Source: Streptosporangiales bacterium (GTDB taxonomy: Bacteria > Actinomycetota > Actinomycetes > Streptosporangiales > WHST01). From it: 64,000 nucleotides of DNA. Below, one piece after another: positions 1-64,000 of the stretch. The position numbers were made by a program, and so were the translations under genes. The stretch spans positions 62,001 to 126,000 of the forward strand of contig WHTA01000001.1 in assembly GCA_009379825.1 (NCBI GenBank), given 5' to 3'. The notes below the pieces were generated by a model. The model was not told where the DNA came from and did not search any database. It saw only the letters and a program-made list of their open reading frames with translations. Numbering within the stretch: position 1 is the first letter of the stretch; each line of letters starts with the position of its first letter.

Positions 1-1
1 C

Positions 2-334
2 ACCGCGGCCGAGCTGACCCGCAGGCTGAAGGTCAGCCCGGCCTCGGTCTCCGTGGCCGTGAATCTCCTGATCCGGCAGGGGTTCGTCCGGCGCGAACGC
101 GATCTGCAGTGGCGTCGCGACGTCTACGTGGTCGACGACGACGCCTGGTACCACTCGGTCGTGATCAGCTCACGGCAGCTGCTCGAGTCGGCGCGGGCCG
201 CGATGACGGCGGCGGAGAGGTTCGGGCTCGATGGGCCCGTGGGGCAGCGGTTGGTAAAGGTAGGGACGTTCCTGGAGCGGATCAGCCTGGACGAGATGGA
301 GTCCGCCGACCGCTGGCGCGCCCTCCTGGCGTGA
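2..334 (+). CDS. MarR/GbsR-like winged-helix regulator, 5' end outside the window
   Basis: The reading frame is open from base 2 to a TGA at 332-334, so 110 residues of the C-terminal part are visible. It begins inside a helix-turn-helix: ELTRRLKVSPASVSVAVNLL followed by IRQGFVRRER reads as a recognition helix plus the start of a wing, the pattern of GbsR/MarR-type regulators that control neighbouring transport or resistance genes. The remainder is a mostly helical dimerisation tail. No ligand can be inferred and its target lies outside the window. Family assignment is fair; function is unknown. Confidence 0.7.
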   Translation, partial: TAAELTRRLKVSPASVSVAVNLLIRQGFVRRERDLQWRRDVYVVDDDAWYHSVVISSRQLLESARAAMTAAERFGLDGPVGQRLVKVGTFLERISLDEMESADRWRALLA

Positions 335-407
335 CGAGTCTCAGCCGAATCATGTGCCGCCCAACCATCATGATCAGCACCGATTGCGGCACATGCGGGC
401 GGCACAC

Positions 408-1022
408 CTAGGTCTGCTCGACTGGCTGGCGCAGGATGGTCCGCAGCTTCGACGGCTCGACCCTCCGAGCGTCGCTGAGGTAGATCTCGTGGTGCTTACC
501 CGTCGTGCGTAGGCCGGCGGTCGGGATGAAGTGGTGATGCAGTTCAGCCAGCACCTGGGCCTCATCGTCGTACGGTCCGATGTGCAGGGTCTGAACACAG
601 TCTCCCTCGTCTAGGGTCCCCATACGCACCTCGTCGAGACTGGCTGGACGATCCTTCGCGGCGGCTCTGGCGACGGCGTCGTCGAACATCTCGGCGGTGA
701 TCCAGTCGGGCACCATGATCATCGCCGTCCAGTCCCACTGGGACTTGTCCCGCGCTGACGTGAAGACGTCCATGTCCGACGCCCACCACAACGCCTCCAG
801 AGGCGGAACCACGTAGTCGCGGCCCAGGTCTTGCTTGCTGGCGAACTTGAGCTTGTAGGCAACCGGATACAGGGCCGCGAGCGCGTCGGCGTACTCATCC
901 GCCGTGTTCGGGTCACCATGCCCGTCGACCATCAGGTACTGCAGTGGCGGCACCTCCACGATGCGGAACTCACGGTGTCGCGCTCGATAGCAGTCGAGCG
1001 TCTTCTTGAAGTCTGTCTTCAC
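408..1022 (-). CDS. GyrI-like small-molecule-binding domain protein
   Basis: 204 residues. Features typical of GyrI-like (SOUL/effector-binding) proteins are an N-terminal segment with YLMVDGHGDP near residues 29-38, then a WWASDMDVF region and a C-terminal VQTLHIGPYDDE motif at about residues 143-154, which is the conserved last strand of the ligand pocket. Stand-alone members bind cationic or hydrophobic small molecules and probably act in sequestration or sensing in the cytosol. There is no DNA-binding domain. It is a single gene running opposite to its neighbours. The exact ligand is unknown. Confidence 0.85.
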   Translation of the reverse strand: MKTDFKKTLDCYRARHREFRIVEVPPLQYLMVDGHGDPNTADEYADALAALYPVAYKLKFASKQDLGRDYVVPPLEALWWASDMDVFTSARDKSQWDWTAMIMVPDWITAEMFDDAVARAAAKDRPASLDEVRMGTLDEGDCVQTLHIGPYDDEAQVLAELHHHFIPTAGLRTTGKHHEIYLSDARRVEPSKLRTILRQPVEQT

Positions 1023-1103
1023 CGTGGGACTCCTCCGTTCATCGAGACCCTCATTGTGCCGGGGTCGAGACGGCCGGAGGGCGCTCGGTCATACTCTGGG
1101 TTG

Positions 1104-1223
1104 ATGACAAACGTGAAGCAGGTGCAGGTGACTTTCGACTGCGCGAATCCACGAGCGGTTGCGGAGTTTCGGAAGGCCGTGCTCGGGTACGTCGACCCTC
1201 CGATCCCGCCGGGTTTGGGTTGA
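1104..1223 (+). pseudogene. 5' remnant of a VOC (glyoxalase-like) gene
   Basis: ATG at 1104 opens a 39-residue frame beginning MTNVKQVQVTFDCANPRAVA and continuing to a VLGYVDPP segment, the usual first beta-alpha unit of actinobacterial VOC-family proteins. It then stops at TGA 1221-1223, where a full member would run about 130-250 residues. The stop sits exactly where a truncated methyltransferase frame begins, so this looks like the left side of a deletion that fused two genes. Confidence 0.6.
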
Positions 1224-1759
1224 AGGCAGCCATCGACGCGTTCGCCGAATCAGTCCGGGACCTTGGTCCGGTTCTTGACGTTGGATGTGGGCCCGGGAGC
1301 GTCACGGCGTACCTCCACGAGCGTGGCATCGACGTCTCGGGCGTGGATCTGTCACCTCGCATGATCGAACACGCCCGACGGCTTCACCCGGAGTGCACCT
1401 TCGCCGTCGGCTCGTCCACCGAACTCGACCTCGAGCCGCGGTCGTTAGGGGGCATCCTCGGATGGTGGTCGCTGTTCAACCTGCCACGCGAGATCCTGCC
1501 GAACGTCCTCGCCGCCTTCCACGACGCGCTCCTGCCCGGCGGGCAGCTGATCATCGCGACGCACGTCGGCGATGACGACGTGGTCCGGACCGAGGCCTAC
1601 GGCGGCGTCGCGGTGAACTGGACGACATACCAATGGCGGCCCGAGCAGCTGACCGTTCTTCTCGAGAACGCAGACCTACGCATCGTCGCCGAGCTACGAC
1701 TCCCGGCCGACGGTCAACAAGGTCCTGTCGTCGTGCACATGGCCCGACGCGATACCTGA
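1220..1759 (+). CDS. Class I SAM-dependent methyltransferase, N-terminally truncated
   Basis: 179 residues from a TTG at 1220 that overlaps the stop of the VOC remnant. SAM-binding motif I is clear (VLDVGCGPGS, residues 18-27), followed by GVDLSPRMIE (acidic ribose contact) and a PGGQLIIATH motif. Full-length relatives carry roughly 40 more residues before motif I, beginning with a YDxxAxxYA-type helix, and these are absent here. No ribosome binding site precedes the TTG. I infer that the 5' end was removed by the deletion that joined it to the VOC fragment, so expression and activity are doubtful. The substrate cannot be told. Confidence 0.6.
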   Translation: MKAAIDAFAESVRDLGPVLDVGCGPGSVTAYLHERGIDVSGVDLSPRMIEHARRLHPECTFAVGSSTELDLEPRSLGGILGWWSLFNLPREILPNVLAAFHDALLPGGQLIIATHVGDDDVVRTEAYGGVAVNWTTYQWRPEQLTVLLENADLRIVAELRLPADGQQGPVVVHMARRDT

Positions 1760-1873
1760 CCAGCAAGCCCTCGGCCCCTCGACTCCCGTCATCTTGCTGG
1801 TAACGCTTCGTGTTTCATGGCTTCGAGTTCGGCTGGCTGCGTGTCCGTTGAGCACGGAGCAGCGCCAGTATGA

Positions 1874-2386
1874 TCAGGTCACGAGCGCGCCCAGCCCGAC
1901 CAGCGCATTCTGGAGTACGACGAGTACCAACGGCCAGGTCTGTCCGCCGGGGGCGATGGCGCTCATGAGCTCGAGCAGACGAACCACCGGTGGCAACGGC
2001 GCCACAGCCCACAGCAGTTATCCCGTGGCGACCAGGCCGATGAACACCCGGAGACGGTCACCGCGGCGGGGCCTACGTCTCCAGGCCGCCGCGGCCAGCA
2101 GTACGCCACACGCACCGAGGACGCCGGCACGGCCGGTGGACACGGCCGTCAGAGTGCGGGCTACGAGCGGGCCGAAACCTTCGAGGAAGTCGTCACTCAC
2201 GGTCGGGAACAGGTACCCATAGACGATCACGAACTGGGTGACGCCTCCCGCGACGCAGGCGATCGTGGTGCTGAACAACAGGATGGCCACGGCACGAGGC
2301 GAGGCACGCGGGACGTGCCTCGGGCGGGCGTGCGGGCTCGGCGGCGTGGGCTCGATCATGCCGCGCAGGCTAAGTGGCCGCGTCAT
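1874..2386 (-). pseudogene. Small membrane protein interrupted by an in-frame stop
   Basis: The frame from 2386 encodes 122 residues with a hydrophobic segment around AVAILLFSTTIACVAGG and another at VLGACGVLLAAAAW, then meets TAA at 2018-2020. The same frame continues for 47 more sense codons, including a hydrophobic stretch WPLVLVVLQNALVGLGALVT, to a TGA at 1874-1876. The continuing hydrophobicity in the same frame suggests a four-helix protein broken by one nonsense codon. I do not recognise the family. It could instead be a naturally shorter protein with chance hydrophobic sequence after it. Confidence 0.5.
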
Positions 2387-2716
2387 GGATCTTCCTTAGG
2401 TAGACCGTCGAGGTCCATGTGACGGGCTGGGCGGCGTCAACCGCGAAGCGCGGCGTTCACCCGTGCGGCCTGTCGCGTCAGGTGGGTAGCGAACAGCCGC
2501 ACCGCCAGATTCAGCCCCACAGGGCTCAGGTGTGCCGCTCCAGTCCGGGTTAGGGAATGGGAACTCGACCGAGGTCAGTCGTTGGCGCACGTACCCGGAC
2601 AGGGAACAGGCGAGGGCAGCGCATCTAGTGCTACTCCCGTTGTTTTGATTGGCCGATAATGGACATTATGTCAAGTTAGATGTCCAAGGCCCAGGACATG
2701 GTGGTCAGCTGAGGGG
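2387..2716. other. Intergenic stretch with an inverted repeat, no gene recognised
   Basis: About 330 bases without a supportable gene. The one structured element is ATAATG-GA-CATTAT at 2656-2669, embedded in AT-rich sequence that contrasts with the surrounding GC-rich DNA and is followed by TATGTCAAG. It could be a regulator or recombinase site or a remnant of a mobile element. Nothing in the sequence decides between these. Confidence 0.4.
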
Positions 2717-2743
2717 TGTCACAGAACGGCAGGGTGCGGCATC
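2717..2743 (+). promoter_or_regulatory. ECF41-type promoter candidate for the sigma gene
   Basis: TGTCACA at 2717-2723 is followed after 16 bases by CATC at 2740-2743, 41 bases before the sigma factor ATG. ECF41 sigma factors are known to recognise a TGTCACA -35 with a CGTC-like -10, usually before their own operon. The -35 is perfect and the -10 has one difference, so this is a good candidate autoregulated promoter. Confidence 0.6.
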
Positions 2744-2784
2744 TTGTGGGTGGCGCAGTCGAGAGCAAAAAGACAGGAGTGGGC

Positions 2785-3683
2785 ATGAGCGAGGACGGCC
2801 GGCCGGACCCCGCCACCGAGGCGTTCGTCGTGCATCGGAACCTGCTCTTTACGGTCGCGTACGAGATGCTCGGCGTCGCGGCGGATGCGGAGGACGTCCT
2901 TCAGGAGACCTGCTGCGGTAGGTGGGCGTCGATCTCGACACGGTGCGGGATCAGCGTGCCTACCTGGTGCGGATCACCACTCGGCAGGCGCTCGACCGGC
3001 TGCGTACGCTCGGCCGCCGCAAGGAGTCGTACGTCGGCACCTGGCTGCCCGAGCCGCTGCTCACCGCGCCCGACGTGGCCGACGACGTCGAGCTGGCGGA
3101 GAGCGTCTCGATGGCGATGCTGCTGGTGCTGGAGACGCTCGCGCCGACCGAGCGGGCCGTGTTCGTGCTGCGTGAGGTGTTCGACCTGAGGTACGACGAG
3201 ATCGCGGAAGCCGTCGACAAGAGCCCGGCCGCGGTCCGCCAGATCGCCCACCGGGCGCGGGCCCACGTGGCCGCACGCCGGCCGCGTGGGGTCGTCTCCC
3301 CGACCGAGACCCGAGCTGTGCTCGCGGCCTTCCAGCGGGCGGTCGACACGGGCGACCTGCAGAACCTGCTCGACGTCCTCGCGCCCGACGTGGTCGTCCT
3401 GAGCGACGGTGGCGGCGTCAAGCAGGCTGTGCCGCGGCCCATCGTGGGAGCCGACAAGGTTGCTCGCCTGTTCGCCGCCGGTTTGAAGACGGTGGGCGGC
3501 GGCAGGATGTCGGTCGAGCCGGTGCATATCAATGGCTGGCCGGCTCTGCGCATCCGGCTCGACGGGGAGCTCGACGGCGTCGCGGCGGTGCGGGTCGAGG
3601 ACGGCCTCGTCACCGGGTTCTACTACGTGCGCAACCCGGAGAAGCTCTCGCGCGTGGAGCGCGAGACGGCGGTGAGCCGCTAG
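2785..3683 (+). pseudogene. ECF41/SigJ-type sigma factor with SnoaL-like tail, frame broken
   Basis: ATG 2785 follows AGGAG at 2775-2779. Region 2 reads VVHRNLLFTVAYEMLG and VAADAEDVLQET up to about 2910. The rest (region 2 end, region 4 with LAPTERAVFVLREVF and AVRQIAHRARAH, then a SnoaL-like C-terminal domain ending FYYVRNPEKL) continues in a different frame from 2922. At the junction the expected codons for ETWLRWVG have lost one base and also read TAG at 2919-2921, so two lesions are present. The usual ECF41 partner gene (carboxymuconolactone decarboxylase-like or similar) is not next to it. Unless both changes are sequence errors, the gene is dead. Confidence 0.75.
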
Positions 3684-3686
3684 CCG

Positions 3687-4106
3687 TCAGCAGTCGATCT
3701 GGTGCGCGGCGTGCAGCGTGCGGAGCGTGTCGTGCAATGCGTTGCGCTGACTGGCGTCCAGTGACCGGAGATAGTCGCCTTCTGCCTTCGCGAGACGCTT
3801 GACCGCGTCGTTGTACGTCGTGCGTCCCTTCGACGTGACGACGATGACGTACTTCCGCCGGTCCTCGGTGCTGCGGCGTCGGTCGACGTGTCCGAGCTCC
3901 TCGAGGTGGTCGACGACGGCGACCATCGTGGTGCGGTCCAGGCCGGCTTTCGTGCCGAGCTCGCGCTGGGACAACTCCCCCGCCGACAGGAAGCTCAGCA
4001 CCCGCAGCTCCCGCCCGCTGATGCCGGTCGGCGCCAGCGTGCGCTCGATCACCCTGGCGACGTCGGTGCCGATCCGGTAGATGAGGAAGCCGGTGAAGTC
4101 TTCCAT
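3687..4106 (-). CDS. MarR-family transcriptional regulator
   Basis: 139 residues from ATG 4106; TTG 4154 and GTG 4130 in the same frame are possible longer starts. It has the MarR core: LSQRELGTKAGLDRTTMVAV as the helix-turn-helix and RRRSTEDRRKYVIVVT as the wing with the DxR signature. It would act as a dimeric repressor in the cytosol. A perfect inverted repeat lies between it and the divergently transcribed small membrane protein gene, so it probably represses itself and that gene. It is convergent with the broken sigma factor. The effector is unknown. Confidence 0.85.
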   Translation of the reverse strand: MEDFTGFLIYRIGTDVARVIERTLAPTGISGRELRVLSFLSAGELSQRELGTKAGLDRTTMVAVVDHLEELGHVDRRRSTEDRRKYVIVVTSKGRTTYNDAVKRLAKAEGDYLRSLDASQRNALHDTLRTLHAAHQIDC

Positions 4107-4160
4107 CGTCGCGTGTCGTTTGCTCGTCACCTGTCTCAATCTACAACTCCGCAACTACCA

Positions 4161-4185
4161 TGACGATCAGTTATACTGATCGTCA
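4161..4185. promoter_or_regulatory. Probable MarR operator (10-5-10 perfect inverted repeat)
   Basis: TGACGATCAG at 4161-4170, spacer TTATA, then CTGATCGTCA at 4176-4185 form a perfect dyad in the divergent promoter region of the marR-like gene and the membrane protein gene. A nested TACTG/CAGTA dyad (4174-4188) and a CTGATCAG palindrome (4192-4199) extend it. Length and position fit a MarR dimer site. Confidence 0.7.
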
Positions 4186-4217
4186 GTACTGCTGATCAGT
4201 GTACGGAGGTGCAGGCC

Positions 4218-4559
4218 GTGGTGCTCGTAGCCCGTCTGGTGGCGCTCGCCGTCAGCGTCAGTACGTTCGTCTTCCTGTTCCTCCATGACTCCTGGCGCGC
4301 CGACAACATCTTCCTCGTCCCCGACCTGGTGTTGTGCGTGGCGCTTGCCGTGACCGCGGCACTCCCCCTGCGGTCCGCGCGCCCGGCACTGGTGGCGGCG
4401 CTGTGCTTTGCCGCCGGTGTCTTCACGACGTCGGTGGCGTCGTACGCCGTCCGCGGCGGGGTCGGCGTCGCCAGCCTGGTCGGCGTGGTCGCGTGCGTGG
4501 GGACGGCCGTGGCGCTCGTAGGCACGGCCCGTACGAGCCGCGTGGCGCAACCCGGCTGA
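4218..4559 (+). CDS. Small integral membrane protein, four predicted helices
   Basis: 113 residues from GTG 4218, chosen because GGAGG at 4205-4209 is correctly spaced from it; GTG 4209 lies on the ribosome site itself. Hydrophobic segments are near residues 3-22, 32-50, 55-73 and 82-103, so it is probably a four-helix membrane protein. No catalytic motif is visible. It faces the MarR gene across a perfect inverted repeat, so it is the likely regulated target, as is common for MarR and small exporters or membrane stress proteins. The function is unknown. Confidence 0.65.
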   Translation: MVLVARLVALAVSVSTFVFLFLHDSWRADNIFLVPDLVLCVALAVTAALPLRSARPALVAALCFAAGVFTTSVASYAVRGGVGVASLVGVVACVGTAVALVGTARTSRVAQPG

Positions 4560-4564
4560 CCTGG

Positions 4565-5143
4565 TCAGGGGTGGTTGGCGCGGACGTTCCTCGCCGCCAG
4601 CTCGACGGTCTCGCCCACCCTGCGCTGCCTGGTCTCGGGGCGCTTGGCGGTGGCGATCCACTCCAGGATCCGGCGTTGCGAGGACGGCGGGAAGGCCTGG
4701 AAGTTGCGCAACGCGGCCGGGTTGGCGTCGAACCGCTGGCGCAGGTCGTCGGGTACGACCAGGTTCTGCGCGTCGGTGAGCAGGTCCCAGGTGCCGGTCT
4801 GCTTGGCGAGGTCGACGAGCTGCTGGCCGTACGAGGTCATCAGCCCGGCGTCGGTGAGCCGCTGAACGCGTTCCTTGTTGACGTTGCTCCAGCCGCTCCT
4901 CGGGTTCCGCGGGCCGAACCGCTGCCAGGTGCTGTCGGCGTCGCGCTTGACGGCCTTGCTGTCCACCCAGCCGAAGCAGAGCGCCTCCTCGACCGCGTCG
5001 CCGTAGCTGACGCTCGGCGTGCTGCTCCCCTGCCGCTGGATCACCAGCCAGGCCGCCTTCTCGGTGCGACAGTTCGCCGCCAGCCAGGTACGCCACTGCG
5101 CTCTGGAGGCTGCGGCGACTGTTGGTGTGTCTTCGATCTCCAT
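4565..5143 (-). CDS. YdeI/OmpD-associated family protein
   Basis: 192 residues from ATG 5143. It carries the family hallmarks SRAQWRTWLAANC near the start, VSYGDAVEEALCFGWVDSKA, and WQRFGPRNPRSGWSNVNKER, which define the actinobacterial YdeI-like proteins of unknown activity. The start is set by the divergent WYL regulator promoter just upstream; a longer frame continues upstream but would run through the operator and the regulator gene. It is probably co-controlled with that regulator through the 5161-5189 dyad. Cytosolic; biochemical role unknown. Confidence 0.85.
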   Translation of the reverse strand: MEIEDTPTVAAASRAQWRTWLAANCRTEKAAWLVIQRQGSSTPSVSYGDAVEEALCFGWVDSKAVKRDADSTWQRFGPRNPRSGWSNVNKERVQRLTDAGLMTSYGQQLVDLAKQTGTWDLLTDAQNLVVPDDLRQRFDANPAALRNFQAFPPSSQRRILEWIATAKRPETRQRRVGETVELAARNVRANHP

Positions 5144-5160
5144 GTCCACAAGGTAGAGCA

Positions 5161-5189
5161 GAAAAGTACGCACGCTCTGCGTACTTTTC
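5161..5189. promoter_or_regulatory. Probable WYL-regulator operator (12-5-12 perfect inverted repeat)
   Basis: GAAAAGTACGCA at 5161-5172 and TGCGTACTTTTC at 5178-5189 are exact complements around the spacer CGCTC. The dyad fills the 63-base gap between the divergent starts at 5143 and 5207, so a dimer bound here would cover both promoters. Confidence 0.75.
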
Positions 5190-5206
5190 CTGGCAGACTT
5201 TCCGGC

Positions 5207-6166
5207 ATGCGCGCAGATCGACTGGTCGCCGCACTCCTGTTCATGCAGGCGCGCGGCCGGGTGACGGCGGCGGAGCTCGCGGCCGAGCTCGAGGTGTCGG
5301 TGGCCACCGCCCGCCGCGACCTGGAGGCGCTGTCGGCCGCCGGCATCCCCGTCTATCCGCAGCCGGGCCGCGGCGGCGGCTGGGCGCTGCTCGGCGGTGC
5401 GCGTACGGACCTCACCGGGCTCACCGCCGCGGAGGCACAGGCGCTCTTCCTGCTGGCCGGCCCGGCGGCGGCCGTCGCGCCTGAGCTCAAGTCGGCGTTG
5501 CGGAAGCTGGTGCGGGCGTTGCCGGACACCTTCCGTGCCGGTGCGGAGGCAGCCGCGAGCGCGGTGGTCATCGACCACACCAGGTGGGGCGAGACGGAGC
5601 GCGACCGGCCGGCGTACGTGGCGACACTGCAGGACGCCGTCGTCAACAGGCGGCGGGTGCGCCTGGAGTACACCGGGCGCGGCCGCAGGACCACCACCCG
5701 GCTGGTCGATCCGTGGGGCCTGGTGGACAAGGACGACGTCTGGTACCTGATCGCCGGCACCGAGGCGGGTCAGCGTACGTTCCGGATCGACCGCATCGTC
5801 TCGGTCGAGGTGACCGAGGTCCCCTACGAGCTGCCCGACGACTTCGAGCTCGCGGCGACCTGGGAGCGGGTCGTCGACGAGGTCGAGCAGCGACGGTCCC
5901 TGGTGTCCGCGGTGGTGCTGATCGAGGCACGGCTGCTGCCGGTTCTACGCACCCATTTCGGTCGGCACCTCGAGGTGCTCGACCTGCCCGGCACCGGGCC
6001 CGCGCGGGTGCGGGTGCGGGTGGCCGCGCACACCCCGCGGTCGATCGCGGAACAGCTCGCCGGGTGGGGCACCACCGTGGTGGTCGAGGAGCCGGCGACG
6101 GTACGCGCCGAACTGGCGGACATCGGTGCCGAGCTCGTCGTGCGCTACGCAGCGCGAGATTCCTGA
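5207..6166 (+). CDS. DeoR-type HTH plus WYL-domain transcriptional regulator
   Basis: 319 residues from ATG 5207. The N-terminal winged helix reads RVTAAELAAELEVSVATARR, followed by the recognition-wing segment GIPVYPQPGRGGGWAL. The central WYL domain contains RVRLEYTGR and DPWGLVDKDDVWYLIAG, where the W-Y-L triad lies in the last motif. A C-terminal WCX extension follows (about residues 230-315). Such proteins sense nucleic-acid or nucleotide ligands, or act as one-component repressors of a divergent gene. The strong dyad next to its start indicates autoregulation together with the YdeI-like gene. Confidence 0.9.
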   Translation: MRADRLVAALLFMQARGRVTAAELAAELEVSVATARRDLEALSAAGIPVYPQPGRGGGWALLGGARTDLTGLTAAEAQALFLLAGPAAAVAPELKSALRKLVRALPDTFRAGAEAAASAVVIDHTRWGETERDRPAYVATLQDAVVNRRRVRLEYTGRGRRTTTRLVDPWGLVDKDDVWYLIAGTEAGQRTFRIDRIVSVEVTEVPYELPDDFELAATWERVVDEVEQRRSLVSAVVLIEARLLPVLRTHFGRHLEVLDLPGTGPARVRVRVAAHTPRSIAEQLAGWGTTVVVEEPATVRAELADIGAELVVRYAARDS

Positions 6167-6232
6167 TGTCGAGAACGCGGACTCGGCTCCGTCCCGTAGG
6201 TACAGAAGCCGTTCGCAGGAGAGGACACCATC

Positions 6233-6718
6233 ATGGACGCGAAGACCGTGACCCAGGTTCTGCACGACCCGCTGGCCCAGGAGCTGATGGCGGCGGACAT
6301 CCCCGCGCGGCTCGCGTACACCGGTCCAGACGGCTTCCCGCGTGTCGTCCCAGTCGGTTTCCACTGGGACGGCTCCAGGATCATCGTCGGCACCGCGACG
6401 AACTCGCCGAAGGTGGCCGCTCTCATCGCCAACCCGAAGGTCGCGTTGACCGTCGACACGGCGATCCAGCCGCCGAAGGTGCTGCTCGTACGAGGCACCG
6501 TCACGGTGGACGTCGTGGACGGGGTCTTCCCCGAGTACCTGGCGGGCGCGAAGAAGCATGTCGGCGCCGAGCGGATGCCCGAGTTCGAGGCGACCGTACG
6601 TGGGATCTACCCGCAGATGGCGCGGCTCACCGTCGTGCCGGAGTGGGCGAAGCTGCTGGACTTCGAGACGAGGCTCCCGAGCTTCCTCGAGGAGCTGATT
6701 GCGCGCAGCGACACGTGA
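6233..6718 (+). CDS. Pyridoxamine 5'-phosphate oxidase-fold flavin/F420-binding protein
   Basis: 161 residues with the split-barrel FMN-binding fold: ARLAYTGPDGFPRVVPVGFH (first strands and the phosphate-contact loop), IIVGTATNSPKVAALIANPK, and VLLVRGTVTVDVVDGVFPEY. Proteins of this type bind FMN or F420 and often reduce small molecules; true PNPOx activity is unlikely given the short length. An AGGAG is at 6219-6223. It is a single gene after the WYL regulator and may share its transcript (66-base gap). The substrate is not deducible. Confidence 0.8.
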   Translation: MDAKTVTQVLHDPLAQELMAADIPARLAYTGPDGFPRVVPVGFHWDGSRIIVGTATNSPKVAALIANPKVALTVDTAIQPPKVLLVRGTVTVDVVDGVFPEYLAGAKKHVGAERMPEFEATVRGIYPQMARLTVVPEWAKLLDFETRLPSFLEELIARSDT

Positions 6719-6730
6719 CCGGCCGTCGGC

Positions 6731-7087
6731 TCACGGGAGCACGGAACGGACGGACTCCGGTGTGCGACCGACGACAGCCGTGCCGTCGTCCGCGGTGATG
6801 ATGGGGCGCTGGATGAGGATCGGGTGGCTGGCGAGCGCGTCGATCCACCGGCCGCGTGCGTTCGCGTCCCTGGGCCAGTCCGCGATGCTGAGCTCGGCGG
6901 CGGACGGTTCGCCGGTGCGGGTGATGTCCCAGGGTTCGAGGCCGAGACGGTCGAGCACGTCGGTGATCTCGGCGGCGGTAGGTGGCTGCTCCAGGTAGTG
7001 CCGCACGGTGTACTCGCCGCCTTCCGCGTCGAGCAGGGACACTGCAGAACGGCACTTCGAGCAGCCCGGGTTGATCCAGATCTCCAT
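6731..7087 (-). CDS. ArsC/Spx-family arsenate reductase-like protein
   Basis: 118 residues with a thioredoxin-like fold. The N-terminal motif NPGCSKCRSAVSLL holds a CxxC (Cys9, Cys12). The family arginines are visible in QRPIITADDG near residues 93-102. In this family, glutaredoxin-linked arsenate reduction uses the first Cys; the CxxC variant is also found in MgsR/YffB-like proteins. No ars operon genes are adjacent, so the assignment as an ArsC-family reductase is firmer than true arsenate resistance. Confidence 0.8.
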   Translation of the reverse strand: MEIWINPGCSKCRSAVSLLDAEGGEYTVRHYLEQPPTAAEITDVLDRLGLEPWDITRTGEPSAAELSIADWPRDANARGRWIDALASHPILIQRPIITADDGTAVVGRTPESVRSVLP

Positions 7088-7153
7088 CGCAGCAGTATCT
7101 CGCGGCTCGCTAGAATCTCGACGAGAGCGGTGGGCGGTAGCGGGGAGGTCGCG

Positions 7154-7549
7154 ATGCGGGACGGCGAGCCGAGCCTGAGCAAGATCGAGTCGGTCGTCGA
7201 GCAGAAGGTCCGCGAAGCCCAGGAACGCGGCGACTTCGACGACCTGCCCGGCGCGGGCGAGCCGATCCCCGACATCGACCGCCCGTACGAGGACACCTGG
7301 TGGATCAAGCGCAAGATGCGCCGGGAGAACCTCTCGTACCTGCCCGCTGCACTGCAGCTGCGCAAGGACGCCGAGGAGGCCACGTCCAGGGCGTTGGCCG
7401 CGCGCTCGGACGACGAGGCCCGCGCCATCGTCGACGAGGTCAACGTGCGCATAGGCGAAGCGCTACGCAAGCCGCCGGCAGGCCCGCCGGTGACCCAACA
7501 GCCGTTGGACGTGCACGAGATCCTCACCCAACGGCGCGAAGCCCGTTGA
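7154..7549 (+). CDS. DUF1992 (DnaJ-homologue subfamily C member 28-like) protein
   Basis: 131 residues from ATG 7154, placed by GGGGAGG at 7142-7148. The DUF1992 core is plain: ESVVEQKVREAQERGDFDDL, PGAGEPIPD, YEDTWWIKRKMRRENLSYLP. These proteins resemble the DnaJ-C28 family and are cytosolic with no established reaction. The fold is short, helical and highly charged, and the gene is not in an operon. Confidence 0.85.
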   Translation: MRDGEPSLSKIESVVEQKVREAQERGDFDDLPGAGEPIPDIDRPYEDTWWIKRKMRRENLSYLPAALQLRKDAEEATSRALAARSDDEARAIVDEVNVRIGEALRKPPAGPPVTQQPLDVHEILTQRREAR

Positions 7550-7562
7550 GGTGACGCGGCGC

Positions 7563-8293
7563 TCAGCGGCTGTCGAGGACGCTCCGCCAGTACTGGACCT
7601 TCTTCTCGTCGCGTACGACGATGCCCAGCCTGGCCAGCTCCTCGCGCAGGTGCCGTGCGTCGGTCTTGTTGTCCTTCGCCAGGGCGCGCCGGCGGGCACT
7701 GAGCAGGGCGTGCGCACTCGACGACAGGTCCGGTGACTCCTCCACCCAGGGACGGAACGCCGCGGCGTGCGGGTCGCCGTCGTGCCAGGAGTAGCCGTGG
7801 GCGGCGAACGCGGCGCGGAGTCGCTCCGGCTTGGCGTCAGTCTGTTCCCTGGCCAGCTCTCTCCTGTTCTCGTCCTGCAGCACGAGCTGCTTCGCGTCCA
7901 TGCAGACCACGGTGACCTGGTGACCGGAGACCGTCCTCGTGTCGTCGCCGCGGGTGAGCGTGACCTGGTCGTCGCGCACCCGTACGGTGAGGCCCTCCCG
8001 CGAGCCGATGAACCCGAGCACGACACCGGCGAGCGCGCCGACGACGAGCGCGCCCACGGTTGCCTGCGGGTCGGGGATGCTGGCGATCAGCTCGAACGGC
8101 CCCTGGAACGGCACCCACGGCAGCCTCGCGGCCCGCCGGCGAGGAGCTTCAGCACCCAGCCGACGGCGGCGCCGGCGAGCGGCAGGCCGCACCACAACAC
8201 GAGCCTGTCCACGATCGTGTACGCGACGACGGTCTCGACGTCCGCGTGGTCGTTGTCCACCGCTCCCCCTGTCAGTTCGTCGTGTTCGGTCAC
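7563..8293 (-). pseudogene. YqeB-like membrane protein, frameshifted
   Basis: GTG 8293 overlaps the TGA of the upstream tetR-like gene (GTGA). The N-terminal part (VETVVAYTIVDRLVLWCGLP, GAAVGWVLKLLAG) is in one frame. From about 8135 the continuation RLPWVPFQGPFELIASIPDP, IGSREGLTVRVRDDQVTLTRG and the C-terminal VVRDEKKVQYWR is in another. The two halves together match the order and length of actinobacterial YqeB proteins: two N-terminal helices, then a cytosolic domain. The shift lies in the C/G-rich run at 8133-8150, so it may be a sequence error rather than a true mutation. Role unknown; translational coupling suggests control with the TetR gene. Confidence 0.7.
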
Positions 8294-8931
8294 CGGCGCG
8301 CCCGTCGCTTCGCCGTGCGTGCCGTGGCCAGGTCGAAGGTGGTGACCAGCTCCTCGGAGTACGCGCCGAGGTCGGCGATCCGCCCGCTCGCCCATGCCGT
8401 GAGCGCACCGTCGACGGCCTGGCTGACGGTGATGGCCATCACGTACGGGTCGAAGTCGCGGAACTCGCCGTCGCGCTGTCCGTCGCGGAGGATCGTCAGC
8501 AGCTCGTCGAGTAGGTACTCGTCCGGATCGTCGGCGAACGCCTGCGAGCCGTCACTGTCGCGGTGGTTGACGACGAGCTCGCCGAGCGCCACGAAGTTGG
8601 CGTGGTGGGTCTCCATGTACGCGAGCTCGGCCCTGATGTGCTCCTTGAGCCGGCCGGCCGCGGTCGTCTCGGCGGCCAGCCGTGGCCGCATGAACTCCGC
8701 GCAGTCGGTGAGAACGTGCGCGATCACGTACTCGAACAGCTCGCCCTTTCCCGCGAAGTGGTACGAGATGACGCTCTTGCTGATCCCCGCCTGCTGCGCG
8801 ATGCGCGCCAGCGAGGCGTTCGAGTAGCCCACGGCGTTGAGCGCTTCGATCGCCGCGGCCACGATCTGGGCACGCCGCGCCGCCTCGATGAAAGACTCTG
8901 TCCGGCCGTCTGGACGGTTTTTCGACCGCAT
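8290..8931 (-). CDS. TetR-family transcriptional regulator
   Basis: 213 residues. N-terminal HTH: AIEALNAVGYSNASLARIAQ followed by AGISKSVISYHFAGKGEL. The C-terminal all-helical ligand domain is followed by an Arg-rich tail ending AKRRARR. It is the first gene of a two-gene minus-strand unit with the YqeB-like gene (GTGA overlap) and is divergent from the IclR operon. A near-palindrome at 8946-8961, 15 bases upstream, is a plausible autoregulatory site. The ligand is unknown. Confidence 0.85.
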   Translation of the reverse strand: MRSKNRPDGRTESFIEAARRAQIVAAAIEALNAVGYSNASLARIAQQAGISKSVISYHFAGKGELFEYVIAHVLTDCAEFMRPRLAAETTAAGRLKEHIRAELAYMETHHANFVALGELVVNHRDSDGSQAFADDPDEYLLDELLTILRDGQRDGEFRDFDPYVMAITVSQAVDGALTAWASGRIADLGAYSEELVTTFDLATARTAKRRARR

Positions 8932-8945
8932 GGACTGATTCTAGC

Positions 8946-8961
8946 CCATCCGGCCGGTTGG
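8946..8961. promoter_or_regulatory. Candidate TetR operator near-palindrome
   Basis: CCATCCGGCCGGTTGG is a 16-base palindrome apart from one mismatched pair at position 4/13. It lies just upstream of the tetR-like start in the 150-base gap to the IclR gene. Assignment to this regulator is inference from position. Confidence 0.4.
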
Positions 8962-9064
8962 TAGTGTAGCTCAACGCAGCCGTGACGACGGTGGGTACCT
9001 CTCGCCGACGGCGACCGTTGACCCGCGCTGCTACGCGGTGCTAGACATCTCAGCCATGAGATAT

Positions 9065-9088
9065 GGAACGGATTCCGCATAATGGAAT
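9065..9088. promoter_or_regulatory. Candidate IclR operator overlapping the iclR-like start
   Basis: Two overlapping dyads are present: GGAA-CGGA-TTCC at 9065-9076, and ATTCC-N7-GGAAT with arms at 9072-9076 and 9084-9088. The second covers the ATG at 9082. IclR-type regulators commonly bind such short palindromes at their own promoter, and occupancy here would block the whole downstream operon. Confidence 0.5.
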
Positions 9089-9858
9089 CGGTGCATGTCT
9101 CCAGTGTCGCGGTCCTGGACAAGGTGATGGCGATCTTGGATGCGTACGAGCGCGGGGCCACGGTGCTCGAGCCACGCACTGTCGCCGAGCGCACCGGGCT
9201 CACGTTGCCGACCGTGTACCGGCTGATGCAGGCGATGACCGAGCACAGCCTGTTGGAGAAGGACGGTACGCGGTTCAGGCCCGGCACCCGTCTGCTCAGG
9301 TTGGGTGGCCTCGGTGCCGCGGCCTTCGACCTGCGCAGGACCGCGCTCCCCCACCTGAACCGGCTGAGCGCCGAGACCGCGGAGAACGCCGAGCTGCACG
9401 TACGCCGCGGCCATGCGCGCGTCGCCGTCGAGGTGGTGCTGAGCCCGCAGAACCTGCGGCCGTTCGTCGAGGCGGGCATGCCGTTCCCGCTGCACGTCGG
9501 GGCGAGCGCGAAGGCGTTGCTCGCCTGGCTGCCGCCGGACGAGGCGGAGGCGATCGCCGACGCGAGCGCGCGGCACTTCCTCGGCAGCAGCGCGTTCGAC
9601 CAGAAGACGTTCCACGCGGCGCTGCGGCGCACGCGCAACCGCGGTTGGGCGGACAGCGACGGCGAGCGGTGGGCCGGCGTCGCCGCCGTGGCGGCGCCGG
9701 TGTTCGACGTGCGTGGTGAGGTCGTGGCCGCGGTGGTGCTCAGCGGCCCTTCGACCCGCCTGCCGGCGAAGCGGCGTAGGGAACTGGCGCCGCTGGTCCG
9801 CACCACCGCAGCAAGCGTTTCCAAGGACACCGGCTACCTGGAGAGTCCAGCGCAGTAA
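9082..9858 (+). CDS. IclR-family transcriptional regulator of the tct operon
   Basis: 258 residues. The N-terminal winged helix contains RTVAERTGLTLPTVYRLMQA. The C-terminal effector (GAF-like) domain contains GMPFPLHVGASAKALLAWLP and GVAAVAAPVFDVRGEVVAAV, both family signatures. It is the first gene of a colinear set followed after 23 bases by the CoA-transferase. IclR proteins usually sense a substrate or CoA-pathway intermediate and control catabolic genes, so this is the probable local regulator of uptake and breakdown of the acid handled by the next five genes. GTG 9091 is an alternative start. Confidence 0.88.
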   Translation: MESVHVSSVAVLDKVMAILDAYERGATVLEPRTVAERTGLTLPTVYRLMQAMTEHSLLEKDGTRFRPGTRLLRLGGLGAAAFDLRRTALPHLNRLSAETAENAELHVRRGHARVAVEVVLSPQNLRPFVEAGMPFPLHVGASAKALLAWLPPDEAEAIADASARHFLGSSAFDQKTFHAALRRTRNRGWADSDGERWAGVAAVAAPVFDVRGEVVAAVVLSGPSTRLPAKRRRELAPLVRTTAASVSKDTGYLESPAQ

Positions 9859-9881
9859 CACGACAACGGCAGGAGGACGCC

Positions 9882-11108
9882 GTGACGGAGACCGACGATG
9901 ATGCGGCCACTTCGACGGCGACGGGTCCGCTGGCGGGCCTCCGCGTTCTCGACATAGCGACCGTCTACGCGGCGCCGTTCGCTGCCACCATCCTCGGCGA
10001 CCTCGGCGCGGACGTGCTGAAGGTCGAACTGCCGGGCACCGGCGACCCCCTGCGTGCACTGCAGCCGTTCGAGGGCGAGGAGTCGCTCGTCTGGGCGGCG
10101 ATGTCGCGGAACAAGCGCTGCATCACCCTGGACCTGCGCACACCCCGCGGACACGAGCTGCTGCTGCGCCTGCTCGCCGACCGCGACGTGTTGTTCGAGA
10201 ACTTCCGGCCAGGCACGCTCGACAAGTGGGGGCTGGGCATCGACGAGCTGCGGTCGGTCAACCCGAAGCTGGTGGTCGTGCGGGTCAGTGGGTTCGGTCA
10301 TACCGGCCCGCACCGCGAGCACGCCGGCTTCGGCACGCCGGCCACTGCATTCAGCGGCTTCACCCACATCAGTGGTTTCCCCGACCGGCCGCCGATCCTG
10401 CCGCCCATCTCGCTGACCGACTACGTCACCGGGCTGTTCGCGACGATCGGCTCGCTGGCCGCGCTCTACCACCGCGACGCGCTCGACGGCGACGCGCAGG
10501 AGGTCGACGCCGCGCTGTACGAGTCGATGTTCCGGCTGCTCGAGACGATGGTGGCGCAGTACGACCGGCTCGGCGTCGTGCAGGAACGGCTGGGCAACCG
10601 GCTCACCGCGTCGGTGCCCGCGGGTGTGTTCAAGGCGGGCGACGGCGTCTGGATGGTGCTGACGACGAGCACCGAGCGGACGTTCAAGCGGTTGGCGTCG
10701 GTCATCGGCCGCCGCGACATGCTCGGGGACCCGCGTTACGCGACCAACCGCGCGCGCGTCGAGCACCGCGACGAGGTCGACGGCATCGTCGGTGACTGGT
10801 TCGGCGCGCACGACGCGGAGACCATCCAGCAGCGGTGTGACGCGAACGGTGTGCCGGTGTCGCGCATCCTCGACATCGCCGACATCTTCGCCGACCCGCA
10901 CTACGCCGCACGCGACATGCTGGTCGAAGTCGACCACCCGACGCTCGGCCAGGTGCGTCTGCCCGGCGTGGTGCCGCGCTTCACGAAGACACCAGGACAG
11001 GTGCGTACCTCGGGCGCGCGACTGGGCGAGCACAACACCCAGGTGTACCGCGCGCTCGGCCTGTCCGACCAGGAGATCAGCGAACTCAGCGAGGAGGGCG
11101 TGATATGA
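9882..11108 (+). CDS. CaiB/BaiF-family (family III) CoA-transferase
   Basis: 408 residues, a normal length for the family. N-terminal GLRVLDIATVYAAPFAATIL and LGDLGADVLKVELPGTGDPLR form the CoA-binding region. The conserved catalytic Asp follows in ISLTDYVTGLFATIGSLAAL, and the tail PGVVPRFTKTPG is typical. The enzyme moves CoA from a donor acyl-CoA to a free acid. Its TGA overlaps the start of the lyase gene (ATGA), and a tripartite acid transporter follows, so the acceptor is probably the imported acid. The exact acid is not deducible. Confidence 0.9.
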   Translation: MTETDDDAATSTATGPLAGLRVLDIATVYAAPFAATILGDLGADVLKVELPGTGDPLRALQPFEGEESLVWAAMSRNKRCITLDLRTPRGHELLLRLLADRDVLFENFRPGTLDKWGLGIDELRSVNPKLVVVRVSGFGHTGPHREHAGFGTPATAFSGFTHISGFPDRPPILPPISLTDYVTGLFATIGSLAALYHRDALDGDAQEVDAALYESMFRLLETMVAQYDRLGVVQERLGNRLTASVPAGVFKAGDGVWMVLTTSTERTFKRLASVIGRRDMLGDPRYATNRARVEHRDEVDGIVGDWFGAHDAETIQQRCDANGVPVSRILDIADIFADPHYAARDMLVEVDHPTLGQVRLPGVVPRFTKTPGQVRTSGARLGEHNTQVYRALGLSDQEISELSEEGVI

Positions 11109-12055
11109 GCACGCAGCCGTTGCCGGCCCAGGTGCACATCCGTGAGGTGGGGCCGCGGGACGGCTTCCAGGCGGAGGCCGCGCACATCCCGACCGACAAG
11201 AAGATCGCGATCGTGGACGCCCTCTCGGCGAGCGGGGTGCCGACCATCCAGGTGACCTCCGTCGTGCACCCGAAGGCCGTGCCGCAGCTCGCTGACGCCG
11301 AGGAGGTGATGGCACGTATCGAGCGCCGGCCGGACGTGAAGTACTCGATCCTCGTGCCGAACCTGCGCGGCGCGGAGCGCGCCGTGCCGCTGCAGGCGGA
11401 CGAGTGGGACCTGATGTTGTCGGTGACCGACGCGCACAGCAGGTCGAACGCGAACCGGAACACCGACGAGGCGATGGACGCCGTGGCGCCGGTCGTGGAG
11501 CTCGGCCTGCAGCACGGCGTCGAGGTGGTCGGCGGGATGGCGACCGCGCTCGGCTGCCCGTTCGAAGGGCGGCCGCCGTACGAGCGGCTGCACCACGTCG
11601 CGGGTCGCTACCACGAGCTCGGCGTCAGACACCTGACGGTCGCCGACACCGTCGGCGTCGCGGACCCGGCCCTCGTGCTCGACCGGCTGTCGCGACTGCG
11701 GTCGGACTTCCCCGACGTGGAGCTGACCGTGCACCTGCACAACACCCGTGGCATGGCGCTGGCGAACGTCCTCGCTGCGATGCAGGCGGGTGTCACGTCG
11801 TTCGACTCGGCGGTCGGCGGGTTGGGCGGTTGCCCGTTCGCGCCTGGCGCGACCGGCAACCTGGCCACGGACGACCTGGTGCACATGTTGCAGCTGATGG
11901 AGATCGAGACCGGCGTCGACATCGACGCCATGTTGGCGCTGTCCCGCGGCGTCGTGACCGAGGCAGTCGGTCACGAACTGGAGAGTGCCGTTGCCCGTGC
12001 CGGCGTCTCGTGGGCGCTGCACGCGGCACCGGACCGGCAGGTGAAGGCCTCCTAG
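11105..12055 (+). CDS. HMG-CoA lyase-like enzyme
   Basis: 316 residues with a DRE-TIM barrel. VREVGPRDGFQ-type metal and substrate contacts appear as IREVGPRDGFQ near residues 12-22. The C-terminal signature GGLGGCPFAPGATGN carries the active-site Cys of 3-hydroxy-3-methylglutaryl-CoA lyases, and HLHNTRGMALAN holds metal-binding His residues. The reaction would be retro-Claisen/aldol cleavage of a 3-hydroxyacyl-CoA (HMG-CoA, or a relative such as citramalyl-CoA). Translational coupling to the CoA-transferase argues that the transferase product is its substrate. The usual SFV motif at the second strand is changed to TSVVHPK, so substrate specificity may differ from leucine-pathway lyases. Confidence 0.85.
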   Translation: MSTQPLPAQVHIREVGPRDGFQAEAAHIPTDKKIAIVDALSASGVPTIQVTSVVHPKAVPQLADAEEVMARIERRPDVKYSILVPNLRGAERAVPLQADEWDLMLSVTDAHSRSNANRNTDEAMDAVAPVVELGLQHGVEVVGGMATALGCPFEGRPPYERLHHVAGRYHELGVRHLTVADTVGVADPALVLDRLSRLRSDFPDVELTVHLHNTRGMALANVLAAMQAGVTSFDSAVGGLGGCPFAPGATGNLATDDLVHMLQLMEIETGVDIDAMLALSRGVVTEAVGHELESAVARAGVSWALHAAPDRQVKAS

Positions 12056-12085
12056 ACGTATCTCGCACAGAGAGGAAGCAGGCAG

Positions 12086-13075
12086 ATGAGGCAACGAAGG
12101 CTCGTCGCCGCAATTGCTGCAGCGGTATTGGGGGTATCGGCATGTGGCACAGGACAAGGCGGTGGCACGGCAGGTAGTGGTTATCCGCGGAAGCCGGTGA
12201 CGGTCACCGCACCGTCGGAACCCGGTAGCGGTTGGGACACCACGGCCAGGGCGCTGGTGCAGACCCTGCAGAAGGAGAACCTGGTCGACAAGCCGTTGCC
12301 GGTGCAGAACCGGCCAGGGGCCACGGGTGCGGTATGGCTGTCGAAGATGGTGACGGCGAACAAGGGCGACCCGTACCAGATCGCCGTCACGTCGACACCG
12401 ATCATGTCGAACAGCCTGCGTGGGCTGAGCAAGCACAGCTACCAGGACGTGACGATGATCGCGAAACTGTTCAGCGAGTACTACACGATCGCGACGACCC
12501 CTGACTCGAAGTACAAGGAGCTGCCCGACCTGATCAACGCGATCAAGAAGAACCCCAAGTCGGTGCCGATCGGTGCGGCCGGTGACGACCGACTGCCGTT
12601 CAGCCTCGTGGTCATGGCCGCAGGCGGCGATCCGGAGAAGATCAACTTCGTGAACTACGAGGGCGGCGGTGAGCAGACCACGGCGCTGCTCAACGGCGAC
12701 ATCGACGCCGCGATCGCCGGCGTGAGCGAGCTGCGCGGGCAGCTGGTCGCGAAGAAGCTCAGCGGTCTCGGTGTGCTGAAGGAAGACCGGTTGGAGGGCG
12801 ACCTCGCCGACATCCCTACTGCGAAGGAACAGGGCTACGACGTGACCCTGGACAACTGGCGCGGCGTGTACGGCCCGCCGGGCATGCCGAAGGACGCGGT
12901 GAAGTACTGGCAGGACGTGCTGAAGAAGGCCATGGAGACGAAGTCCTGGCAGAAGACCGCAGAACGCAACCAGTGGGACACCGCGTACCTGCAAGGCAAG
13001 GAGATGAACGACTACCTCAGCACGACGAACGCTGAGCTGAAGAAGGCACTGGAGTCCACCGGCGACGCGAAGTGA
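12086..13075 (+). CDS. TctC-type extracytoplasmic solute-binding lipoprotein
   Basis: 329 residues. A lipoprotein signal is visible (RRLVAAIAAAVLGVSAC), with the lipidated Cys at about residue 21, then a Gly-rich linker. The mature part starts YPRKPVTVTAPSEPGSGWDT, the usual TTT binding-protein opening in which the first beta strand and P-GG/SGWD loop hold the carboxylate. A GAAGDDRLPFSLVVMAAGG segment and a C-terminal YGPPGMPKDAVKYW follow. It would bind the acid outside the membrane and feed TctAB. AGAGAGGAAG precedes the ATG. Confidence 0.9.
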   Translation: MRQRRLVAAIAAAVLGVSACGTGQGGGTAGSGYPRKPVTVTAPSEPGSGWDTTARALVQTLQKENLVDKPLPVQNRPGATGAVWLSKMVTANKGDPYQIAVTSTPIMSNSLRGLSKHSYQDVTMIAKLFSEYYTIATTPDSKYKELPDLINAIKKNPKSVPIGAAGDDRLPFSLVVMAAGGDPEKINFVNYEGGGEQTTALLNGDIDAAIAGVSELRGQLVAKKLSGLGVLKEDRLEGDLADIPTAKEQGYDVTLDNWRGVYGPPGMPKDAVKYWQDVLKKAMETKSWQKTAERNQWDTAYLQGKEMNDYLSTTNAELKKALESTGDAK

Positions 13076-13084
13076 CGGTCTGCC

Positions 13085-13615
13085 ATGTCGCGGGCCAAGG
13101 AGCTACCGTCCGATGTTTACGTCGGTGCGGCGGTCTTCGTCTTCGCCGCCGTGGTGTTCGTCGCGTCGTTACAGATCCGTGAGGTCAGTGCGAACGTCGA
13201 GCTGATCGGCCCGAAGGTCGTGCCGGTCGCGCTCAGCGTGGTGATCGCGGCCGGCGCCGTGGCGCTGCTCGTCAACGGGCTGCGCACGGCGGTGTTGCGT
13301 GCCCGGCAGCCGGCCACCGAGCCGGCTGCCGGGCACGACCCGGACGAAGAGGACGAGGACGCTGCGCTCCCCGGCCTGGGGAGACGCTTCCTCGTCCTCG
13401 CGGCCATGCTGCTCGGGTACATCCTGATCTTCATCCCCGTCGGGTACCTGATCGCCACGTTCGGCTTCCTGCTGGCGGTCAGCACGTACATCGAGCGCCG
13501 GAAGTGGATCAGGAACGCGATCTTCGCGGCGGTGTTCGCAGGAGTGGTCTACGTCGCGTTCACCTACGGACTGCAGGTGGAACTTCCGCCAGGACCGATC
13601 GGGCTGCTCGCATGA
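13085..13615 (+). CDS. TctB-type small membrane subunit
   Basis: 176 residues with four hydrophobic segments (about 10-30, 42-63, 100-120 and 127-165) and an acidic loop HDPDEEDEDAALPG between helices two and three. The size, topology and place between the binding protein and the large TctA subunit identify it as the small permease subunit of a tripartite tricarboxylate transporter. The TGA overlaps the tctA start (ATGA). Confidence 0.88.
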   Translation: MSRAKELPSDVYVGAAVFVFAAVVFVASLQIREVSANVELIGPKVVPVALSVVIAAGAVALLVNGLRTAVLRARQPATEPAAGHDPDEEDEDAALPGLGRRFLVLAAMLLGYILIFIPVGYLIATFGFLLAVSTYIERRKWIRNAIFAAVFAGVVYVAFTYGLQVELPPGPIGLLA

Positions 13616-15138
13616 ACGTACTGGTGCAGCTCGGTGAGGGGCTCGCCACGGCGCTCGCACCGCAGAACCTGGTGTACGCGTTCCTCGGCGTGCTGATCGG
13701 CACCGTCGTCGGGGTGCTCCCCGGCATCGGCCCGATCACGGCGATCGCGGTGCTGATACCCGTCTCGTTCGGGCTGGAGCCGACGGCCGGCCTGATCCTG
13801 CTCGCCGGCATCTACTACGGCGCCATGTACGGCGGCTCGACCACGTCGATCCTGATCCGCACCCCCGGTGAGGTCGCGTCTGTGGTCACCACGCTCGAGG
13901 GCCACGAGATGGCGAAGCGCGGACGTGCCGGACCGGCGCTGGCGACGGCGGCGATCGGTTCGTTCGTCGCGGGCACGCTCGCGGTCATCGCGCTGACCCT
14001 GCTCGCTCCCCTGCTCACCGAGCTGGCCGTGATCTTCGGCGCGCCCGAGTACTTCCTGCTGATGCTGATGGCACTCGCCATGATGTCGAGCCTGAGCACC
14101 GGCTCGCGGCTGAAAGCGATGCTGGCCACCGCGTTCGGGATGACCATCGCGGTGGTGGGGATCGATCCGCAGGCGACCGTGCCACGGCTCACCTTCGGTG
14201 CGCTGTACCTGGAGGACGGCATCGACTTCGCGCTCGTCGCGATCGCCATGTTCGCGATCCCCGAGGCGCTGGGCGCGCTCGCGACCGGGCGGACGACGCA
14301 CGGCAAGACGATGCGCGTGACCAGCCGGGTGTGGATGAACCGCGAGGACTGGCGGCGGTCCGTCGGCCCGTACGGCCGCGGCTCGGTGATCGGCTTCCTC
14401 GCCGGCGTGCTGCCCGGCATCGGCCCGACGCTCGGCTCGTTCACGTCGTACATGCTGGAGAAGCGGCTGTCGCGGCGGAAGAGCGAGTGGGGCAAGGGCG
14501 CGATCGAAGGCGTCGCAGGCCCGGAGAGTGCGAACAACGCCGGCGTCGGCGGTGCCATGGTGCCGCTGCTGACGCTCGGCATCCCGGGCTCGGCGACGAC
14601 GGCACTGCTGTTGTTCGTGTTCATGATGTACGGCCTGCAGCCGGGGCCGTTGCTGTTCACGGAGAACTCCAGCCTGGTGTGGGCGATCATCGCGAGCATG
14701 TACATCGGCAACCTGGTGCTGCTGGTGCTGAACCTGCCGCTGGTCGGTCTGTTCGTGCGGCTGCTGAAGATCCCGCCGGCGCTGCTGTACAGCAGCGTGC
14801 TCGCGCTGACCGTGCTCGGCGCGTTCGCGCTCACCTTCTCGCTGTTCCACCTGGTGCTGTTGTTCGCGTTCGGTCTCGTCGGGTACCTGATGCAGCGCTA
14901 CGACTTCCCGTTGGCACCGGTCGTGCTCGGTCTGGTGCTCGAGCCGTTGCTCGAGGAGAACCTGCGGCGGGCGATGAAGATCAGCGCGGGTGACCCGACG
15001 GTCTTCGTCACGCGGCCGATCTCGCTGGTGTTCGTCGTGGTGATCGTGCTCGGCGTCGTGCTGCCGCAGGTGATCAGGCTGGTGCGGTACCGGCGGCGGG
15101 TGCGGCCGCAAGACGAGGTGGTGTCCGCGGCGCAGTGA
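13612..15138 (+). CDS. TctA-type large permease subunit
   Basis: 508 residues from ATG 13612, which overlaps the tctB stop. The two family repeats GVLPGIGPITA (about residue 33) and GVLPGIGPTLGS (about residue 267) are the substrate-translocation signatures of TctA. GIYYGAMYGGSTTSILIRTPG and TLGIPGSATTALLLFVFMMY are also characteristic. About 11-12 membrane helices are expected. With TctC and TctB it makes a complete sodium- or proton-coupled acid importer. It ends the operon, and the next gene is convergent with a 3-base gap. Confidence 0.92.
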   Translation: MNVLVQLGEGLATALAPQNLVYAFLGVLIGTVVGVLPGIGPITAIAVLIPVSFGLEPTAGLILLAGIYYGAMYGGSTTSILIRTPGEVASVVTTLEGHEMAKRGRAGPALATAAIGSFVAGTLAVIALTLLAPLLTELAVIFGAPEYFLLMLMALAMMSSLSTGSRLKAMLATAFGMTIAVVGIDPQATVPRLTFGALYLEDGIDFALVAIAMFAIPEALGALATGRTTHGKTMRVTSRVWMNREDWRRSVGPYGRGSVIGFLAGVLPGIGPTLGSFTSYMLEKRLSRRKSEWGKGAIEGVAGPESANNAGVGGAMVPLLTLGIPGSATTALLLFVFMMYGLQPGPLLFTENSSLVWAIIASMYIGNLVLLVLNLPLVGLFVRLLKIPPALLYSSVLALTVLGAFALTFSLFHLVLLFAFGLVGYLMQRYDFPLAPVVLGLVLEPLLEENLRRAMKISAGDPTVFVTRPISLVFVVVIVLGVVLPQVIRLVRYRRRVRPQDEVVSAAQ

Positions 15139-15141
15139 CCG

Positions 15142-15594
15142 TCACGCGGTGAGCGTCTTGCGGAAGTAGACGCGGCGGAAGCCGTCCTCCCCGACGCGGT
15201 GCGTCTCCAGGTAGCCGTGCCGTGGGTAGTACGCGAGGTTTTCCGTCATGGCCTCGTTGGTGTAGAGCCTGATCTCGGTGAACCCGGCTGTGCGCGCCTG
15301 CTCCTCGGCGAGCTGCATGAGCAGCCGGCCGACCCCGCTTCCCTGCGCCGCCGGATGCACCGCGACGTTCTCCAGCAGGACGTGGTCGGGTTGCTCGACG
15401 AGGACCAACAGGCCGACGACGGCGCCGTCGTGCTCGGCCACCCAGGTGTGGCCGGCGTGGACGGCGGCGGCGTAGTCGGCCACCATCGGCGCCGGCGGCC
15501 TTCCGATCCGCGGGGTGTAGGGCTCGTATGCCGCGGCGGCGAGCTGTTCGAGTGCGGGTACGTCGGCGGGGTGAGCCGTGCGCGTGGTCACCAT
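15142..15594 (-). CDS. GNAT-family N-acetyltransferase
   Basis: 150 residues from ATG 15594. The acetyl-CoA site is clear: LLENVAVHPAAQGSGVGRLL (motif A, QGSGVG), then ARTAGFTEIRLYTNEAMTEN and the C-terminal YPRHGYLETHRVGEDGFRRV. It resembles small actinobacterial acetyltransferases of unknown substrate. The start is divergent from the flavoprotein gene by only 24 bases, so the two share a promoter region. Confidence 0.88.
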   Translation of the reverse strand: MVTTRTAHPADVPALEQLAAAAYEPYTPRIGRPPAPMVADYAAAVHAGHTWVAEHDGAVVGLLVLVEQPDHVLLENVAVHPAAQGSGVGRLLMQLAEEQARTAGFTEIRLYTNEAMTENLAYYPRHGYLETHRVGEDGFRRVYFRKTLTA

Positions 15595-15618
15595 GGGCTC
15601 CACGTTAGCGTCGGCCAG

Positions 15619-16608
15619 GTGGCGCAGCACTACGACGTGGTGGTGGTCGGTGGCGGCCAGGCGGGGCTCGCGGCCGGCCGCCAGCTGGCCTTGGACGGGC
15701 GCGAGCTCGTCGTCCTCGACGCTGCCGCCCGGGTCGGTGACGCCTGGCGGCAGAGGTGGCGGTCGCTGCGGTTGTTCACGCCGGCCGCCGTGGACGCGCT
15801 GCCCGGCATGACGTTCCCTGCGCCGCGCAACCACCGGCCGACGAAGGACGAGATGGCCGACTACCTGGAGGCGTACGCGCAGGCGTTCGCGCTGCCGGTG
15901 CTGTCGGGCTGCGCCGTCGACAAGATGACGCGTGCCGATACGGGGTTCGCCTTGACCGTCGACGGCGAGCGGTTCACGGCGGACCATGTGGTCGTTGCCA
16001 CCGGGCCGCTGCGTGCGCCGCGGGTGCCGGCGTTCGCTGCCGGTCTTGACCCTGGCGTCCACCAGCTGCACTCTGCGGACTACGTCGAGCCGGCGCAGCT
16101 GCCGGCCGGGCCGGTGCTCGTGGTGGGCGCGGGCAACTCCGGTGGCGACATCGCCATGGACCTCGCGCCGTACCACCCGGTCTGGCTGGCCGGTCGCGCC
16201 ACCGGGCGCGTCCCTGGTTGGCTGGACGCCTCGTGCTATCAGGTGCTGCCGCACGTCCGCACCGATCGTGGTGTCGGGCGCGCGGTGGCGCGCCGGCTGG
16301 CCGGTCGGGGCACCCCGCTGGTGGGGATCGGCCGCGCCGACCTGGTTCGCGCGGGCATCCGCCGGGTGCCGCGGGTGACCGGTGTGCGGGCCGGCCGCCC
16401 GCTGCTCGCCGACGGCCGGGAGCTGGCCGTACGCACGGTCGTGTGGTGCACAGGGTACCGTCCTGGGCTCGGCTGGCTCGACCTGCCGGGCGAGGTACCC
16501 GGGCTGCACTTCGTGGGCATGCAGTTCCAGAACACGCTGGCCTCCGGCATCATCGGGGGCGCGGGCACCGACGCCGCGACGGTGGTCGCCGCCATGCGGC
16601 GTGACTAG
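15619..16608 (+). CDS. CzcO-like FAD/NAD(P)-binding flavoprotein
   Basis: 329 residues from GTG 15619. Two Rossmann motifs are seen: VVVVGGGQAGLAAGRQL (FAD, residues 6-22) and VLVVGAGNSGGDIAMDL (NADPH, about residue 165). The C-terminal HFVGMQFQNTLASGIIGGAG completes the FAD site. This is the layout of flavin monooxygenase-related oxidoreductases once named 'K+ transport flavoproteins'. The FMO fingerprint FxGxxxHxxx(F/Y) is only loosely present (GVHQLHSADYVEP). Substrate unknown. Its stop codon lies inside the left arm of a long inverted repeat. Confidence 0.85.
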   Translation: MAQHYDVVVVGGGQAGLAAGRQLALDGRELVVLDAAARVGDAWRQRWRSLRLFTPAAVDALPGMTFPAPRNHRPTKDEMADYLEAYAQAFALPVLSGCAVDKMTRADTGFALTVDGERFTADHVVVATGPLRAPRVPAFAAGLDPGVHQLHSADYVEPAQLPAGPVLVVGAGNSGGDIAMDLAPYHPVWLAGRATGRVPGWLDASCYQVLPHVRTDRGVGRAVARRLAGRGTPLVGIGRADLVRAGIRRVPRVTGVRAGRPLLADGRELAVRTVVWCTGYRPGLGWLDLPGEVPGLHFVGMQFQNTLASGIIGGAGTDAATVVAAMRRD

Positions 16609-16660
16609 CAGGAATCCGACATCGAGGTTCGCGTTGGCAACGCTGTCGGATTCTTGCTAG
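16605..16660. terminator. Long inverted repeat, possible transcription terminator
   Basis: A 17-base left arm CTAGCAGGAATCCGACA (16605-16621) pairs with 16644-16660 with one mismatch. The 22-base loop holds a second hairpin GCGTT-GGC-AACGC (16631-16643). The repeat starts on the flavoprotein stop codon and ends 22 bases before the repair gene. There is no clear T-run, so it may terminate transcription or be a small mobile palindrome. Confidence 0.5.
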
Positions 16661-16682
16661 ACCATGGTGGTGACCACGGTGG

Positions 16683-18164
16683 ATGCTGGCAGACATGGAT
16701 GAAGACGAGGAGCGGCGCTACCGCGCCGTACGGTCGAAGGACGCCCGGTTCGACGGGTGGTTCTTCGTCGCCGTGGTCAGCACCGGCATCTACTGCAGGC
16801 CCAGCTGCCCTGCGGTCACGCCGAAGCGCGAGAACATGCGCTTCTACCCCAGCGCGGCGGCCGCCCAACAGGCCGGCTTCCGCGCCTGCAAACGCTGCCG
16901 GCCGGACGCCAGCCCGGGCTCGCCGGAGTGGAACGAGCGGGCCGACCTGGTCGCCCGCGCGATGCGCCTGATCGCGGACGGCGTGGTGGACCGCGAGGGG
17001 GTGCCGGGCCTGGCCAGCCGGCTCGGCTACAGCACGCGGCAGATCGAGCGGCAGCTGGTCGCCGAGCTCGGGGCCGGGCCGCTCGCGCTGGCCCGCGCGG
17101 GACGCGCGCAGACGGCGCGGCTGCTGGTCGAGACCACCACGCTGCCGTTGGCCGACGTCGCGTTCGCCGCCGGCTTCAGCAGCGTGCGCTCGTTCAACGA
17201 CACCGTGCGCGAGGTGTTCGCCCTCACCCCGAGCGAGCTGCGCAGCCGAGTGGCGCGCGGCCGGCCGAGCACCACGACGGGGACCATCACGCTGCGGCTG
17301 CCGTTCCGTGCACCGCTGTGTCCGGACAACCTGTTCGGGCACCTCGCCGCGACCGCCGTACCCGGGGTCGAGGAGTGGCGCGACAGTGCGTACCGCAGGA
17401 CGCTGCGGCTGCCGCACGGCTACGGCATCGCGGCGCTGCGGCCGACGCCCGCGTACGTCGGGTGCGAGCTGACGCTGTCGGACCACCGCGACCTCACCAC
17501 GGCGATCAGCCGGTGCCGCTGGCTGCTCGACCTGGACGCCGACCCGACCGCCGTCGACGCGCAGCTGCGTACCGACCCGGTGCTGCAGCCGTACGTGGAC
17601 AAGAGCCCGGGGCGGCGGGTGCCGCGGACGGTGGACCCGGCCGAGTTCGCCGTGCGCGCGGTCATCGGCCAGCAGGTGTCGACCGCGGCGGCCCGCACAC
17701 ATGCCGCACGGCTGGTGACCGCGTACGGCGACCAGGTCGAGGACCCGGCCGGCGGGCTCACCCACCTCTTCCCCACCCCGGCGGCCCTCGCCGAGGTCGA
17801 CGACGCGAGCTTCGCCATGCCGCAGACGCGGCGCCGCACCCTCAGGGCACTGACCGGTGCCCTGGCGGCCGGCGAGATCGACCTCGACATCGGCAGCGAC
17901 TGGCGGGCCGCGCGCGAGCAGCTCGCGGGGTTGCCCGGCGTCGGGCCGTGGACGGTGGAGAGCGTCGCCATGCGCGCGCTCGGCGACCCGGACGCGTTCC
18001 TGGCGAGCGACCTCGGCATCAAGCTCGCCGCGGCGGAGCTCGGCCTGCCTGACACCCCGCGCGCGCTGACCGAACGGGCCGCGGCCTGGCAGCCGTGGCG
18101 GGCCTACGCCGTCCAGTACCTGTGGGCCACCGGCGACCACGCCATCAACCACCTACCCGCCTGA
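16683..18164 (+). CDS. Ada N-domain/AraC/AlkA fusion DNA repair protein
   Basis: 493 residues. Domain 1 (about 1-80) is the Ada methyl-phosphotriester domain with its four zinc Cys in GIYCRPSCP and CKRCRPD; the first accepts the methyl group. Domain 2 (about 85-190) is an AraC HTH (GYSTRQIERQL, VAFAAGFSSVRSFNDTVRE). Domain 3 (about 200-493) is AlkA DNA-3-methyladenine glycosylase with HhH LAGLPGVGPWTVESVAMRAL and the catalytic Asp in FLASDLGI. It senses alkylated DNA, activates repair genes and removes alkylated bases. It is followed after 23 bases by ogt. It probably regulates itself. Confidence 0.93.
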   Translation: MLADMDEDEERRYRAVRSKDARFDGWFFVAVVSTGIYCRPSCPAVTPKRENMRFYPSAAAAQQAGFRACKRCRPDASPGSPEWNERADLVARAMRLIADGVVDREGVPGLASRLGYSTRQIERQLVAELGAGPLALARAGRAQTARLLVETTTLPLADVAFAAGFSSVRSFNDTVREVFALTPSELRSRVARGRPSTTTGTITLRLPFRAPLCPDNLFGHLAATAVPGVEEWRDSAYRRTLRLPHGYGIAALRPTPAYVGCELTLSDHRDLTTAISRCRWLLDLDADPTAVDAQLRTDPVLQPYVDKSPGRRVPRTVDPAEFAVRAVIGQQVSTAAARTHAARLVTAYGDQVEDPAGGLTHLFPTPAALAEVDDASFAMPQTRRRTLRALTGALAAGEIDLDIGSDWRAAREQLAGLPGVGPWTVESVAMRALGDPDAFLASDLGIKLAAAELGLPDTPRALTERAAAWQPWRAYAVQYLWATGDHAINHLPA

Positions 18165-18187
18165 CCTGCGAGGAGCAGACGACGACC

Positions 18188-18691
18188 ATGTCCCACCCAC
18201 ACCGCACGCACACCGTGATGGACAGCCCGGTAGGGCCACTGACCCTGGTACGCACCGACAGCGGCCTGGCCGGCCTGTTCATGGAGACCCAGAGCCACCG
18301 GCCGGAGCACGAGACCTTCGGCGAGCGCGACGACACCGGCTTCGACGCCGTCGTCGACCAGCTCACGGCGTACTTCGCCGGCGAGCTGACCGAGTTCGAG
18401 CTGCCGCTCGACCCGGCCGGCACCCCGTTCCAGCAGACCGTGTGGACGGCGCTGCGGACCATCCCGTACGCGGAGACGGTCAGCTACGGCGAGCTGGCCG
18501 AGCGGATCGGCAAGCCGTCCGCCGCCCGTGCCATCGGCCTGGCCAACGGGCGCAACCCGATCAGCATCGTGGTGCCCTGCCACCGGGTGATCGGCGCCAA
18601 CGGCGACCTGACCGGGTACGGCGGCGGCCTACCGCGCAAGCAGTACCTGCTCGAGCACGAGCGGAAGGTCCGCGCGACCCTGACCGTTTAG
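18188..18691 (+). CDS. ogt: Methylated-DNA--protein-cysteine S-methyltransferase
   Basis: 167 residues from ATG 18188. The active-site motif IVVPCHRVIG carries the acceptor Cys, preceded by the Ada/Ogt winged helix AETVSYGELAERIGKPSAAR and followed by YGGGLPRKQYLLEHE. It removes alkyl groups from O6-alkylguanine in a one-time reaction in the cytosol. The position 23 bases after the Ada-AlkA gene shows a two-gene adaptive-response operon closed by the palindrome at 18705-18728. Confidence 0.93.
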   Translation: MSHPHRTHTVMDSPVGPLTLVRTDSGLAGLFMETQSHRPEHETFGERDDTGFDAVVDQLTAYFAGELTEFELPLDPAGTPFQQTVWTALRTIPYAETVSYGELAERIGKPSAARAIGLANGRNPISIVVPCHRVIGANGDLTGYGGGLPRKQYLLEHERKVRATLTV

Positions 18692-18697
18692 GCGCAG

Positions 18698-18735
18698 TGG
18701 CGAAGATCTGCCCGAATTCGGGCAGATCGTTGCCA
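18698..18735. terminator. Perfect 24-base palindrome with flanking arms
   Basis: Positions 18705-18728 form a perfect palindrome whose half is GATCTGCCCGAA. Outside it TGGC (18698-18701) pairs with GCCA (18732-18735) with two mismatches between. It begins 7 bases after the ogt stop, so a hairpin terminator is the simplest reading. The sequence after it (TTTCC) is only weakly T-rich. Confidence 0.6.
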
Positions 18736-18764
18736 TTTCCTGCGGCGCCGTGGATGATCGTCGG

Positions 18765-19025
18765 GTGCCTGACCAGGAGCTCGTCGACCGCGTCGCCACA
18801 TCCACCGGGCTGCCCCCGCCGGTCGCCGCGCGCGTCGTCGAGGACGTCGTGGCGTACTACCGCGAGCCGGTAGCGGACTATGTGCGGCGGCGGCACGCGC
18901 ACCTGCAGGTGTACGGCGGCCGCAACGACGAGATCTACGCCCAGCTCGCCGCGGAGGTCGGCGAGCGGGTGTTCGCGGGGCCCGCGCTCACGCAGCGGCA
19001 GTTACGGCGCATCATCTACGGCTGA
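18765..19025 (+). CDS. Conserved small protein upstream of glmS
   Basis: 86 residues from GTG 18765 (ATG 18750 is 5 codons earlier). The sequence is soluble and helical, with TGLPPPVAARVVEDVVAYY and a basic VRRRHAHLQVYGGRNDEIY segment, ending TQRQLRRIIYG. I do not recognise a family. It ends 12 bases before the glmS start, so the two are probably co-transcribed. No DNA-binding or catalytic motif is evident. Confidence 0.6.
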   Translation: MPDQELVDRVATSTGLPPPVAARVVEDVVAYYREPVADYVRRRHAHLQVYGGRNDEIYAQLAAEVGERVFAGPALTQRQLRRIIYG

Positions 19026-19037
19026 AGGTGGACCATC

Positions 19038-20858
19038 ATGTGCGGCATCGTCGGATACGTCGGGCGCAAGGACGCGGCGCCCGTCCTGCTCGAGGGCCTG
19101 GCCAGGCTCGAGTACCGCGGCTACGACTCGGCGGGCGTCGCCGTGCTCGGCAACGGTGGGAGCAGGTCCGTACGCACGGTCGGCCGGGTCGCTGATCTCA
19201 GGGCGGCAGTGCCGCGCCGGTTCGCCGGCAAGATCGGCGTCGGGCACACCCGCTGGGCCACCCACGGTCCGCCGACCGAGGCGAACGCGCACCCGCACAC
19301 CAGCGCCGACGGGCGGATCAGCGTCGTGCACAACGGCATCATCGACAACGCGGCGCAGCTGCGCAGCGAGCTCGCCGACGCGGGCGTGCGGCTGGCGTCG
19401 GACACCGACAGCGAGGTCGTCGCGCACCTGGTGGCCGCGTCCGACGCCACCACACTCGAGGGCGCCGTGCTCGACGCGCTCGCGCGCATCGAAGGGACGT
19501 ACGGGCTCGCGGTCCTCGACGAACGCCACCCGGACCGGATCGTGGTGGCACGCAACGGGTCCCCGTTGATCATCGGCGTCGGCGACCACGAGATGTTCGT
19601 CGCCAGCGACCTGGCCGCGCTGGTGCGGCACACGAAGTCCGTCGTCCACCTCGACGACGGGGAGCTCGCCACCGTCACCGCCACCGACTTCACCACGTTC
19701 ACCAGGGACAGCGGCGACGTCCGCAAGGAACCGACCACGGTGGACGTGGACGCCGCCGACTACGAGCGGGCCGGCCACGCGCACTTCATGCGCAAGGAGA
19801 TCTGGGAGCAGCCCGCCGCCGTGGAACGGATGCTGCGCGGCCGGCTGGACGACCGGTTCGGCACCACCAGGCTGGACGGGCTCAACCTGGATGCCCGCGA
19901 CCTGCGCGGCGTGCGGCGGGTGAAGGTGCTCGGCTGCGGCTCTGCGTACTACGTCGGGCAGCTGGGTGCGTTGCTGATCGAGGAGCTGGCCAGGGTGCCG
20001 GCGGACGCCGAGCCGGCGTCCGAGCTGCGGTACCGCAACCCGCTGATCGAACCGGACACCCTGTACGTCGTCGTCAGCCAGTCCGGCGAGACCGCGGACA
20101 CCGCGGTCGCCGTGCAGGAGATCAAGCGCAAGGGCGGCCGCGTCGTGGGGCTGGTGAACGTGGTCGGCTCGACGATCGCGCGGGAGTGCGACGGCGGCAT
20201 CTACCTGCACGCCGGCCCCGAGGTCGCCGTGGCGTCCACCAAGGCGCTGACGAACATGGCCGTCGGCTTCGCGCTGCTCGCGCTGTGCCTGGGGCGCGTG
20301 CGCGACCTGTCGATCACCGACGGGCTGCGCATCATCGAAGGGCTGCGCGCGCTGCCCGGTCAGATCGACGAGATCCTCGCCGCCGACGGGCGGGTGGCGG
20401 AGGTGGCCAAGCAGCTGGCGGACGCACCGAGCCTGTTCTTCCTCGGCCGGGTGCGGGGGTACCCGGTGGCGCGCGAGGGTGCGCAGAAGTTCAAGGAGAT
20501 CTCGTACCGGCACGCCGAGGCGTACCCGGCGAGCGAGCTGAAGCACGGCCCGCTCGCGCTTGTCGGCCCGCACCTGCCGACCGTCGCCATCGCGCCGCGC
20601 GACGAGCTCACCGAGCGCAACCTGGCGGCGTTGCACGAGATCGCCGCGCGGGGCGGGCCGCTCGTCGTGGTCACCCACGCCGACGTCGACCTGGGCGAGC
20701 TGTCCGCCACCCGTATCGACGTACCGGCGAACCAGCCCGAGCTGGACCCGATCCTGCTCACCGTGCCGCTGCAGCTGCTCGCGTACCATGCCGCCGCCCA
20801 CCTCGGCCACGACGTCGACAAGCCGCGCAACCTGGCCAAGTCGGTGACGGTCGAGTAG
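19038..20858 (+). CDS. glmS: Glutamine--fructose-6-phosphate aminotransferase (isomerizing)
   Basis: 606 residues. Cys2 of the mature enzyme (MCGIVGYVG) is the glutaminase nucleophile, with RLEYRGYDSAG and HTRWATHG completing the glutamine site. The C-terminal SIS isomerase domains show VLGCGSAYYVG, VVSQSGETADTAVA and the ending NLAKSVTVE. It converts fructose-6-phosphate plus glutamine to glucosamine-6-phosphate for cell-wall precursor synthesis. No ribozyme-like structure is evident in the short 5' gap. AAGGTGG precedes the start. Confidence 0.97.
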   Translation: MCGIVGYVGRKDAAPVLLEGLARLEYRGYDSAGVAVLGNGGSRSVRTVGRVADLRAAVPRRFAGKIGVGHTRWATHGPPTEANAHPHTSADGRISVVHNGIIDNAAQLRSELADAGVRLASDTDSEVVAHLVAASDATTLEGAVLDALARIEGTYGLAVLDERHPDRIVVARNGSPLIIGVGDHEMFVASDLAALVRHTKSVVHLDDGELATVTATDFTTFTRDSGDVRKEPTTVDVDAADYERAGHAHFMRKEIWEQPAAVERMLRGRLDDRFGTTRLDGLNLDARDLRGVRRVKVLGCGSAYYVGQLGALLIEELARVPADAEPASELRYRNPLIEPDTLYVVVSQSGETADTAVAVQEIKRKGGRVVGLVNVVGSTIARECDGGIYLHAGPEVAVASTKALTNMAVGFALLALCLGRVRDLSITDGLRIIEGLRALPGQIDEILAADGRVAEVAKQLADAPSLFFLGRVRGYPVAREGAQKFKEISYRHAEAYPASELKHGPLALVGPHLPTVAIAPRDELTERNLAALHEIAARGGPLVVVTHADVDLGELSATRIDVPANQPELDPILLTVPLQLLAYHAAAHLGHDVDKPRNLAKSVTVE

Positions 20859-20926
20859 GGGTCGCTCCCCCGGCGCCGATGAGTTCTCCTTCCGTGCGGA
20901 GTCCGTGTTCTCGACGACGGAATGCC

Positions 20927-20957
20927 TTGACCTGAAGTTTGGTTCAGGTCATAACGT
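20927..20957 (+). promoter_or_regulatory. MerR-type promoter with central dyad
   Basis: TTGACC (20927-20932) and TAACGT (20952-20957) are separated by 19 bases, the over-long spacing typical of MerR-family promoters. The spacer holds a perfect dyad TGACCTGAA-N6-TTCAGGTCA (20928-20936 and 20943-20951). It lies 54 bases before the ABC exporter start. No merR-like gene is in the window, so the regulator would be elsewhere in the genome. Confidence 0.6.
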
Positions 20958-21010
20958 CGGTTCTGTCACTGGCCGGTGGTTGACTGTGCCAGCAGCGGAA
21001 AGGGACCTCG

Positions 21011-22891
21011 ATGAGCATGGAAGTCACGGCGTGGATGTCGCTGTACAACGCGATGCACGCCCAGCAGGACCGGCGCCCGTTCTCCAAGGAGACGTTGCGC
21101 CGGATCGGCGCGTTCGCCAGGCCGCACAAGGCGCGGCTGGTGTGGTTCCTGGTCCTCAGCGTGCTGACGGCGATGCTCACGGTCGCGACGCCGCTGTTGG
21201 CCGGCCGGGTGGTGGACGCGATCGTGCACGGCGCGGCCGTCCAGCTGGTCGTCAGCTTCGCCGTGCTGATCGCGCTGATCGCGGTGGCCGAGGCCGGCGT
21301 CGGGTTGCTGAGCAGGTGGCTGTCCGCCCGGATCGGTGAGGGCCTGATCCTCGACCTCCGTACGGCGGTGTTCGACCACGTACAGAAGATGCCGGTGGCG
21401 TTCTTCACCCGCACCCGTACGGGCGCGCTGGTGAGCCGGTTGAACAACGACGTGATCGGGGCGCAGCGGGCGTTCAGCGACACGCTGTCCGGCGTGGTGA
21501 AGAACCTCGTCACGGTCGTCTTCACCGGTGTGGTGATGATCAGCCTCTCCTGGCAGATCACGCTGCTCGCACTCGCCCTGCTGCCGCTGTTCCTGCTGCC
21601 GGCCCGTCGGATGGGCCGCCGGTTGGCGCGGCTGGAGCGGGAGGCGGCCAACCACGACGCGGCGATGAGCACGCAGATGACCGAGCGGTTCTCCGCGCCG
21701 GGCGCGACGCTGGTGAAGCTGTTCGGGCAGCCGGGGTGCGAGTCGGAGGAGTTCGCCGCGCGGGCCAGGCGGGTGCGCGACATCGGCGTCCGTACGGCGA
21801 TGGTGCAGTGGGTGTTCATCACTGCGCTGACGCTGGTCTCGGCGTTGGCGCTCGCGCTCGTCTACGGGTTCGGCGGTTACTTCACGCTGATCGGTCAGCT
21901 CGACGCGGGCGCGGTCGTCGCGCTGGCGTTCCTGCTGACCCGGCTCTACGCGCCGCTGACCGAGCTGGCCAGCGCACGCGTCGAGGTAATGAGCGCGTTG
22001 GTGAGCTTCCAGCGGGTGTTCGAGGTGCTCGACCTGAAGCCGCTGATCGCGGAGAAGCCGGACGCAAGTCCGGTGCCTGCGGGTTCGGTCGCGGTGGAGT
22101 TCGACGAGGTGACGTTCGCGTACCCGTCCGCGGAGAAGGTGTCGTTGGCCTCGCTCGAGGAGGTCGCGACGCTCGACACCCGCGGCGGCGAGGACGTGCT
22201 GCACGACGTGTCGTTCAGCGTGGAACCCGGGCAGATGGTCGCGTTGGTGGGCTCGTCCGGTGCGGGCAAGTCGACCATCGCGCAGCTGATCCCGCGGCTG
22301 TACGACGCGGACACCGGCGCGATCCGGATCGGCGGCGTCGACGTCAAGGACCTCACCACCGACTCCGTGCGGGAGACGCTCGGCATGGTGACCCAGGACG
22401 GTCACCTGTTCCACGACACCGTCCGCGCGAACCTGTCGCTCGGCCGGGCGAACGCGTCCGAGGAGCAGCTGTGGGACGCGCTGCGCAGGGCGCGCCTGGA
22501 CGATCTGGTGGCGCTGCTACCCGACGGCCTCGACACCGTCGTCGGCGAGCGCGGCTACCGGTTCTCCGGCGGCGAGCGGCAGCGGCTGACCATCGCCAGG
22601 TTGCTGCTCGCCCAGCCGCGCGTAGTCATCCTGGACGAGGCGACGGCACACCTCGACTCGACGTCGGAGGCCGCGGTGCAGGAGGCCCTGAGCGAAGCGC
22701 TGAGCGGCCGCACCGCCGTAGTGATCGCCCACCGCCTGTCGACCGTACGAGCCGCCGACCAGATCCTGGTCGTCGAAGCCGGCCGCATCGTAGAACGCGG
22801 CACCCACGACGAGCTCCTAGCCGTCGGCGGCCGCTACGAACAGCTGTACCGCACCCAGTTCGCCGAGTCCCCAACCACCCAAGCCGCCTAA
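21011..22891 (+). CDS. ABC exporter, fused membrane and ATPase domains
   Basis: 626 residues. An N-terminal extension is followed by six predicted membrane helices (about 45-345), with the LPARRMGRRLARLEREA intracellular loop. The ATPase domain contains Walker A GSSGAGKST, signature FSGGERQRL, Walker B VVILDEATAHLD and a switch His in IAHRLSTV. It resembles MsbA/LmrA-like half-transporters that export lipids or drugs as homodimers. The MerR-type promoter suggests induction by a toxic compound. It is monocistronic, followed by repeat DNA. Confidence 0.9.
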   Translation: MSMEVTAWMSLYNAMHAQQDRRPFSKETLRRIGAFARPHKARLVWFLVLSVLTAMLTVATPLLAGRVVDAIVHGAAVQLVVSFAVLIALIAVAEAGVGLLSRWLSARIGEGLILDLRTAVFDHVQKMPVAFFTRTRTGALVSRLNNDVIGAQRAFSDTLSGVVKNLVTVVFTGVVMISLSWQITLLALALLPLFLLPARRMGRRLARLEREAANHDAAMSTQMTERFSAPGATLVKLFGQPGCESEEFAARARRVRDIGVRTAMVQWVFITALTLVSALALALVYGFGGYFTLIGQLDAGAVVALAFLLTRLYAPLTELASARVEVMSALVSFQRVFEVLDLKPLIAEKPDASPVPAGSVAVEFDEVTFAYPSAEKVSLASLEEVATLDTRGGEDVLHDVSFSVEPGQMVALVGSSGAGKSTIAQLIPRLYDADTGAIRIGGVDVKDLTTDSVRETLGMVTQDGHLFHDTVRANLSLGRANASEEQLWDALRRARLDDLVALLPDGLDTVVGERGYRFSGGERQRLTIARLLLAQPRVVILDEATAHLDSTSEAAVQEALSEALSGRTAVVIAHRLSTVRAADQILVVEAGRIVERGTHDELLAVGGRYEQLYRTQFAESPTTQAA

Positions 22892-22904
22892 CCTGCCGCG
22901 CCCT

Positions 22905-23123
22905 GGTGCCCGGGCCCGTGGCTCGCGGGTTCGCCGTTCCCTCGGACCGTGCCCGGGGCACACGGGTTGGCGGATCTTGTGCCCAGGCCCGGTGGCGCAA
23001 CGGCTCGGCGTGCCCTCGGACCGTGCCCGGGCATACGGGTTGCCGGGTCTTGTGCCCAGGCCCGGTGGCGCAACGGCTCGGCGTGCCCTCGGACCGTGCC
23101 CGGGGCACACGGGTCACCGGGGT
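22905..23123. repeat. Three tandem 73-bp GC-rich repeats
   Basis: Units start at 22905, 22978 and 23051, each 73 bases. The second and third are almost identical (GTGCCCAGGCCCGGTGGCGC at the start, then GGCTCGGCGTGCCCTCGGAC), and the first is more diverged. The period is not a multiple of three, so open frames through it on either strand repeat in shifting frames and are not genes. The repeat lies in the 600-base gap after the ABC exporter, where I see no gene. Confidence 0.85.
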
Positions 23124-23140
23124 CGAAGGTCTGGGCCTTT

Positions 23141-23204
23141 TGGCGCACGGGTCGTCGGGCCCTTGGCACACCGGCTTGCCGGGCCTGTGGCACACGGTCA
23201 CCGG
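23141..23204. repeat. Short degenerate repeats, 23-24 bp period
   Basis: TGGCGCACGGGTCG at 23141, TGGCACACCGGCTTG at 23164 and TGGCACACGGTCACC at 23188 begin three related units of 23 and 24 bases. They follow the 73-bp repeats and share the CACACGGGT/CACCGG words with them, so they probably come from the same decayed array. No gene is visible from here to about 23500. Confidence 0.6.
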
Positions 23205-23506
23205 ATTGACCAGTCGCCCGCCTCCCTGCAGGCGCCCGACCCCGGTTCATCGAGCATCCCGGCAGAAGAGCATGTCCGCCGAGCTCGGCCGCTTCCCGGA
23301 TGCGGCCGAGCCCGGTGTGCCAGTCCCCGAGCACCCAGGCGGCGTACCCCGCCCGGGCACATGGGGCTCCGGCGCGTAAGCATCGTGGCTGCGCGCGGCG
23401 CCCCGCGAACCGAAACCAGCACGCCCGCGGCGCGCGCCGTCGTCCGCAAGCGGTGCCCCTGTTGGGCGTACGGCACTAGCATGGGCGCCGCGGAAGGGGG
23501 TGCGTG

Positions 23507-23976
23507 ATGAGCGACAAGGCGGAAGTGCGGCATCTGCGGCGCTGCGTGGAGTTGGCGACGGAGGCACTCGACGACGGGGACGAGCCGTTCGGGTCCGTGC
23601 TCGTGGACGGGGCGGGCGTGGCCCGTGCCGAGGACCGCAACCGGGTTGCCGGCGGCGACCACACCCGGCATCCGGAGTTCGAGCTGGCCCGCTGGGCGGC
23701 GGCGAACATGACGCCGGACGAACGGGCCGCGGCGACCGTCTTCACCTCAGGCGAGCACTGCCCGATGTGCGCCGCGGCGCATGCTTGGGTCGGCCTCGGA
23801 CGCATCGTCTACGCCAGCTCGTCGGAGCAGCTGGCTGGCCGAGCTCGGCGTGCCCCCGGGGCCGGGTACGTGCGTTGCCGGTCCAGGACGTCGCCCCCGG
23901 TGTAGTCGTCGAGGGCCCCGTCGCGGAGCTCACCGAGGAGGTGCACGAGCTGCACCGCCGTCGGCACCGGAGTTGA
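23507..23976 (+). pseudogene. Nucleoside/cytidine deaminase-family gene with two frameshifts
   Basis: ATG 23507 follows GGAAGGGGG. The zinc site is present as HPEFELARWAAAN (His and Glu) and SGEHCPMCAAAHAWVGLG (two Cys), as in actinobacterial nucleoside deaminases. After YASSSEQLA the frame is lost near 23835. LAELGVPPGP continues in a second frame, and after about 23866 VQDVAPGVVVEGPVAELTEE continues in a third, ending at TGA 23974-23976. Both shifts sit in G/C runs. The catalytic part is intact, so a truncated active protein is possible, but the C-terminus is wrong unless these are sequence errors. Confidence 0.7.
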
Positions 23977-24160
23977 CCGGTCGGTCCAAGTGTTGTCGAA
24001 GGGCCGGTCGTCGAGCTTGCCGGGGAGGTGCACGGACTGCTCCGTCGTCGGTATCGGGGCTGACCTGGTCGGTGCAGGATGTCGTGCCCCGGTGTTGTCG
24101 TCGAGGGGCGCGTCGCGAAGCCTGCCGGGGAGGTGCACGAGCTGCACCGCCGTCAGGCAT
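23882..24160. repeat. Tandem copies of the deaminase 3' end
   Basis: The last ~95 bases of the deaminase gene (from the GTCCAGGACGTCG word to the stop) recur twice downstream in decayed form. The anchor GAGGTGCACG occurs at 23938, 24025 and 24130, giving spacings of 87 and 105 bases; the second unit lacks about 18 bases. The copies keep the GTCGTCGA...GCCGGGGAGGTGCAC order but have no reading frame. This is a local tandem duplication of gene-end sequence. Confidence 0.7.
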
Positions 24161-24172
24161 CGGGGTGGGCGG

Positions 24173-24814
24173 TCAGGCTCGGTGCACCATGTCGGGCAGC
24201 ATTCGCACTACCTGGTTGCCGGCGGTTGTCGGCGGGAGGCGGTCCGGGCTGAGGAATGCCAGGAGCGCGCCGTGGTTCATCCAGACGCATAGGCCGTTGG
24301 TGCCGTCTGCGGTCTTCATGGCGGCGCATTCGAGTCGGCCGCCGACCCGGCCCGGGGACACTGCGGTGCGCCGGGATACCGGGTCGCCCTCGTCCTCGAC
24401 CGTCTTGAAGAAGTCGTCCATCTGTCGGTCGAGCAGGAGCATCAGGCCGGTGCCGCCCCACACCACTATCGGTCGGGCGTCGTCCTCGTAGTAGCCCTTC
24501 ACTGGCGTGTCGAACGAGGCGAGGTCGATGCCGTCGAGCTCGGCCAGCACCGTGGCGTCGTCGCCCTTCGACAGGCCGCCGGCCTCGGCCGGCAGTGTGG
24601 TCCTGACCGTCTGGTCACGGGCGACGTCGCGCACCGTCGGGGCGGCGAGCACGCCACCGACACCGACGAGCAGCAGGAGCGTCGCGACGACGACCAACGT
24701 CACCACGAGGACACGCCGCTTGCGCCGCCGCCGCGGCGGAGAGCCGCCAGGCCAACCAGGCGGCGGTGGGCCGGTCATCGGGTCTGGCTGGCTGGGTGGG
24801 CCCGCGGACGGCAC
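24173..24814 (-). CDS. Membrane-anchored protein with Pro-rich N-terminus, unknown
   Basis: 213 residues from GTG 24814, preceded by GAGGAG. A Pro-rich cytosolic leader (PPPPGWPGG) and an Arg/Lys cluster precede one hydrophobic segment VLVVTLVVVATLLLLVGVGG (about residues 35-54). An outside domain of about 150 residues then contains VVWGGTGLMLLLDRQMDDFF and CAAMKTADGTNGLCVWMNHG, where two Cys may pair. The layout matches actinobacterial cell-surface proteins of unknown role. It is a single gene. Confidence 0.65.
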   Translation of the reverse strand: MPSAGPPSQPDPMTGPPPPGWPGGSPPRRRRKRRVLVVTLVVVATLLLLVGVGGVLAAPTVRDVARDQTVRTTLPAEAGGLSKGDDATVLAELDGIDLASFDTPVKGYYEDDARPIVVWGGTGLMLLLDRQMDDFFKTVEDEGDPVSRRTAVSPGRVGGRLECAAMKTADGTNGLCVWMNHGALLAFLSPDRLPPTTAGNQVVRMLPDMVHRA

Positions 24815-24904
24815 GCTCCTCGACTCCTCGTCTCCCGGCTGTCGCGGCGATGAGCGTATCCTGTGCGGGCGCCGCGCGCTGTGGGTTCCGCGCGGAGTAG
24901 TCGG

Positions 24905-26254
24905 TCAGAACAGCAGCGCAGTGATGGCCGCGATGAGCGGGATGGCGAGCACCGTACGGAATACGAACAGCAGCAGGCAGTCGTGCAGCCGCACCGGCAC
25001 GTCGAGCTCGAGCAGCAACGGGATGGTGGCGGAGAAGAACAGGATCTGGCTCAACGACAGCACCGCGACGAAGAACTTCGCCGGTACGGCGGCTCCCGTG
25101 CTCAACAGGGCAGGGAGGAACATCTCGCTGATGCCGATCAGGCTCGCCGGCGCCACCGTGTCGGCGTCGGGGATGCCGAGCAGGGACAGCACCGGTTCCA
25201 GCGGTGCGCCGAGCCAGTTGAAGACCGGCGTGTGGTTCGCGATGAGGATGGCGATCAGGCCCACCGCGAGGATGGTCGGCAGGATCATCACCGCCAGCCG
25301 CAGGCCGTCCAGGAAGCCCCGTGCCGCCTCCCTGCCGACGCTCCCGGACTCGGCGGCACGCGACTTGGCACGGTCGACCGCCGCCCGCCAGAGGTTCCCC
25401 GTGACCTTCTCCTCCGGCCGCGGCGTCCCGACGTAGGTGTCCGGCTTCCGCGACAGCGGCGGCGCCCGGCAGAGCACGACGCCGAGTACGAACGTCACCA
25501 GGCACACCGACCCGAAGATCAGCGGGAAGTACGCGAGCAGGTCCAGGGTGGACGCGACGACCGCGAAGAACCCCATGCTCACCGTGGAGAAGCAGGTGGC
25601 GATGGTCGCGGACTCCCTGGCGGAGTAACGGCTCTCCAGGTACATCCGGTTGGTGACGTAGAGCCCGACCGAGTAGCTGCCGACGAACGACGCGATGGCG
25701 TCCAGCGCCGCCCGCCCCGGCACCCGGAAGAGTGGCCGCATCACCGGGCGCGCCAGCGTGCCGATGAACTCCAGGCCGCCGAACGCGACGAACAGCGTGA
25801 CGAAGACCGCGCCGATGGGGACGATCACACCGACCGACGCCACCAGCGTGCTGAACATCAGGCCGCCGGACTCCTCCGCCCGGATCACGGCCGGGCCGAT
25901 GTCGAAGAAGATCAGCACGGCCGCGACGGCGCCGAGCACGCGGAGTACGAGGAAGACCGGTCCGGCCGCGAACGCCCGTACGTCGCGGTAACCGGTGGGT
26001 GCCTCGGCGGCGCGGCGTTGCACTACGCCGGCCACGGTGAGCGCCGCCGATGCGAGGATCACGACCAGGCTGTACACGTCGACCGCTGCCGGTATCCGGT
26101 CGGTGATTGCGCTCACCGCGACGTCGAAGGGTACGGTCCACGAGCCGGCCACGCGGATCGGCAGCAGGAAGAACAGGCAGCCGACGACGGTCGTGGCGAC
26201 GAACCGCCAGGTGGCGAGCCGGTTCTGAGGCGATGCCCGTGCGGGCTCCGACAC
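24905..26254 (-). CDS. YjiH-family nucleoside-recognition (Gate) domain membrane protein
   Basis: 449 residues from GTG 26254, which follows AAGGGGAG; a longer frame upstream would cross the next gene. About 11 hydrophobic segments are present. Gate-domain features are GGLEFIGTLARPVMRPLFRV with SFVGSYSVGLYVTNRMY, and a second half with GISEMFLPALLSTGAAVPAKF. YjiH proteins are inner-membrane proteins related to nucleoside transporters and SpoIIIAE/SpmA-type Gate proteins. Their substrate is unsettled. It is transcribed alone. Confidence 0.8.
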   Translation of the reverse strand: MSEPARASPQNRLATWRFVATTVVGCLFFLLPIRVAGSWTVPFDVAVSAITDRIPAAVDVYSLVVILASAALTVAGVVQRRAAEAPTGYRDVRAFAAGPVFLVLRVLGAVAAVLIFFDIGPAVIRAEESGGLMFSTLVASVGVIVPIGAVFVTLFVAFGGLEFIGTLARPVMRPLFRVPGRAALDAIASFVGSYSVGLYVTNRMYLESRYSARESATIATCFSTVSMGFFAVVASTLDLLAYFPLIFGSVCLVTFVLGVVLCRAPPLSRKPDTYVGTPRPEEKVTGNLWRAAVDRAKSRAAESGSVGREAARGFLDGLRLAVMILPTILAVGLIAILIANHTPVFNWLGAPLEPVLSLLGIPDADTVAPASLIGISEMFLPALLSTGAAVPAKFFVAVLSLSQILFFSATIPLLLELDVPVRLHDCLLLFVFRTVLAIPLIAAITALLF

Positions 26255-26356
26255 CGCTGCTCCCCTTTCCTCCCCCGCCTCGGCGTCGTACACGCTGGCC
26301 GCTCGCGGATCGGATGTCAAGATCGGACTGTCGGCAGCCGGCGCTACCGTCCGGCC

Positions 26357-27137
26357 ATGGCCAACTTCTTCCGCGAGGATCTCCAGGGATCCCGGTTCGA
26401 GTGGGTCGACCTGAGCGGTTCGCAGATCCGGGCCAGCGACCTGACAGGCGCCACGTTCCGCGGCGTCGACATGAGCCGGGTGGTGATGCGCGGCGTCGAA
26501 CTGGTGGACGTCGACATCTACGGTGAGATCGTGAACCTGACCGTCAACGGTGTCGACGTCGGGCCGTTGGTCGACGCCGAGCTCGACCGCCGATATCCCG
26601 ACCGGGCGAAGATGCGACCGAAGGACCCGGCCGGCTTCCGCGAGGGGTGGGACGTCCTCGAGCGGCTCTGGGACGGTACTGTCGCCCGGGGCCCGCCGGT
26701 TCGACCCCGAGCTGCTGCACGAGTCGGTCGACGGCGAGTGGTCGTTCATCGAGACGCTGCGGCACCTGGTGTTCGCGACCGATGCCTGGGTCAGGCGCGC
26801 GATCCTCGGCGACCCGTCGCCGTGGCATCCGCTCGACCTGCCGTGGGACGAGATGGCGGACACGCCCGGCGTGCCCCGCGACCGCGAGGTACGGCCGTCG
26901 CTCGACGTGGTGCTCGAGCTGCGTCGTGACCGGATGTCCACCGTCCGCGCGGTTCTCGAGGGTCTCACCGACGAGTCGCTGGCCGGGCATACAGAATCGG
27001 TCGAGGGGCCCGGCTGGCCGCAGCCGCGCAGCTACCCGGTGCGAGAGTGCCTGCTGTGCATCCTGACCGAGGAGTGGGAACACCGGCTGTACGCGGAGCG
27101 GGACCTGGACGCGCTGGCGCATCGTGCGCGGCCTTGA
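26357..27137 (+). pseudogene. Pentapeptide-repeat plus DinB protein, frameshifted
   Basis: ATG 26357 starts a frame with pentapeptide-like units (REDLQGSRFEWVDLSGSQIR, ASDLTGATFRGVDMS) and then YPDRAKMRPKDPAGFREGWD and LERLWDGTVAR. One extra G in the run at 26688-26692 throws it out of frame. The rest (RRFDPELLHESVDGEWSFIE, TLRHLVFATDAWVRRAIL, the DinB helices, and EEWEHRLYAERDLDAL with metal-binding His) continues in the next frame to TGA 27137. With the extra base removed the protein would be about 259 residues and typical of mycothiol-era DinB-like proteins. This may be a sequence error. Confidence 0.75.
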
Positions 27138-27199
27138 CGGCCGTCATGCTGGCGCTATAACGTCTGCTGCCACAATTCACCGCGAGGCAGGGGCATTTC

Positions 27200-28537
27200 A
27201 TGATGTCCAGCAATGTGGCCGCTGGAAAGCGGTCAAGCAGGTTCGTGGTCGTCGCTCTGTGCGGTATGGCCATCATCGTGGACGGTTACGACCTCATCGT
27301 CTACGGCGTGGTGCTGCCCGTCCTCGTCGGTGGCGACGCGGAGTGGACCCTCACCACTGCCGAGGCCGGCCGGATCGGTGCTTACGCGCTGATCGGCATG
27401 CTGGTCGGAGCGATCTGTATCGGCACTGCCACCGACCTCGTCGGTAGGCGTCGCATCATGATCGGTTGCATCACCTGGTTCTCCGCGGCCATGGCGCTCG
27501 CCGCCGTCGCACCGAACCCGGACCTGTTCGCACTGGCCAGGTTCGTTGCCGGGCTCGGCCTCGGTGGCGTGGTGCCGACCGCGATCGCGCTGACGATCGA
27601 GTACGCCCACGAGCGGCACCGCAACGCGACGAACGCCGTGATGTTCGTCGGCTATTCGGTCGGTGGCATCGTGGTGTCGCTGATCGGCACCGTCGCGATA
27701 ACCAGCCTCGGGTGGCGGGCGATGTTCTGGATCGGCGCGGCGCTGGGGGTGCTACTCGTCCCGCTGTGTATCGCCCTACTGCCCGAGTCGGCGAGCTATC
27801 TGGTCGCGCGGGGCAGGCGGGCCGAAGCGGAGCAGCTGGCCGCAAAGTACGACCTGCGGCTGGAAGAGCCGGGCCGGGCGGACGACGAGCGGGTCGGTGG
27901 CCTCGCCGGACTGAAGGCGCTGTTCGACCCGAGCGTGCTGCGCGGCACCCTGCTGTTCTGGCTCGGCTGCGGGATCGGGCTGTTGCTCGTCTACGGCCTG
28001 AACACCTGGCTCGCACAGATCATGGTGAAGGCCGGCTTCGGCCTGGGTTCTGCGCTCGCCTTCCTCCTCGCGTTGAACCTCGGCGCGATCGTAGGGACGC
28101 CACTGCTCGGTGCGCTCGCCGACCGGATCGGTTCCAAACCGGTCACCGTCGGGATGTTCCTGACCGCCGCGGTGTGCATCTTCCTGCTGAGTCTCGGCAT
28201 GCCGACCGCGGTGCAGTACGTGCTGGTCGCCGTCGCCGGCACCTGCACGATCGGCACCACGATCCTGGTGAACGCCTACACCGCCAACTTCTACCCGGTG
28301 CGGATGCGTGCCACGGGCATCGGCTGGTCGCTGGGTATCGGCCGGCTCGGCGCCATCCTCGGACCGCTCTACGGCAGCTTCATCCTGTCCACCGGATGGG
28401 GCCTGCAGGCGAACTTCTACGCGTTCGCGATCCCCGCTCTGGTCGGCGCCCTCGCCATGCTGTTCATCCCGGCCATCGCGGCCGCCTCGGCGGGTCGGTC
28501 GGTGAGCGCGCCCGGCCCGGAAGCTCAGCGGTCCTGA
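27200..28537 (+). CDS. MFS transporter, aromatic acid:H+ symporter-like
   Basis: 445 residues with 12 predicted helices. DGYDLIVYGVVLPVL in helix 1 and ATDLVGRRRIMIG (the D-x-x-GRR loop motif between helices 2 and 3) are typical of the AAHS family, as is RFVAGLGLGGVVPTAIALTIEY. It would import an aromatic or short organic acid with protons. It lies between a broken DinB gene and a convergent flavoprotein gene, with no catabolic partner nearby. Substrate unknown. Confidence 0.88.
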   Translation: MMSSNVAAGKRSSRFVVVALCGMAIIVDGYDLIVYGVVLPVLVGGDAEWTLTTAEAGRIGAYALIGMLVGAICIGTATDLVGRRRIMIGCITWFSAAMALAAVAPNPDLFALARFVAGLGLGGVVPTAIALTIEYAHERHRNATNAVMFVGYSVGGIVVSLIGTVAITSLGWRAMFWIGAALGVLLVPLCIALLPESASYLVARGRRAEAEQLAAKYDLRLEEPGRADDERVGGLAGLKALFDPSVLRGTLLFWLGCGIGLLLVYGLNTWLAQIMVKAGFGLGSALAFLLALNLGAIVGTPLLGALADRIGSKPVTVGMFLTAAVCIFLLSLGMPTAVQYVLVAVAGTCTIGTTILVNAYTANFYPVRMRATGIGWSLGIGRLGAILGPLYGSFILSTGWGLQANFYAFAIPALVGALAMLFIPAIAAASAGRSVSAPGPEAQRS

Positions 28538-28547
28538 CGCTTTCTTC

Positions 28548-29519
28548 CTACCCGGTCGGTGCCGTGGCTCTCGCGGCGTCGACGGCCTGCCGGGTCTCCT
28601 CGGTGACCAGGTCGGCGTTGATCTGCGCGGCCGCAGCCGCACCCGCTGCCGCGGCGTTGCCCACCTGCGCCACCAGGTCGGTGACGTTGCCGGCGACCCA
28701 CACCCCTGGCACGTCGGTGCGGCCGGTCGGGTCGGCGGGGATGTGCGCACCGACGCCCGCCGGGTGCTCCACCGGCTGCAGGCCGAGCGCGTCCAGGAAG
28801 CCGGCGCGTGCCACCATCCGCGACGAGACCACGACGGCGTCACAGTCGACGGGGGTGCCGTCGGTCAGTCGCACTCCCGCGAGGCGGTCGTCGACGACCT
28901 CCAGCGACGCCACCTCGCCCGGCACCACGCGGATGCCGCGGGCGGCCAGCTGCTCCGCCTCGTCTTCTGTCGGCACCTGCCTGCTGTGGGTGAAGAACGT
29001 GACGTCGGCGCTCAACTGCCGGAACAGCAACGCCTGGTGCACCGACATCGGCCCGCTGTTCAGCACCCCGATGGCCCGGTCACGGACCTCCCAGCCGTGG
29101 CAGTACGGGCAGTGCAGGACGTCGCGACCCCACCGCGCCTGCAGGCCAGGTACGTCGGGCAGCTCGTCGACCAGCCCGGTGGTCACGAGCAGCCGGCGCG
29201 CGCGGACCGTCCGGCTGTCGGCCAGCTCCACGACGAAGCCGTCGTCCGTGCGCGTGGCGACGGCGACCTCGCCCGGCACCACGTGCCCGCCGTAGCCGCG
29301 GACCTCCGCCCGTCCGTGTGCCAGCAGCTCGGCCGGGTCGGTCCCCTCCCTGCCGAGCAGGCCGTGCACGCCGGCGGCCGGCGCGTTGCGCGGAGCGCCC
29401 GCGTCGATCACCACGACCGAGCGTCGTGCCCGGGCCAGCAGCAGTGCGCCGTTCAACCCCGCGGCACCGCCGCCGATCACCACTACCTCGTAGCTGTCCG
29501 CCAGCTGATCGGTCACCAT
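28548..29519 (-). CDS. Thioredoxin reductase-like FAD/NAD(P) oxidoreductase
   Basis: 323 residues from ATG 29519. FAD motif VVVIGGGAAGLNGALLLARA lies near residues 11-30. A redox pair occurs in HCPYCHGWEV (CPYC), where thioredoxin reductase has CATC. NAD(P)-site segments are weaker (AIGVLNSGPMSVHQ lacks the usual GxGxxA). The last part GVWVAGNVTDLVAQVGNAAA is the FAD-capping motif. The wide CPYC and altered NADPH motif suggest a specialised disulfide or substrate oxidoreductase. It shares a divergent promoter with an XRE-cupin regulator, which probably controls it. Confidence 0.85.
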   Translation of the reverse strand: MVTDQLADSYEVVVIGGGAAGLNGALLLARARRSVVVIDAGAPRNAPAAGVHGLLGREGTDPAELLAHGRAEVRGYGGHVVPGEVAVATRTDDGFVVELADSRTVRARRLLVTTGLVDELPDVPGLQARWGRDVLHCPYCHGWEVRDRAIGVLNSGPMSVHQALLFRQLSADVTFFTHSRQVPTEDEAEQLAARGIRVVPGEVASLEVVDDRLAGVRLTDGTPVDCDAVVVSSRMVARAGFLDALGLQPVEHPAGVGAHIPADPTGRTDVPGVWVAGNVTDLVAQVGNAAAAGAAAAAQINADLVTEETRQAVDAARATAPTG

Positions 29520-29558
29520 GACCACCTCCACGGCAACCATGCACACGCCGCGGACGCG

Positions 29559-29586
29559 TCGGCAAACGTCCTTGCCGATATGGCAA
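29559..29586. promoter_or_regulatory. Overlapping dyads, candidate XRE-cupin operator
   Basis: TCGGCAA-N6-TTGCCGA (29559-29565, 29572-29578) and TTGCC-GATAT-GGCAA (29572-29576, 29582-29586) share a middle arm, giving three TTGCC/GGCAA half-sites. They lie in the 76-base gap between the divergent flavoprotein and regulator starts, and end 9 bases before the regulator ATG. Confidence 0.65.
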
Positions 29587-29595
29587 ACTGGCGGT

Positions 29596-30186
29596 ATGGA
29601 CGAGGACTTGGGTCGAGCGCTCGACGGGGTAGGCGCCCGGCTGCGCGCGTTGCGCAAGGAGCGCGAGACGACGCTGGCCGACCTGTCGGCGGCCACCGGC
29701 ATCTCGGTGAGCACGCTGTCGCGACTGGAGTCCGGTGCCCGCCGGCCGACGCTCGAGCAACTGCTCCCGCTGGCCAAGGCGCACGGCGTCACGCTGGACG
29801 AGCTCGTCGACGCCCCGCCCACCGGGGACCCGCGCGTCAACCTGCGTCCGGTCACCCGGCACGGCATGACCATGCTGCCGCTGACCCGCCGCGCCGGCGG
29901 CATCCAGGCGTACAAGCTGGTGCTCCCCGGTCGTCGCCGTCGCGCGGCCGAACCGGAGCTCCAGACGCACGAGGGCTACGAGTGGCTCTACGTGCTGAAC
30001 GGGCGGCTGCGGATGATCCTCGGCGAGCACGACCTGGTGCTCTCCCCCGGCGAAGCCGCGGAGTTCGACACCCGGGTGCCGCACTGGTTCGGCTCCGCCG
30101 ACAGCGACCCGGTCGAGTTCCTCAGCCTGTTCGGCAAACAGGGCGAGCGTGCACACCTGCGCGCCAGGCCCAAGGCCAAGGCGTAG
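29596..30186 (+). CDS. XRE-family regulator with C-terminal cupin domain
   Basis: 196 residues from ATG 29596. The HTH_3 domain reads LRALRKERETTLADLSAATG then ISVSTLSRLESGARRPTLEQ. The C-terminal cupin holds HEGYEWLYVLNGRLRMILGE and LVLSPGEAAEFDTRVPHWF, the two cupin motifs with His residues that bind metal or ligand. It would be a one-component regulator. The three half-sites directly upstream argue for control of itself and the divergent oxidoreductase. Confidence 0.9.
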   Translation: MDEDLGRALDGVGARLRALRKERETTLADLSAATGISVSTLSRLESGARRPTLEQLLPLAKAHGVTLDELVDAPPTGDPRVNLRPVTRHGMTMLPLTRRAGGIQAYKLVLPGRRRRAAEPELQTHEGYEWLYVLNGRLRMILGEHDLVLSPGEAAEFDTRVPHWFGSADSDPVEFLSLFGKQGERAHLRARPKAKA

Positions 30187-30193
30187 CCGGCGG

Positions 30194-30859
30194 TCAGCCG
30201 CTGCTCACCCAGGTGGCCACGCAGGCCTCGTTGCCCTCGACATCGGCGAGCACCCACCAGCCAGGCGCGTGCTCGTCGGTCACCACGTGCCCGCCGGCGG
30301 CCAGCGCCGCCGCGACGCGTGCCTCCGCCTGGTCGAGCGGCACCCACACGTCGAGGTGGATCCGGTTGCGCTGTGGGCGCGCCGCGTCCATCTGGTTGAA
30401 GAAGAACACCGGCCCGTGCAGGTGCGGGTCGTTCAGCTCGTCGTCCGGGGTGTCGGCGCGGGGCCGGTAGCCGAGCACGGCCCGCCAGAACGGCAGCACC
30501 TCGGGGATGACGAGCGCGTCGATCGAGACCACCAGGTTCTGCACGGCGGACGGGTCGGCCGGTACGTCCAGCTCGCGTGCCGCCGCGGAGATCCGCCTGG
30601 CCAGCTCGACGTCGGCTGCGGTCAGCCCGTAGTAGTCCGGCGTGATCGTGAGCAGCCGCACGGTGACCCCGCCGCGTCGCAGGTCGACGTCGGGCTCGTG
30701 TCGGTCGACGCTGGGCAGTTCGCCGATCGTCCGTACGAGCCGGGCGCCGGCGGCGAACGAGCCGGTGCGGAAGTACGTGCACAGCGTCTCGCCGACCAGC
30801 CGCCAGTCGTCGAGACCGGCGGCCTCATGGACCTGCCGTGGTGTGACCGGGTCGCTCAC
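30194..30859 (-). CDS. PCD-like domain fused to VOC domain protein
   Basis: 221 residues from GTG 30859 (GTGA overlap with the upstream GNAT stop). The N-terminal ~100 residues resemble pterin-4a-carbinolamine dehydratases: GSFAAGARLVRTIGELPSVD, RHEPDVDLRRGGVTVRL and GLTAADVELARRISAAAREL. The C-terminal ~110 residues form a VOC domain with PEVLPFWRAVLGYRP and NRIHLDVWVP (metal His). The PCD dyad of His residues is reduced to one clear His (RHEPDV). Function unknown; the fusion recurs in actinomycetes. Confidence 0.75.
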   Translation of the reverse strand: MSDPVTPRQVHEAAGLDDWRLVGETLCTYFRTGSFAAGARLVRTIGELPSVDRHEPDVDLRRGGVTVRLLTITPDYYGLTAADVELARRISAAARELDVPADPSAVQNLVVSIDALVIPEVLPFWRAVLGYRPRADTPDDELNDPHLHGPVFFFNQMDAARPQRNRIHLDVWVPLDQAEARVAAALAAGGHVVTDEHAPGWWVLADVEGNEACVATWVSSG

Positions 30860-31506
30860 CGCTGGTCGCCTCCCGCGCCGAAGTCGACCCGCATCACCAC
30901 CCGCCGCACGGTGGGGTGGCTGACCTCCGTGAACCCGGCGTCTTCGAACACCTGGCGCGCACCCACGTGCAGCTCGCCCCAGGTGATCTCCTTACCCGGC
31001 TGGGTGATCATCGAGTACCCCTCGACCGCCCGCGCGCCGCGTCCGCGCGCGTATTCGACGGTGGCCGCGGCGAGCGGGTACGTGAGGCCGCGGCCGCGGT
31101 AACCCTTCCGCACCACGAAGCAGGTCACCGCCCAGACACTCTCGTCGTCCTTGTCCTCGTCCCGGCCGCGCCACGGGATGCGCGAGGTGCGCAGCTTCGG
31201 GTACGCCGTGCGCGGTTCCACGGCCACCCAGCCCACCGGCTCGCCGTCGAGGTACGCGACCAGCCCGCCGGTGGTCGCGGCGTCCGGCTCACCGCAGGCC
31301 GTCTGCGTGCGCAGCAGCGCGATCCGCTCCTCCTGGATGGTGTCGCGCCACACCCAGCCGGCGACCTTGAACCGCTGGCACTGGCACAGCCCCGGGTAGT
31401 CGGTCGTGCCGAAGATCGCCTGCACGTCTGCCCAGGACGCCTCGTTGGCCGGGACGATCCGCAGCTGCTCCGCGGTGACCGGCAGTTGCTCCGCGGTGGT
31501 GTCCAT
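30856..31506 (-). CDS. GNAT-family acetyltransferase
   Basis: 216 residues from ATG 31506. The acetyl-CoA site is VWAVTCFVVRKGYRGRGLTY (KGYRGRG). The N-terminal half has a Cys-containing DYPGLCQCQRFK segment typical of a GNAT subgroup that acts on small molecules. Its TGA overlaps the GTG of the VOC fusion gene, so the two are translationally coupled. Only 60 bases separate its start from the LexA box of the mutasome operon on the other strand, so it may be weakly affected by LexA. Confidence 0.85.
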   Translation of the reverse strand: MDTTAEQLPVTAEQLRIVPANEASWADVQAIFGTTDYPGLCQCQRFKVAGWVWRDTIQEERIALLRTQTACGEPDAATTGGLVAYLDGEPVGWVAVEPRTAYPKLRTSRIPWRGRDEDKDDESVWAVTCFVVRKGYRGRGLTYPLAAATVEYARGRGARAVEGYSMITQPGKEITWGELHVGARQVFEDAGFTEVSHPTVRRVVMRVDFGAGGDQR

Positions 31507-31565
31507 GGCCGGCAGCGTACGCGCCGGCACGGACACCGCGGGCGGTTTCGAACCACTTGACGTTG

Positions 31566-31581
31566 TCGAACACGTGTTCGA
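31566..31581. promoter_or_regulatory. LexA (SOS) box
   Basis: TCGAAC-ACGT-GTTCGA at 31566-31581 is a perfect 16-base palindrome and an exact match to the actinobacterial SOS box TCGAAC-N4-GTTCGA. It lies 28 bases before the imuA'-like ATG, so LexA should repress the imuA'-imuB-dnaE2 operon until DNA damage. Confidence 0.93.
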
Positions 31582-31609
31582 TTCTGGAAGAGTGGTTGCC
31601 TCTCCTGGG

Positions 31610-32257
31610 ATGGCCGAAGCGGTGGCCGGGCAGCGCGTGAAGGACGTGCTGCCCGTGCTTCCGCCGCTGCGCGGGCTGCTGCCCGCGGGCGGGTTGCGGC
31701 CTGGCTCCGTGACCACGGTGGACGACCCGACGCTGCTGTTGGCGCTCGCGGCCGGCCCCACCGCCGCCGGTGGCTGGGCCGCGCTCGTGGGCATGCCGGA
31801 GTGCGGCCTGGTCGCCGTGGCGGAGCTCGGGGTGGCGACCGACCGGCTGCTGCTCGTCGACGACGCCGGCAGGCGCTGGCCCGAGGTGGTCGCCGCGCTG
31901 CTCGACGGGGTCACACTGGTCGCGGTGTGGCCGGCGGGCGAGCCGCCGCCGGCCGTCGCGCGGCGGCTGGTCGCCCTGGCCAGACGGCACGAGGCCGCCC
32001 TGCTGGTCGCCGGTGCCTGGGCGGGCGCGGAGGTGAACCTGAGCCTTGCCGGCAGCCGCTGGTACGGCGTCGCCGACGGACACGGACAGCTGACCCGCCG
32101 GCACGTCACGGTCACCAGCGCCGGCCGCGGCAGTGCCGCCAGGGCGTGGCGCACCCCGCTGTGGCTACCGGACGCGAACGGCACCGTACGGGAGGCCGCG
32201 GCCGAGCAACAGCTGACACCGCTGCCCTACCCGGCCGAAGTGGAGGCGGTCTCGTGA
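31610..32257 (+). CDS. imuA': ImuA'-like RecA-related SOS mutagenesis protein
   Basis: 215 residues from ATG 31610 (GTG 31592 is 6 codons earlier). It shows the short RecA-fold remnant of actinobacterial ImuA': LPPLRGLLPAGGLRPGSVTT, GWAALVGMPECGLVAVAELG, and a C-terminal WRTPLWLPDANGTVRE motif. In mycobacteria ImuA' joins ImuB and DnaE2 for error-prone lesion bypass. The LexA box is directly upstream. Its TGA overlaps the GTG of a small reading frame (GTGA). Because dnaE2 downstream is split, the complex probably lacks its polymerase. Confidence 0.85.
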   Translation: MAEAVAGQRVKDVLPVLPPLRGLLPAGGLRPGSVTTVDDPTLLLALAAGPTAAGGWAALVGMPECGLVAVAELGVATDRLLLVDDAGRRWPEVVAALLDGVTLVAVWPAGEPPPAVARRLVALARRHEAALLVAGAWAGAEVNLSLAGSRWYGVADGHGQLTRRHVTVTSAGRGSAARAWRTPLWLPDANGTVREAAAEQQLTPLPYPAEVEAVS

Positions 32258-32430
32258 GCGCCGGCCGCATCGTGCGGGAGGTCGTGGCTGAGCAGGGGGC
32301 ACCGCTGGCTGAGGTGGGGGTCGTGGCCTGTGGTTGTGCCGTCAGGGTGTGGTGCACTCCGCTGTGGTTGTCGGGCGCGGACGGCGTCGTGCGACAAGTA
32401 CCGCCGGCTGAGTTGGCGGTGGTCTTGTGA
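32254..32430 (+). CDS. 58-residue ORF duplicating the imuA' tail
   Basis: GTG 32254 overlaps the imuA' stop, and TGA 32430 overlaps the imuB start (GTG 32427), so it sits as a coupled gene between them. The opening MSAG copies the first residues of ImuB. The segment VRVWCTPLWLSGADGVVRQV copies the ImuA' C-terminal WRTPLWLPDANGTVRE motif about 203 bases upstream. I read it as a decayed tandem duplication of the imuA'-imuB junction that has kept an open frame. It could keep translational coupling or be meaningless. Confidence 0.5.
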   Translation: MSAGRIVREVVAEQGAPLAEVGVVACGCAVRVWCTPLWLSGADGVVRQVPPAELAVVL

Positions 32431-33977
32431 GCGCCGGGGCCAGGCCGGCGCGGGTGCTGGCGGTGTGGTGTCCGGACTGGCCGGTGGTCAGCGTCGCCGG
32501 TCGGTCGGAGCGGGAGCAGCCGGTCGCGGTCGTCACCGGTGGGCGGGTGGTTGCCTGCTCCGCGCCGGCTCGCGCCGCGGGTGTACGCCGCGGGCAGCGG
32601 CTGCGCGACGCGCAGGGGCGCTGTCCGCAGCTGCAGGTACTCGACGACGACCTCGCTGCCCAGGTGCGGCTGTTCGAGCAGGTGGTGGCCGGGGTGGAAC
32701 AACGGTGTCCCCGGGTGGAGGTGATCCGGCCCGGGCTGTGTGCCGTGCCTGCCCGCGGCCCGGCGCGCTACTACGGCGGTGAGCAGGTGCTCGCCGAGCT
32801 GATGCACGAGACGGTCGCCGCGGCGGGCGTCGAGTGCCGGGTCGGCGTCGCCGACGGGCTGTTCGCCGCCGTGCTCGCGGCCCGCGCCGCCGAGTCGGAC
32901 ATCCGCATCGTCCAGACGGCCGAGACCGCTGGCTTCCTCGCCGGGCACCCGGTGAACGTGCTCGACCGGCCGGAGCTGTCCGGGCTGCTGGTGCGGCTTG
33001 GCATCCGCACCCTGGCCGACTTCGCCGCGCTGCCAGGCGAGGACGTGTTCGCCAGGTTCGGTGCCGACGCGGCGGTCGCGCACCAGCTCGCGCGCGGGCG
33101 CGAACCGCGCCGGCTGGCGCCGCGTACGCCCGCGCGCGACCTCGCCGTGCAGCTGACGTTCGACCCTCCGGTCGAGCAGTTCGAGCAGGTGGTGTTCACC
33201 GCGAAGTCGCTCGCCGACGAGCTGCACACCACCCTGGCCAGGCACGGGGTCAGCTGCGTACGGGTCGAGGTGGAGGTGACCACCGACGACGGCAGGTGCT
33301 GGTCGCGGGCGTGGCGGCACGACGGGCTGTTCTCCGCGTCGGCGGTCGCCGAGCGGGTGCGTTGGCAGCTCGACGCGTGGCGTACGGCCACGGCGGCCGA
33401 CGAGGCGCTGACCGGTGGCCTGGTCCGGCTCCGGCTGGTCCCCGACCAGCTGGTCCCGGACAGCGGCCGGCAGCTGGCGCTGCGGGGCGGCCGGGCCGCG
33501 GACGACCAGGTGGAGCGGGCGGCCACCCGCGTGCAGACGATGCTCGGCCACGCCGCGGTCACGCAGCCGGTCCGCGTCGGCGGTCGCGGGCCGGGCGACC
33601 AGGTGCTGCGGGTGCCGTGGGGCGACGCGCCCGCCGACATCCCACGGGACGGCGGCTGGCCGGGCCGGGTGCCCACGCCCGCGCCGGCCGTCGTCCACGT
33701 CGAGCCGCCTGCGGTCGCGGTCGTCGACGCCGCCGGCGCGCCGGTCACGGTGGACGGCCGGTGCGCCGCCTCGGCGCCCCCGCACCGGTTGGTCGTCGGG
33801 CCGCGGTCGGCCGCGCTGGCCGTCACCGGCTGGACCGGGCCCTGGCCGGCGCACGAGTACTGGTGGGACCCCGCGCGCAGCCAGCGGTCGGTCAGGTGCC
33901 AGCTGGTGACCGCGGACGGCCGCGGCTGGTTGCTGGTGCTGCGGCAGGCCAGGTGGTACGTCGAGGCGGAGTACTAG
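32427..33977 (+). CDS. imuB: ImuB, catalytically dead Y-family polymerase
   Basis: 516 residues. It starts RVLAVWCPDWPVV, where active Y-polymerases have a DxDxFF-type metal motif, so the acidic pair is missing as in all ImuB proteins. The finger region LRDAQGRCPQLQVLDDDLAA, the VADGLFAAVLAARAA palm segment, and the helix-hairpin-helix LGIRTLADFAALPGEDVFAR are intact. The C-terminal tail ends WYVEAEY. ImuB links ImuA', DnaE2 and the beta clamp. No clear clamp motif was identified by eye. The frame is intact although dnaE2 is broken. Confidence 0.9.
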   Translation: MSAGARPARVLAVWCPDWPVVSVAGRSEREQPVAVVTGGRVVACSAPARAAGVRRGQRLRDAQGRCPQLQVLDDDLAAQVRLFEQVVAGVEQRCPRVEVIRPGLCAVPARGPARYYGGEQVLAELMHETVAAAGVECRVGVADGLFAAVLAARAAESDIRIVQTAETAGFLAGHPVNVLDRPELSGLLVRLGIRTLADFAALPGEDVFARFGADAAVAHQLARGREPRRLAPRTPARDLAVQLTFDPPVEQFEQVVFTAKSLADELHTTLARHGVSCVRVEVEVTTDDGRCWSRAWRHDGLFSASAVAERVRWQLDAWRTATAADEALTGGLVRLRLVPDQLVPDSGRQLALRGGRAADDQVERAATRVQTMLGHAAVTQPVRVGGRGPGDQVLRVPWGDAPADIPRDGGWPGRVPTPAPAVVHVEPPAVAVVDAAGAPVTVDGRCAASAPPHRLVVGPRSAALAVTGWTGPWPAHEYWWDPARSQRSVRCQLVTADGRGWLLVLRQARWYVEAEY

Positions 33978-34138
33978 GGCATGCCTCCCAACGGCGGTCG
34001 AGGCGAGCGGCGTCCAGAGCGGTCGATAGCGGCGGCGGACGAGGCGCTCGTATTGGGCATACTCGCGCTGAGGACAACGCCGCTAGGGGCCGTCCTGGGC
34101 GTCGCGCAGCCCGGACAGGTGTTGGGAGGCGTGCCCTA

Positions 34139-35901
34139 ATGGGGTGGCAGAACCCGGCCATTCCGTGGCGGGAGTTCGAGCGGCGGCTGTCGTGGCACGG
34201 TGGCCGCCGACCGCCGGACGTCGCGTCGCCGGCGGCGGAGCAGCCGCCGGCCCGTACGGCGGCACCGGCGGAGCAAGACGAGCAGCCGCCGTGGGCGGAG
34301 CTGCACTGCCACTCTTCGTACAGCTTCCTGGACGGCTGCTCCTCCCCCGCAGCACTGGTGGCCGAGGCGCTGCGGCTGGGGATCCAGACGCTCGCCCTCA
34401 CCGACCACGACGGCATGTACGGCGTCGCCCAGTTCGCCGAGGCCGCGCGCGGCACCGGGCTCCGTACGGTCTTCGGCGCGGAGCTGAGCCTGGGGCTGGC
34501 CGCACCGCAGACCGGGGTGGCCGACCCGCAGGGCCGACACCTGCTGGTGCTGGCCCGCGACAGCACCGGGTACCGGCGGCTGAGCCGCGCGATCGGCGCC
34601 GCCCAGCTCGCCGGTGGGCAGAAGGGCCGGCCGCGTTACGACCTCGACCAGCTGAGCGCGGCGCACGACGGGCACTGGGTGGTGCTCACCGGCTGCCGCA
34701 AGGGCGCGGTGCCGGCCGCGCTCGCCACGTACGGTGCGGCGGCCGCGGAACGGGAGCTGCGCGAGTTGGTGGACCGGTTCGGCCGCGACAATGTCTGCGT
34801 CGAGCTGGTCGACCACGACCAGCCGCTCGACGACGCGAGGAACGACGCCCTCGCGGTGCTCGCCGACCGGGTCGGGGTGGGCGTGGTCGCGTCGAACAAC
34901 GTGCACTACGCCGGACCGAGTGAAGCCGACCTCGCCGCCACCGTTGCCGCCGTGCGGGCCAGGCGCAGCCTGGACGAGATGGCCGGCTGGCTGCCCGCCA
35001 CCCGCACCGCACACCTGCGCTCGGGCACGGAGATGGCCGCCCGGCTGGCCAGGTTCCCCGGCGTCCAGGAGGCGACCGCGGAGCTCGCCCGCGCCTGCGC
35101 GTTCGACTTCGAGGAGGTGGCGCCACAGCTGCCGGACCGTAAGGTGCCTACCGGCTACACCGAGTCGCAGCACCTGCGGCGGCTCACCCGCGAGGGGGCG
35201 CTGCGGCGCTACGGGTCGCTCGTCGAGCACCCGCTGGCGTACGCCCAGCTGGAACGCGAGCTGGACGTCATCATCGGCGGCGGGTACACCGGCTACTTCC
35301 TGATCGTGCACGAGATCGTGGCGTTCTGCCGGGAGGAGCGGATCCTCTGCCAGGGCCGTGGCTCCGCGGCGAACTCCGCGGTGTGTTACGCGCTCGGCAT
35401 CACCGGTGTCGACGCCGTACGGCACCAGCTGCTCTTCGAGCGGTTCCTCTCCCCCGGCAGGGACGGCCCGCCGGACATCGACCTGGACATCGAGAACGCC
35501 CGCCGCGAGGAGGTCATCCAGCACGTCTACGACACCTACGGGCGGGAGCACGCCGCACAGGTGGCCAACGTTATCTCGTACCGCCCGAAGATGGCGATCC
35601 GCGACGTGGGCAGGGCGCTCGGCTACAGCCCGGGCCAGCAGGACGCGTGGTCGAAGTCGGTGGGGCTGGGTGAGTTCGAGTCGTCCGACGAGCTGCCGGC
35701 CATGGTGCGCGACCTCGCCACCAGGGTGAAGCGGCTGCCCCGTCACCTGGGCATCCACTCCGGCGGCATGGTGATCTGCGACCGCCCCGTCGGCGAGGTG
35801 TGCCCGGTCGAGTGGGCGCGGATGCCCGGTCGCAGCGTCATCCAGTGGGACAAGGACGACTGCGCCTGGCTCGGCCTGATCAAGTTCGACCTGCTCGGGC
35901 T
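34139..35901 (+). pseudogene. dnaE2: dnaE2 5' portion, cut by the 19.2-kb insert
   Basis: ATG 34139 follows GGGAGG at 34124-34129. The PHP domain (AELHCHSSYSFLDGCSSP, LALTDHDGMYGV) and the catalytic palm (GRGSAANSAVCYALG, PPDIDLDIENARREEVIQHV with the first two catalytic Asp) are intact. The copy ends right after WLGLIKFDLLGL, which holds the third catalytic Asp. The frame then runs into foreign sequence and stops at 36232. The missing fingers, HhH and OB domains lie at 55118-56643. DnaE2 is the error-prone polymerase of the SOS mutasome; this allele cannot make a full enzyme. Confidence 0.92.
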
Positions 35902-35937
35902 TTTCGCTGCTTTGCGTCAGTGTCTCGTTGGGATGAC

Positions 35938-36179
35938 GCGGGACACGCCCACCCACCGCCGGCGGTGTCTGCTTCCTCAACCTCGAAGACGAAACCGGCA
36001 TGGCCAACATCATCTGCCCACCCCCAACCTACCGCCGAACCAAGAAAACCCTCCTCGACAGCCCCGCTCTGTTCGTCACCGGCCTCCTGGAGAGCGCCAA
36101 CGGCGCTATCAACATCGTCGCCCAACGGATAGAGCCGTTCTCCCTCGCCGTCGCGACGAGGTCACGCAACTGGCGATAG
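35938..36179 (+). pseudogene. C-terminal (OB-fold) remnant of a second, divergent dnaE2
   Basis: In its own frame this encodes RPPTAGGVCFLNLEDETGMA, NIICPPPTYRRTKK, LFVTGLLESANGAINIVAQR and a terminal SRNWR before TAG 36177-36179. It aligns along its whole length with the DnaE2 tail encoded at about 56397-56643 (RPPTAGGVVFLSLEDETGLV ... ITHSRDFR) but is clearly diverged. The frame differs from the one running in from native dnaE2, so it is not translated from it. It is foreign DNA at the left edge of the insert, in the same orientation as the host gene. Confidence 0.85.
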
Positions 36180-36205
36180 CTGGCTCTCATACGCGACGTT
36201 CCCGA

Positions 36206-36581
36206 TCACCCGTCAGGTCTGGACCCACCTGACCAAGCGTCGCCTAGAACGCCTCTTGCGATGATCACTCTCTGGACCTCGCTGGTGCCTTCGTAGATGC
36301 GGAACAGCCGTGCGTCTCGGTAGAACCGCTCGACCGGGACGGATCGCATGTAGCCGAGCCCGCCGTGGATCTGGACAGCACGGTCGGCGACTCGGTCGAC
36401 CATCTCGGAGCAGAAGAGCTTCGTACACGACGGCGCGGTTCGTCGGTCGCTGCCTTCGTCGTACTCGCGGGCCGCCTGCAGGACCATCGCACGACCCGCA
36501 TAGAGCTCGGTCTGTGAGTCAGCCAGTTCGCACGAGTGTCCTGACGGCCTCGAGTACCGCGGCGAAGTCCGCGTCGTCCAT
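36206..36581 (-). pseudogene. Acyl-CoA dehydrogenase with large internal deletion
   Basis: ATG 36581 (preceded by GGGAG) encodes only MDDADFAAVLEAVRTLVR before the frame is lost near 36525. The rest, in another frame, is the C-terminal ~110 residues: ELADSQTELYAGRAMVLQAA, VQIHGGLGYMRSVPVERFYR and RLFRIYEGTSEVQRVI, the FAD/dimer helices and the catalytic-Glu motif IYEGT. About 250 residues are missing. Acyl-CoA dehydrogenases carry out the first oxidation of beta-oxidation. It would have been the last gene of the minus-strand run. Confidence 0.8.
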
Positions 36582-36607
36582 AGCGGCTCTCCCTCTTGGC
36601 TGTAACG

Positions 36608-38770
36608 TCAAGGAGTGGTTGGCACGTCGGTGAGCCTGGCCAGGCAGTCGACGGCGGCCAGCGCCTGCCCGGATCGATCGACGAGCAGCGGATTGACGTC
36701 GAGCTCGGCGACTTCTTCGGCGAGATCGGTCGCGAGCCAGGACACTCGTACGACTACATCGGCGATGGCGTCGAGGTCACAGGCAGGACGGCCGCGGACC
36801 GGACCGAACAACCGGCTGCCGCGTAACGAGAGCAGCATTCGCCGAGCGGTGTCGAGGTCGACCGGAGCGACCGCGGCCGCGCTGTCGGCCAGGACCTCGA
36901 CGAGCACGCCCCCGAACCCTACGACGACGACCGGGCCGAACCCGATGTCATGCTTGGTTCCAACGATCACTTCGAGGTCGCCGTCGACCATGCGCTGCAC
37001 CAGCAGCTCCGCGTCCGCGAGCTCAGCGGTCGACGCGCGGGTGAGCAGCGTCCGCGCCGCCTCTCGTACCTGGTCGGCATCGACCAGGTCGAGCAGCACT
37101 CCGCCGATGTCGCTCTTGTGCCCGACATGGTGGGAGAGCAGCTTGACCGTGACTGGTCCGCCGAGCTCATCCAAGGCGGACACGGCAGCCTCAGGGGTGG
37201 CTGCGCGGCGTGACCCCGCGCTGGGTATGCCGTACGCGGCGATCAGCCTTGTGGACGCGTACTCGTCGAGCTGGGTCTGCCCGGCGGTCCTGACCGCGTC
37301 GAGAACCGCACGGGCCGCCGTCGGGTCGACACCGGACGGACGGTGCGGATCGGGTACCGCCGGCCGGAGGCTGTAGTCGACGAGTGCGCCCAGAGCTGCG
37401 GCCGCCCGTCCCGGGTCGTTGTAGCAGGGAATGCCCTGCGCTCGCAACAGCCGCTGCGCATCGCCGCTGCCACCGGTCCACACGACCACGAACGGACGGT
37501 CGGTGGACCGGTGTGCACAACCGATCACGTCGACCAGCTGCTCGGCGTGCTTGTCGGCATTGCCAAGCAGCACAGCGACCAGATGGGAGTCCGGGTGTGC
37601 CAGGGCGACATCGAGCGCGCACCGCAGCAGGTCGGGATCGGCGAGCAGCGCCGCCGTCAAGTCGATCGGGTTGCTCGGGGACCCGTAGGGTGGGAGAACC
37701 GCGGCCATTCGGTCCTGCCAAGCCTGGTCCCAGGCGGTGATCTCGACGCCGTGTGCGCTGGCCGCGTCTGCCATGAGCACACCGGCGCCGCCGGAGAGCG
37801 ACAATGTGGTGAGTGAGCGGCCATGTGCACGGCGGCCGGTGGCGAACAGCTGGGCGGCATCGAGCAGGGCGTTCATGCCGTCGACCCGGACGATGCCGAA
37901 CTGGTGCGCTGCTCCTTCGAAGACCGCGTCCTCTCCGGCAAGGGAGGCGGTGTGTGACTGCGCGGCCCGGGCGCCGGCTTCCGACCGTCCTACCTTCACG
38001 GCGAGGATGGGCTTGTCGAGGCGGTGGGCACGGCGCGCCACCTCCAGCAGCCGCCGTCCGTCGCTGACGCCTTCCAGGTAGGCGAGCAGTACCCGCGTCT
38101 CGCCGGCGTCCAACAGTGCGTCCAGGACGTCGGCGACCGAGAGATCGACCTCGTTGCCGGTGTTGACGTAGTGCGAGATCCCGATCCCAGCGTGTAGCGC
38201 CTCGGTGAAGACGAAGGACCCGAAGGCACCACTTTGGCTGACGAAGGCTACAGGACCGTCCCGCAGCTCGATCGTCTCGTCCAGCGCTGAGGTGAAGGTC
38301 GGAACGGCTCGGTCTCTGACCCCGATCATCCCAAGGCAGTTCGGGCCGAGGACACGGACTCCGGTCTCCGCGATGGCGGCTTCGAGCTCCAGCTGCAGCT
38401 GCGCGCCCCGCTTACCCGATTCGCCGAAGCCGGACGCTCCCACGATGGCCGCGGAGATCCCGTTCTTTCCGCAGGCACGTACCGCAGTTGGCACCTGCTC
38501 GGCCGGCAGCATGATCATGGCGAGGTCGATAGTGCCGGGGACCTCGTCGAGGCTGCGATAGGCGGGCAGGCCCTGCACCTGCGGGCGAGCGGTGTTGATC
38601 GGGATGACGCGGCCGGTGAACCCGAACCGCTGCAAGTAGTCGACAGGTCGGCCGGAGAGCTTGACGGGGTTGTCGGAGGCACCGATCACCGTGATGGACC
38701 GTGGATAGAGCAGCTTCCACAGATCGGCGAGTTGGCCGGTGGATTTCGAGGCTGTGGCCGTGCTACCCAT
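36608..38770 (-). CDS. ADP-forming acyl-CoA synthetase (fused alpha/beta)
   Basis: 720 residues from ATG 38770. N-terminal CoA-binding domain: LYPRSITVIGASDNPVKLSG and LAMIMLPAEQVPTAVRACG. Middle ligase domain: GPVAFVSQSGAFGSFVFTEA and the phosphohistidine segment QSHTASLAGEDAVFEGA. C-terminal ATP-grasp: GPVTVKLLSHHVGHKSDIGG and VVVGFGGVLVEVL with ELDVNPLLV. It forms acyl-CoA from an acid, ATP and CoA, releasing ADP. It is downstream of the aldehyde dehydrogenase with a 22-base gap, so it likely activates the acid that enzyme makes. Confidence 0.9.
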   Translation of the reverse strand: MGSTATASKSTGQLADLWKLLYPRSITVIGASDNPVKLSGRPVDYLQRFGFTGRVIPINTARPQVQGLPAYRSLDEVPGTIDLAMIMLPAEQVPTAVRACGKNGISAAIVGASGFGESGKRGAQLQLELEAAIAETGVRVLGPNCLGMIGVRDRAVPTFTSALDETIELRDGPVAFVSQSGAFGSFVFTEALHAGIGISHYVNTGNEVDLSVADVLDALLDAGETRVLLAYLEGVSDGRRLLEVARRAHRLDKPILAVKVGRSEAGARAAQSHTASLAGEDAVFEGAAHQFGIVRVDGMNALLDAAQLFATGRRAHGRSLTTLSLSGGAGVLMADAASAHGVEITAWDQAWQDRMAAVLPPYGSPSNPIDLTAALLADPDLLRCALDVALAHPDSHLVAVLLGNADKHAEQLVDVIGCAHRSTDRPFVVVWTGGSGDAQRLLRAQGIPCYNDPGRAAAALGALVDYSLRPAVPDPHRPSGVDPTAARAVLDAVRTAGQTQLDEYASTRLIAAYGIPSAGSRRAATPEAAVSALDELGGPVTVKLLSHHVGHKSDIGGVLLDLVDADQVREAARTLLTRASTAELADAELLVQRMVDGDLEVIVGTKHDIGFGPVVVVGFGGVLVEVLADSAAAVAPVDLDTARRMLLSLRGSRLFGPVRGRPACDLDAIADVVVRVSWLATDLAEEVAELDVNPLLVDRSGQALAAVDCLARLTDVPTTP

Positions 38771-38792
38771 GGTCGATACTCTCCTCGCTGAG

Positions 38793-40160
38793 TCAACCAA
38801 TGACACGGACCAGCTTCTTGTTCGCGAACTCCTCGATGCCGTACCTGGCCAGCTCGCGTCCGACCCCGGAGGCTTTGACGCCACCGAACGGGAGGTCGGG
38901 TGCGCTCTTGCTGGTGCCGTTGATCCACACCATGCCGGCCTCGAGCCGCTCGGCCAGCGCACGGGCCTGGTCGATGTCGAGCGTGTAGACCGCAGCGGCC
39001 AGCCCGAACGGCGTGTCGTTCGCGAGGGCGACGGCGGCATCCGCCGAAGCCGCTCGGTGGACGACCGGCCCGAACAACTCCTCCCGATAGGCGCGCATGG
39101 CAGGGGTCACGTCGGTGAGCACGGTTGCCTCGTAGAACGAGCCCGCGCCGGCGATCCGGTGTCCGCCGGTGAGTACGGTCGCGCCCTTGGCGACCGCGTC
39201 GTCGACCTGCGCGGCGAGCTCGTCGACGGCCTCGCGCGACGACAACGGCCCGAACGTGGTGTCCGGGTCGACGGGATCGCCGGGAACCTGCGCACGCATC
39301 GCCGTCGCGAACCTGCCGACGAACGCGTCGAAGATGTCGTCCAACACGATGAAGCGCTTGGATGCGGTGCATGCCTGGCCAGCGTTCGTCAGCCGGTTGT
39401 TCACAGCCGCGGCGACGGTCGCGTCGAGGTCGTGGCCGTCGAGCACGATGAACGGGTCGGACCCGCCGAGCTCGAGCACGTACTTCTTCAGGTGACGTTC
39501 GGCGACCTCACCAACCGCCGATCCCGCTCGTTCCGAGCCGGTGAGCGACACGCCCTGGACACGGGAATCTGCGATCATCTGCGCAATCTGCGTACTGTCG
39601 GCGAACACGTTGACATACACGCCGGCGGGCAGCCCGGCGTCGGTCATCAGCGCCTCGATGGCCAGGGCGGACTGTGGGCAGTTGCGGGCGTGCTTCAACA
39701 CGACCGTGTTGCCGAGCAGGATGTTCGGAGCGGCGAACCTGGCGACCTGATAGTGCGGGTAGTTCCACGGCATGATGCCGACGAGTGGTCCGATCGGCTC
39801 GGTTCGCACCAACGCCTCGCCCCGGCCGGCGATCTCCAGCGGCTCGTCGGCCAGGAACCGTTCGCCGTGGTCGGCGTAGTACTCGTAGATGTCGGCCGTC
39901 AGCACGATCTCGCCTTTGGCCTGGGTGACGGGTTTGCCCATCTCCAGCGTCGCCGTCAACGCGAGCTCTTCAGAGCGTTCACGATACAGGGCCGCGACCC
40001 GGCGCAACACCTCGGCGCGCTGCCGCAAGGAGGTCACTCGCCACATCCGGTAGGCAGCAGAGGACTCCTCGAGCACGTCCTCGATCTCCGCGGCCGTCGC
40101 GACGGGAAACACCTTGAGCACGGTCCCGGTCCCCGGATGACGCGTGACATAGTCGCCCAT
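38793..40160 (-). CDS. NAD(P)-dependent aldehyde dehydrogenase
   Basis: 455 residues from ATG 40160, placed by AGGGAGGG. Motifs: PLVGIMPWNYPHYQVARFAA (cofactor and Asn site), VSLTGSERAGSAVGEVAERH, the general base Glu in YVLELGGSDPF, and the nucleophile in NAGQACTASKRFIVLDD. It resembles short succinate-semialdehyde dehydrogenase-type enzymes. In the insert it would oxidise the aldehyde produced by the zinc alcohol dehydrogenase and pass the acid to the ADP-forming synthetase. The gene lies behind the activator gene on the same strand; a candidate activator site is at 40241-40255. Confidence 0.92.
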   Translation of the reverse strand: MGDYVTRHPGTGTVLKVFPVATAAEIEDVLEESSAAYRMWRVTSLRQRAEVLRRVAALYRERSEELALTATLEMGKPVTQAKGEIVLTADIYEYYADHGERFLADEPLEIAGRGEALVRTEPIGPLVGIMPWNYPHYQVARFAAPNILLGNTVVLKHARNCPQSALAIEALMTDAGLPAGVYVNVFADSTQIAQMIADSRVQGVSLTGSERAGSAVGEVAERHLKKYVLELGGSDPFIVLDGHDLDATVAAAVNNRLTNAGQACTASKRFIVLDDIFDAFVGRFATAMRAQVPGDPVDPDTTFGPLSSREAVDELAAQVDDAVAKGATVLTGGHRIAGAGSFYEATVLTDVTPAMRAYREELFGPVVHRAASADAAVALANDTPFGLAAAVYTLDIDQARALAERLEAGMVWINGTSKSAPDLPFGGVKASGVGRELARYGIEEFANKKLVRVIG

Positions 40161-40240
40161 GGTCCCTCCCTTCGTCGCGTGCATGCCGACCAGACTCATA
40201 GTCTCGGAGACCGGCAGAGGTTGCGGTTGTGCCGATACGG

Positions 40241-40255
40241 AACATGCGTGCTGTT
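40241..40255. promoter_or_regulatory. Candidate activator site before the aldehyde dehydrogenase
   Basis: AACA (40241-40244) and TGTT (40252-40255) flank 7 bases and sit in the wider context GGAACA-N7-TGTTGC. The spacing AACA-N7-TGTT recurs before the adjoining divergent operons at 46347-46359, and the GGAACA half-site recurs at 43238. Assignment to the AcoR/MimR-like regulator is inference. Confidence 0.35.
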
Positions 40256-40268
40256 GCGTTCGTGCCGT

Positions 40269-42107
40269 TCATGCGTCGATGCGCAGTGCCACCATCTTGC
40301 GGTAGAGCGTTGTCCTGCCGATACCGAGTGCCTGGGCGGCTTCGGTTCGGTTTCCGCCGGATCGGTGCAGCGCCGAGATGATGGCCTGCCGTTCCGCGTC
40401 TTCCATCAGGGTCAGCTGACGACGGGACCGGGCGTGCTGCAGCCGTGTCGGGAGATCCGTGAGCCGCACCACCCCTCCCGGCATGCGGCAAGCAAGATCC
40501 TCGACGGTCCGGGAGAGCTCGGCGACATTCCCTGGCCACGACCACGCGATCAGCGCCTGCAGCGCCTCCGAGGAGAACGTCGTCTCCCGACGCCCGTCCG
40601 GCAGACCGGTCAGGATGTGGCCCACCAACTGCGGGATCTGTTGCTGTATCTCACGCAACGTCGGCAACCGCACAATGGTCGCCAGCTGGCCCACTAAGGA
40701 CTGGACGTGCTCTTCCGCCGCATCCAGATCGACCGTCATGACCAGCGCAGCACAGCGATCACCCGCAGTGGCGGTAGAACCTGCGGAATCCTGGCATTGG
40801 ACGAGCGCCTTGACCCTGTTAACCTCACGCGGCTCAAGATCCTGCACATGCCGCAGGATCACCGGCCTGTCCTCGGCGAGCGCCTCGCTCGCAGCAGAGA
40901 ACCAGCCGGACTCGTCGTCCCGACGATGACAGGAGACGTCGATGACAAGCGGCGACACGTGAGTGCGGAAGGTACGGTAAACCGCGGACGCAGCATGGAA
41001 CTTGCCCGTCCCTGGTCCGCCGTCGATCGCGACGCAGTCCCGACTGCAGATGGCGTCAATGAGTTGCGTCTGGACGTCCGGCGTCACACTCAGCGACGCC
41101 GCCGGCAGCCGGATCGCCGATCCGGTCAAGACCGTGCCGGCCCGGTGCGGCGGGTCGTGGTCGGCCGGGAGCAGGCGGACGCAGTATGCGGCATCGGATT
41201 CGTGGCTCCCGTCGACCCGCTCCACCACAGCCTCGCGCCATGCGGTGGGCAACGGAATCCCGATCCGTTGTGGTCCCCGCTCCAGCGGGGCGTCGGACAG
41301 GTGTGTCCACAACAAGGCGTGTGAGTCGCTGCTCACGTAGGTCAGCCCTGCGGTGTTGGCGAACATCACCCGTTCGTTGACGACGAGGACGGGGTCGTGC
41401 TCTCCCTGGTTGGCGACCAGGTATGCCTGGATGAGGGCACGCTCCTTGGCGCCGCGCATCGCGGTCAGGTTGCTCTCGATCTGACGACCGACATCGATCG
41501 CAACGGCGTACGTGAGCGGTGTCGCATCGACGGTGTAGCAGGCCAGGGAGAACGTTCCTACCAGTCGCCCTGTGAAGGGTTCGAAGACTGGAGTGCCGGC
41601 GCAGGTGATGGGTTCGAGCATGTCGTTGTAGTGCTCGCTGCCCCGCACGACGAGCGGACGGCGTTCCGCGATGACGGTGCCCAAGCCGTTCGTCCCGATC
41701 GAGGTCTCCGAGAAGTCGAACCCCTCCGCCGCGAAGGCGTTATCGAGCACGCTGCGCTGGCTGGGTTCACTCACTCGACGCATGATGATCTTGCCGGTGT
41801 GGTCACTGAGGAACATCGCGACCCGGACCTCGCCGATGTGGTCGCTGAGCCGGTCGAAGACCGTGGCCGCGGCTCTCCCCAGTTCCAGCTCGTGTCCGTC
41901 GATCTCCTGGTAGGGGATCTCGTCAGGTCTCGTCGGAACAGTGTCACCGAGGGAACGCCGCCAGCTGCGCTCGATGACGTCTCTCACGCCCACCGCTGAC
42001 GGTCGCACGGCGAGGAGGCCATTGCTCAGCAGGTCGTCCTTCGCCTGCCGGATGCGTTGCTGGTCGGCTGCGGGTCCGGTGGGCCACGGTTCGGCGCTGG
42101 TGTTCAT
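40269..42107 (-). CDS. AcoR/MimR-like Fis-type transcriptional activator
   Basis: 612 residues. The N-terminal sensor (about 60-230) is GAF-like with DFSETSIGTNGLGTVIAERR, the signature of AcoR-type regulators. A degenerate AAA domain follows: its Walker A reads GGPGTGKFHAAS, with Phe where Ser/Thr is needed, and no GAFTGA loop for sigma-54 contact is seen. The C-terminal Fis HTH is intact (RQAIISALHRSGGNRTEAAQ, ALGIGRTTLYRKMVAL). Related regulators control alcohol, ketone and propane oxidation genes in actinomycetes. Its ATG overlaps the alcohol dehydrogenase stop (ATGA), so the two are coupled. Confidence 0.85.
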   Translation of the reverse strand: MNTSAEPWPTGPAADQQRIRQAKDDLLSNGLLAVRPSAVGVRDVIERSWRRSLGDTVPTRPDEIPYQEIDGHELELGRAAATVFDRLSDHIGEVRVAMFLSDHTGKIIMRRVSEPSQRSVLDNAFAAEGFDFSETSIGTNGLGTVIAERRPLVVRGSEHYNDMLEPITCAGTPVFEPFTGRLVGTFSLACYTVDATPLTYAVAIDVGRQIESNLTAMRGAKERALIQAYLVANQGEHDPVLVVNERVMFANTAGLTYVSSDSHALLWTHLSDAPLERGPQRIGIPLPTAWREAVVERVDGSHESDAAYCVRLLPADHDPPHRAGTVLTGSAIRLPAASLSVTPDVQTQLIDAICSRDCVAIDGGPGTGKFHAASAVYRTFRTHVSPLVIDVSCHRRDDESGWFSAASEALAEDRPVILRHVQDLEPREVNRVKALVQCQDSAGSTATAGDRCAALVMTVDLDAAEEHVQSLVGQLATIVRLPTLREIQQQIPQLVGHILTGLPDGRRETTFSSEALQALIAWSWPGNVAELSRTVEDLACRMPGGVVRLTDLPTRLQHARSRRQLTLMEDAERQAIISALHRSGGNRTEAAQALGIGRTTLYRKMVALRIDA

Positions 42108-43162
42108 GACGAGAGCACGATCCGGCCGGGGACCCCTCCGTTGGCGACATCGGTCAAGGAACCGCTGACGCCGGCGAGGTCCAGCGTGCCAGGCACGACC
42201 GGTGAGCGTGGTAGCTCACTGGTCCGTGCGATCGTCACGAGTTGCTGCAGCTCGTCGAGTGTGCCGACGTAGCTGCCCTGGATGGTGATCATCTTCAACG
42301 CCATGAGGGCGGTCGGCACGGTGAGTTCGCCGCCGAACAGCCCGATCTGCACGAGCTTGCCGGCCTTGCCGAGCGCGTTGAAGGCCAGTTCGGCGGTCTG
42401 GGTGTTGTTCACGACGTCGATCACGGCACGGACCGGCCCGCCACATGCCTCGGACAGATCCTGCTGCGCCCGGTCTCCGTCCACCACCAGTGTTGTCGTC
42501 GCGCCTGCAGCCGACGCGAGCCGGAGGTTCGCCGCATTGATGTCGACGGCGCAGACGTTGCGGTGCCCACGCGCGACAAGAACACCGACCACGGTCAGCC
42601 CGACTCCTCCCGCGCCGATCACGACGACGGGCATGTCGGCCGGCAACGGCAGCACCTTGTTCACGGCGCTGAACGCGGTGACACCTGAGCAGGCCAGGGT
42701 GGCCGCCCAGGCAGGCTCCAGTCCGGAGATGTCGATGAGGAACTTCTCGTCGGGGACGGTCACGAGCTCGGCGTAGCCGCCGTGTCTGTTCACCCCGATC
42801 GTTCGGCCGGAGCCGCAGTGATTGTCCAAGCCGGCAGCGCAGAGGTGACACGAGCCGCAGCCGATCCACGGGTAGACCAGCCGCTCCTCCCCGACAGCGA
42901 CGTCGCGGACGTCGGGACCGATGGCTTCGACCCTGCCCACGATCTCGTGACCCATGACCAGCGGGTAGGCAATGCCACGGTCGGTGAGCCGGAGCCTGCC
43001 GCGCCGCCCGAGATCGTAGTACCCCTGCCGGAGATGGGTGTCGGTGTGGCAGACACCTACGTGCAGCACACGCAGGGTGACCTCGCCGGCCCGTGGTGGA
43101 CGGTCGGGCAGTTCGACCTGCCGAACCGTGGTGTCGTCTTCGGTTACGGCGTACGCGTACAC
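42104..43162 (-). CDS. Zinc-dependent alcohol dehydrogenase
   Basis: 352 residues from GTG 43162, chosen because GAGGAG is just upstream; longer starts would read into the ribosome site. Catalytic zinc ligands appear in HVGVCHTDTHLRQG and YPLVMGHEIVGRVEAIG. Structural zinc Cys residues are in CGSCHLCAAGLDNHC. The NAD site is VVVIGAGGVGLTVVGVL followed by VCAVDINAANLRLA (Asp, so NAD-preferring). It would oxidise the alcohol released by ester hydrolysis after Baeyer-Villiger oxidation. It is coupled to the activator gene downstream. Confidence 0.92.
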   Translation of the reverse strand: MYAYAVTEDDTTVRQVELPDRPPRAGEVTLRVLHVGVCHTDTHLRQGYYDLGRRGRLRLTDRGIAYPLVMGHEIVGRVEAIGPDVRDVAVGEERLVYPWIGCGSCHLCAAGLDNHCGSGRTIGVNRHGGYAELVTVPDEKFLIDISGLEPAWAATLACSGVTAFSAVNKVLPLPADMPVVVIGAGGVGLTVVGVLVARGHRNVCAVDINAANLRLASAAGATTTLVVDGDRAQQDLSEACGGPVRAVIDVVNNTQTAELAFNALGKAGKLVQIGLFGGELTVPTALMALKMITIQGSYVGTLDELQQLVTIARTSELPRSPVVPGTLDLAGVSGSLTDVANGGVPGRIVLSS

Positions 43163-43204
43163 AGCCACTCCTCGACTCTGAACAGAGGCTCTGAGCACAT
43201 GATC

Positions 43205-43585
43205 TCATCGATCCCGGCGACGATCATGTTCCAGAACGGAACAGGGGCGGGGCGGTCTCTGCTCCCTCGACGCCGCTGCGCCGCCAGGTGATCGCGAGGC
43301 TGCCGTCTGCGCGGCCGTCGGGAACGGCCCCAACGGCGCGAGGAACGCCCCGGCCACCAACGCGGCGGGACCCCATGCCGACGTGGTGCCGCTGGCACCC
43401 ACCATGCCCCAGCCGCTCTGGATCGAAGAGAACGAGGCGATCGCCATCACGAAGAATCCCAGTGACTGGCCGGCGACCAGGAACTCCTTCGACGACGTCA
43501 TCTTGGAGTTCGCCCAGAGTCCGATGCCGATCATTACCACCAAGTACGCGATGGCGACCCCGAGTATGACGGTCTGCGCATCCAT
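43205..43585 (-). pseudogene. N-terminal remnant of a sodium:solute symporter
   Basis: From ATG 43585 the first ~85 residues match SSS-family transporters: ILGVAIAYLVVMIGIGLWAN, SSKEFLVAGQSLGFFVMAIA and SFSSIQSGWGMVGASGTTSA. At about 43330 the homology ends and the frame becomes low-complexity. A full transporter has about 500 residues, so only the first two or three helices survive. It sits between the first monooxygenase and the alcohol dehydrogenase and probably once imported the substrate. Confidence 0.8.
43227..43243. promoter_or_regulatory. Perfect 6-5-6 dyad upstream of the alcohol dehydrogenase
   Basis: TGTTCC (43227-43232), AGAAC, GGAACA (43238-43243) is a perfect inverted repeat 65-81 bases upstream of the alcohol dehydrogenase start. 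It shares the GGAACA half-site with the region before the aldehyde dehydrogenase. It is the best candidate binding site for the coupled AcoR/MimR-like activator. Confidence 0.5.
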
Positions 43586-43667
43586 TGAAGAGTCCTTCCG
43601 TGGGGCGACGGGTTCAGGGCCAGCGGACGACCCAGGCCGCGTAACAGCTCGTCCTATGAGGCTCGTC

Positions 43668-45290
43668 CTACGAGACCTGTGCCGATGGAGCCATCTCGAA
43701 GCCCGCGTAGCCGTTGCTCGTCACCTCGGCAAGCTGCTGGCGATAGGCCTGCAGGCCAGCCATGTAGAACATGACGGTGTTGGGTTTGCCGGGGATGTTG
43801 GCGCCGAAGATCCAGGAGTCCGCTTTGGGGAACAGCGTCATGTTCGCGATCTCGCGGCAGGTGGTGGTCCATCCCTCCTCTGCCTGCGCGGTCGCCTCGA
43901 TCGATGTCACACCCGACCGCTCCGCGTTGTTGATCAGCTCGGAGATCCACTCACCCTGGGCCTCGATGCTGGGCGGCAGGTTGGTGAAGGGCCCGTTGGG
44001 TCCGAGGATCATGAACAGGTTCGGGAAGCCCGTCGTCGAAATGCCGAGATAGCTGGTCGGTCCGTCCTTCCAGTGCTCCTTGACGGACCTTCCCCCGCGT
44101 CCGCGGATGTCGATCCGGGTGTAGTTGCCGTCGACCGCGTCGAAGCCGGTCGCGAAGATGAGCACGTCGAGCTGGTGTTCCTGGCCGTCCTCGGTCCGCA
44201 CACCCTTCGGCGTGATCTCGGCGATCGGGTTGGCCTTGACATCCACCAGCGAGACGTTGTCGCGGTTGAACGTCTCGTAGTAGCCCGGGTCGCACAGTGG
44301 TCGCTTGGCGTAGAGGTCCGTCGGTGTCAGCTTGCGCGCGGTTTCCGGGTCCTCGACGATCTCCGCGATCTTGGCTCGGATGAACGACGCCGCGGCCTCG
44401 TTCGCCTCCGGGTCCGTGGCGATGTCGCTGAACGTACCGAACATGAAATGGAAACCGCCACCGCGTTCCCATGCCTTCTCAAAGACGCGTTGCCGTTCCT
44501 CCTCCGAAACGCTCATCGCCGCGACGGCGCTCTCCTTGAAGCCGAAGGCGACGACCGAGTTGCGCACGCCGTCCCAGACCTGGTCATAGTTCGCTTTGAC
44601 CGACGCAACATAGTCTTCGGTCACCGGACCGTTGGCGATCGGGACGCTGTACTGTGCCGAACGCTGGAAGACGGTGAGGTGCCCGACCTCCGGCGCGAGC
44701 GCGGTGATCACCTGACATCCGGTGGAACCCGTGCCGAGCACGCCGACTCGCTTGCCGGCAAGGTCGTGTTCCTCGGGCCAGGCGCCGGTGTGGTAGACCT
44801 CCCCCTCGAACGTGTCCCGCCCGGCGATGTCCGGGATGTTCGTCGCAGAGAGCAGCCCCAGGGCAGACACCAGGTACCGCGCGGTGAACGTCTCGCCGGT
44901 GTCGGTGCGGACCTCCCACGCATTCCTCGACTCGTCGAAGACGGCGGACGTGATGCCGGTGTTCAGCTGGATGTCACGGCCGAGGTCGAAACGCTCGACG
45001 ACGTGTTCCAGGTAGGCCAGGACCTGTGATTGCGTGAGGTAACGGGTGTCCCAGGTCCACTGCTGGAGCAGATCCTTGTCGAAGGAGTAGCAGTAGACGA
45101 AACCTTCGGTGTCCGACAATGCTCCTGGGTATCGGTTCCAGTGCCAGGTGCCCCCTACGCCGCTGGCCCTGTCGAACGCCCGGACGGTGAGGCCGAGCTC
45201 ATTGCGTAGCTTGTGGAGCATGTAGATGCCCCCGAATCCCGCGCCCACGACGATCGCGTCGACGTCCGTGCTCGTCTTGCTGGCAGCCAT
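43668..45290 (-). CDS. Baeyer-Villiger monooxygenase, cyclohexanone-monooxygenase type
   Basis: 540 residues. FAD motif AIVVGAGFGGIYMLHKL near residue 12; the BVMO fingerprint FxGxxxHxxxW is exact in FEGEVYHTGAWPEEH; the NADPH motif is VGVLGTGSTGCQV; and the ATG motif FATGFDAVDGNY is present. Size and motifs fit type I BVMOs of the cyclic/linear ketone group. It inserts oxygen next to a ketone, using NADPH and O2, to make an ester or lactone. It is the second gene of the minus-strand run after a hydrolase able to open the product. Confidence 0.95.
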   Translation of the reverse strand: MAASKTSTDVDAIVVGAGFGGIYMLHKLRNELGLTVRAFDRASGVGGTWHWNRYPGALSDTEGFVYCYSFDKDLLQQWTWDTRYLTQSQVLAYLEHVVERFDLGRDIQLNTGITSAVFDESRNAWEVRTDTGETFTARYLVSALGLLSATNIPDIAGRDTFEGEVYHTGAWPEEHDLAGKRVGVLGTGSTGCQVITALAPEVGHLTVFQRSAQYSVPIANGPVTEDYVASVKANYDQVWDGVRNSVVAFGFKESAVAAMSVSEEERQRVFEKAWERGGGFHFMFGTFSDIATDPEANEAAASFIRAKIAEIVEDPETARKLTPTDLYAKRPLCDPGYYETFNRDNVSLVDVKANPIAEITPKGVRTEDGQEHQLDVLIFATGFDAVDGNYTRIDIRGRGGRSVKEHWKDGPTSYLGISTTGFPNLFMILGPNGPFTNLPPSIEAQGEWISELINNAERSGVTSIEATAQAEEGWTTTCREIANMTLFPKADSWIFGANIPGKPNTVMFYMAGLQAYRQQLAEVTSNGYAGFEMAPSAQVS

Positions 45291-45335
45291 CAGTGATGCT
45301 CCTTTGCTCGGTAGGTGTCGATAGGCCTGACACGG

Positions 45336-46262
45336 TCAGCCGTGGTACCAGACGGCGATCCGTCGAATCTCCTCGTCCGCTTCCGGTGCGCGGCCAGCGA
45401 GGAAGGGGAAGACGTGCTGCATACCCTCGACGACGGACAACGTCACGTCGACGCTCGCAGCGTCGGCGCTCGCGGCGAGCCGGGTGGCGTTGTCGACGAG
45501 TGACTCGACCGAACCAGCGTTGACGTAGAGCCTCGGGAAACCGGTGAAGTCGGCATACAAGGGATTCGCCAACGGCGTCGTGGGAGCGACCGTGCCACCA
45601 AGCACGCCGGCGATCATGCCCTCGAGCAAACCGACCGTGATCAACGCATCGGTGGCGTCGTTGGTGACCAACGTCTTCCCCTTGTTCTCCATGTCCAGCC
45701 ACGGCGAGAACGCGATCACCCGCCCGGGCAGTGGCCGGCCGTCAGCACGCAGTGCCAACGGGATCGCGACGGCCAGGTTCCCGCCGGCTGAGTCACCGAT
45801 GGTCGCGATGTCGGCCGGCGCGATCCCTCGGTCGGTGAGCGCTAGGAACACCGCGACACCGTCTTCGACCTGCGCCGGATGGACGTGTTCCGGTGCTCGC
45901 CGGTAATCGAGCACGAATGCTGTGACGCCAATCGCTCGCGCGACGTGCGCGGCGAGCTTGCGGTGACTGGCCGCCGACCCTACGGCGAAGCCGCCGCCGT
46001 GAGTGTAGAGCAGGACCTTGGCGCGGTCGGCACCGCTGGGCAGGGCCCAGATGCCAGGTACGCCACCGATCGTCTCCTCCTTGTAGGTGACGTTCTCGGG
46101 TTCGCGGGTGGGCTGGTGCCACTCGTCGAAGATGCTCCGGAGCAACCGTATGTTCAGGTCCGGTGTCGACGCGAGGATCTCGGTCCAGTCCGCGTAGAGG
46201 CTCCTGAGCGTATCTGCGTCAGTTGAGGTCTTCGACTGCTGAGGTTCGGAAGAGACCGCCAT
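45336..46262 (-). CDS. HSL-type alpha/beta hydrolase (esterase/lactonase)
   Basis: 308 residues from ATG 46262, placed by AAAGGAG. The oxyanion motif THGGGFAVGSAASHRKLAAH and the nucleophile motif IGDSAGGNLAVAIPLALRA identify the hormone-sensitive-lipase family. The His of the triad lies in VEGMQHVFPFLAG, and the acid residue is probably the Asp/Glu in NAGSVESLVDNA. It is immediately upstream of the BVMO on the same strand (45-base gap). Hydrolysis of the ester or lactone made by the BVMO is the obvious role. Confidence 0.9.
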   Translation of the reverse strand: MAVSSEPQQSKTSTDADTLRSLYADWTEILASTPDLNIRLLRSIFDEWHQPTREPENVTYKEETIGGVPGIWALPSGADRAKVLLYTHGGGFAVGSAASHRKLAAHVARAIGVTAFVLDYRRAPEHVHPAQVEDGVAVFLALTDRGIAPADIATIGDSAGGNLAVAIPLALRADGRPLPGRVIAFSPWLDMENKGKTLVTNDATDALITVGLLEGMIAGVLGGTVAPTTPLANPLYADFTGFPRLYVNAGSVESLVDNATRLAASADAASVDVTLSVVEGMQHVFPFLAGRAPEADEEIRRIAVWYHG

Positions 46263-46345
46263 CTCGATACTCCTTTGTCCGTAACGGCGGGACCGTGTGA
46301 TGCAGTGTGCGGCCGCAGCCGCCACCGCGGGGTGTACCGATCTGA

Positions 46346-46360
46346 AACACCACACGTGTT
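46346..46360. promoter_or_regulatory. Dyad in the divergent BVMO promoter region
   Basis: AACAC-CACAC-GTGTT at 46346-46360 is a perfect inverted repeat. It contains AACA-N7-TGTT, the arrangement seen at 40241-40255. It lies 84 bases upstream of the hydrolase start and 200 bases upstream of the second BVMO start. It is a candidate site for the AcoR/MimR-like activator. Confidence 0.4.
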
Positions 46361-46528
46361 GGCATGCCGAGGAGCCCGCGGCGACTCCAGCCTGGAGACC
46401 GTGACGCCAAGGGCACGGTCGACCTGGCAGCGCGTCAGATCGACCAGCCATCGCTGCCTGTAGCCGAAGTGCGCGAACTGAGCGCTCTACCCAACCAGCT
46501 CGCTTGCCACCATCCTCATCTTGATTCT

Positions 46529-46543
46529 AATCTACATTAGATT
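46529..46543. promoter_or_regulatory. TetR-type operator before the second BVMO
   Basis: AATCT-ACATT-AGATT at 46529-46543 is a perfect 5-5-5 inverted repeat, 17 bases upstream of the GTG at 46560. The same half-sites with the same 5-base spacing occur next to the tetR gene at 51768-51782. Position over the start region suits a repressor. Confidence 0.7.
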
Positions 46544-46559
46544 CAGGAATGAGGTTACC

Positions 46560-48488
46560 GTGCCGAGAGCCGCGGAACGCATTACCTCCCTCGACGAGGC
46601 GACTCTGCGTGACACCCTCGTCGAGGCCAACGTGCCCACACTGCTGATGGTGCTGTTCCAGCTGAGCGGCAACCGTAGCTGGTTGCGCGAGCCATATCTG
46701 CCCACCCGCATTCCCGGCATGAGCGACCACGACGACGGTGGTCTGTCCCCGGACCTCCAGCAACGTGTGCGGAACGCGGCAGCCACCGCCGTGCTCGCCT
46801 GGGACCAGGGCCGACCGGTCACCGTCCCGGCACCGCGCGGCGACCTGCTGACGACCATGCTCTCGGTGTGCATGGGTGAGCAGGTCGCACCGGACTTCGA
46901 GCCGATGATGGCAGAGGAGCTGGGTTTCGCTCCTGCGCGGTCACGGGTCGTCGACACCGAGAGAGCGGCGGGGTTCCCGGTCGTCGTGATCGGTGCCGGT
47001 GTCTCCGGGCTCGCCGCGACGGTCAAGCTCCGTGAGCTGGGCGTGCCTGTCACTGTGCTGGAGAAGAACGCGACTGTTGGCGGGACGTGGCTGGAGAACC
47101 GTTACCCAGGCGCCGGCGTCGACACACCGAGCCACCTCTACTCGTTCTCGTACTTTCCGCGCCGGTGGACTGCGCACTTCGCGAAACGCGACGAGCTCGC
47201 GCGCTATCTCGAGGAGTTCGCCGATCACTTCGAGCTGTGGCCCCACATCAGGCTCCGCCACGAGGTGACAGCCATCGAATGGGACGACACTGCGCAGCGC
47301 TGGACGGTGACGGTCGTCGGCCCTGACGGCGGTACGGACCGATTCACCGCGCGCGCCGTCGTGACCGCGGTCGGCCAGCTGAACCGCCCCGCCGTGCCCG
47401 ACATCGAAGGAGCAGCCGACTTCACCGGCCCGGTGTTTCACTCCGCGCGTTGGCCAGACGGCCTCGACGTCACCGGGAAGCGCGTCGCCGTCGTCGGCAC
47501 GGGCGCGAGCGCGATGCAGATCGTCCCCGCCGTCGCCGACCGGGTCGCGAGCCTCACCGTCTACCAGCGCTCCCCACAGTGGGTCGCGCCGAACGCCAAC
47601 TACTTCGAACCGGTCAGCCCGCGTAAGGACTGGCTGATCACTCACGTGCCGTACTACCGCGCCTGGTACCGCGTGCGACTGGCGTGGACGTTCAACGACA
47701 AGACACACGCATCGCTGCAGATCGACCCCGACTGGGGTCTCGGACAGCACGCCGTCAACGCGGTCAACGACGGCCACCGCACGTACTTCACCAGATACCT
47801 GATGCGCGAGCTCGACGGCCGCCCCGACCTGCAGGCAAAGACACTGCCCGACTACCCACCGTTCGGCAAACGGATGCTGCTCGACAACGGCTGGTTCAAG
47901 GCGTTGCGCCGGCCGAACGTCGAACTCGTCACAGCACCCGTCACGCGGTTCACCCGTACCGGCGTGGAGACGTCCGACGGCCGCAAACGCCCCGCCGACG
48001 TGGTCGTGTTCGCGACCGGCTTCGAGGCACGCAAGCTGCTCGGCGAGCTGGGCATCCGCGGGCGTTCCGGACGAACCCTCAGGGGCGTCTGGGGCGACGA
48101 CGACGCGTACGCGTACCTCGGCATCACGGTACCGGACTTCCCCAACCTCTTCTTGACCTACGGCCCACACACCAACCTCGGGCACGGCGGCAGCTACATC
48201 ACGGTGGCGGAGTGCCAGGTGAGGTACATCGTCGACCTGGTCGCGCAGATGATCGACACAGACATCACGTCCGTCGAGCCACGCGCGGACGTGACAGAGC
48301 GGTACAATCGCGACCTCGACGACGCACACGCGCGGATGATCTGGACCCATCCGGGCATGGACACCTGGTACCGGAACCGCAACGGGCGCGTCGTCACCAA
48401 CTCACCCTGGCGGATCGTCGACTACTGGGCGCTCACGCGCCGCGCCGACCTCGACGACTTCGTCGTCCGGACCAGGCTGGAAGGCTGA
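46560..48488 (+). CDS. HAPMO-like Baeyer-Villiger monooxygenase
   Basis: 642 residues from GTG 46560, just after GGAATGAGG and the operator; upstream codons in this frame overlap the operator. An N-terminal ~135-residue extension, as in 4-hydroxyacetophenone monooxygenase, precedes the FAD motif VVVIGAGVSGLAATVKLREL. The fingerprint FxGxxxHxxxW is exact in FTGPVFHSARWPDG. The NADPH motif VAVVGTGASAMQIVP and VVFATGFEARKLLGELGI complete the enzyme. It oxidises an aryl or alkyl ketone to an ester. A 3-base gap separates it from an acyl-CoA synthetase, a likely co-expressed partner. Confidence 0.93.
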   Translation: MPRAAERITSLDEATLRDTLVEANVPTLLMVLFQLSGNRSWLREPYLPTRIPGMSDHDDGGLSPDLQQRVRNAAATAVLAWDQGRPVTVPAPRGDLLTTMLSVCMGEQVAPDFEPMMAEELGFAPARSRVVDTERAAGFPVVVIGAGVSGLAATVKLRELGVPVTVLEKNATVGGTWLENRYPGAGVDTPSHLYSFSYFPRRWTAHFAKRDELARYLEEFADHFELWPHIRLRHEVTAIEWDDTAQRWTVTVVGPDGGTDRFTARAVVTAVGQLNRPAVPDIEGAADFTGPVFHSARWPDGLDVTGKRVAVVGTGASAMQIVPAVADRVASLTVYQRSPQWVAPNANYFEPVSPRKDWLITHVPYYRAWYRVRLAWTFNDKTHASLQIDPDWGLGQHAVNAVNDGHRTYFTRYLMRELDGRPDLQAKTLPDYPPFGKRMLLDNGWFKALRRPNVELVTAPVTRFTRTGVETSDGRKRPADVVVFATGFEARKLLGELGIRGRSGRTLRGVWGDDDAYAYLGITVPDFPNLFLTYGPHTNLGHGGSYITVAECQVRYIVDLVAQMIDTDITSVEPRADVTERYNRDLDDAHARMIWTHPGMDTWYRNRNGRVVTNSPWRIVDYWALTRRADLDDFVVRTRLEG

Positions 48489-48491
48489 GCG

Positions 48492-50057
48492 ATGTTCACC
48501 AGCAGCGTGCTGCGCAGCGTGGCGCAGCGGGCGAGGGCAGGCTACCGCGACCGTCCCGCGGTGTCGTTGGAAGACGGGCCCACGTGGACGTACGGCGAGC
48601 TCGTCGCCAACGTCAACCGGTACGCCAACGGCCTGCTCGACCTCGGCGTGACCGCGGGCGACCGTGTCGGCTTGCTGATGCGCAACTCGCTCGAGTACTG
48701 GGCCGCCTACCTCGCCACCACGAGGATCGGGGCGATCGCCGTACGGCTGAACTGGCGACTGGCGCCGGCCGAGCTCGACTACGCACTGCGCGACTCAGGC
48801 GCGACGGTACTGTGCCTCGACGACGCCTTCACCGGCGAGCTGCGCCAGATGCTCGGCGTGCTGCCCGACCTGACGCCGGTGGCCTTCACAGAAGGCGCCG
48901 ACCCGTTCGCGACGCAGCCGGCTACCGAACCACCGGTTGATGACCCGGCGGCGACCGACCCGTGCATGATCATGTACACGTCGGGCACCACGGGACGCCC
49001 CAAGGGCGCGTTGTGGTCGCACGACACGACGCTGTGGCAATGCGCCATCCAGGTCATGCAATGGAAGTACGACAAGAATCTCGTCTGCCTGTCCACCACG
49101 CCGATGTACCACGTGAGCGCGGTCGAGGACTGGGCGCTGCCGGCGTTGATGCTCGGCGGCCACGCGGTGATGATGCGCTCGACCGGCCTGCGCCCTGAAC
49201 GGATCGCCGCGATGGTGCGACGACACGGTGTCACGGACACTTTTCTCGTCCCTTCCGTCATCTACGACCTGCTCACGTCGGACGCGCCCGGCGCGCTCGA
49301 CCTGCCCAGCCTGCGCCGGGTCGTGACGGGTGGGTCGCCGATGGCGGCGTGGGCGGTGACCAAGATGCGGCAGGCGCTCCCCGACGTCTCGCTGGAGCAA
49401 GCGTACGGACTCACCGAGGGTGGCCCGATCTCCACGGTCATGGACCCCGCCGACCTCGACACCCATCCCGCCAGCGTCGGCACACCGATGCCGCTGGTCG
49501 AAGTACGCATCGCGCGCCTCGACGACCTCGCGGCGGACGCCGCAGCAGACCAGGAGGGCGAGATCTGGGTCCGCGGCCCAGCGACGTGCGGCGTCTACTA
49601 CAACAAGCCCGAGGCAACGGCGGCGACGTTCGTCGACGGCTGGTGCAGAACAGGCGACCTCGGCCGGCTCACCGCCGACGGTCACCTCTACGTCGTCGGC
49701 CGTGTCAAGGACATGATCATCAGCGGCGGCGAGAACATCTACCCCGCCCAGGTCGAGGCGGTGCTCCTCGATCACCCGGCGGTGAAGGACGCAGCCGTCA
49801 TCGGCATCCCGGACGCCAGGTGGGGTGAACGCCCATGCGCGGTCATCGTCACCAGCCCCGGCATGACGGTCACCGCAGACGAGCTGGTGGCGCGCTGCCG
49901 CGGCCAGCTCGCTGGCTACGAATGCCCGCGACACGTGGTGCTCGTCGACGAGCTCCCCCGCAACGCCTCGGGCAAGGTACTCAAGCGCGTTCTGCGCGAC
50001 CAGTACGCATCGCTGGGGACGCGAGGTCGTGGGATGGATCCAAATACAGCCTCGTGA
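48492..50057 (+). CDS. AMP-forming acyl-CoA synthetase/ligase
   Basis: 521 residues. ATP/AMP motifs are clear: MYTSGTTGRPKGALWSHDT, YGLTEGGPISTV, GWCRTGDLGRL, GRVKDMIISGGENIYPAQVE and the C-terminal Lys in LPRNASGKVLKR. It activates a carboxylic acid to its CoA thioester through an acyl-adenylate. Being 3 bases after the HAPMO-like BVMO, it would activate the acid set free from that enzyme's ester. Its last 77 bases overlap a decayed maoC-like frame on the other strand. Confidence 0.93.
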   Translation: MFTSSVLRSVAQRARAGYRDRPAVSLEDGPTWTYGELVANVNRYANGLLDLGVTAGDRVGLLMRNSLEYWAAYLATTRIGAIAVRLNWRLAPAELDYALRDSGATVLCLDDAFTGELRQMLGVLPDLTPVAFTEGADPFATQPATEPPVDDPAATDPCMIMYTSGTTGRPKGALWSHDTTLWQCAIQVMQWKYDKNLVCLSTTPMYHVSAVEDWALPALMLGGHAVMMRSTGLRPERIAAMVRRHGVTDTFLVPSVIYDLLTSDAPGALDLPSLRRVVTGGSPMAAWAVTKMRQALPDVSLEQAYGLTEGGPISTVMDPADLDTHPASVGTPMPLVEVRIARLDDLAADAAADQEGEIWVRGPATCGVYYNKPEATAATFVDGWCRTGDLGRLTADGHLYVVGRVKDMIISGGENIYPAQVEAVLLDHPAVKDAAVIGIPDARWGERPCAVIVTSPGMTVTADELVARCRGQLAGYECPRHVVLVDELPRNASGKVLKRVLRDQYASLGTRGRGMDPNTAS

Positions 50058-50472
50058 GGTGGTCGGCGATGCACACCGGCGTCGCCGAACGCTCCGGCAG
50101 CATCGTATAGCGCACCTTCACCTGCACGCCGCCGTCGATCTCGACGGCGTCCAGCAGCCGCGCCGTCGCTCTTACCCGAGTATGGGCGGGTAGCGGCGCT
50201 GGGAAGCGCACCCGGTCCAGGCCGTCGTTCACCACCATGCGTACACCACCGAGGGGCAGCACCTGCGGCAGGAACTTCGCGATCAGCGCTAACAACAAGA
50301 AGCCCGGCACCGTCGTGGTGCCGGGCTAGGGGTCGTCGTCGGTCGCGGCAGTGAACTGGGCAATGCGGTCCTCGCTGACCGACACCCAAGATGCGGTGCC
50401 CATCTCGCCGCCGACGACCGCCCGTAGCTGGTCGACGTCGGTAAGCGCGTCAGGTCGCCGCGCCGACCGCAC
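49981..50472 (-). pseudogene. MaoC-like hydratase gene, deleted and stopped
   Basis: One frame from GTG 50472 encodes DVDQLRAVVGGEMGTASWVS, VSEDRIAQFTAATDDD, then TAG at 50326-50328. After that come LIAKFLPQVLPLGGVRMVVN, DGLDRVRFPAPLPAHTRVRA and a tail, the second half of a MaoC/hot-dog hydratase. The ~25 residues that normally hold the catalytic Asp-His segment are absent, and a perfect hairpin lies exactly there. The 3' end runs into the acyl-CoA synthetase gene. Hydratases of this kind act in beta-oxidation. Confidence 0.7.
50301..50327 (-). terminator. Perfect 11-bp hairpin with T-rich tail (minus strand)
   Basis: AGCCCGGCACC (50301-50311) and GGTGCCGGGCT (50317-50327) are exact complements around GTCGT. 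Read on the minus strand the stem is followed by TCTTGTTGTT, as in an intrinsic terminator. It would end transcription of the SCP2-like and hydrolase genes. It also sits at the lesion in the maoC-like pseudogene. Confidence 0.75.
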
Positions 50473-51283
50473 GAGAGTTCACACGCTGGACGAAGTCGAC
50501 GATGACGTCAGCGATACGGGCTGGGTCCTCGAACATCGGGTAGTGGCCGATACCGTCGAGGACCAGCTTCTCACCGTCAGGCAGCAGCTTCACCGTCTCG
50601 TCGACGAGCTCCTCGGGGAGCCAGAAGTCGTCGGCACCCTTGACCACGAGCACCGGGCAGCGCGTGCCCGGCAGGACGTCACGGATGTCGTGGTTGGCCC
50701 AGCCGCACAGGTCGCCCACTGCACTGACCTGGGCATTGCGGTGCATCCACCGGAGCTCCTCGACCTTCTCCGCCGGGCACGCGCGGTTCAGCGATGCGCC
50801 GGACACGCGTTCCATCAGGTCCTGCCAGCCCGGCGTCCAGGACGGGTACATGTACTCGCTCGGGTCCGGGAAGGTCGGCGTGCGTGCCGCGCCCTCCATC
50901 GGGATCGCCGCCAGGTAGTCCTCGCCGTGGTGCGCGGCGATGTCGAGGGTGATGTCGCCGCCGATCGACGACCCCGTGATCACGGGACGCCCCCCCGAGC
51001 ACACCAGCTGGGTGAACCGGTGCACGAACTCCGCGTGCGGGTGGATCCTCGTCGTGACCTCCCAGCCCGCCGGGTAGGTGCGTCCACGGCCGGGCAGGTC
51101 CAGCGCGATCGCACGGTAGCCACGGTCGGCGAGCTCGGCCAGCAGGTACCGGTATTCCAGGCTGCTCGCGCCGGCCGTATGCACGCAGACGATGGCGGGC
51201 CCGTCACCGAGCTCATCGTAGAACGTCAGCGTGCCGTCGACGTCGATGTAGTGACCGGTGATGTCGCAGATCCCGTAGCTCAT
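50450..51283 (-). CDS. Alpha/beta hydrolase (meta-cleavage/enol-lactonase-like fold)
   Basis: 277 residues from ATG 51283, which shares its A with the upstream stop (TGATG). Motifs: GDGPAIVCVHTAGASSLEYR (oxyanion region), nucleophile in VITGSSIGGDITLDIAAHH, acid in VVKGADDFWLPEE, and His in LDGIGHYPMFEDP, so the Ser-Asp-His triad is complete. It is a second hydrolase in the insert, coupled to the SCP2-like gene. It may open esters or lactones, or cleave a ring product; the substrate cannot be told. Confidence 0.88.
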   Translation of the reverse strand: MSYGICDITGHYIDVDGTLTFYDELGDGPAIVCVHTAGASSLEYRYLLAELADRGYRAIALDLPGRGRTYPAGWEVTTRIHPHAEFVHRFTQLVCSGGRPVITGSSIGGDITLDIAAHHGEDYLAAIPMEGAARTPTFPDPSEYMYPSWTPGWQDLMERVSGASLNRACPAEKVEELRWMHRNAQVSAVGDLCGWANHDIRDVLPGTRCPVLVVKGADDFWLPEELVDETVKLLPDGEKLVLDGIGHYPMFEDPARIADVIVDFVQRVNSRAVGAAT

Positions 51284-51717
51284 CACGAACTCCTCGTTGC
51301 CGCTGTGCGCGCGTACGTCTCAGCGAGCTGGTACACCGCCTCGGTGAGCCGGTTCGCCTCCATCACGTTCCCCTCGACCCTCAGGTCGGACGTCATCACG
51401 CCGAGTGTCGCCAGCTCGGGGTCATCGGCGAAGTACCGTTGTCCCGGGGTCACCAGGTCGGCGAACAGGCGGCGTCCCGCCACCAGCTCCGCCCACGCCT
51501 CGTCCGGCCCGGATACCTTGAACGTGTACCCGAGCGGCGGCATGAACGGCAGGTGGTCGATCACCTTGCCGCGGTAGACCTTCAGCCAGCACTGCCCGCC
51601 CGACGACTCCAGCAGCACACTGCCGTCGAACCAGCGCGTCTCGCGTTCGAACGCCTCGTTCTCGTTGAGCGAGGCAACCAGCGCCTCCGCTCCTGCTGTC
51701 GTGGTGAATGTCGCCAC
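51283..51717 (-). CDS. SCP2 sterol-binding-like protein
   Basis: 144 residues from GTG 51717, preceded by AAGGGAGGGAAAG; a longer start (51750) would overlap the ribosome site. QCWLKVYRGKVIDHLPFMPP and LGYTFKVSGPDEAWAELVAG, then TSDLRVEGNVMEANRLTEAV form the SCP2-like alpha/beta fold with a hydrophobic pocket. Such proteins bind lipids or acyl-CoA, or serve as small accessory proteins in degradation operons. It is coupled to the hydrolase and faces the tetR gene across the operator at 51766-51784. Confidence 0.7.
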   Translation of the reverse strand: MATFTTTAGAEALVASLNENEAFERETRWFDGSVLLESSGGQCWLKVYRGKVIDHLPFMPPLGYTFKVSGPDEAWAELVAGRRLFADLVTPGQRYFADDPELATLGVMTSDLRVEGNVMEANRLTEAVYQLAETYARTAATRSS

Positions 51718-51765
51718 GAGCTTTCCCTCCCTTGGGTGCTGTGGGACCAAGACTCGACCGCGAGC

Positions 51766-51784
51766 TTAATCTAATACAGATTAA
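51766..51784. promoter_or_regulatory. TetR operator beside its own gene (7-5-7 dyad)
   Basis: TTAATCT-AATAC-AGATTAA at 51766-51784 is a perfect inverted repeat in the divergent gap between the SCP2-like gene and tetR. Its core AATCT-N5-AGATT is the same as at 46529-46543. It is the likely autoregulatory operator of the TetR protein. Confidence 0.75.
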
Positions 51785-51834
51785 ATAGCAACGACTCGCC
51801 GGAATGCGACACCTTGCCGTCTAGGATCGCGAGC

Positions 51835-52494
51835 ATGGCCAAGAAGGGTGACCAGGGCGCCACCAAATCCGGGTACACGCGCGAACGAATCCTGGACGCC
51901 ACTGCGTCCGTGCTGTGCCAGAAGGGATACGCGGGCACGCGCCTGTCCGACGTCGCGGACGTCGCCGAGCTGCAGGCCCCCGCGCTGTACTACTACTTCG
52001 ACTCCCGCGACGAGCTGATCGAAGAGGTCGTCAGGCTCGGCCAGCAACGCGCCCAGCAACACGTCCGCGAGGCACTCGACGCCCTCCCCGCCGACACCCC
52101 TCCCCTCGACCGCCTCTGTGCCGCCGTCGAAGCGCACCTGCGTGTGGTGCTCGAACTGTCGGACTACACGATGGCGGCGATCCGCAACCTCGGCCAGCTC
52201 CCCGAGGGGATGCGGCGTCGGATGCTCGCCGAGCAGCGGCAGTACGGAAAGCTGTGGGAGGAGCTCGTCGCCGACGTCCACGCCGCTGGTATTGCCAATC
52301 CCGACGTCGACCTGCTCTCCGCGCGGATGCTCATCGTCGGCGCGCTGAACTGGGCACCGGAGTGGTGGAACCCTCGGCGCACCTCCGTAGACGACGTCGT
52401 CCACACGGCACGCACGCTGGTACGCCACGGGCTACGTGCCGACAAGCGATCGGCATCGAAGACCCGGACCCGCGGGGACAGGAGGACCACGTGA
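51835..52494 (+). CDS. TetR-family repressor of the catabolic insert
   Basis: 219 residues from ATG 51835. HTH region: TRERILDATASVLCQKGYAG, TRLSDVADVAELQAPALYYY and FDSRDELIEEVV. The C-terminal domain has WAPEWWNPRRTSVDDVVHTA, a pattern shared with KstR2/FadR-type TetR repressors that bind acyl-CoA ligands. The operator core shared with the BVMO2 promoter makes it the probable repressor of the monooxygenase-synthetase operon and of the SCP2-hydrolase pair. The inducer is likely a pathway acyl-CoA; that is inference. Confidence 0.88.
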   Translation: MAKKGDQGATKSGYTRERILDATASVLCQKGYAGTRLSDVADVAELQAPALYYYFDSRDELIEEVVRLGQQRAQQHVREALDALPADTPPLDRLCAAVEAHLRVVLELSDYTMAAIRNLGQLPEGMRRRMLAEQRQYGKLWEELVADVHAAGIANPDVDLLSARMLIVGALNWAPEWWNPRRTSVDDVVHTARTLVRHGLRADKRSASKTRTRGDRRTT

Positions 52495-52989
52495 GGCGAG
52501 GTCCACACCCGTTCCCGCGTGAGTCTGTCCGCACCGAAGGGGCGGGCAGGTCCAGATCGGCATGAGACCCAGGCCAGCCCACACCTCAGGATCTCCGCCG
52601 GCGCTGAGCGTTGCCGACGGCAATGCGGGTCCAGTGTCAGCGTTGGCCTGGGGTGCCGGGGAGGTCCACGCCAGCTTGGACGCCGGCAAATGCCCTATCG
52701 ACATGCCGCTGCCAGGCGTCGACGCTGGGTCGTCCTCGAGCATCCACTCGTCGGTTCCGATGCGGCTGGCGGCCGCACAGACCGCGACGGCAAGTACCGG
52801 CATTCGATCGGCGTCGGCGTCCAGGCCTGCCCGGCGGGCGAGGCACCGGGCCAACGCTGTCTCCCTGCCTCCGATGCGCCTGAGGTTCTCTCCGCGGAAG
52901 GTCGTGTCGGCGTTGACAATGCGCCGGACGCGGCGCACCTTCGTGGCCATCTCCTCATGTCGCTGCCGACTCTCCGAAGCGGCAGCCAC
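52495..52989. other. Degenerate stretch after tetR, no gene recognised
   Basis: About 500 bases with long frames on both strands but no motif I can place. Since the following sequence is the C-terminal half of an amidohydrolase gene, this could be its decayed N-terminal half. I could not find the HxH metal motif in any plus-strand frame. Confidence 0.35.
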
Positions 52990-53529
52990 GTCATCGAGCG
53001 CGCGCACGCGATCGGTACCGTCGGGATCTCCAACGCAGTGCAGGTGGGAGTGCACAGCGTCGAACATGGCAAACGGTGTCACGCGTGAGCTGGCGACCGG
53101 ATCGCCGAACTGGGCACCCTTCTTGTACCGACTCTCACCGTGCTGCCTGAGGCCGCCGCAACCGGCGGTGATCGGGGACCACGCTCATCGGAAGGCAGCG
53201 CGCTGGCAGGAGGAAACGCGGGTGAACCTGCCTGCGGCGATCGAGGCCGGTGTGCGCGTCGCGATGGGGACGGACGCCGGCCTCGCAGCCAGCACGGGCA
53301 GAACCTTCGCGAGCTCGCGCACCCCGTCGAGTTCGGCATGTCGCCGATGGCGACCATCGTGGCGGGCATACGCACTACCAGTGAGGTCTGTGGCTCGAGC
53401 GAGGTCCCAGGGACCCGATGGCCGATATCGGGCCTGCCCACCGAACCGGCGAATATCCCAGTGGTCGTCCAGGACGGCCGTATTGTCAAGAACACCGCTG
53501 ACGACTCGAAGGGTGGCGGACATGAGTAG
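52990..53529 (+). pseudogene. Imidazolonepropionase-like amidohydrolase, frameshifted
   Basis: Pieces in three frames follow the order of COG1228-type amidohydrolases. RAHAIGTVGISNAVQVGVHS with VEHG (metal His region) lies at about 53000-53070. HRKAARWQEETRVNLPAAIE, AGVRVAMGTDAGLA (the metal Asp) lies at 53190-53290. NLRELAHPVEFGMSPMATIV and VVVQDGRIVKNT lie in a third frame to TGA 53529. At least two frameshifts and an internal deletion are needed. The stop overlaps the next start. Confidence 0.6.
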
Positions 53530-54690
53530 GCGCGTGATCGTGGTGGGGGCGGGAATTGTCGGAGCCTCGGTGGCGGCCGAGCTGGGCGCCCGCATCCGCG
53601 GCGAGGTCACGGTCATCGAACAAGCCCCGGAAGGCGAGCTGCGTGGCTCGACCGGTCACGCCCCGGGATTCGTCGGCATCCTCAACGAAGCGTCCGTCCT
53701 CACCGAGCTGGCTCGAGACAGCGTCCGCGTCTACCGGGAGCTGCCCCGCGACGGCGCCGCCGGGTTCGACCTGGTGGGCGGGCTGGAAATCGCGCAGAGC
53801 CCTGCCGCCGCACAGAATCTCACCCAACGGGCGGACGCGGCGGCCGCAGCCGGCCTGCCGGCCCGCTGCTGGAGCCACGCGAGGCCGCACAGCTGGCGCC
53901 CCGCATGGTCGATCCCGCGTCGGTGACCGCTGCTTTGCATTTTCCCGCCGACGGGACAGCGCAGGCCGACGTCCTCACGTCCGAGCTCTGTGCTCGGGCC
54001 GCCTCGGTGGGCGTGCGGTTCCTCGCCGACACTCCGCTCACCGCGATCGACATCCGCGGCGACCGGATCGTCTCGGTCCGTGCAGGTGGCCAGACCCTGC
54101 CGGCCGACGACGTTGTGCTCGCCTGCGGGATCTGGGGTCCTGCTGTGGCCGAGCTCGCCGATCGCGCCAGTGGCCCACCCGTACGTCTACCGCACCCGTC
54201 ACACTGCTCCGTTTCCTCCCTCGCCCTTCGTCCGCTGGCCCGAGTATCACGTCTACGCGCGGGATCACGGCGACCGCGACGGCCTCGGAACGTATGACCA
54301 CACCCCTGGCCGATCACAGCTGTCGCTGATCACGCCGAACGGGACTGGCCCGGTGCCCTGTTCGACGAAGCCGTCGACAAGGCGATGCGACTGCTCCCCG
54401 ACGACCAACGCTGGCAGCCGGCTGAGCGCCTCAACGGCGTCTTCTCGATGACTCCGGATAACCTCCCGCTGCTCGGCACGCATGCCACACTGTCAGGGCT
54501 CTGGCTGGCCGAGGCGATCTGGGTCACGCACGCGGCGGGAGCCGCCGCAGTGCTCGTCGCGTTGATGGACGGACAGGACACCAACGAACAGATCAACCTC
54601 CTGGACCCCAACCGATTCGACGGCGAACCAGGAGACGACCTTCAACGCCGCGCCTTGGCCCGCTACCGCGACATCTATAGCAGCGCCTGA
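53522..54690 (+). pseudogene. DAO-family FAD oxidoreductase, several frameshifts
   Basis: ATG 53522 starts VIVVGAGIVGASVAAELGAR (FAD), then STGHAPGFVGILNEASVLTE and VGGLEIAQSP. The frame is lost near 53868. VDPASVTAALHFPADGTAQA and VVLACGIWGPAVAELADRAS continue in a second frame. YRTRHTAPFPPSPFVRWPEY is in a third, and SMTPDNLPLLGTHATLSGLW with WVTHAAGAAAV follows to TGA 54690. The order matches sarcosine/dimethylglycine dehydrogenase-type proteins. Three shifts in one gene argue for real decay. Confidence 0.75.
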
Positions 54691-55117
54691 CAGCACGACA
54701 CACGATCACCGGTCGCCGGCGGGTCGCCGCGGGTAGCAGCGAACCAGTCGGAATGCCGCACGATGGGGCCGCAGCTCGGCAGACCGGTAACCGGGGAGGT
54801 GTGAGCGATCACGACATTCCGTGCGACACGAGGTCGGGCGGACCTCCCATTGCGCCGGCGCCCTTTGCTTCCTGCAAGTCCGCGGAGCCACGTCGGCCTG
54901 CGCAGTCATGGACCGCTGTCATCAAGGAGCGGGCACATCATCCGCTGCCTCCGTCGACGGGTTCGAACACGCCTTGTAACTCTCGTCACGCACGTACGCA
55001 GGAACGCGACAGCGAAACAAATGTCATACCGGACGGCGGCCTAGGTCGGACGCTCGGTAGTGAGCAATGACGAACACGACATGGCCTGGGTAGGACACAG
55101 TGACTGCGGCCGAAATG
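54691..55117. other. Right end of the insert, no gene recognised
   Basis: 427 bases without a supportable gene, attachment-site repeat or transposase fragment. The last bases before the dnaE2 junction (GCGGCCGAAAT) resemble, as reverse complement, the first bases of the left end (TTTCGCTGC), a weak sign of terminal repeats. Confidence 0.4.
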
Positions 55118-56643
55118 GGGCTCGGCATGCTCAGCGCGTTGCACGACGCCTTCGACCTGCTGGCCGTCTACCACCAGGTCGCGTTCGAGCTGGAGAACGT
55201 GCCCGCCGAGGACCCGAAGGTGTACGAGATGCTGTGCGACGCCGACACGATCGGCGTGTTCCAGGTGGAGTCGAGGGCGCAGATGTCGGCGCTGCCGCGG
55301 CTGCGGCCGAAGGAGTTCTACGACCTGGTGGTGCAGGTCTCGCTCATCCGGCCTGGACCGATCCAGGGCGGTTCCGTACACCCGTACCTGCGCCGCAGGC
55401 ACGGCCGGGAGGAGAGCACCGCGCCGCATCCGCTGATGGAGCGGGCGTTGAAGCGTACCTACGGGGTGCCGCTGTTCCAGGAGCAGATGATGCAGATCGC
55501 CGTCGACTGTGCCGGGTTCACGGCCGCGGAGGCCGACCGGCTCAGGCAGGCGATGGGCTCCAAGCGGTCCAGGAGCGGATCGAGGCGCTGCGTGCGCGGC
55601 TGCTCGCCGGCATGCAGGCGAACGACGTCGACGAGCAGACGGCCGAGGACATCTACCACAAGCTGCACGGCTTCGCCGGGTTCGGTTTCCCCGAGTCGCA
55701 CGCGATGAGCTTCGCGCACCTGGTGTACGTCAGCGCCTACCTGAAGCGCTACTACCCCGCGGTGTTCACCGCTGCGTTGCTGCGCAACCAGCCGATGGGG
55801 TTCTACGGGCCGCACACCCTGGTCGGTGACGCGCGCAGGCACGGCGTCGTGGTCCGCGGTGTGGACGTCAACGCAAGCGCGGCCGAGGTGACGCTGGAGA
55901 AGGAGTACCACCCGCCGGAGTGCGCGCACCCGCACCAGCCGGTCGAGTCGCAGCCGGTGATCAGGATGGGGTTGGCCAGCGTCCGCAACCTGGGCAAGGA
56001 GCAGGCGAAGGTGGTCGCCGCCGGCCGGCCGTACGCGGACATGGAGGACCTGGCCAGGCGCACGCAGCTGTCCGTACCTGCGCTCGAGGCGCTCGCCGTA
56101 GCGGGTGCGTTCGGCTGTTTCGGGCTCACCCGCAGGGAGGCGCTGTGGGCGGCCGGCGGGCTTGCGGGTGTCGGGCCCGGGCAGCTCGCCGGCAGCACTC
56201 CCGGCCTGCCCGCGCCCGAGCTGCCTGCCATGACCCCGATCGAGGAGACCTTCGCCGACCTGTGGGCGACGGGCGCTTCGGCGACCAGCCACCCGATCCA
56301 GCACCTGCGCGCCGAACTGGCGGCACGGCGGGTCGTGCCGGCGGAGGCGTTGCCGCGGTTGGCCGACCGCGCACAGGTGCGCGTCGCCGGCGTCGTCACC
56401 CACCGGCAGCGACCGCCGACCGCGGGCGGCGTGGTGTTCCTGAGCCTGGAGGACGAGACCGGCCTGGTCAACGTGGTCTGCCCGCCCGGCACCTGGCAAC
56501 GGCACCGCAAGGTCGCCCTGGACGCGGCGGCCCTGATCGTCCACGGCCGCCTGGAACGCGGCGAAGGCACGACGAACCTGATAGCCCACCGCGTCGAGCG
56601 CCTACCCGTAGCCACCATCACCCACAGCCGCGACTTCCGCTGA
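55118..56643 (+). pseudogene. dnaE2: dnaE2 3' portion, with an additional frameshift
   Basis: The frame resumes with GLGMLSALHDAFDLLAVYHQ and runs through DADTIGVFQVESRAQMSALP, VSLIRPGPIQGGSVHPYLRR and QAMGSKRS, the fingers domain. Near 55570 one base is missing (TCCAGGAG for TCC-CAG-GAG). The rest (ERIEALRARLLAGMQANDVD, HGFAGFGFPESHAMSFAHLV, HhH region, OB-fold RPPTAGGVVFLSLEDETGLV, end HSRDFR) is in the next frame to TGA 56643. Joined to 34139-35901 it would give a DnaE2 of about 1095 residues. It lacks its own start signal. Confidence 0.92.
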
Positions 56644-56777
56644 GACCGCGCCCAAGGGTGGGGCCGGTCGTGGGTGTCTGTGTCCCGCGGCCGTCTCCCC
56701 CGCGGTCGTGGTTGCTGGTGGTCGGGCCCGGCGCCGGCGGCCTGCGGCCGTCTCCGCTCCTCCTGCGCGGCTGCGGG

Positions 56778-57338
56778 TCAGGAGGTGTTGCCGAGGTCGA
56801 CGGCCTCGGTGGTTGATGTTCCTGCAGTGCGGCCTGGGGCCTTGTGGTAGGTCCAGTACAGGTTGGTGTGCGTGATGACCTGGTCCGGCGGCGGTGCGCC
56901 CAGCTCCGTCAGGTCCTCGGTGGTGTGGGCGTCGCTGACCAAGGTCGCGTCGTAGCCGCGGACGAGCGCGCCGTGCAGGGTGGAGCGGATGCACTCGTCG
57001 GTCTGCGCGCCGACGACGACCAGGCGCCCGACGTCGAGACCTGCCAGCACGGTCTCGAGAGCGGTGTCCTCGAAGGAGTCGGCGTAGCTCTTGTCCACGT
57101 GCGGCTCGGCGTCGTCCGGTGTCAGCTCAGGGACGATGCGCCACTCGTCGCTGTTCTTGGCCAGCTGCTCGTCGGAGTGCTGGACCCAGACCACAGGCAC
57201 CTGCTCCTGCCGCGCCCTGCCGACCAGCTTCCCGATGTTCGCGACGACCGCGTCACGTCCGTGCGTGCCTGCGACGACGCCGTTCTGCACGTCGACGACG
57301 AGCAGCGCCGTGTTCGGCCTGTTCTCGAGTGTGCTCAT
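56778..57338 (-). CDS. Isochorismatase-family cysteine hydrolase
   Basis: 186 residues from ATG 57338, placed by GGAGGGAGGG. The catalytic triad is visible: Asp in ALLVVDVQNGVV, Lys in HVDKSYADSFEDT and Cys in GAQTDECIRSTLHGAL. Members hydrolyse isochorismate, nicotinamide or other amides. The closest simple reading is a generic amidase/isochorismatase-like hydrolase. It is transcribed alone and divergent from the symporter operon, with a gap of about 157 bases. Confidence 0.88.
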   Translation of the reverse strand: MSTLENRPNTALLVVDVQNGVVAGTHGRDAVVANIGKLVGRARQEQVPVVWVQHSDEQLAKNSDEWRIVPELTPDDAEPHVDKSYADSFEDTALETVLAGLDVGRLVVVGAQTDECIRSTLHGALVRGYDATLVSDAHTTEDLTELGAPPPDQVITHTNLYWTYHKAPGRTAGTSTTEAVDLGNTS

Positions 57339-57495
57339 GGCCCTCCCTCCGCTCCCACTCCCCCGATGCACTGTTCACCTACGGTAGGCCCCGCCGCTGA
57401 CAGCACACTGCGGCTGCAGTGGATCTTGACCGCCCTTCGTGGGCGTGTCACGGTTTACTTTGCGTGCGGCGCTCCCGATAAGGAGGACGACCGGC

Positions 57496-57801
57496 ATGAG
57501 CGGCAACGAGACCTTCGACGAGGATCCCCGGTACCGATTGTCCGCGAAGGGGGCCGCGCTGTTCGCGGTCGTCTACCTGGTGATCGGTGCGGTCAGCATG
57601 ACCCTCGGATTCACCCTCGGCCGGCCGGGTGCCGAGATCACGTACGTCCTGGGCTTCCCCTCGTGGGTGTTCTGGACGCTCATCGTCTGGCAGGTGGTGG
57701 TGGTCGGCATCATCTTCGTGCTGGTGCGGTTCACCCCTTACTTCCGCGACATCCCGCTGACCGAGTCCGGTGAGCCCGAGCCGGAGGACGAGGCCGCATG
57801 A
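57496..57801 (+). CDS. YhdT/DUF997-like small membrane partner of the symporter
   Basis: 101 residues from ATG 57496, with AAGGAGGACG just upstream. Two hydrophobic segments (LFAVVYLVIGAVSMTLGF and WVFWTLIVWQVVVVGIIFVL) are followed by FTPYFRDIPL and an acidic tail. It occupies the same place as YhdT before PanF in enterobacteria. The stop overlaps the symporter start (ATGA). It probably stabilises or assists the transporter. Confidence 0.75.
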   Translation: MSGNETFDEDPRYRLSAKGAALFAVVYLVIGAVSMTLGFTLGRPGAEITYVLGFPSWVFWTLIVWQVVVVGIIFVLVRFTPYFRDIPLTESGEPEPEDEAA

Positions 57802-59288
57802 CCGCGCTGCTCATCACCGGGATCCTGTACCTGGTGGTCCTGTTGGTCCTCGGCATCGTGGCCAGGAGGGCCACCAACCGGCAAGAGGCGACCACCGCCA
57901 GGGCGTACATGCTCGAGTACTACCTGGCCGGCCGGAAGCTCGGCTGGGTCGCCCTGCTGTTCACCACGGCTGCGACTTTCTACAGCGCAGGGACGTTCAT
58001 CGGCGCGCCAGGACTCGCGTTCGATGCCGGTTACGTGTGGCCGCTCGCCGTCGCGCCACAACACCTCGCCATGGCCATCCTGTTCCTGCTGACCGGCGCG
58101 AAGTTCGCGATCGTCGCGAGGAAGCTCGGGTTCATCACGCCGATGGACTTCTTCCGCGCCAGGTACCGCAGCACCCCCGTGGTGCTCATCGGCGGGCTGG
58201 CGACGGTGTTCTTCCTGATCGTCTACATCGCCCCGCAGTTCGTCGGCGGCGCACGCATCTTCGAGTCCGCGACCGGTCTGCCCTACACGACCACCCTGAT
58301 CGTCTTCCTCGTGGTGGTCTCTGCGTACACCATCTACGGCGGGTTCCGTGCGGTCGTCATGACCGACATCCTGCAGGGCGTGGCGATGACCGCCGGCGCC
58401 ATCGCGCTCTGGGCGTTCATCATCGCCAGGGTGGGCGACCTGGAACCGGTGCACCGCGACATCGCGCAGACCGACCCGGACTTGTTGCATCTGGGTACCG
58501 GCGCGTTCGCGATCGTCATCACCGGCTACGTCACGTTCTCGCTCTCCGGCGTCGCACAACCGCAGATCATGCTGCGGGCGATGGCCTACCGGACGTCGAA
58601 GGACATGTACCGCGCGGTCGTCGCCGGTGTCCTGGTGGTGACGCTGTTCTCGTCGACGTTCATGATCCTCGGCGTGATCGCCCGCGGGCTGTTCCCCGAC
58701 CTGGACACCCCGGACCAGGCGATACCGAACCTGATCCTCACCTACGTGCCGTCGGCGCTCGCCGGGCTGGTGCTGGCCGCGCCGCTCGCGGCGGTGATGT
58801 CCACCATCGACTCGATGCTGCTGCTGAACACGTCCGTGGTCGCCAAGGACATCTACGTCAACTACATCAACAAGAACGCGAGCATCAAGCAGGTGAAGGT
58901 CGTCTCGGTCGTCGCCGGCATCGTGATGACGCTGATCGTCCTGTGGCTCACGCTCGAACCGCCGGCCTTCCTCGAGACGCTGGTGATCTACGCGCTCGGC
59001 GGCCTCACCGCGACGTTCTGGGCGCCGCTGCTCTTCGGCCTCTACTGGAAGCGCGGCAACAAGTACGGCGCGCTCGCCTCCATGCTCGGCGGCATCCCCG
59101 TCTACGTGCTCCTCGACCGGCTGGTCGACACCGGGGACCTCGGCGCGGTCGTGATCGCGCTCCCGGTGGCGATCGTGCTGTACGTGGTGGTCTCGCTGCT
59201 GACACCACCGCCACCGCGCGAGGTGATCCAGGACTTCTGGGGCCGCCGGCCGGCCAGCGTCCCCGCGAGCGATGCGGCCGAGGGGTGA
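57798..59288 (+). CDS. Sodium:solute symporter, PanF-like
   Basis: 496 residues with about 13 predicted helices. SSS features are YYLAGRKLGWVALLFTTAAT, FYSAGTFIGAPGLAFDAGYV, YTIYGGFRAVVMTDILQGVA and LVLAAPLAAVMSTIDSMLLL (sodium-site Ser region). PanF carries pantothenate, but related proteins move proline, other amino acids or carboxylates. Because the next gene encodes a D-aminoacylase-like enzyme, the cargo may be an N-acyl amino acid or a similar amide. Confidence 0.9.
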   Translation: MTALLITGILYLVVLLVLGIVARRATNRQEATTARAYMLEYYLAGRKLGWVALLFTTAATFYSAGTFIGAPGLAFDAGYVWPLAVAPQHLAMAILFLLTGAKFAIVARKLGFITPMDFFRARYRSTPVVLIGGLATVFFLIVYIAPQFVGGARIFESATGLPYTTTLIVFLVVVSAYTIYGGFRAVVMTDILQGVAMTAGAIALWAFIIARVGDLEPVHRDIAQTDPDLLHLGTGAFAIVITGYVTFSLSGVAQPQIMLRAMAYRTSKDMYRAVVAGVLVVTLFSSTFMILGVIARGLFPDLDTPDQAIPNLILTYVPSALAGLVLAAPLAAVMSTIDSMLLLNTSVVAKDIYVNYINKNASIKQVKVVSVVAGIVMTLIVLWLTLEPPAFLETLVIYALGGLTATFWAPLLFGLYWKRGNKYGALASMLGGIPVYVLLDRLVDTGDLGAVVIALPVAIVLYVVVSLLTPPPPREVIQDFWGRRPASVPASDAAEG

Positions 59289-59291
59289 TGC

Positions 59292-60884
59292 ATGGCTGAC
59301 CTGCTCGTCACCGGCGGGACGGTGGTGGACGGCACCGGCAACCCCGGCTACCCGGCGACGCTGGCGGTCGAGGGCGACCGGGTGCGGATCCTCAGGGGTA
59401 ACGGCGAGCCGCCCCCGGCGGGACGGGTGATCGACGCCACGGGGATGGTCGTGGCGCCCGGCTTCATCGACATGCACTCGCACTCCGGGCTGATGATCTT
59501 CGCCGAGCCGACCCACCTGCCGAAGGTGTCGCAGGGCGTGACCACCGAGCTGATCGGCGTGGACGGTTGCTCGTACGCGCCGTTCACCGACCCGGACGAG
59601 CTGCGCAGGTTCGTCACGTTCAACGCCGGCCTGGACGGCTGCCCCGACCTCGGCTACGACTGGGACACCGTGGCCAGCTACCTGACCAGGTTCGACAACG
59701 AGGTCGCGGTGAACATCGGCTGCCTGGTCGGCAACTCCGCGCTGCGGATCGCCGCGCTCGGCTGGGACCAGGTGCCCGCGGACCAGCGGGCCGTCGCGAA
59801 CATGCGCGCGATGCTGCGGGAGGCGCTCGAGGAGGGCGCCTTCGGCATGTCCACCGGGCTGGACTACCCGCCGGGCAGCTACGCGTCCACCGAGGAGCTC
59901 GGCGAGCTGTGCAAGGAGCCGGCGAGAGTCGGCGGGCTGTACCACACGCACGTCAGGTACTGGATGGGCGACCAGTTCCTCGACCCGTTCCGGGAGGCGT
60001 TCGAGATCACCCGGCAGGGCGGCTGCCCGCTGCACCTGACGCACTTCTACCACAAGGCGAAGTACCCGCGCGGCTCCGACGTGATGTTCGACCTGCTGGA
60101 GCGCGAGGTCGGCCTCGGCGTCGACGTGACCTTCGACGCCTACCCGTACGAGTGGAGCAGCACCAGGCTCACCATCCTGCTGCCGCAGTGGATCCAGGCC
60201 GGTGGGCCGGAGCCGACGCTCGCGCGGCTGGCCGACCCCGACTGTCGCGAACGGTTCAAGGCGGAGCTGGCGAACGGTGATCCCGACGACACCTGGCGTG
60301 CGGCGCACGAGTGGGTGCGCCTCGGCCACTTCGGCGAGCCGCACAACCGCAGGTACGAGAACATGACCATGGCCGCGGTCGCGCGCGAGCGCAGGCAGGA
60401 CGTCGTCGACGCGTTCCTCGACCTGCTGGTCGAGGAGAACCTGCGGATCAACGAGGTGCAGCCGGGGCCGACCGGGTCGACGCTCGCGAAGTTCGTCACG
60501 CACCGGCTCGGCATGGTCGGCACCGACTCGGTGTTCATCGGCGACAAGCCGAGCCCCCGTACGTACGGCTCGTTCCCGCGCATCCTCGGCGAGTTCGTGC
60601 GCGAGGAGCGCCACCTGAGCCTGCCCGAGGCGGTGCGGAAGTTCACCTCGTTCCCGGCCGGCCGGCTCGGTCTGCCCGACCGCGGCCTGCTCCGCGACGG
60701 GTTCGCCGCCGACGTCGTGGTGTTCGACCCGGAGCGGGTTCGTGCGGTCGCGACGTACGACCAACCTCGCCGCCAGTCGCTCGGCATCGAGTACGTGATC
60801 GTCAACGGCACGGTCGTGCTCGACCGCGGCACGCACACCGGGGCGCTCCCCGGTCGCGGCCTGCGCCGCGGCCACACCCGCTGA
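59292..60884 (+). CDS. N-acyl-D-amino-acid deacylase-like amidohydrolase
   Basis: 530 residues. Metal motif PGFIDMHSHSGL (HxH), a metal Cys/Glu region in VDGCSYAPFTDPDEL and EEGAFGMSTGLDYPPGSYAS, then the metal His in LYHTHVRYWMGD and HLTHFYHKAKYPRG, and DVTFDAYPYEWSSTRL. FTSFPAGRLGLPDRGLLRDG and DVVVFDPERV close the fold. It hydrolyses the amide of N-acyl-D-amino acids or similar compounds. It starts 3 bases after the symporter stop, so the two form one uptake-hydrolysis unit. Confidence 0.9.
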   Translation: MADLLVTGGTVVDGTGNPGYPATLAVEGDRVRILRGNGEPPPAGRVIDATGMVVAPGFIDMHSHSGLMIFAEPTHLPKVSQGVTTELIGVDGCSYAPFTDPDELRRFVTFNAGLDGCPDLGYDWDTVASYLTRFDNEVAVNIGCLVGNSALRIAALGWDQVPADQRAVANMRAMLREALEEGAFGMSTGLDYPPGSYASTEELGELCKEPARVGGLYHTHVRYWMGDQFLDPFREAFEITRQGGCPLHLTHFYHKAKYPRGSDVMFDLLEREVGLGVDVTFDAYPYEWSSTRLTILLPQWIQAGGPEPTLARLADPDCRERFKAELANGDPDDTWRAAHEWVRLGHFGEPHNRRYENMTMAAVARERRQDVVDAFLDLLVEENLRINEVQPGPTGSTLAKFVTHRLGMVGTDSVFIGDKPSPRTYGSFPRILGEFVREERHLSLPEAVRKFTSFPAGRLGLPDRGLLRDGFAADVVVFDPERVRAVATYDQPRRQSLGIEYVIVNGTVVLDRGTHTGALPGRGLRRGHTR

Positions 60885-60992
60885 GCCGCCTGCAGCACTC
60901 TGTTGCCCGGGCACGCCCGTGCTCAACGAGGGTTGTCGTCGATGCAACGCGCCGTTGACCGGTCATCGGGAAGTGAGTTGTCTGGCGGGTAG

Positions 60993-61020
60993 GTGGTGTC
61001 CGGTCGCAGAAGGACACCAC
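60993..61020 (+). promoter_or_regulatory. Strong hairpin in the leader of the BHMT-like gene
   Basis: GTGGTGTCC (60993-61001) and GGACACCAC (61012-61020) are exact complements around 10 bases. GGGT before and ACCC after can extend the stem over a 2-base bulge. It ends 9 bases before GAGGGG, the ribosome site of the downstream gene, so it could be an operator or an RNA element that affects translation. It does not show a SAM-riboswitch core. Confidence 0.55.
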
Positions 61021-61046
61021 ACCCGAGCTGAGGGGACTTGTTTCTC

Positions 61047-62078
61047 GTGTCCGATCCCAAACCTGGCCTGCTCGAACGCCTCGATGCCGGCGGTGCGGTG
61101 TGCGCCGAGGGATACCTGTTCGAGTGTGAGCGTCGTGGCTACGTGCAGGCCGGGGCCTTCGTGCCCGAGGTCGTGCTGGACCATCCCGAGGCCGTCAGTT
61201 CACTGCATCGTGAGTTCGTCCACGCGGGGTCGGACATCGTCGAGGCGTTCACGTACTACGGCCACCGTGAGAAGCTCCGGCTGGTGGGCAAGGAGGACAT
61301 CCTCGAACCGCTGAACCGCAATGCGCTCGCGATTGCGCGCGCCGTGGCCGAGGAGTCTGGCACCCTGCTCGCCGGCAACCTGTGCAACACCAACCTGTGG
61401 GCGGACGAGAACGCCAGGCCGACGGTCAGGAGCATGTTCGCCGAGCAGGTCGGCTGGGCCGTGGAAGAGGGCGCGGAGCTGCTGATCGGCGAGACGTTCA
61501 GCTACCTCGACGAGGCACTGCTGTGCGTCGAGATGATGCGCGAGTCCGGCCTGCCGACGGTGATCACGCTGGTGTTCCACCGCGAGGACGTCACGAGGGA
61601 CGGGTACCCGGCGGCGGACGCGGCCAAGGCGCTTGAACAGGCCGGCGCAGACGTCGTCGGCGTGAACTGTGGCCGCGGCCCGGCCACCACGCTGCCGCTG
61701 CTCCGCACCATCACGGACGCCGTGTCGTGCCACGTCGCCGCGCTGCCGGTGCCGTACCGCACGACGCCGAGCCAGCCCACCATGCAGGCGCTGACCGACC
61801 CGCTGCTGCCCGAGCAGCGCCCCTTCCCCACCGCGCTCGACCCGTTCACCTGCACCAGGTACGAGATGGGCGACTTCGCCAGCCAGGCGTACGAGATGGG
61901 TGTGCGGTACCTCGGTGTCTGCTGCGGTGCCGGCCCGCACCACATCAGGGCGGTCGCCGAGGCGATGGACCGCTGGACGCCGGCGAGCGTGTACACCCCG
62001 GACATGTCGAAGCACGCGTACCTCGGCACCGACCCCACGCTGAAGGCGGGCAACCAGCAGTACGCCAGCTTGCTCTGA
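61047..62078 (+). CDS. Betaine/homocysteine S-methyltransferase-like protein
   Basis: 343 residues from GTG 61047 (TTG 61038 overlaps the ribosome site GAGGGG at 61030-61035). TIM barrel with zinc Cys residues in VVGVNCGRGPATTLPLL and the C-terminal pair in GVRYLGVCCGAGPHHIRA. The GSDIVEAFTYYGHREKL segment is also typical of BHMT-like enzymes. It would move a methyl group from betaine or another donor to a thiol. A strong leader hairpin precedes it. Methyl donor unknown. Confidence 0.85.
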   Translation: MSDPKPGLLERLDAGGAVCAEGYLFECERRGYVQAGAFVPEVVLDHPEAVSSLHREFVHAGSDIVEAFTYYGHREKLRLVGKEDILEPLNRNALAIARAVAEESGTLLAGNLCNTNLWADENARPTVRSMFAEQVGWAVEEGAELLIGETFSYLDEALLCVEMMRESGLPTVITLVFHREDVTRDGYPAADAAKALEQAGADVVGVNCGRGPATTLPLLRTITDAVSCHVAALPVPYRTTPSQPTMQALTDPLLPEQRPFPTALDPFTCTRYEMGDFASQAYEMGVRYLGVCCGAGPHHIRAVAEAMDRWTPASVYTPDMSKHAYLGTDPTLKAGNQQYASLL

Positions 62079-62103
62079 GCCGGTGGTGCGGCATGATGCC
62101 GGC

Positions 62104-62616
62104 ATGGGATTCACGTCGCCACTCACCCACGAGGAGCTACCGACCGTCGCCGGCGAGCGCGAGGCGCTCGCGTCCTGGCTGCGGTTCCACCGCGTCGAGC
62201 TGCTCGACAAGCTGACCGGTCTCGACGAACGCCAGGCCGCGCAGCGGGTGGTGGGCTCGCTCACCACGCTGCACGGCCTGGTGCGGCACCTGACCTGGGT
62301 GGAGCACTACTGGTTCGTCACGGTGCTCGCCGGCAGCGAAGAGCCGAACCACTATGACTGCAGCGTCGACAACGATGCGGACTACCGGCTCGAGCACAGC
62401 GAGGGGCTGGCCGCCGACGTCGAGCGGTTCCTAGCCGCGGTCACGCGCAGCCAGAAGGTCTTCGCCGAGCTGGCGCTGGACGACACGGTGCCGCACCCGA
62501 AACACGGCAGCCTCGACGTGCGCTGGGTGATGGTCCACATGATCGAGGAGTACGCCCAGCACAACGGGCACGCCGACATCATCCGTGAGCTGATCGACGG
62601 CACGACACAGAGCTGA
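62104..62616 (+). CDS. DinB-family (DUF664) mycothiol-dependent enzyme-like protein
   Basis: 170 residues from ATG 62104. The four-helix bundle has SLTTLHGLVRHLTWVEHYWF (metal His), ERFLAAVTRSQKVFAELALD and VRWVMVHMIEEYAQHNGHAD (two more His), so the three-His metal site is complete. DUF664 proteins in actinomycetes are thought to use mycothiol in transferase or detoxification reactions. It follows the BHMT-like gene by 25 bases. Substrate unknown. Confidence 0.88.
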   Translation: MGFTSPLTHEELPTVAGEREALASWLRFHRVELLDKLTGLDERQAAQRVVGSLTTLHGLVRHLTWVEHYWFVTVLAGSEEPNHYDCSVDNDADYRLEHSEGLAADVERFLAAVTRSQKVFAELALDDTVPHPKHGSLDVRWVMVHMIEEYAQHNGHADIIRELIDGTTQS

Positions 62617-62667
62617 CCGCCGGTCGTGTGGTGGACCCGCGCCATGATGCGTGCCAGCATCAGGCGC

Positions 62668-63669
62668 ATGGATGTCATCGAGTACACCCCCGAGCCGGAT
62701 CAGTACGCCTGGACGTTCGGCGGGGTCGCACCGTCCCACCGGGTACGCCCAGGCTCGCTGCTGCGGCTGTGGACCGAGGACGCGTTCTGCGGCCGGCTGC
62801 GCAAGGTGACGGACATGCCGAGCACGTCGCTCAACATGCCGTTCGTCAACCCGCAGACCGGCCCGTTCTACGTGGAGGGCGCGGAGCCCGGCGACACGCT
62901 CGCCCTGCACTTCGTCGACCTGACGCCGGCCCGCGACTGGGGTGCTTCGTCGACCATCCCGTTCTTCGGTGGGCTGACGAGCACCGACCGCACCGCGACG
63001 CTGCAGCCGCCGCTGGCCGAGCGCACCTGGATCTACCAGGTGAACACCGACCGGGGCACGGTCGAGTTCGTCGCCCAGGCCAGCGACCTGCGGCTGGAGC
63101 TGCCGATGGCGCCGATGCTCGGCACGGTCGGCGTCGCGCCGGCCGCGGGCGAGGTGCGTTCTTCGCTTGTGCCTGACACCTTCGGCGGCAACATGGACAC
63201 GCCCGAGATGCGCGCCGGTGTCACCTGCTACCTCGGCGTCAACGTGGAGGGCGCACTGTTCTCCGTCGGCGACGGCCATTACCGCCAGGGCGAGGGCGAG
63301 GCCTGCGGCACCGCGGTGGAGGGCGCCATGCACGTCAGCGTCCTGGTCGACCTGATCAAGGGCGGCGCGCCCGCGTGGCCGCGGTTGGAGACCGACGAGC
63401 ACCTGACGGTGATCGGCTCGAGCCGGCCGCTGGAGGACGCCTGGCGCGCGAGCCAGGTCGCCATGATCCGCTGGTTCGGCGAGCTCTACGGGCTGGACGG
63501 GCTGGACGGCTACCAGCTGCTGACGCAGATCAGCGAGGCGCCGCTGGCGAACGTGGTGGACGCCAACTACAGCGCCGCGACGAAGGTGCGCAAGGCGCTG
63601 CTCCCCCGCGCCGACGTGTACGGCGGGATGCACCAGCGGCTGCGTGAGCTCGCCACAACCATCTCCTGA
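62668..63669 (+). CDS. Acetamidase/formamidase-family protein
   Basis: 333 residues from ATG 62668. LNMPFVNPQTGPFYVEGAEP, GDTLALHFVDLTPARDWGAS, MAPMLGTVGVAPAAGEVRSS, FGGNMDTPEMRAGVTCYLGV and GDGHYRQGEGEACGTAVEGA are the family motifs, including the metal-binding Asp/His/Glu set. It hydrolyses short amides (formamide, acetamide) or related compounds to acid and ammonia. No ribosome site is clear at this ATG; ATG 62644 is an alternative. It is colinear with the SDR gene that follows. Confidence 0.92.
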   Translation: MDVIEYTPEPDQYAWTFGGVAPSHRVRPGSLLRLWTEDAFCGRLRKVTDMPSTSLNMPFVNPQTGPFYVEGAEPGDTLALHFVDLTPARDWGASSTIPFFGGLTSTDRTATLQPPLAERTWIYQVNTDRGTVEFVAQASDLRLELPMAPMLGTVGVAPAAGEVRSSLVPDTFGGNMDTPEMRAGVTCYLGVNVEGALFSVGDGHYRQGEGEACGTAVEGAMHVSVLVDLIKGGAPAWPRLETDEHLTVIGSSRPLEDAWRASQVAMIRWFGELYGLDGLDGYQLLTQISEAPLANVVDANYSAATKVRKALLPRADVYGGMHQRLRELATTIS

Positions 63670-63687
63670 CCCGACTGGAGGAACGGC

Positions 63688-64000
63688 ATGGATCTACAGC
63701 TGACCGGCCTGCGCGCCCTGGTGACCGGTGGCACCAAGGGCATCGGCCGCGCGACCGTGGCGACACTCGCCGGCGAGGGTGCCGCCGTGGCCTTCTGCGC
63801 GCGCACCAAGGCGGACGTCGACGACTACGCCGGCGAGCTGACCGCGGCCGGGCACACCGTCGCCGGCCGGGCGGTCGACGTCGGTGACGGCGATGGCATC
63901 CGCCATTGGGTCGACGACAGTGCCGCCGCACTCGGCGGCGTGGACATCCTCGTCGCGAATGTGAGCGCGCTCGCCATCGGCGACGAGGAGCAGAACTGGC
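63688..64000 (+). CDS. Short-chain dehydrogenase/reductase, 3' end outside the window
   Basis: ATG 63688 follows GGAGGA at 63677-63682. The visible 104 residues show the cofactor motif ALVTGGTKGIGRATVATLAG (TGxxxGIG), CARTKADVDDYAGEL where Arg suggests NADP(H), DVGDGDGI, and LGGVDILVANVSA with NVSA in place of the usual NNAG/NAG. The catalytic Ser-Tyr-Lys lie beyond the window. It is the next gene after the acetamidase-like gene with an 18-base gap. Confidence 0.9.
   Translation, partial: MDLQLTGLRALVTGGTKGIGRATVATLAGEGAAVAFCARTKADVDDYAGELTAAGHTVAGRAVDVGDGDGIRHWVDDSAAALGGVDILVANVSALAIGDEEQNW

Follow-up and report, generated by a model that had tools for sequence, protein, structure and literature searches.

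How did a 19-kb block of catabolic genes come to lie inside dnaE2, and what has the host lost by it? We addressed this in the window, the 64,000-nucleotide stretch of Streptosporangiales DNA analysed here, which encodes ImuA', ImuB and DnaE2 together as an SOS mutasome cassette, with DnaE2 in two parts.

An interrupted dnaE2 and its empty site in relatives

The cassette and the two junctions comprise the following features:

31406–32257, plus strand: ImuA' open reading frame as listed (NF058630); translation probably begins past the LexA box
31566–31581, plus strand: perfect LexA-type SOS box TCGAACACGTGTTCGA ahead of imuA' (exact consensus match; putative function)
32427–33977, plus strand: ImuB, intact, 516 aa, between imuA' and dnaE2 (Pfam IMS, PF00817)
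34139–35901, plus strand: dnaE2 of the host, 5' half, which covers the PHP domain and the palm (three catalytic Asp) and ends in GGGCT (NF004225, Pfam, alignment to 2hnh)
35897–35901, plus strand: left GGGCT copy, a 5-bp duplication or microhomology
55118–55122, plus strand: right GGGCT copy (repeat comparison of the junctions)
55118–56643, plus strand: dnaE2 of the host, 3' half, missing 1 bp near 55570 (alignment to G001; NF004225 positions 697–1047)

ImuA' scores 150.5 bits against the NCBIfam profile of the DnaE2-dependent mutagenesis accessory factor ImuA' (NF058630, cut-off 65), and ImuB also matches DNA polymerase IV-like NCBIfam profiles, below their cut-off. The LexA-type box upstream is present by sequence match, and TCGAACNNNNGTTCGA is matched exactly at one place in the window (31566–31581). 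The 5' half of dnaE2 matches the error-prone DNA polymerase profile NF004225 at positions 3–546 of 1047 and the Pfam families PHP and DNA_pol3_alpha. In the alignment to 2hnh, its last residue falls on G558 of E. coli Pol III alpha, three residues after D555, known as the third catalytic aspartate; this places the insertion at the third catalytic-Asp motif, as the original prediction had it.

The direct repeat of GGGCT occupies both junctions, and the insert measures 19,221 bp with one copy counted in. We reconstructed the empty site by joining positions 1–35901 to 55123 onward, which keeps one GGGCT. The joined flanks are colinear with dnaE2 over ~3.2 kb in the congeners G001 (77%) and G002 (78%) and also in five other genomes of the same order (71–75%), the alignment to G001 is gap-free across the junction, and no host bases were lost at the insertion point. 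The intact gene with an empty site was thus found in two congeners and five same-order genomes, and dnaE2 is uninterrupted and open (~1,090–1,110 aa) in these seven relatives (two of the genes run off the end of their locus). The island was not found in G001 and G002 at E<=1e-40, and no whole-island match exists among the order's genomes, plasmids and phages, where we found matches to single genes only. The repeat at both edges and the gap-free alignment bear out the original claim that a precise insertion splits dnaE2 between 35901 and 55118. The further claim that joining the two sides restores the frame stands for the junction itself, which is in frame, but not for the gene as a whole, because the 1-bp deletion breaks the frame of the 3' half and keeps the joined halves from forming one open frame. 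Judged from sequence, the interruption of dnaE2 by a foreign 19-kb block is confirmed as a real event; most likely, the segment arrived by one insertion event in a previously intact imuA'-imuB-dnaE2 cassette.

The age of the disruption was assessed by aligning the dnaE2 halves against G001, G002, and G003. The host halves have about as many lineage-specific changes as the congeners, the changes in the left half are still concentrated at third positions, and there is no in-frame stop. The 3' half has a slight first-position excess, for which no significance test was made. Conservation of the host halves is close to that of the congeners' genes, so the disruption is recent relative to the divergence of the species from its congeners.

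Composition and cargo of the insert

The GC content of the insert (0.670) is below that of all 19 other stretches of the genome (0.687–0.723), and in tetranucleotide use it lies farther from the genome mean (distance 0.152) than any of them (0.074–0.132). The suspected foreign composition of 35.9–55.1 kb is therefore apparent in both measures. The edges of the insert consist of truncated or frameshifted genes, which were probably damaged before arrival, and the catabolic core is intact. The insert comprises:

35937–36179, plus strand: remnant of the 3' end of a foreign dnaE2, covering the OB-fold end, PPTAGGVCFLNLEDETG...RSRNWR stop (Pfam PF01336)
36227–36585, minus strand: acyl-CoA dehydrogenase pseudogene, C-terminal domain (Pfam PF00441 positions 56–150; translation)
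36608–38935 (range searched), minus strand: ADP-forming acyl-CoA synthetase (Pfam ATP-grasp_5, Succ_CoA_lig, CoA_binding_2)
38793–40199, minus strand: aldehyde dehydrogenase (Pfam PF00171, E=1.8e-132)
40269–42107, minus strand: AcoR-like regulator with GAF, AAA lid, and Fis HTH (Pfam)
42104–43198, minus strand: zinc alcohol dehydrogenase (Pfam ADH_N, ADH_zinc_N)
43205–43585, minus strand: truncated membrane-transporter-like remnant (translation; sodium:solute symporter N-terminus by eye, no Pfam match)
43668–45290, minus strand: Baeyer-Villiger monooxygenase 1 (BVMO1), cyclohexanone monooxygenase type, intact (PDB match 5m0z)
45336–46451, minus strand: esterase/lactonase of the hormone-sensitive-lipase family (Pfam Abhydrolase_3, E=3.8e-45; NF058651 below cut-off)
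46521–48488, plus strand: Baeyer-Villiger monooxygenase 2 (BVMO2) with N-terminal extension, intact (Pfam FMO-like; PDB BVMO matches from residue 149)
48492–50057, plus strand: AMP-forming acyl-CoA synthetase (Pfam AMP-binding, E=3.8e-84)
49981–50310, minus strand: MaoC-like hydratase (weak Pfam PF01575, below cut-off; synteny in G230)
50450–51286, minus strand: alpha/beta hydrolase (Pfam Abhydrolase_6, E=2.4e-18)
51283–51750, minus strand: conserved protein, no Pfam match (63% identical partner adjoining the hydrolase in G230)
51814–52494, plus strand: TetR-family regulator (Pfam TetR_N, TetR_C_24)
52500–53510, plus strand: frameshifted remnant, amidohydrolase-like by eye (translation; no Pfam match)
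53520–54690, plus strand: pseudogene of an FAD-dependent oxidoreductase (DAO), spread over three frames (successive PF01266 parts)

Inspection by eye of the acyl-CoA dehydrogenase pseudogene revealed a possible gene start in another frame and an internal deletion.

Module 1 lies on the minus strand and consists of the esterase, BVMO1, the alcohol dehydrogenase, the AcoR-like regulator, the aldehyde dehydrogenase, and the ADP-forming synthetase. Among solved structures, BVMO1 is closest to the cyclohexanone monooxygenase (CHMO) of Thermocrispum municipale (5m0z, 874.9 bits). The first domain of the ADP-forming synthetase starts ~75 residues in, so its true start is further inside the listed range; its best NCBIfam match is 4-hydroxybutyrate--CoA ligase, below cut-off. 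Dietzia has esterase, BVMO1, alcohol dehydrogenase, and aldehyde dehydrogenase in synteny with the same type of regulator, and Geodermatophilus has these genes in rearranged order. Like the horizontally acquired chn-type BVMO clusters of actinobacteria that act on cyclohexanone, the island has a CHMO-type monooxygenase (by sequence match) alongside a lactone hydrolase and alcohol and aldehyde dehydrogenases (by families and synteny), and the grouping of esterase, BVMO, both dehydrogenases, and regulator recurs. Unlike them, it adds a second BVMO module, sits inside dnaE2, and has no recognised SDR-type cyclohexanol dehydrogenase; none was found among the identified island proteins, and the enzyme is possibly encoded elsewhere. 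Based on these enzyme families, module 1 would convert a cyclic ketone via a lactone, a hydroxy acid, and a dicarboxylate to a CoA ester.

Module 2 comprises BVMO2, the AMP-forming synthetase, the MaoC-like protein, the alpha/beta hydrolase, the conserved protein without Pfam match, and the TetR regulator. A comparable cluster in G230 has the order BVMO2, TetR regulator, acyl-CoA synthetase, MaoC, partner of the conserved protein (51283–51750), and hydrolase, with identities of 67–68% for the hydrolase, 61% for BVMO2, and just 31% for the AMP-forming synthetase. The two modules are also found apart from each other in other genomes. The gene families support the original reading of the cargo as a coherent ketone-to-acyl-CoA gene set and sharpen it to two modules, the first of which is of the cyclohexanone type.

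Possible routes into dnaE2

We consider it probable that horizontally acquired DNA was joined to the locus by illegitimate recombination, possibly aided by dnaE2 homology. By this route, a 19.2-kb segment with two ketone-catabolic modules would have cut dnaE2 just past the third catalytic aspartate, joining via microhomology or Ku-type end joining and not as a site-specific element, and the 3' end of a foreign dnaE2 that the segment brought along may have helped the joining. Ku is encoded in the genome, and end joining is therefore available to the host. Among the points against illegitimate capture, several transposases also leave a 5-bp duplication, and a 5-bp junction homology has a chance below 1% in a simple model.

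The foreign dnaE2 end shares 64% amino acid identity with the DnaE2 end of the congener G002 and 52% with the host's own, and a copy of the host dnaE2 was rejected as its source on these values. Relative to the break, it sets in ~400 codons further downstream and hence does not reconstitute the gene, and the ~40 bp between the junction and the remnant have no significant dnaE2 homology. In the examined stretches of dnaE2-bearing relatives, dnaE2 never lies beside an acyl-CoA dehydrogenase gene or other island genes, and no donor locus with dnaE2 adjoining the cargo genes was found. The presence of a dnaE2 end on the insert, together with a chance of only ~5e-4 of landing within dnaE2 by target size alone, suggests, without proving it, that dnaE2 homology helped bring the incoming DNA to dnaE2. 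Homology-facilitated illegitimate recombination leaves microhomologies of 3–10 bp; usually one junction is homologous and host DNA is deleted (PMC3240628). The island resembles such events in its short junction microhomology and in incoming DNA that is homologous to the locus; it differs in having neither a homologous junction (both junctions fall on a single host nucleotide, and the dnaE2 end in the insert shows no colinearity) nor a host deletion. Plasmid integration by a single crossover in dnaE2 was rejected on the same features of the junctions and the carried end.

Some integrative elements bring along a substitute 3' end for the gene they target. The island, too, contains the 3' end of a foreign version of the gene it interrupts, beside the 5' half, but this end fails to rebuild the gene and no integrase accompanies it. 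In the main rival explanation, a transposon or integrative element inserted by means of a recombinase that acted in trans or was lost, with GGGCT as a 5-bp target-site duplication or att core. An exact 5-bp direct repeat with zero host bases lost is what it would leave, and a recombinase since lost could have been encoded in the eroded edges. We regard it as possible but doubtful, given that Pfam searches recognised no integrase, serine recombinase, or transposase among the identified genes of the insert (in agreement with the original prediction), the closest tyrosine integrase gene of the contig lying ~50 kb away, and that a local alignment of the insert ends for terminal inverted repeats scores no better than shuffled sequences. 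Moreover, no conjugation or phage genes were seen, and the host halves are barely decayed, leaving little time for integrase loss after insertion. The insert has no phage match, the plasmids listed cover ~1% of it at most with no close relative among them, and no tRNA or Rfam features were found as attachment sites. The original prediction had also described dnaE2 as the island's site. In the sense of a dedicated attachment site this is not supported, as neither a recombinase nor a terminal repeat nor another insertion was found; the sole hint of a dnaE2 link is the foreign dnaE2 3' end. We consider it unlikely that catabolic DNA recurrently lands in dnaE2 genes of this family and that the segment, once beside or inside the dnaE2 of another bacterium, took its 3' end and was delivered by dnaE2-directed recombination. 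If true, the mutagenesis gene dnaE2 would be a carrier locus for catabolic islands.

Misassembly of unrelated DNA into dnaE2, or contamination, would account for the differing composition of the insert, and the assembly is a draft of 169 contigs with a contamination estimate of 3.33%. Yet two independent misjoins would then have to fall on one host nucleotide and share one 5-bp overlap, much shorter than the overlaps normally used in assembly, and the assembly has no second, intact dnaE2, which makes an artefact very unlikely. We give almost no credence to a programmed interruption, in which the island leaves under some condition and dnaE2 is restored: the junction is precise and in frame at the join, but the element has no recombinase, and excision would give no working gene because the 3' half is frameshifted elsewhere.

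Predicted loss of the mutasome polymerase

Apart from dnaE2, the assembly has one substantial match to a DnaE-type gene, which is dnaE1-like and has 33% identity. Owing to the insertion and the frameshift, the cassette is left with no intact error-prone polymerase; together they would knock out dnaE2, and we infer that DnaE2 function has been lost. Because imuA', imuB, and the LexA-type box remain intact and no second dnaE2 exists, the polymerase is predicted to be the only component lost from the putative SOS cassette. A near full-length dnaE2 DNA match is found in 8 of the 61 genomes of the order, a patchy distribution, and some other actinobacteria have partial or broken copies; the loss of dnaE2 may therefore cost the host little. 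What the original prediction describes, mutagenesis capacity given up for a carbon source, is a possible reading.

In Pseudomonas aeruginosa CLJ, an insertion sequence inactivates the imu operon (PMC7643977). Both cases involve foreign or mobile DNA that inactivates an imu (dnaE2/imuC) cassette, but the former is an insertion sequence in a proteobacterium, whereas in the actinobacterium studied here the disrupting DNA is a 19-kb catabolic segment that has no transposase. The event is somewhat unusual, yet it is an ordinary kind of gene acquisition. The foreign dnaE2 end makes dnaE2-directed capture a testable question. As what appears to be a natural, recent, and clean knockout of the mutasome polymerase, coupled to the gain of a catabolic pathway, the system offers a test of the role of orphan ImuA' and ImuB and could show whether such actinobacteria can do without damage-induced mutagenesis.

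Partial dnaE2 genes and a BVMO2 paralogue

Partial dnaE2 genes also occur in other actinobacterial genomes, namely G496 (locus L164), G605 (L165), and G619 (L166 and L173); among these three genomes, one partial gene lacks the middle, and in two the 3' end is the sole part found. The second Baeyer-Villiger monooxygenase of the island (BVMO2) has a partial paralogue elsewhere in the host genome (G000:C16:13001-13994), with 69% DNA identity.

Right junction and genes downstream of dnaE2

Window 55100-55117 contains a GTG start accompanied by a putative ribosome-binding site. The right junction of the island interrupts the frame opened there after six codons, and this frame happens to continue in phase into the 3' half of dnaE2. 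Directly downstream of dnaE2, window 57439-60884 encodes a small protein and two further genes:

57798-59288, sodium:solute symporter
59292-60884, amidohydrolase

Genes of these kinds also appear, judged by eye, as remnants within the island.

LexA-type box of the cassette

Upstream of imuA' lies a perfect, palindromic LexA-type box, TCGAACACGTGTTCGA (window 31566-31581), even though this cassette has a disrupted polymerase.

Follow-up and report, generated by a model that had tools for sequence, protein, structure and literature searches.

Homology-facilitated illegitimate recombination, a process in which a partner gene at one end and an illegitimate closure on very short matches at the other bring in foreign DNA, has been seen in natural transformation of three species and in E. 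coli conjugation (PMC3240628). It has been described in several bacteria, mostly with microhomologies of 3-10 bp, and a similar length of recipient DNA is usually lost in the published cases (PMC3240628). The same process was proposed to underlie the displacement of the 3' ends of Rhs genes and of type VI secretion (T6SS) effector genes, where a constant 5' part is followed by a foreign 3' end with its downstream genes and then by the displaced native 3' end (PMC5361080), and some integrative elements likewise bring along a 3' end of the gene that they target, which is thereby restored. The locus described here, which lies in a window of 64,000 nucleotides from a Streptosporangiales bacterium (the whole stretch of DNA that was analysed), resembles all of these, as a host dnaE2 gene is interrupted by an island that begins with a second, foreign dnaE2 tail. 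However, in contrast to the cases of PMC3240628, there is no loss of recipient DNA, the insert far exceeds the typical length of 1 kb, and the stretch of donor homology expected next to the join is missing. Unlike at the Rhs and T6SS loci (PMC5361080), the gene concerned encodes a repair polymerase, the foreign 3' end does not form an in-frame fusion and the tail brings no apparent benefit, while the differences to the 3'-end-restoring elements are that no integrase is found, that the insertion lies far from the 3' end of the gene and that the gene is not restored.

The host dnaE2 follows directly downstream of a Y-family ImuB-like gene and is split into two parts on the forward strand. The 5' part (34139-35901) encodes residues 1-588 with the PHP and Pol III alpha NTPase domains (Pfam PF02811, PF07733), and the 3' part (55118-56643) encodes the finger, HHH and OB-fold domains (PF17657, PF14579, PF01336), so that the split falls between PF07733 and PF17657 at residue 588 of about 1100. 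Two congeners, G001 and G002, carry an intact dnaE2, to which the 5' part has 72-74% and the 3' part 73-75% amino acid identity; both halves are about equally near to the congeners (72-75%) and are placed in one and the same genus group. The intervening 19,216 bp (35902-55117) are flanked by two exact copies of GGGCT (35897-35901 and 55118-55122), and removal of these 19,216 bp together with one GGGCT copy restores an open frame that aligns without gaps across the join to both congeners, with 46 and 41 of the 60 residues spanning the restored join being identical. Since the halves join at the same codon and without a gap relative to the congeners, the event was a clean insertion at a single point, flanked by a 5-bp repeat and without loss of any host base. 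By chance, the junctions would share 5 bp or more in about 0.9% of cases. The initial sequence-only reading had correctly placed the island inside dnaE2, but its proposal that an incoming piece replaced the tail and later lost the middle by deletion does not hold, as the host gene lost nothing: its halves overlap by 5 bp and continue one another at a single codon. With the empty site complete, a replaced tail and a subsequent large deletion in the host gene are ruled out. A single frameshift is present near 55565 in the 3' part, as expected for a dead gene. Judging from the interrupted frame, the insertion probably disabled DnaE2, and would explain why the strain has probably lost this mutagenic polymerase.

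At the left tip of the island, and in the orientation of the native dnaE2, positions 35946-36179 (forward strand) encode the last 77 residues and the stop codon of a second DnaE2 OB fold; the frame 35943-36179 translates as TRPPTAGGVCFLNLEDETGMANIICPPPTYRRTKKTLLDSPALFVTGLLESANGAINIVAQRIEPFSLAVATRSRNWR, with the stop at its end, in agreement with the peptide of the initial sequence-only reading. The segment matches the OB-fold family PF01336 (E 1.3e-7, exceeding the curated cut-off), it can be aligned to DnaE2 tails right up to the stop codon, and its strong matches in other genomes lie mostly at the ends of long DnaE2-like frames. The native dnaE2 tail is the one strong relative that the segment has within the genome (53% amino acid identity, E 1.9e-23), and positions 56410-56643 of this tail align to it with a DNA identity of 61.5% overall and 46.8% at third codon positions. 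Translation, Pfam and genome searches therefore bear out the earlier claim of a divergent second DnaE2 end that is clearly different from the native one; the end of the span proposed for it (35938-36179) was correct, whereas recognisable dnaE2 begins only at 35946, and the native tail is indeed found at the suggested 56.4-56.6 kb. Two other origins were considered and rejected, namely a recent copy of the native tail, given the identities of 53% and 61.5%, and an unrelated OB-fold protein, given the PF01336 match and the DnaE2 matches across genomes. The segment is the OB-fold tail of the DnaE2 family, but just 77 codons are left, which do not share the reading frame of the host gene, and the segment has no polymerase capacity.

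The sequence-only reading had suggested that a protein search and a phylogeny of the OB-fold segments might reveal the donor lineage, and both point to the host genus. Among 395 genomes of the class and 347 of the order (about 740 in all), the top match to the remnant was the intact dnaE2 of the congener G002, with 65% amino acid identity (101.8 bits) and 70% DNA identity, followed by 89.5 bits and 56% for the best match outside the genus and by 84.9 bits and 53% for the native tail. Against a further set of genome contigs, which may omit records close to the host genome, the remnant gave just 40-55% matches. Phylogenetic trees, which were based on a short segment and have a long remnant branch, placed the remnant as sister to G002. 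The tree of 54 rows supported this pairing with 99/93 and the genus group with 87/78; for the smaller tree, of 19 rows, the values were 88/90 and 68/85. The alternative pairing of the remnant with the native tail was not rejected (AU p 0.17 for protein and 0.22 for DNA). Thus, as far as these alignments tell, the donor was probably close to or within the host genus, with a sister relation to the native tail still compatible with the data. The expectation that the donor lineage would carry catabolic genes beside dnaE2 was disappointed, as the frame after dnaE2 in G002 resembles a glyoxalase rather than a catabolic block, and in none of about 200 loci, many of which extend just 1.5 kb beyond the gene, does an acyl-CoA dehydrogenase in convergent orientation follow dnaE2.

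The idea that the island belongs to a family of elements carrying a replacement 3' end is unsupported. Several genomes listed in the searches carry two dnaE2 tails, apart from one another, but among the genomes listed from the roughly 740 of the class and order no other has two such tails close together and none has an element bearing a dnaE2 tail; nor was a recombinase recognised among the island ORFs searched. Lone dnaE2 tails that lack the rest of the gene are present in four other genomes (L193, 8376-8591; L200, 2238-2456; L191, 8054-8557; L197, 8078-8368), and two genera of one family keep the DnaE2 OB fold alone in an open frame. Decay that repeatedly proceeded from the 5' side could account for these lone tails, or else the tail may have kept a role, and their occurrence in decayed form in other lineages indicates that survival of the OB fold only is an ordinary outcome of dnaE2 decay. 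As a separate observation, about 100 residues are missing from the interior of dnaE2, ahead of the OB part, in a bog actinobacterium (G424, L189, 9727-9795).

The island as a whole has a GC content of 66.9%, compared with 70.8 +/- 1.8% in the surrounding 98 kb. Directly after the foreign tail, and tail to tail with it, lies a C-terminal fragment of an acyl-CoA dehydrogenase on the reverse strand (36206-36487; PF00441, E 8.3e-28, covering only profile positions 70-150), whose frame continues as an open but unmatched extension to about 36600 and whose closest relative among the fetched loci is about 52-53% identical. It is followed on the same strand by an open reading frame resembling NDP-forming acyl-CoA synthetases (36608-39040; PF13549, PF13607, PF13380; the true start is probably further in), an aldehyde dehydrogenase (38793-40199; PF00171, E 1.8e-132), a transcription regulator with GAF and Fis-type HTH domains (40269-42107; PF01590, PF25601, PF02954), a zinc-type alcohol dehydrogenase (42104-43198; PF08240, PF00107), an FAD-dependent, FMO-like monooxygenase (43668-45290; PF13738, PF00743) and an esterase-like alpha/beta hydrolase (45336-46451; PF07859). 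The remaining genes are a second FMO-like monooxygenase (46521-48488, forward; PF13738, PF00743), an AMP-forming acyl-CoA ligase (48492-50057, forward; PF00501, PF13193), a further alpha/beta hydrolase (50450-51286, reverse; PF12697), a TetR-type regulator (51814-52494, forward; PF00440, PF17932) and, near the right edge, a frame-broken relic of an FAD-dependent oxidoreductase of the DAO type (53527-54690, forward; PF01266 over three ORFs). Relatives of the first monooxygenase with 69-70% amino acid identity occur in a small number of genomes from a different family of the order, but the two congeners gave no hit at E 1e-150. In the second, which is 655 residues long, about 150 residues ahead of the FAD domain are without a Pfam match. 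The right edge (53140-54690) holds frame-broken genes, with what looks by eye like the last part of an amidohydrolase just ahead of the DAO oxidoreductase. While both edges are decayed, the genes in the middle appear intact, which would fit selection for a pathway involving monooxygenase, esterase and dehydrogenases. No transposase or integrase domain was recognised by Pfam among the island ORFs searched, and the island ends carry no terminal inverted repeats better than those of random pairs. The island is a decayed relic of mostly catabolic genes that corresponds to no known kind of mobile element.

Here we propose a one-sided, homology-guided capture of DNA that lay beside the dnaE2 of the donor, closed by end joining. 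A chromosomal piece that in a related actinobacterium spanned the end of dnaE2 and the neighbouring catabolic genes would have been captured at a break in the host dnaE2; it would have been guided to this site, and into matching orientation, by the homology of the donor dnaE2, and at least one end would have been sealed by end joining or microhomology. The host 5' half would thereby have come to precede the foreign tail and its cargo, with the native 3' half displaced 19.2 kb downstream, and dnaE2 would have been dead afterwards, leaving both relic halves to decay. With dnaE2 taking up about 3 kb of a genome of 6.15 Mb, the chance that an insert starts with a piece of its own target gene, oriented alike, can be estimated at less than 1 in 1000. 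The event was therefore probably guided by homology, and homology at dnaE2 accounts most economically for the position and orientation of the tail. In this respect the earlier suggestion of entry by homologous recombination at dnaE2 is sustained in its homology component, on account of where the tail lies and how it is oriented, although not in the replacement and deletion that it added, as the empty site is complete. GGGCT at both joins, as read in the host sequence, is a candidate for a microhomology in the 3-10 bp range, and as the genome encodes Ku, end joining is available to the host.

Several points count against this capture. Homology at the left join, at residue 588, would demand that an extra deletion be assumed with its edge near the insertion point, since some 430 residues of the donor protein (589 to about 1022) are absent between the host sequence and the foreign tail; a second copy of this donor middle is found nowhere else in the genome, and the deletion may or may not have occurred in the donor copy of dnaE2. 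The 44-bp stretch between host dnaE2 and foreign tail (35902-35945), which is single copy in the genome, also fits poorly. In addition, no host DNA was lost, unlike in most published cases, the DNA divergence of about 30% (nearly 40% between remnant and native tail) disfavours RecA pairing, the assumed donor order was seen in none of the loci compared, and the sister relation of remnant and native tail that the topology tests left standing allows an origin within the lineage. Because of the missing residues, the 44-bp filler and the absence of host loss, our confidence in the capture is evenly divided between belief and doubt.

The clean insertion with its exact 5-bp direct repeat could alternatively be the work of a transposon-like element, with GGGCT as target duplication, the foreign tail as a passenger from an earlier location and the enzyme lost or acting in trans. 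GGGCT has the form of such a duplication, yet microhomology or fill-in of a staggered break explain it equally, and the weak gapped similarity of the outermost bases (TTTCGCTGC..GTCAGTGTC versus TTTCGGCCGCAGTCACTGTGTC) is equalled by 17% of random 30-mers and by 6% in an end-anchored test. As the searched ORFs lack a transposase or integrase domain, the sequence at the left end of the island occurs only once in the genome, and a dnaE2 tail within an insert in dnaE2 would remain an unexplained coincidence, we regard a transposon as rather unlikely. Another origin would be two dnaE2 genes that were once neighbours, either in tandem or through a single crossover with circular DNA, one of which lost its middle and the other its 5' half, with GGGCT being shared dnaE2 sequence. 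Pairs of dnaE2-like genes do occur in some actinobacteria, such as Kribbella sp. ALI-6-A (L137 and L139) and G201, and lone tails left by decay are found elsewhere, as described above. The 44-bp stretch is weakly dnaE2-like in register at the protein level (p about 0.002-0.06, depending on the test), but this resemblance fails as DNA (p 0.24 and 0.67), two independent breaks would be needed at one codon, or at most 15 residues apart if the 44 bp are dnaE2, and both congeners lack a second dnaE2 tail, which makes such a history unlikely. An assembly or binning artefact fusing the dnaE2 genes of two related strains might come to mind for a draft genome of 169 contigs with 3.33% contamination. 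However, two false joins would need to leave a perfect empty site and a 5-bp repeat within one 238-kb contig, and no long identical stretch is common to the two sequences at the joins, so that we consider this very improbable and the least likely of the explanations.

If the capture took place as proposed, divergent gene copies might act more generally as one-sided landing pads through which tens of kb from the chromosome of a related species enter without a recombinase and without host loss, in parallel to what was proposed for the 3' ends of Rhs and effector genes but here at a DNA-repair gene; we offer this extension as a doubtful speculation. The scar on its own is a single decayed case, and a concrete one of a catabolic island entering a chromosome without an identifiable mobile element.

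A last observation concerns the region between the imuB-like gene and dnaE2, where 164 bp (33975-34138) with imperfect terminal inverted repeats of 30 nt look like a solitary MITE. No copy of the repeat of this putative MITE with up to 2 mismatches was found elsewhere in the genome. Its outer 18 bp are nearly exact (TAGGGCAYGCCTCCCAAC), with TA at both tips.

Follow-up and report, generated by a model that had tools for sequence, protein, structure and literature searches.

Matching palindromes before a Baeyer-Villiger monooxygenase operon and a tetR gene are predicted operators of the adjacent TetR-family regulator in a Streptosporangiales bacterium

The window analysed here is a 64,000-nucleotide stretch of a Streptosporangiales genome assembly (GCA_009379825.1, contig WHTA01000001.1, positions 62,001 to 126,000), and the coordinates below count from its first base. 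The genes and inverted repeats of interest are as follows.

46526-46541: predicted operator 1, TCTAATCTACATTAGA, in the register best conserved among relatives; TCTAAT-N4-ATTAGA with 0 mismatches
46529-46543: AATCT-N5-AGATT dyad, AATCTACATTAGATT, overlapping operator 1
46560-48488, + strand: Baeyer-Villiger monooxygenase (BVMO), 642 aa, starting at GTG 46560
48492-50057, + strand: AMP-binding acyl-CoA ligase of 521 aa, separated from the BVMO gene by 3 bp
50450-51283, - strand: alpha/beta hydrolase, 277 aa, its ATG overlapping the preceding stop (ATGA)
51283-51717, - strand: 144-aa protein of no recognised family, starting at GTG 51717
51766-51784: second AATCT dyad with 7-base arms, TTAATCT-N5-AGATTAA
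51768-51782: AATCT-N5-AGATT dyad, AATCTAATACAGATT, overlapping operator 2
51770-51785: predicted operator 2, TCTAATACAGATTAAA; TCTAAT-N4-ATTAGA with 1 mismatch
51835-52494, + strand: TetR-family regulator (TetR_N and TetR_C_24 domains), 219 aa, ATG start; proposed binder of both operators

The GTG start of the BVMO gene lies 18 bp beyond the end of operator 1 and is preceded by a ribosome-binding stretch, AGGAATGAGG; a longer frame from TTG 46521 would run through the operator. Type I BVMOs are marked by the motif FxGxxxHxxxW, which the DNA here reads as FTGPVFHSARWP, and the protein also has the FAD and NADPH domains of that class. Its best match among solved BVMOs was cyclohexanone monooxygenase 5m0z (E 3.8e-69). 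4-Hydroxyacetophenone monooxygenase (HAPMO), which acts on aryl ketones, has an N-terminal extension of ~130 aa; the window BVMO has a HAPMO-like size, with ~135 aa ahead of the FAD domain, and alignments with solved BVMOs begin near residue 136. The protein at 51283-51717 had been called SCP2-like in an earlier sequence-only reading of this DNA, a label without support from family profiles or profile comparison. No SCP2 profile matched it up to E 1 in Pfam, none matched in NCBIfam, and comparison with the profile of an annotated SCP2 protein gave a probability of 0.1%; the SCP2 identity was rejected on these grounds. Its predicted model has a pLDDT of 44. The one relative found, 62-63% identical, is at locus L072 of a genome from another family (G211), where the hydrolase has a relative of 67% identity. 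The island as a whole interrupts dnaE2 as an insertion of ~19.2 kb, with predicted junctions at 35900 and 55117.

The regulator scores above the curated cut-offs for both TetR_N (E 1.4e-12) and TetR_C_24 (E 1.3e-18) and, judged by sequence, the palindrome at 51770-51785 in its own divergent gap is a further family trait. The AlphaFold2 model (pLDDT 87.6) has its best solved match at Z 20.1; the closest folds are AibR with isovaleryl-CoA (Z 20.1), KstR2 (Z 19.2) and FadR (Z about 17.5 to 18.3), with similar scores reached by TetRs that have other ligands, such as DarR. These three acyl-CoA-responsive regulators are close in fold, yet their sequence identity to the window protein is low (16-20%), and their operators differ from the window dyad. 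With the KstR equivalog of NCBIfam (NF033703) the window protein scored 30.0 bits, well below the cut-off of 280.

The sequence-only reading had claimed perfect dyads with the same half-sites and 5-base spacing at 46529-46543 and 51768-51782, the second extended to 7-base arms. Both are present, and the longer arms are seen at 51766-51784. At each place this odd-centred AATCT-N5-AGATT dyad overlaps an even-centred one of 16 bp, TCTAAT-N4-ATTAGA, with window half-sites TCTAAT and TTTAAT; operator 2 sits inside the 117 bp that separate tetR from the divergent 144-aa gene. The view that such AT-rich identical dyads are improbable by chance held up: AATCT-N5-AGATT has two exact copies in the window and none in any of 100 dinucleotide shuffles of it, and no shuffle contained two sites of either pattern. 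The suggested scan of the whole genome (6,154,701 bases in 169 contigs) for exact AATCT-N5-AGATT returned the window pair only, and its reversed control gave 0 matches. Because exact copies are confined to these two places, the objection that the dyad has many unrelated genomic occurrences fails. TCTAAT-N4-ATTAGA likewise has no further genomic place at up to 2 mismatches. At 3 mismatches it has 33, against 68 for the reversed control, and these matches were treated as background; the 19-mer at 3 mismatches has two further matches (C5:12181 and C125:8053).

Comparison with relatives links the even-centred dyad to this regulator. At up to 2 mismatches, 50 sites were found in 26 of 38 TetR-orthologue loci and none for the reversed control over the same loci; with the window's two, this makes 52 sites where 0.67 are expected. 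By our own gene calls, 39 of the 50 are mostly intergenic, in sequence of which 10.9% is intergenic, and 39 lie no more than 120 bp ahead of a called start. Identity to the window TetR averages 74% in the HTH region and 55% over the remainder of the protein. Sites with at most 1 mismatch were present in seven of nine scanned TetR-bearing genomes, all 16 of them within ~23 kb of a tetR orthologue, and absent from three genomes with a BVMO homologue and no TetR orthologue. Exact sites occur in 5/14 TetR-bearing genomes, leaving nine without one, and in 3/331 of the order's other genomes (Fisher p 2.7e-6). Those three genomes have no TetR relative within ~1.5 kb of the dyad, so other proteins can use the same sequence. 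At the same limit of 2 mismatches, the remaining 12 of the 38 loci are without a site, and some carry TTGAAT-N4-ATTCAA instead, suggesting that specificity may differ between branches.

A de novo EM motif search of 380-bp upstream stretches from 40 TetR orthologues returned GC-rich signals only, probably coding sequence since many orthologues lie inside operons, and was replaced by a ranking of dyads. With the window left out, TCTAAT-N4-ATTAGA ranked second of 601 six-base dyads, below TTTGAA-N6-TTCAAA. A position weight matrix (PWM) built without the window sites placed operator 1 first in the window (34.9) and operator 2 second (33.9), the next non-overlapping score being 12.2 and the largest in 20 shuffles 8.9; its sites were gathered with a pattern chosen after the window had been seen, and the unbiased dyad ranking is the less biased test. 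Outside the training loci, the matrix scored 29.1 and 34.4 in the divergent ferredoxin/tetR gap of Rhodococcus opacus PD630 and R. qingshengii plasmids.

The BVMO shares this association elsewhere. In G211 (L072) its orthologue adjoins the TetR orthologue and an exact site lies 16 bp before the BVMO start, and a metagenome-assembled Amycolatopsis genome (L010) provides a third case of BVMO, operator and TetR together. Of 30 BVMO-homologue loci tested, only the two that adjoin a TetR orthologue have a site; in the other 28 nothing came nearer than 4 mismatches. The site ahead of the 144-aa gene of L072 is weak: the even register shows none with up to 2 mismatches, and the PWM score is 21.2, against 10.5 for the largest shuffle.

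Several known systems resemble the locus in part. In EthR/ethA, a TetR adjoins a BVMO that it represses. The window has a similar layout with a different gene set; the EthR motif is larger, more complex and present in multiple copies (PMC4482099). BkaR, also Fad35R (Rv2506 of M. tuberculosis, MSMEG_4718 of M. smegmatis), is related in sequence (PDB 4g12, E 1.9e-10). It is autoregulated, controls adjacent CoA-metabolism genes and binds a 16-bp palindrome with an N4 centre, GTTA-N-T-N4-A-N-TAAC (PMC3920632), a geometry shared by the window dyad. The half-site differs: TCTAAT shares 3 of the 5 fixed BkaR letters and begins with T, not G, and the window protein was not assigned to BkaR. BkaR also has two motifs in its own promoter, and its targets are branched-chain keto-acid genes, not a BVMO. 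Mce3R of M. tuberculosis is among the closest PDB sequences (9b7y, E 2.2e-16) and regulates itself together with a local set of lipid or sterol genes (PMC11667970). It is a double TetR in one chain and binds asymmetric 25-bp sites; the window protein, with a single TetR unit of 219 aa and a palindromic site, was not assigned to this type.

The comparison with relatives and the genome scan make it very probable that both sites serve as operators for the neighbouring TetR. The letters first proposed for the operator, AATCT-N5-AGATT, nevertheless give way to TCTAAT-N4-ATTAGA, which is better conserved among relatives. That the odd-centred dyad is the true operator, and the even one a by-product of overlapping letters, is unlikely. 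It is perfect at both window sites, once with 7-base arms, and, allowing 1 mismatch, recurs ahead of the 144-aa gene of L072. Against it stand the even, 16-bp geometry of BkaR (PMC3920632) and the unbiased list of 1908 dyads, in which CTAAT-N4-ATTAG ranks 2 and AATCT-N5-AGATT 49. Over 49 TAATCT anchors in the 38 loci, the odd centre came second (mean paired 0.536, 4 anchors with at least 7/8 pairs) to the even one (0.630, 10 anchors).

It is more improbable still that a different regulator, another TetR or a member of another HTH family, binds the sites while the neighbouring TetR does not. Actinobacteria have many TetRs, exact dyads occur in the three orthologue-free genomes, and one (L152) lies directly before an ORF whose start resembles, by eye, a LacI-type regulator; the sites nonetheless track this TetR across genomes and are found in the gap holding its own promoter, both here and on the Rhodococcus plasmids. 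About equally improbable, or marginally more so, is a TetR that activates, or one whose control is limited to tetR and the divergent pair beside an inherited but idle BVMO site. Neither site yielded a sigma-70-like promoter that would show a geometry of repression, but the distance from operator 1 to the BVMO start codon (18 bp, and 16 bp in L072) suits blocking, and TetR regulators are often repressors (PMC4482099). The idea that the dyads are chance or RNA features such as stem-loops or terminators, with no binding protein, has very little to commend it: perfect dyads can form hairpins and one weak terminator-like element lies at 51789-51801, but the shuffles, genome scan and conservation beside orthologues argue otherwise, and 45000-53000 has no Rfam match.

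The best explanation, which we consider probable, is that the adjacent TetR represses the BVMO-ligase operon, the 144-aa-hydrolase pair and itself through the predicted operators. The sequence-only reading had named this TetR as the binder joining these units; the uniqueness of the sites, the orthologue loci and the G211 and L010 cases favour that role, though on a different conserved dyad. Within the island, its predicted regulon comprises the BVMO-ligase, 144-aa-hydrolase and tetR units. The left part, which encodes an esterase, a second BVMO and dehydrogenases for alcohol and aldehyde, carries none of these sites itself and probably falls outside the regulon.

Without inducer, a TetR dimer would occupy both operators and shut off all three units, operator 1 covering the transcription or translation start region, given its position 18 bp before the start codon, and operator 2 lying within the divergent promoter gap. 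With ketone present, basal BVMO would form an ester or lactone, which the hydrolase would open to an acid and the ligase convert to an acyl-CoA. This acyl-CoA, or a derivative, might then bind the TetR C-terminal domain and release the protein from DNA as a feed-forward switch. The choice of inducer is the weakest step and is held tentatively, at somewhat less than even chances; it is suggested by the closest folds and sequences, which include AibR, KstR2, BkaR and FadR.

In searches of open-access papers no description of this TetR-BVMO control was found, and the exact motif strings led to a single paper, on the unrelated Dre/rox recombinase. Since the sites are unique in the genome, stand before a ketone-oxidising gene pair and beside a repressor gene, and are of a kind kept by related repressors, the arrangement resembles a small gene set for ketone breakdown under local control, of a familiar type. 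More speculatively, with chances just short of even, the TetR may belong to an undescribed, widely scattered actinobacterial clade regulating CoA-linked catabolic islands through one 16-bp operator code, its half-site switched between TCTAAT and TTGAAT. On that same footing, the islands would comprise BVMO ketone cleavage, Rieske oxygenase, and acyl-CoA dehydrogenase and thiolase clusters; their tetR genes would often come in pairs, and plasmids would carry such islands too. The code could then predict the compound each island degrades and its inducing acyl-CoA.

For this bacterium, the sites connect the BVMO, the CoA ligase, the hydrolase and the orphan protein in what is probably a single unit for degrading a ketone. 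They provide a testable candidate operator for an uncharacterised TetR clade, with which annotators could search many catabolic islands of actinobacteria for genes under shared control. Should the inducer prove to be an acyl-CoA, the system would be a candidate biosensor for the product of ketone breakdown.

The sequence-only reading had proposed that one TetR operator, AATCT-N5-AGATT, ties a BVMO-ligase operon, an SCP2-hydrolase pair and tetR into a shared regulon. Both dyads are present (46529-46543 and 51768-51782), and such a pair is unlikely by chance, with two matches in 0 of 100 dinucleotide shuffles of the window. Across the 6.15-Mb draft genome (169 contigs, with the window at 62001-126000 on contig C1) the pattern occurs exactly twice, both times in the window. 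The dyads are real, but in both places they overlie an even-centred 16-bp palindrome, TCTAAT-N4-ATTAGA, which is better conserved in relatives and replaces them as the conserved form of the operator. The predicted elements are as follows.

46526-46541, operator 1
46560-48488, plus strand, BVMO with about 135 residues ahead of its FAD domain (Pfam FMO-like/Pyr_redox)
48492-50057, plus strand, CoA ligase (Pfam AMP-binding)
50450-51283, minus strand, alpha/beta hydrolase (Pfam)
51283-51717, minus strand, 144-aa gene (open reading frame)
51770-51785, operator 2
51835-52494, plus strand, TetR (Pfam TetR_N and TetR_C_24)

The BVMO and ligase lie 3 bp apart on the same strand, the 144-aa gene's stop codon and the hydrolase start overlap (ATGA), and a 117-bp gap separates this pair from the divergent tetR. 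The 144-aa protein gave a single chance-level Pfam match (E 0.012, under the family cut-off), and among 345 genomes at E 1e-10 it was found only in its own genome and in G211, a relative discussed below.

Conservation of the operator was assessed in 38 loci around TetR orthologues, drawn from named genomes, the order and the class. The named genomes gave 17 orthologue matches, with 12 loci kept (49-59% identity); at E 1e-40 a match was found in 14 of 345 genomes of the order and 16 of 394 sampled from the class, own genome counted in each, and 26 larger regions were retrieved. Weaker matches (L019-L023) and loci L054-L061 were omitted; the latter hold frames of 435-460 aa, with two adjacent matches in some genomes, and look like Mce3R-type double TetRs. 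With up to two mismatches, TCTAAT-N4-ATTAGA occurs 50 times in 26 of the 38 loci, while the reversed pattern gave no site there. At least half of the site is intergenic in 39 of the 50, against 10.9% of bases by a simple gene caller. When every perfect 6-base dyad (spacing 0-12, window left out) was ranked without bias, it came second of 601, in 6 of 38 loci against 0.0002 expected, behind TTTGAA-N6-TTCAAA (8 of 38), which can be rewritten TTGAAT-N4-ATTCAA and so has the same geometry. AATCT-N5-AGATT ranked 49th of 1908 5-base dyads, and anchoring on the common half-site TAATCT gave a mean pairing of 0.630 for the even centre (best) and 0.536 for the odd centre (second).

TTGAAT-N4-ATTCAA lies in other orthologues' loci at L016:5535, L086:12517, L085:12919, L062:17727, L063:18297, L064:18392 and L065:11669. 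Both dyad types are present in L062-L065, perhaps serving two paralogous TetRs. Pairs of related tetR genes a few kb apart are found in many loci: L009, L011, L013, L014, L015, L018 and L075.

Within the window, two matches to the refined pattern (up to two mismatches) arose in none of 100 dinucleotide shuffles. A PWM built from 46 distinct sites, none from the window, placed operators 1 and 2 first and second over the 64 kb (34.9 and 33.9); the best place overlapping neither scored 12.2 and the maximum over 20 shuffles was 8.9. On two named Rhodococcus plasmids outside its training set, the same matrix gave scores of 29.1 and 34.4 between the divergent ferredoxin and tetR genes; on a Pseudonocardia plasmid it reached at most 26.2. 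Since the own genome yields only these two operators at up to two mismatches (at three there are 33 more places, against 68 for the reversed control), the predicted regulon is local: two operators and three transcription units.

The site also follows this TetR. Twelve genomes were scanned at up to one mismatch: seven of the nine with an orthologue carry sites, 16 in total, all on the tetR contig within about 23 kb of it, and none was found in the three with a BVMO homologue only. Because the reversed control hits five places in these 12 genomes, lone one-mismatch matches are not significant by themselves; their placement near tetR is. Order-wide, 5 of the 14 TetR-bearing genomes have an exact site, against 3 of the 331 without the orthologue (Fisher p 2.7e-6). 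In those three exceptions (loci L152, L153, L154 and L155) the dyads lie more than about 1.5 kb from any TetR relative, which shows that other proteins can use the sequence too; one of them, G177, has two exact dyads 76 bp apart.

BVMO homologues were found at 42 places, 30 with loci tested; the own genome's two among the other 12 were covered by the genome scan. A site lies just upstream of the BVMO in two of the 30, the window and G211, each without mismatch, starting 34 and 35 bp ahead of the protein match and with a TetR orthologue adjoining; the other 28 have at least four mismatches. G211 is the best parallel to the predicted regulon. Its locus holds an exact operator, a BVMO (55-56% identical), a convergent TetR and an SDR, followed by thioesterase, CoA ligase, MaoC, acyl-CoA dehydrogenase, thiolase, SDR, a 144-aa relative (63%) and a hydrolase (67%). 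PWM sites precede the BVMO (37.0), ligase (28.5), thioesterase (26.0) and, more weakly, the 144-aa gene (21.2), against a shuffle maximum of 10.5. In a third case, an Amycolatopsis MAG, a two-mismatch site lies 70 bp ahead of a BVMO 47% identical. With its operator corrected, the shared-regulon interpretation appears sound, with strong comparative support.

The TetR fold was modelled with confidence (pLDDT 87.6), and its closest solved folds include the acyl-CoA-binding repressors AibR with isovaleryl-CoA (Z 20.1), KstR2 (19.2) and FadR (about 17.5-18.3). DarR, which has a nucleotide ligand, scores as high (19.3), so resemblance of fold cannot by itself decide the ligand. Among the 20 proteins examined beside sites in other loci, most belong to CoA pathways (CoA transferase, enoyl-CoA hydratase, thiolase, acyl-CoA dehydrogenase, CoA ligase, MaoC, SDR, HpcH/HpaI lyase, aldehyde dehydrogenase and Rieske oxygenase). 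On the basis of these genes and the acyl-CoA-binding fold relatives, we propose that the inducer is an acyl-CoA made by the operon's ligase: BVMO and hydrolase would yield an acid, the ligase would convert it to acyl-CoA, and the repressor would then let go of DNA.

By sequence, the closest solved relatives include BkaR and Mce3R (name from PMC11667970). According to PMC3920632, BkaR (Rv2506) binds the 16-bp palindrome GTTA-N-T-N4-A-N-TAAC, regulates itself and controls neighbouring CoA genes. The window TetR would work in a similar way, and its operator shares the N4 centre and 16-bp length, but the half-site letters differ, and the TetR is not classed as BkaR. Mce3R, a double TetR on asymmetric sites (PMC11667970), is ruled out on those grounds, and KstR membership by score.

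The entire regulon, with the whole ketone island, lies inside about 19.2 kb inserted in dnaE2, which encodes an error-prone polymerase. The gene is split (34139-36232 and 55116-56643), stretches 34289-35900 and 55116-56637 are contiguous in the dnaE2 gene of G343, a genome of the same genus (about 79% DNA identity), GGGCT stands at each junction (35897-35901, 55118-55122), and the TetR is missing from both same-genus genomes. The split may instead be a misassembly of the draft genome. Just within the left junction, 35930-36180 holds a stretch in a different frame that reads in part RPPTAGGVCFLNLEDETGMANIICPP, by eye resembling the DnaE2 C-terminal end, as if a foreign dnaE2 3' end had come in with the island. 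A second ketone cluster (38793-46262, minus strand) comprises aldehyde dehydrogenase, GAF/Fis-type regulator, zinc alcohol dehydrogenase, second BVMO and HSL-type esterase; it has no TetR site of its own and may be controlled by its GAF/Fis regulator.

Literature string searches did not find the operator sequence in print. Systems in which an autoregulated TetR controls a small, local set of catabolic genes are well known (PMC4482099), and the predicted regulon is ordinary in kind and useful in detail.
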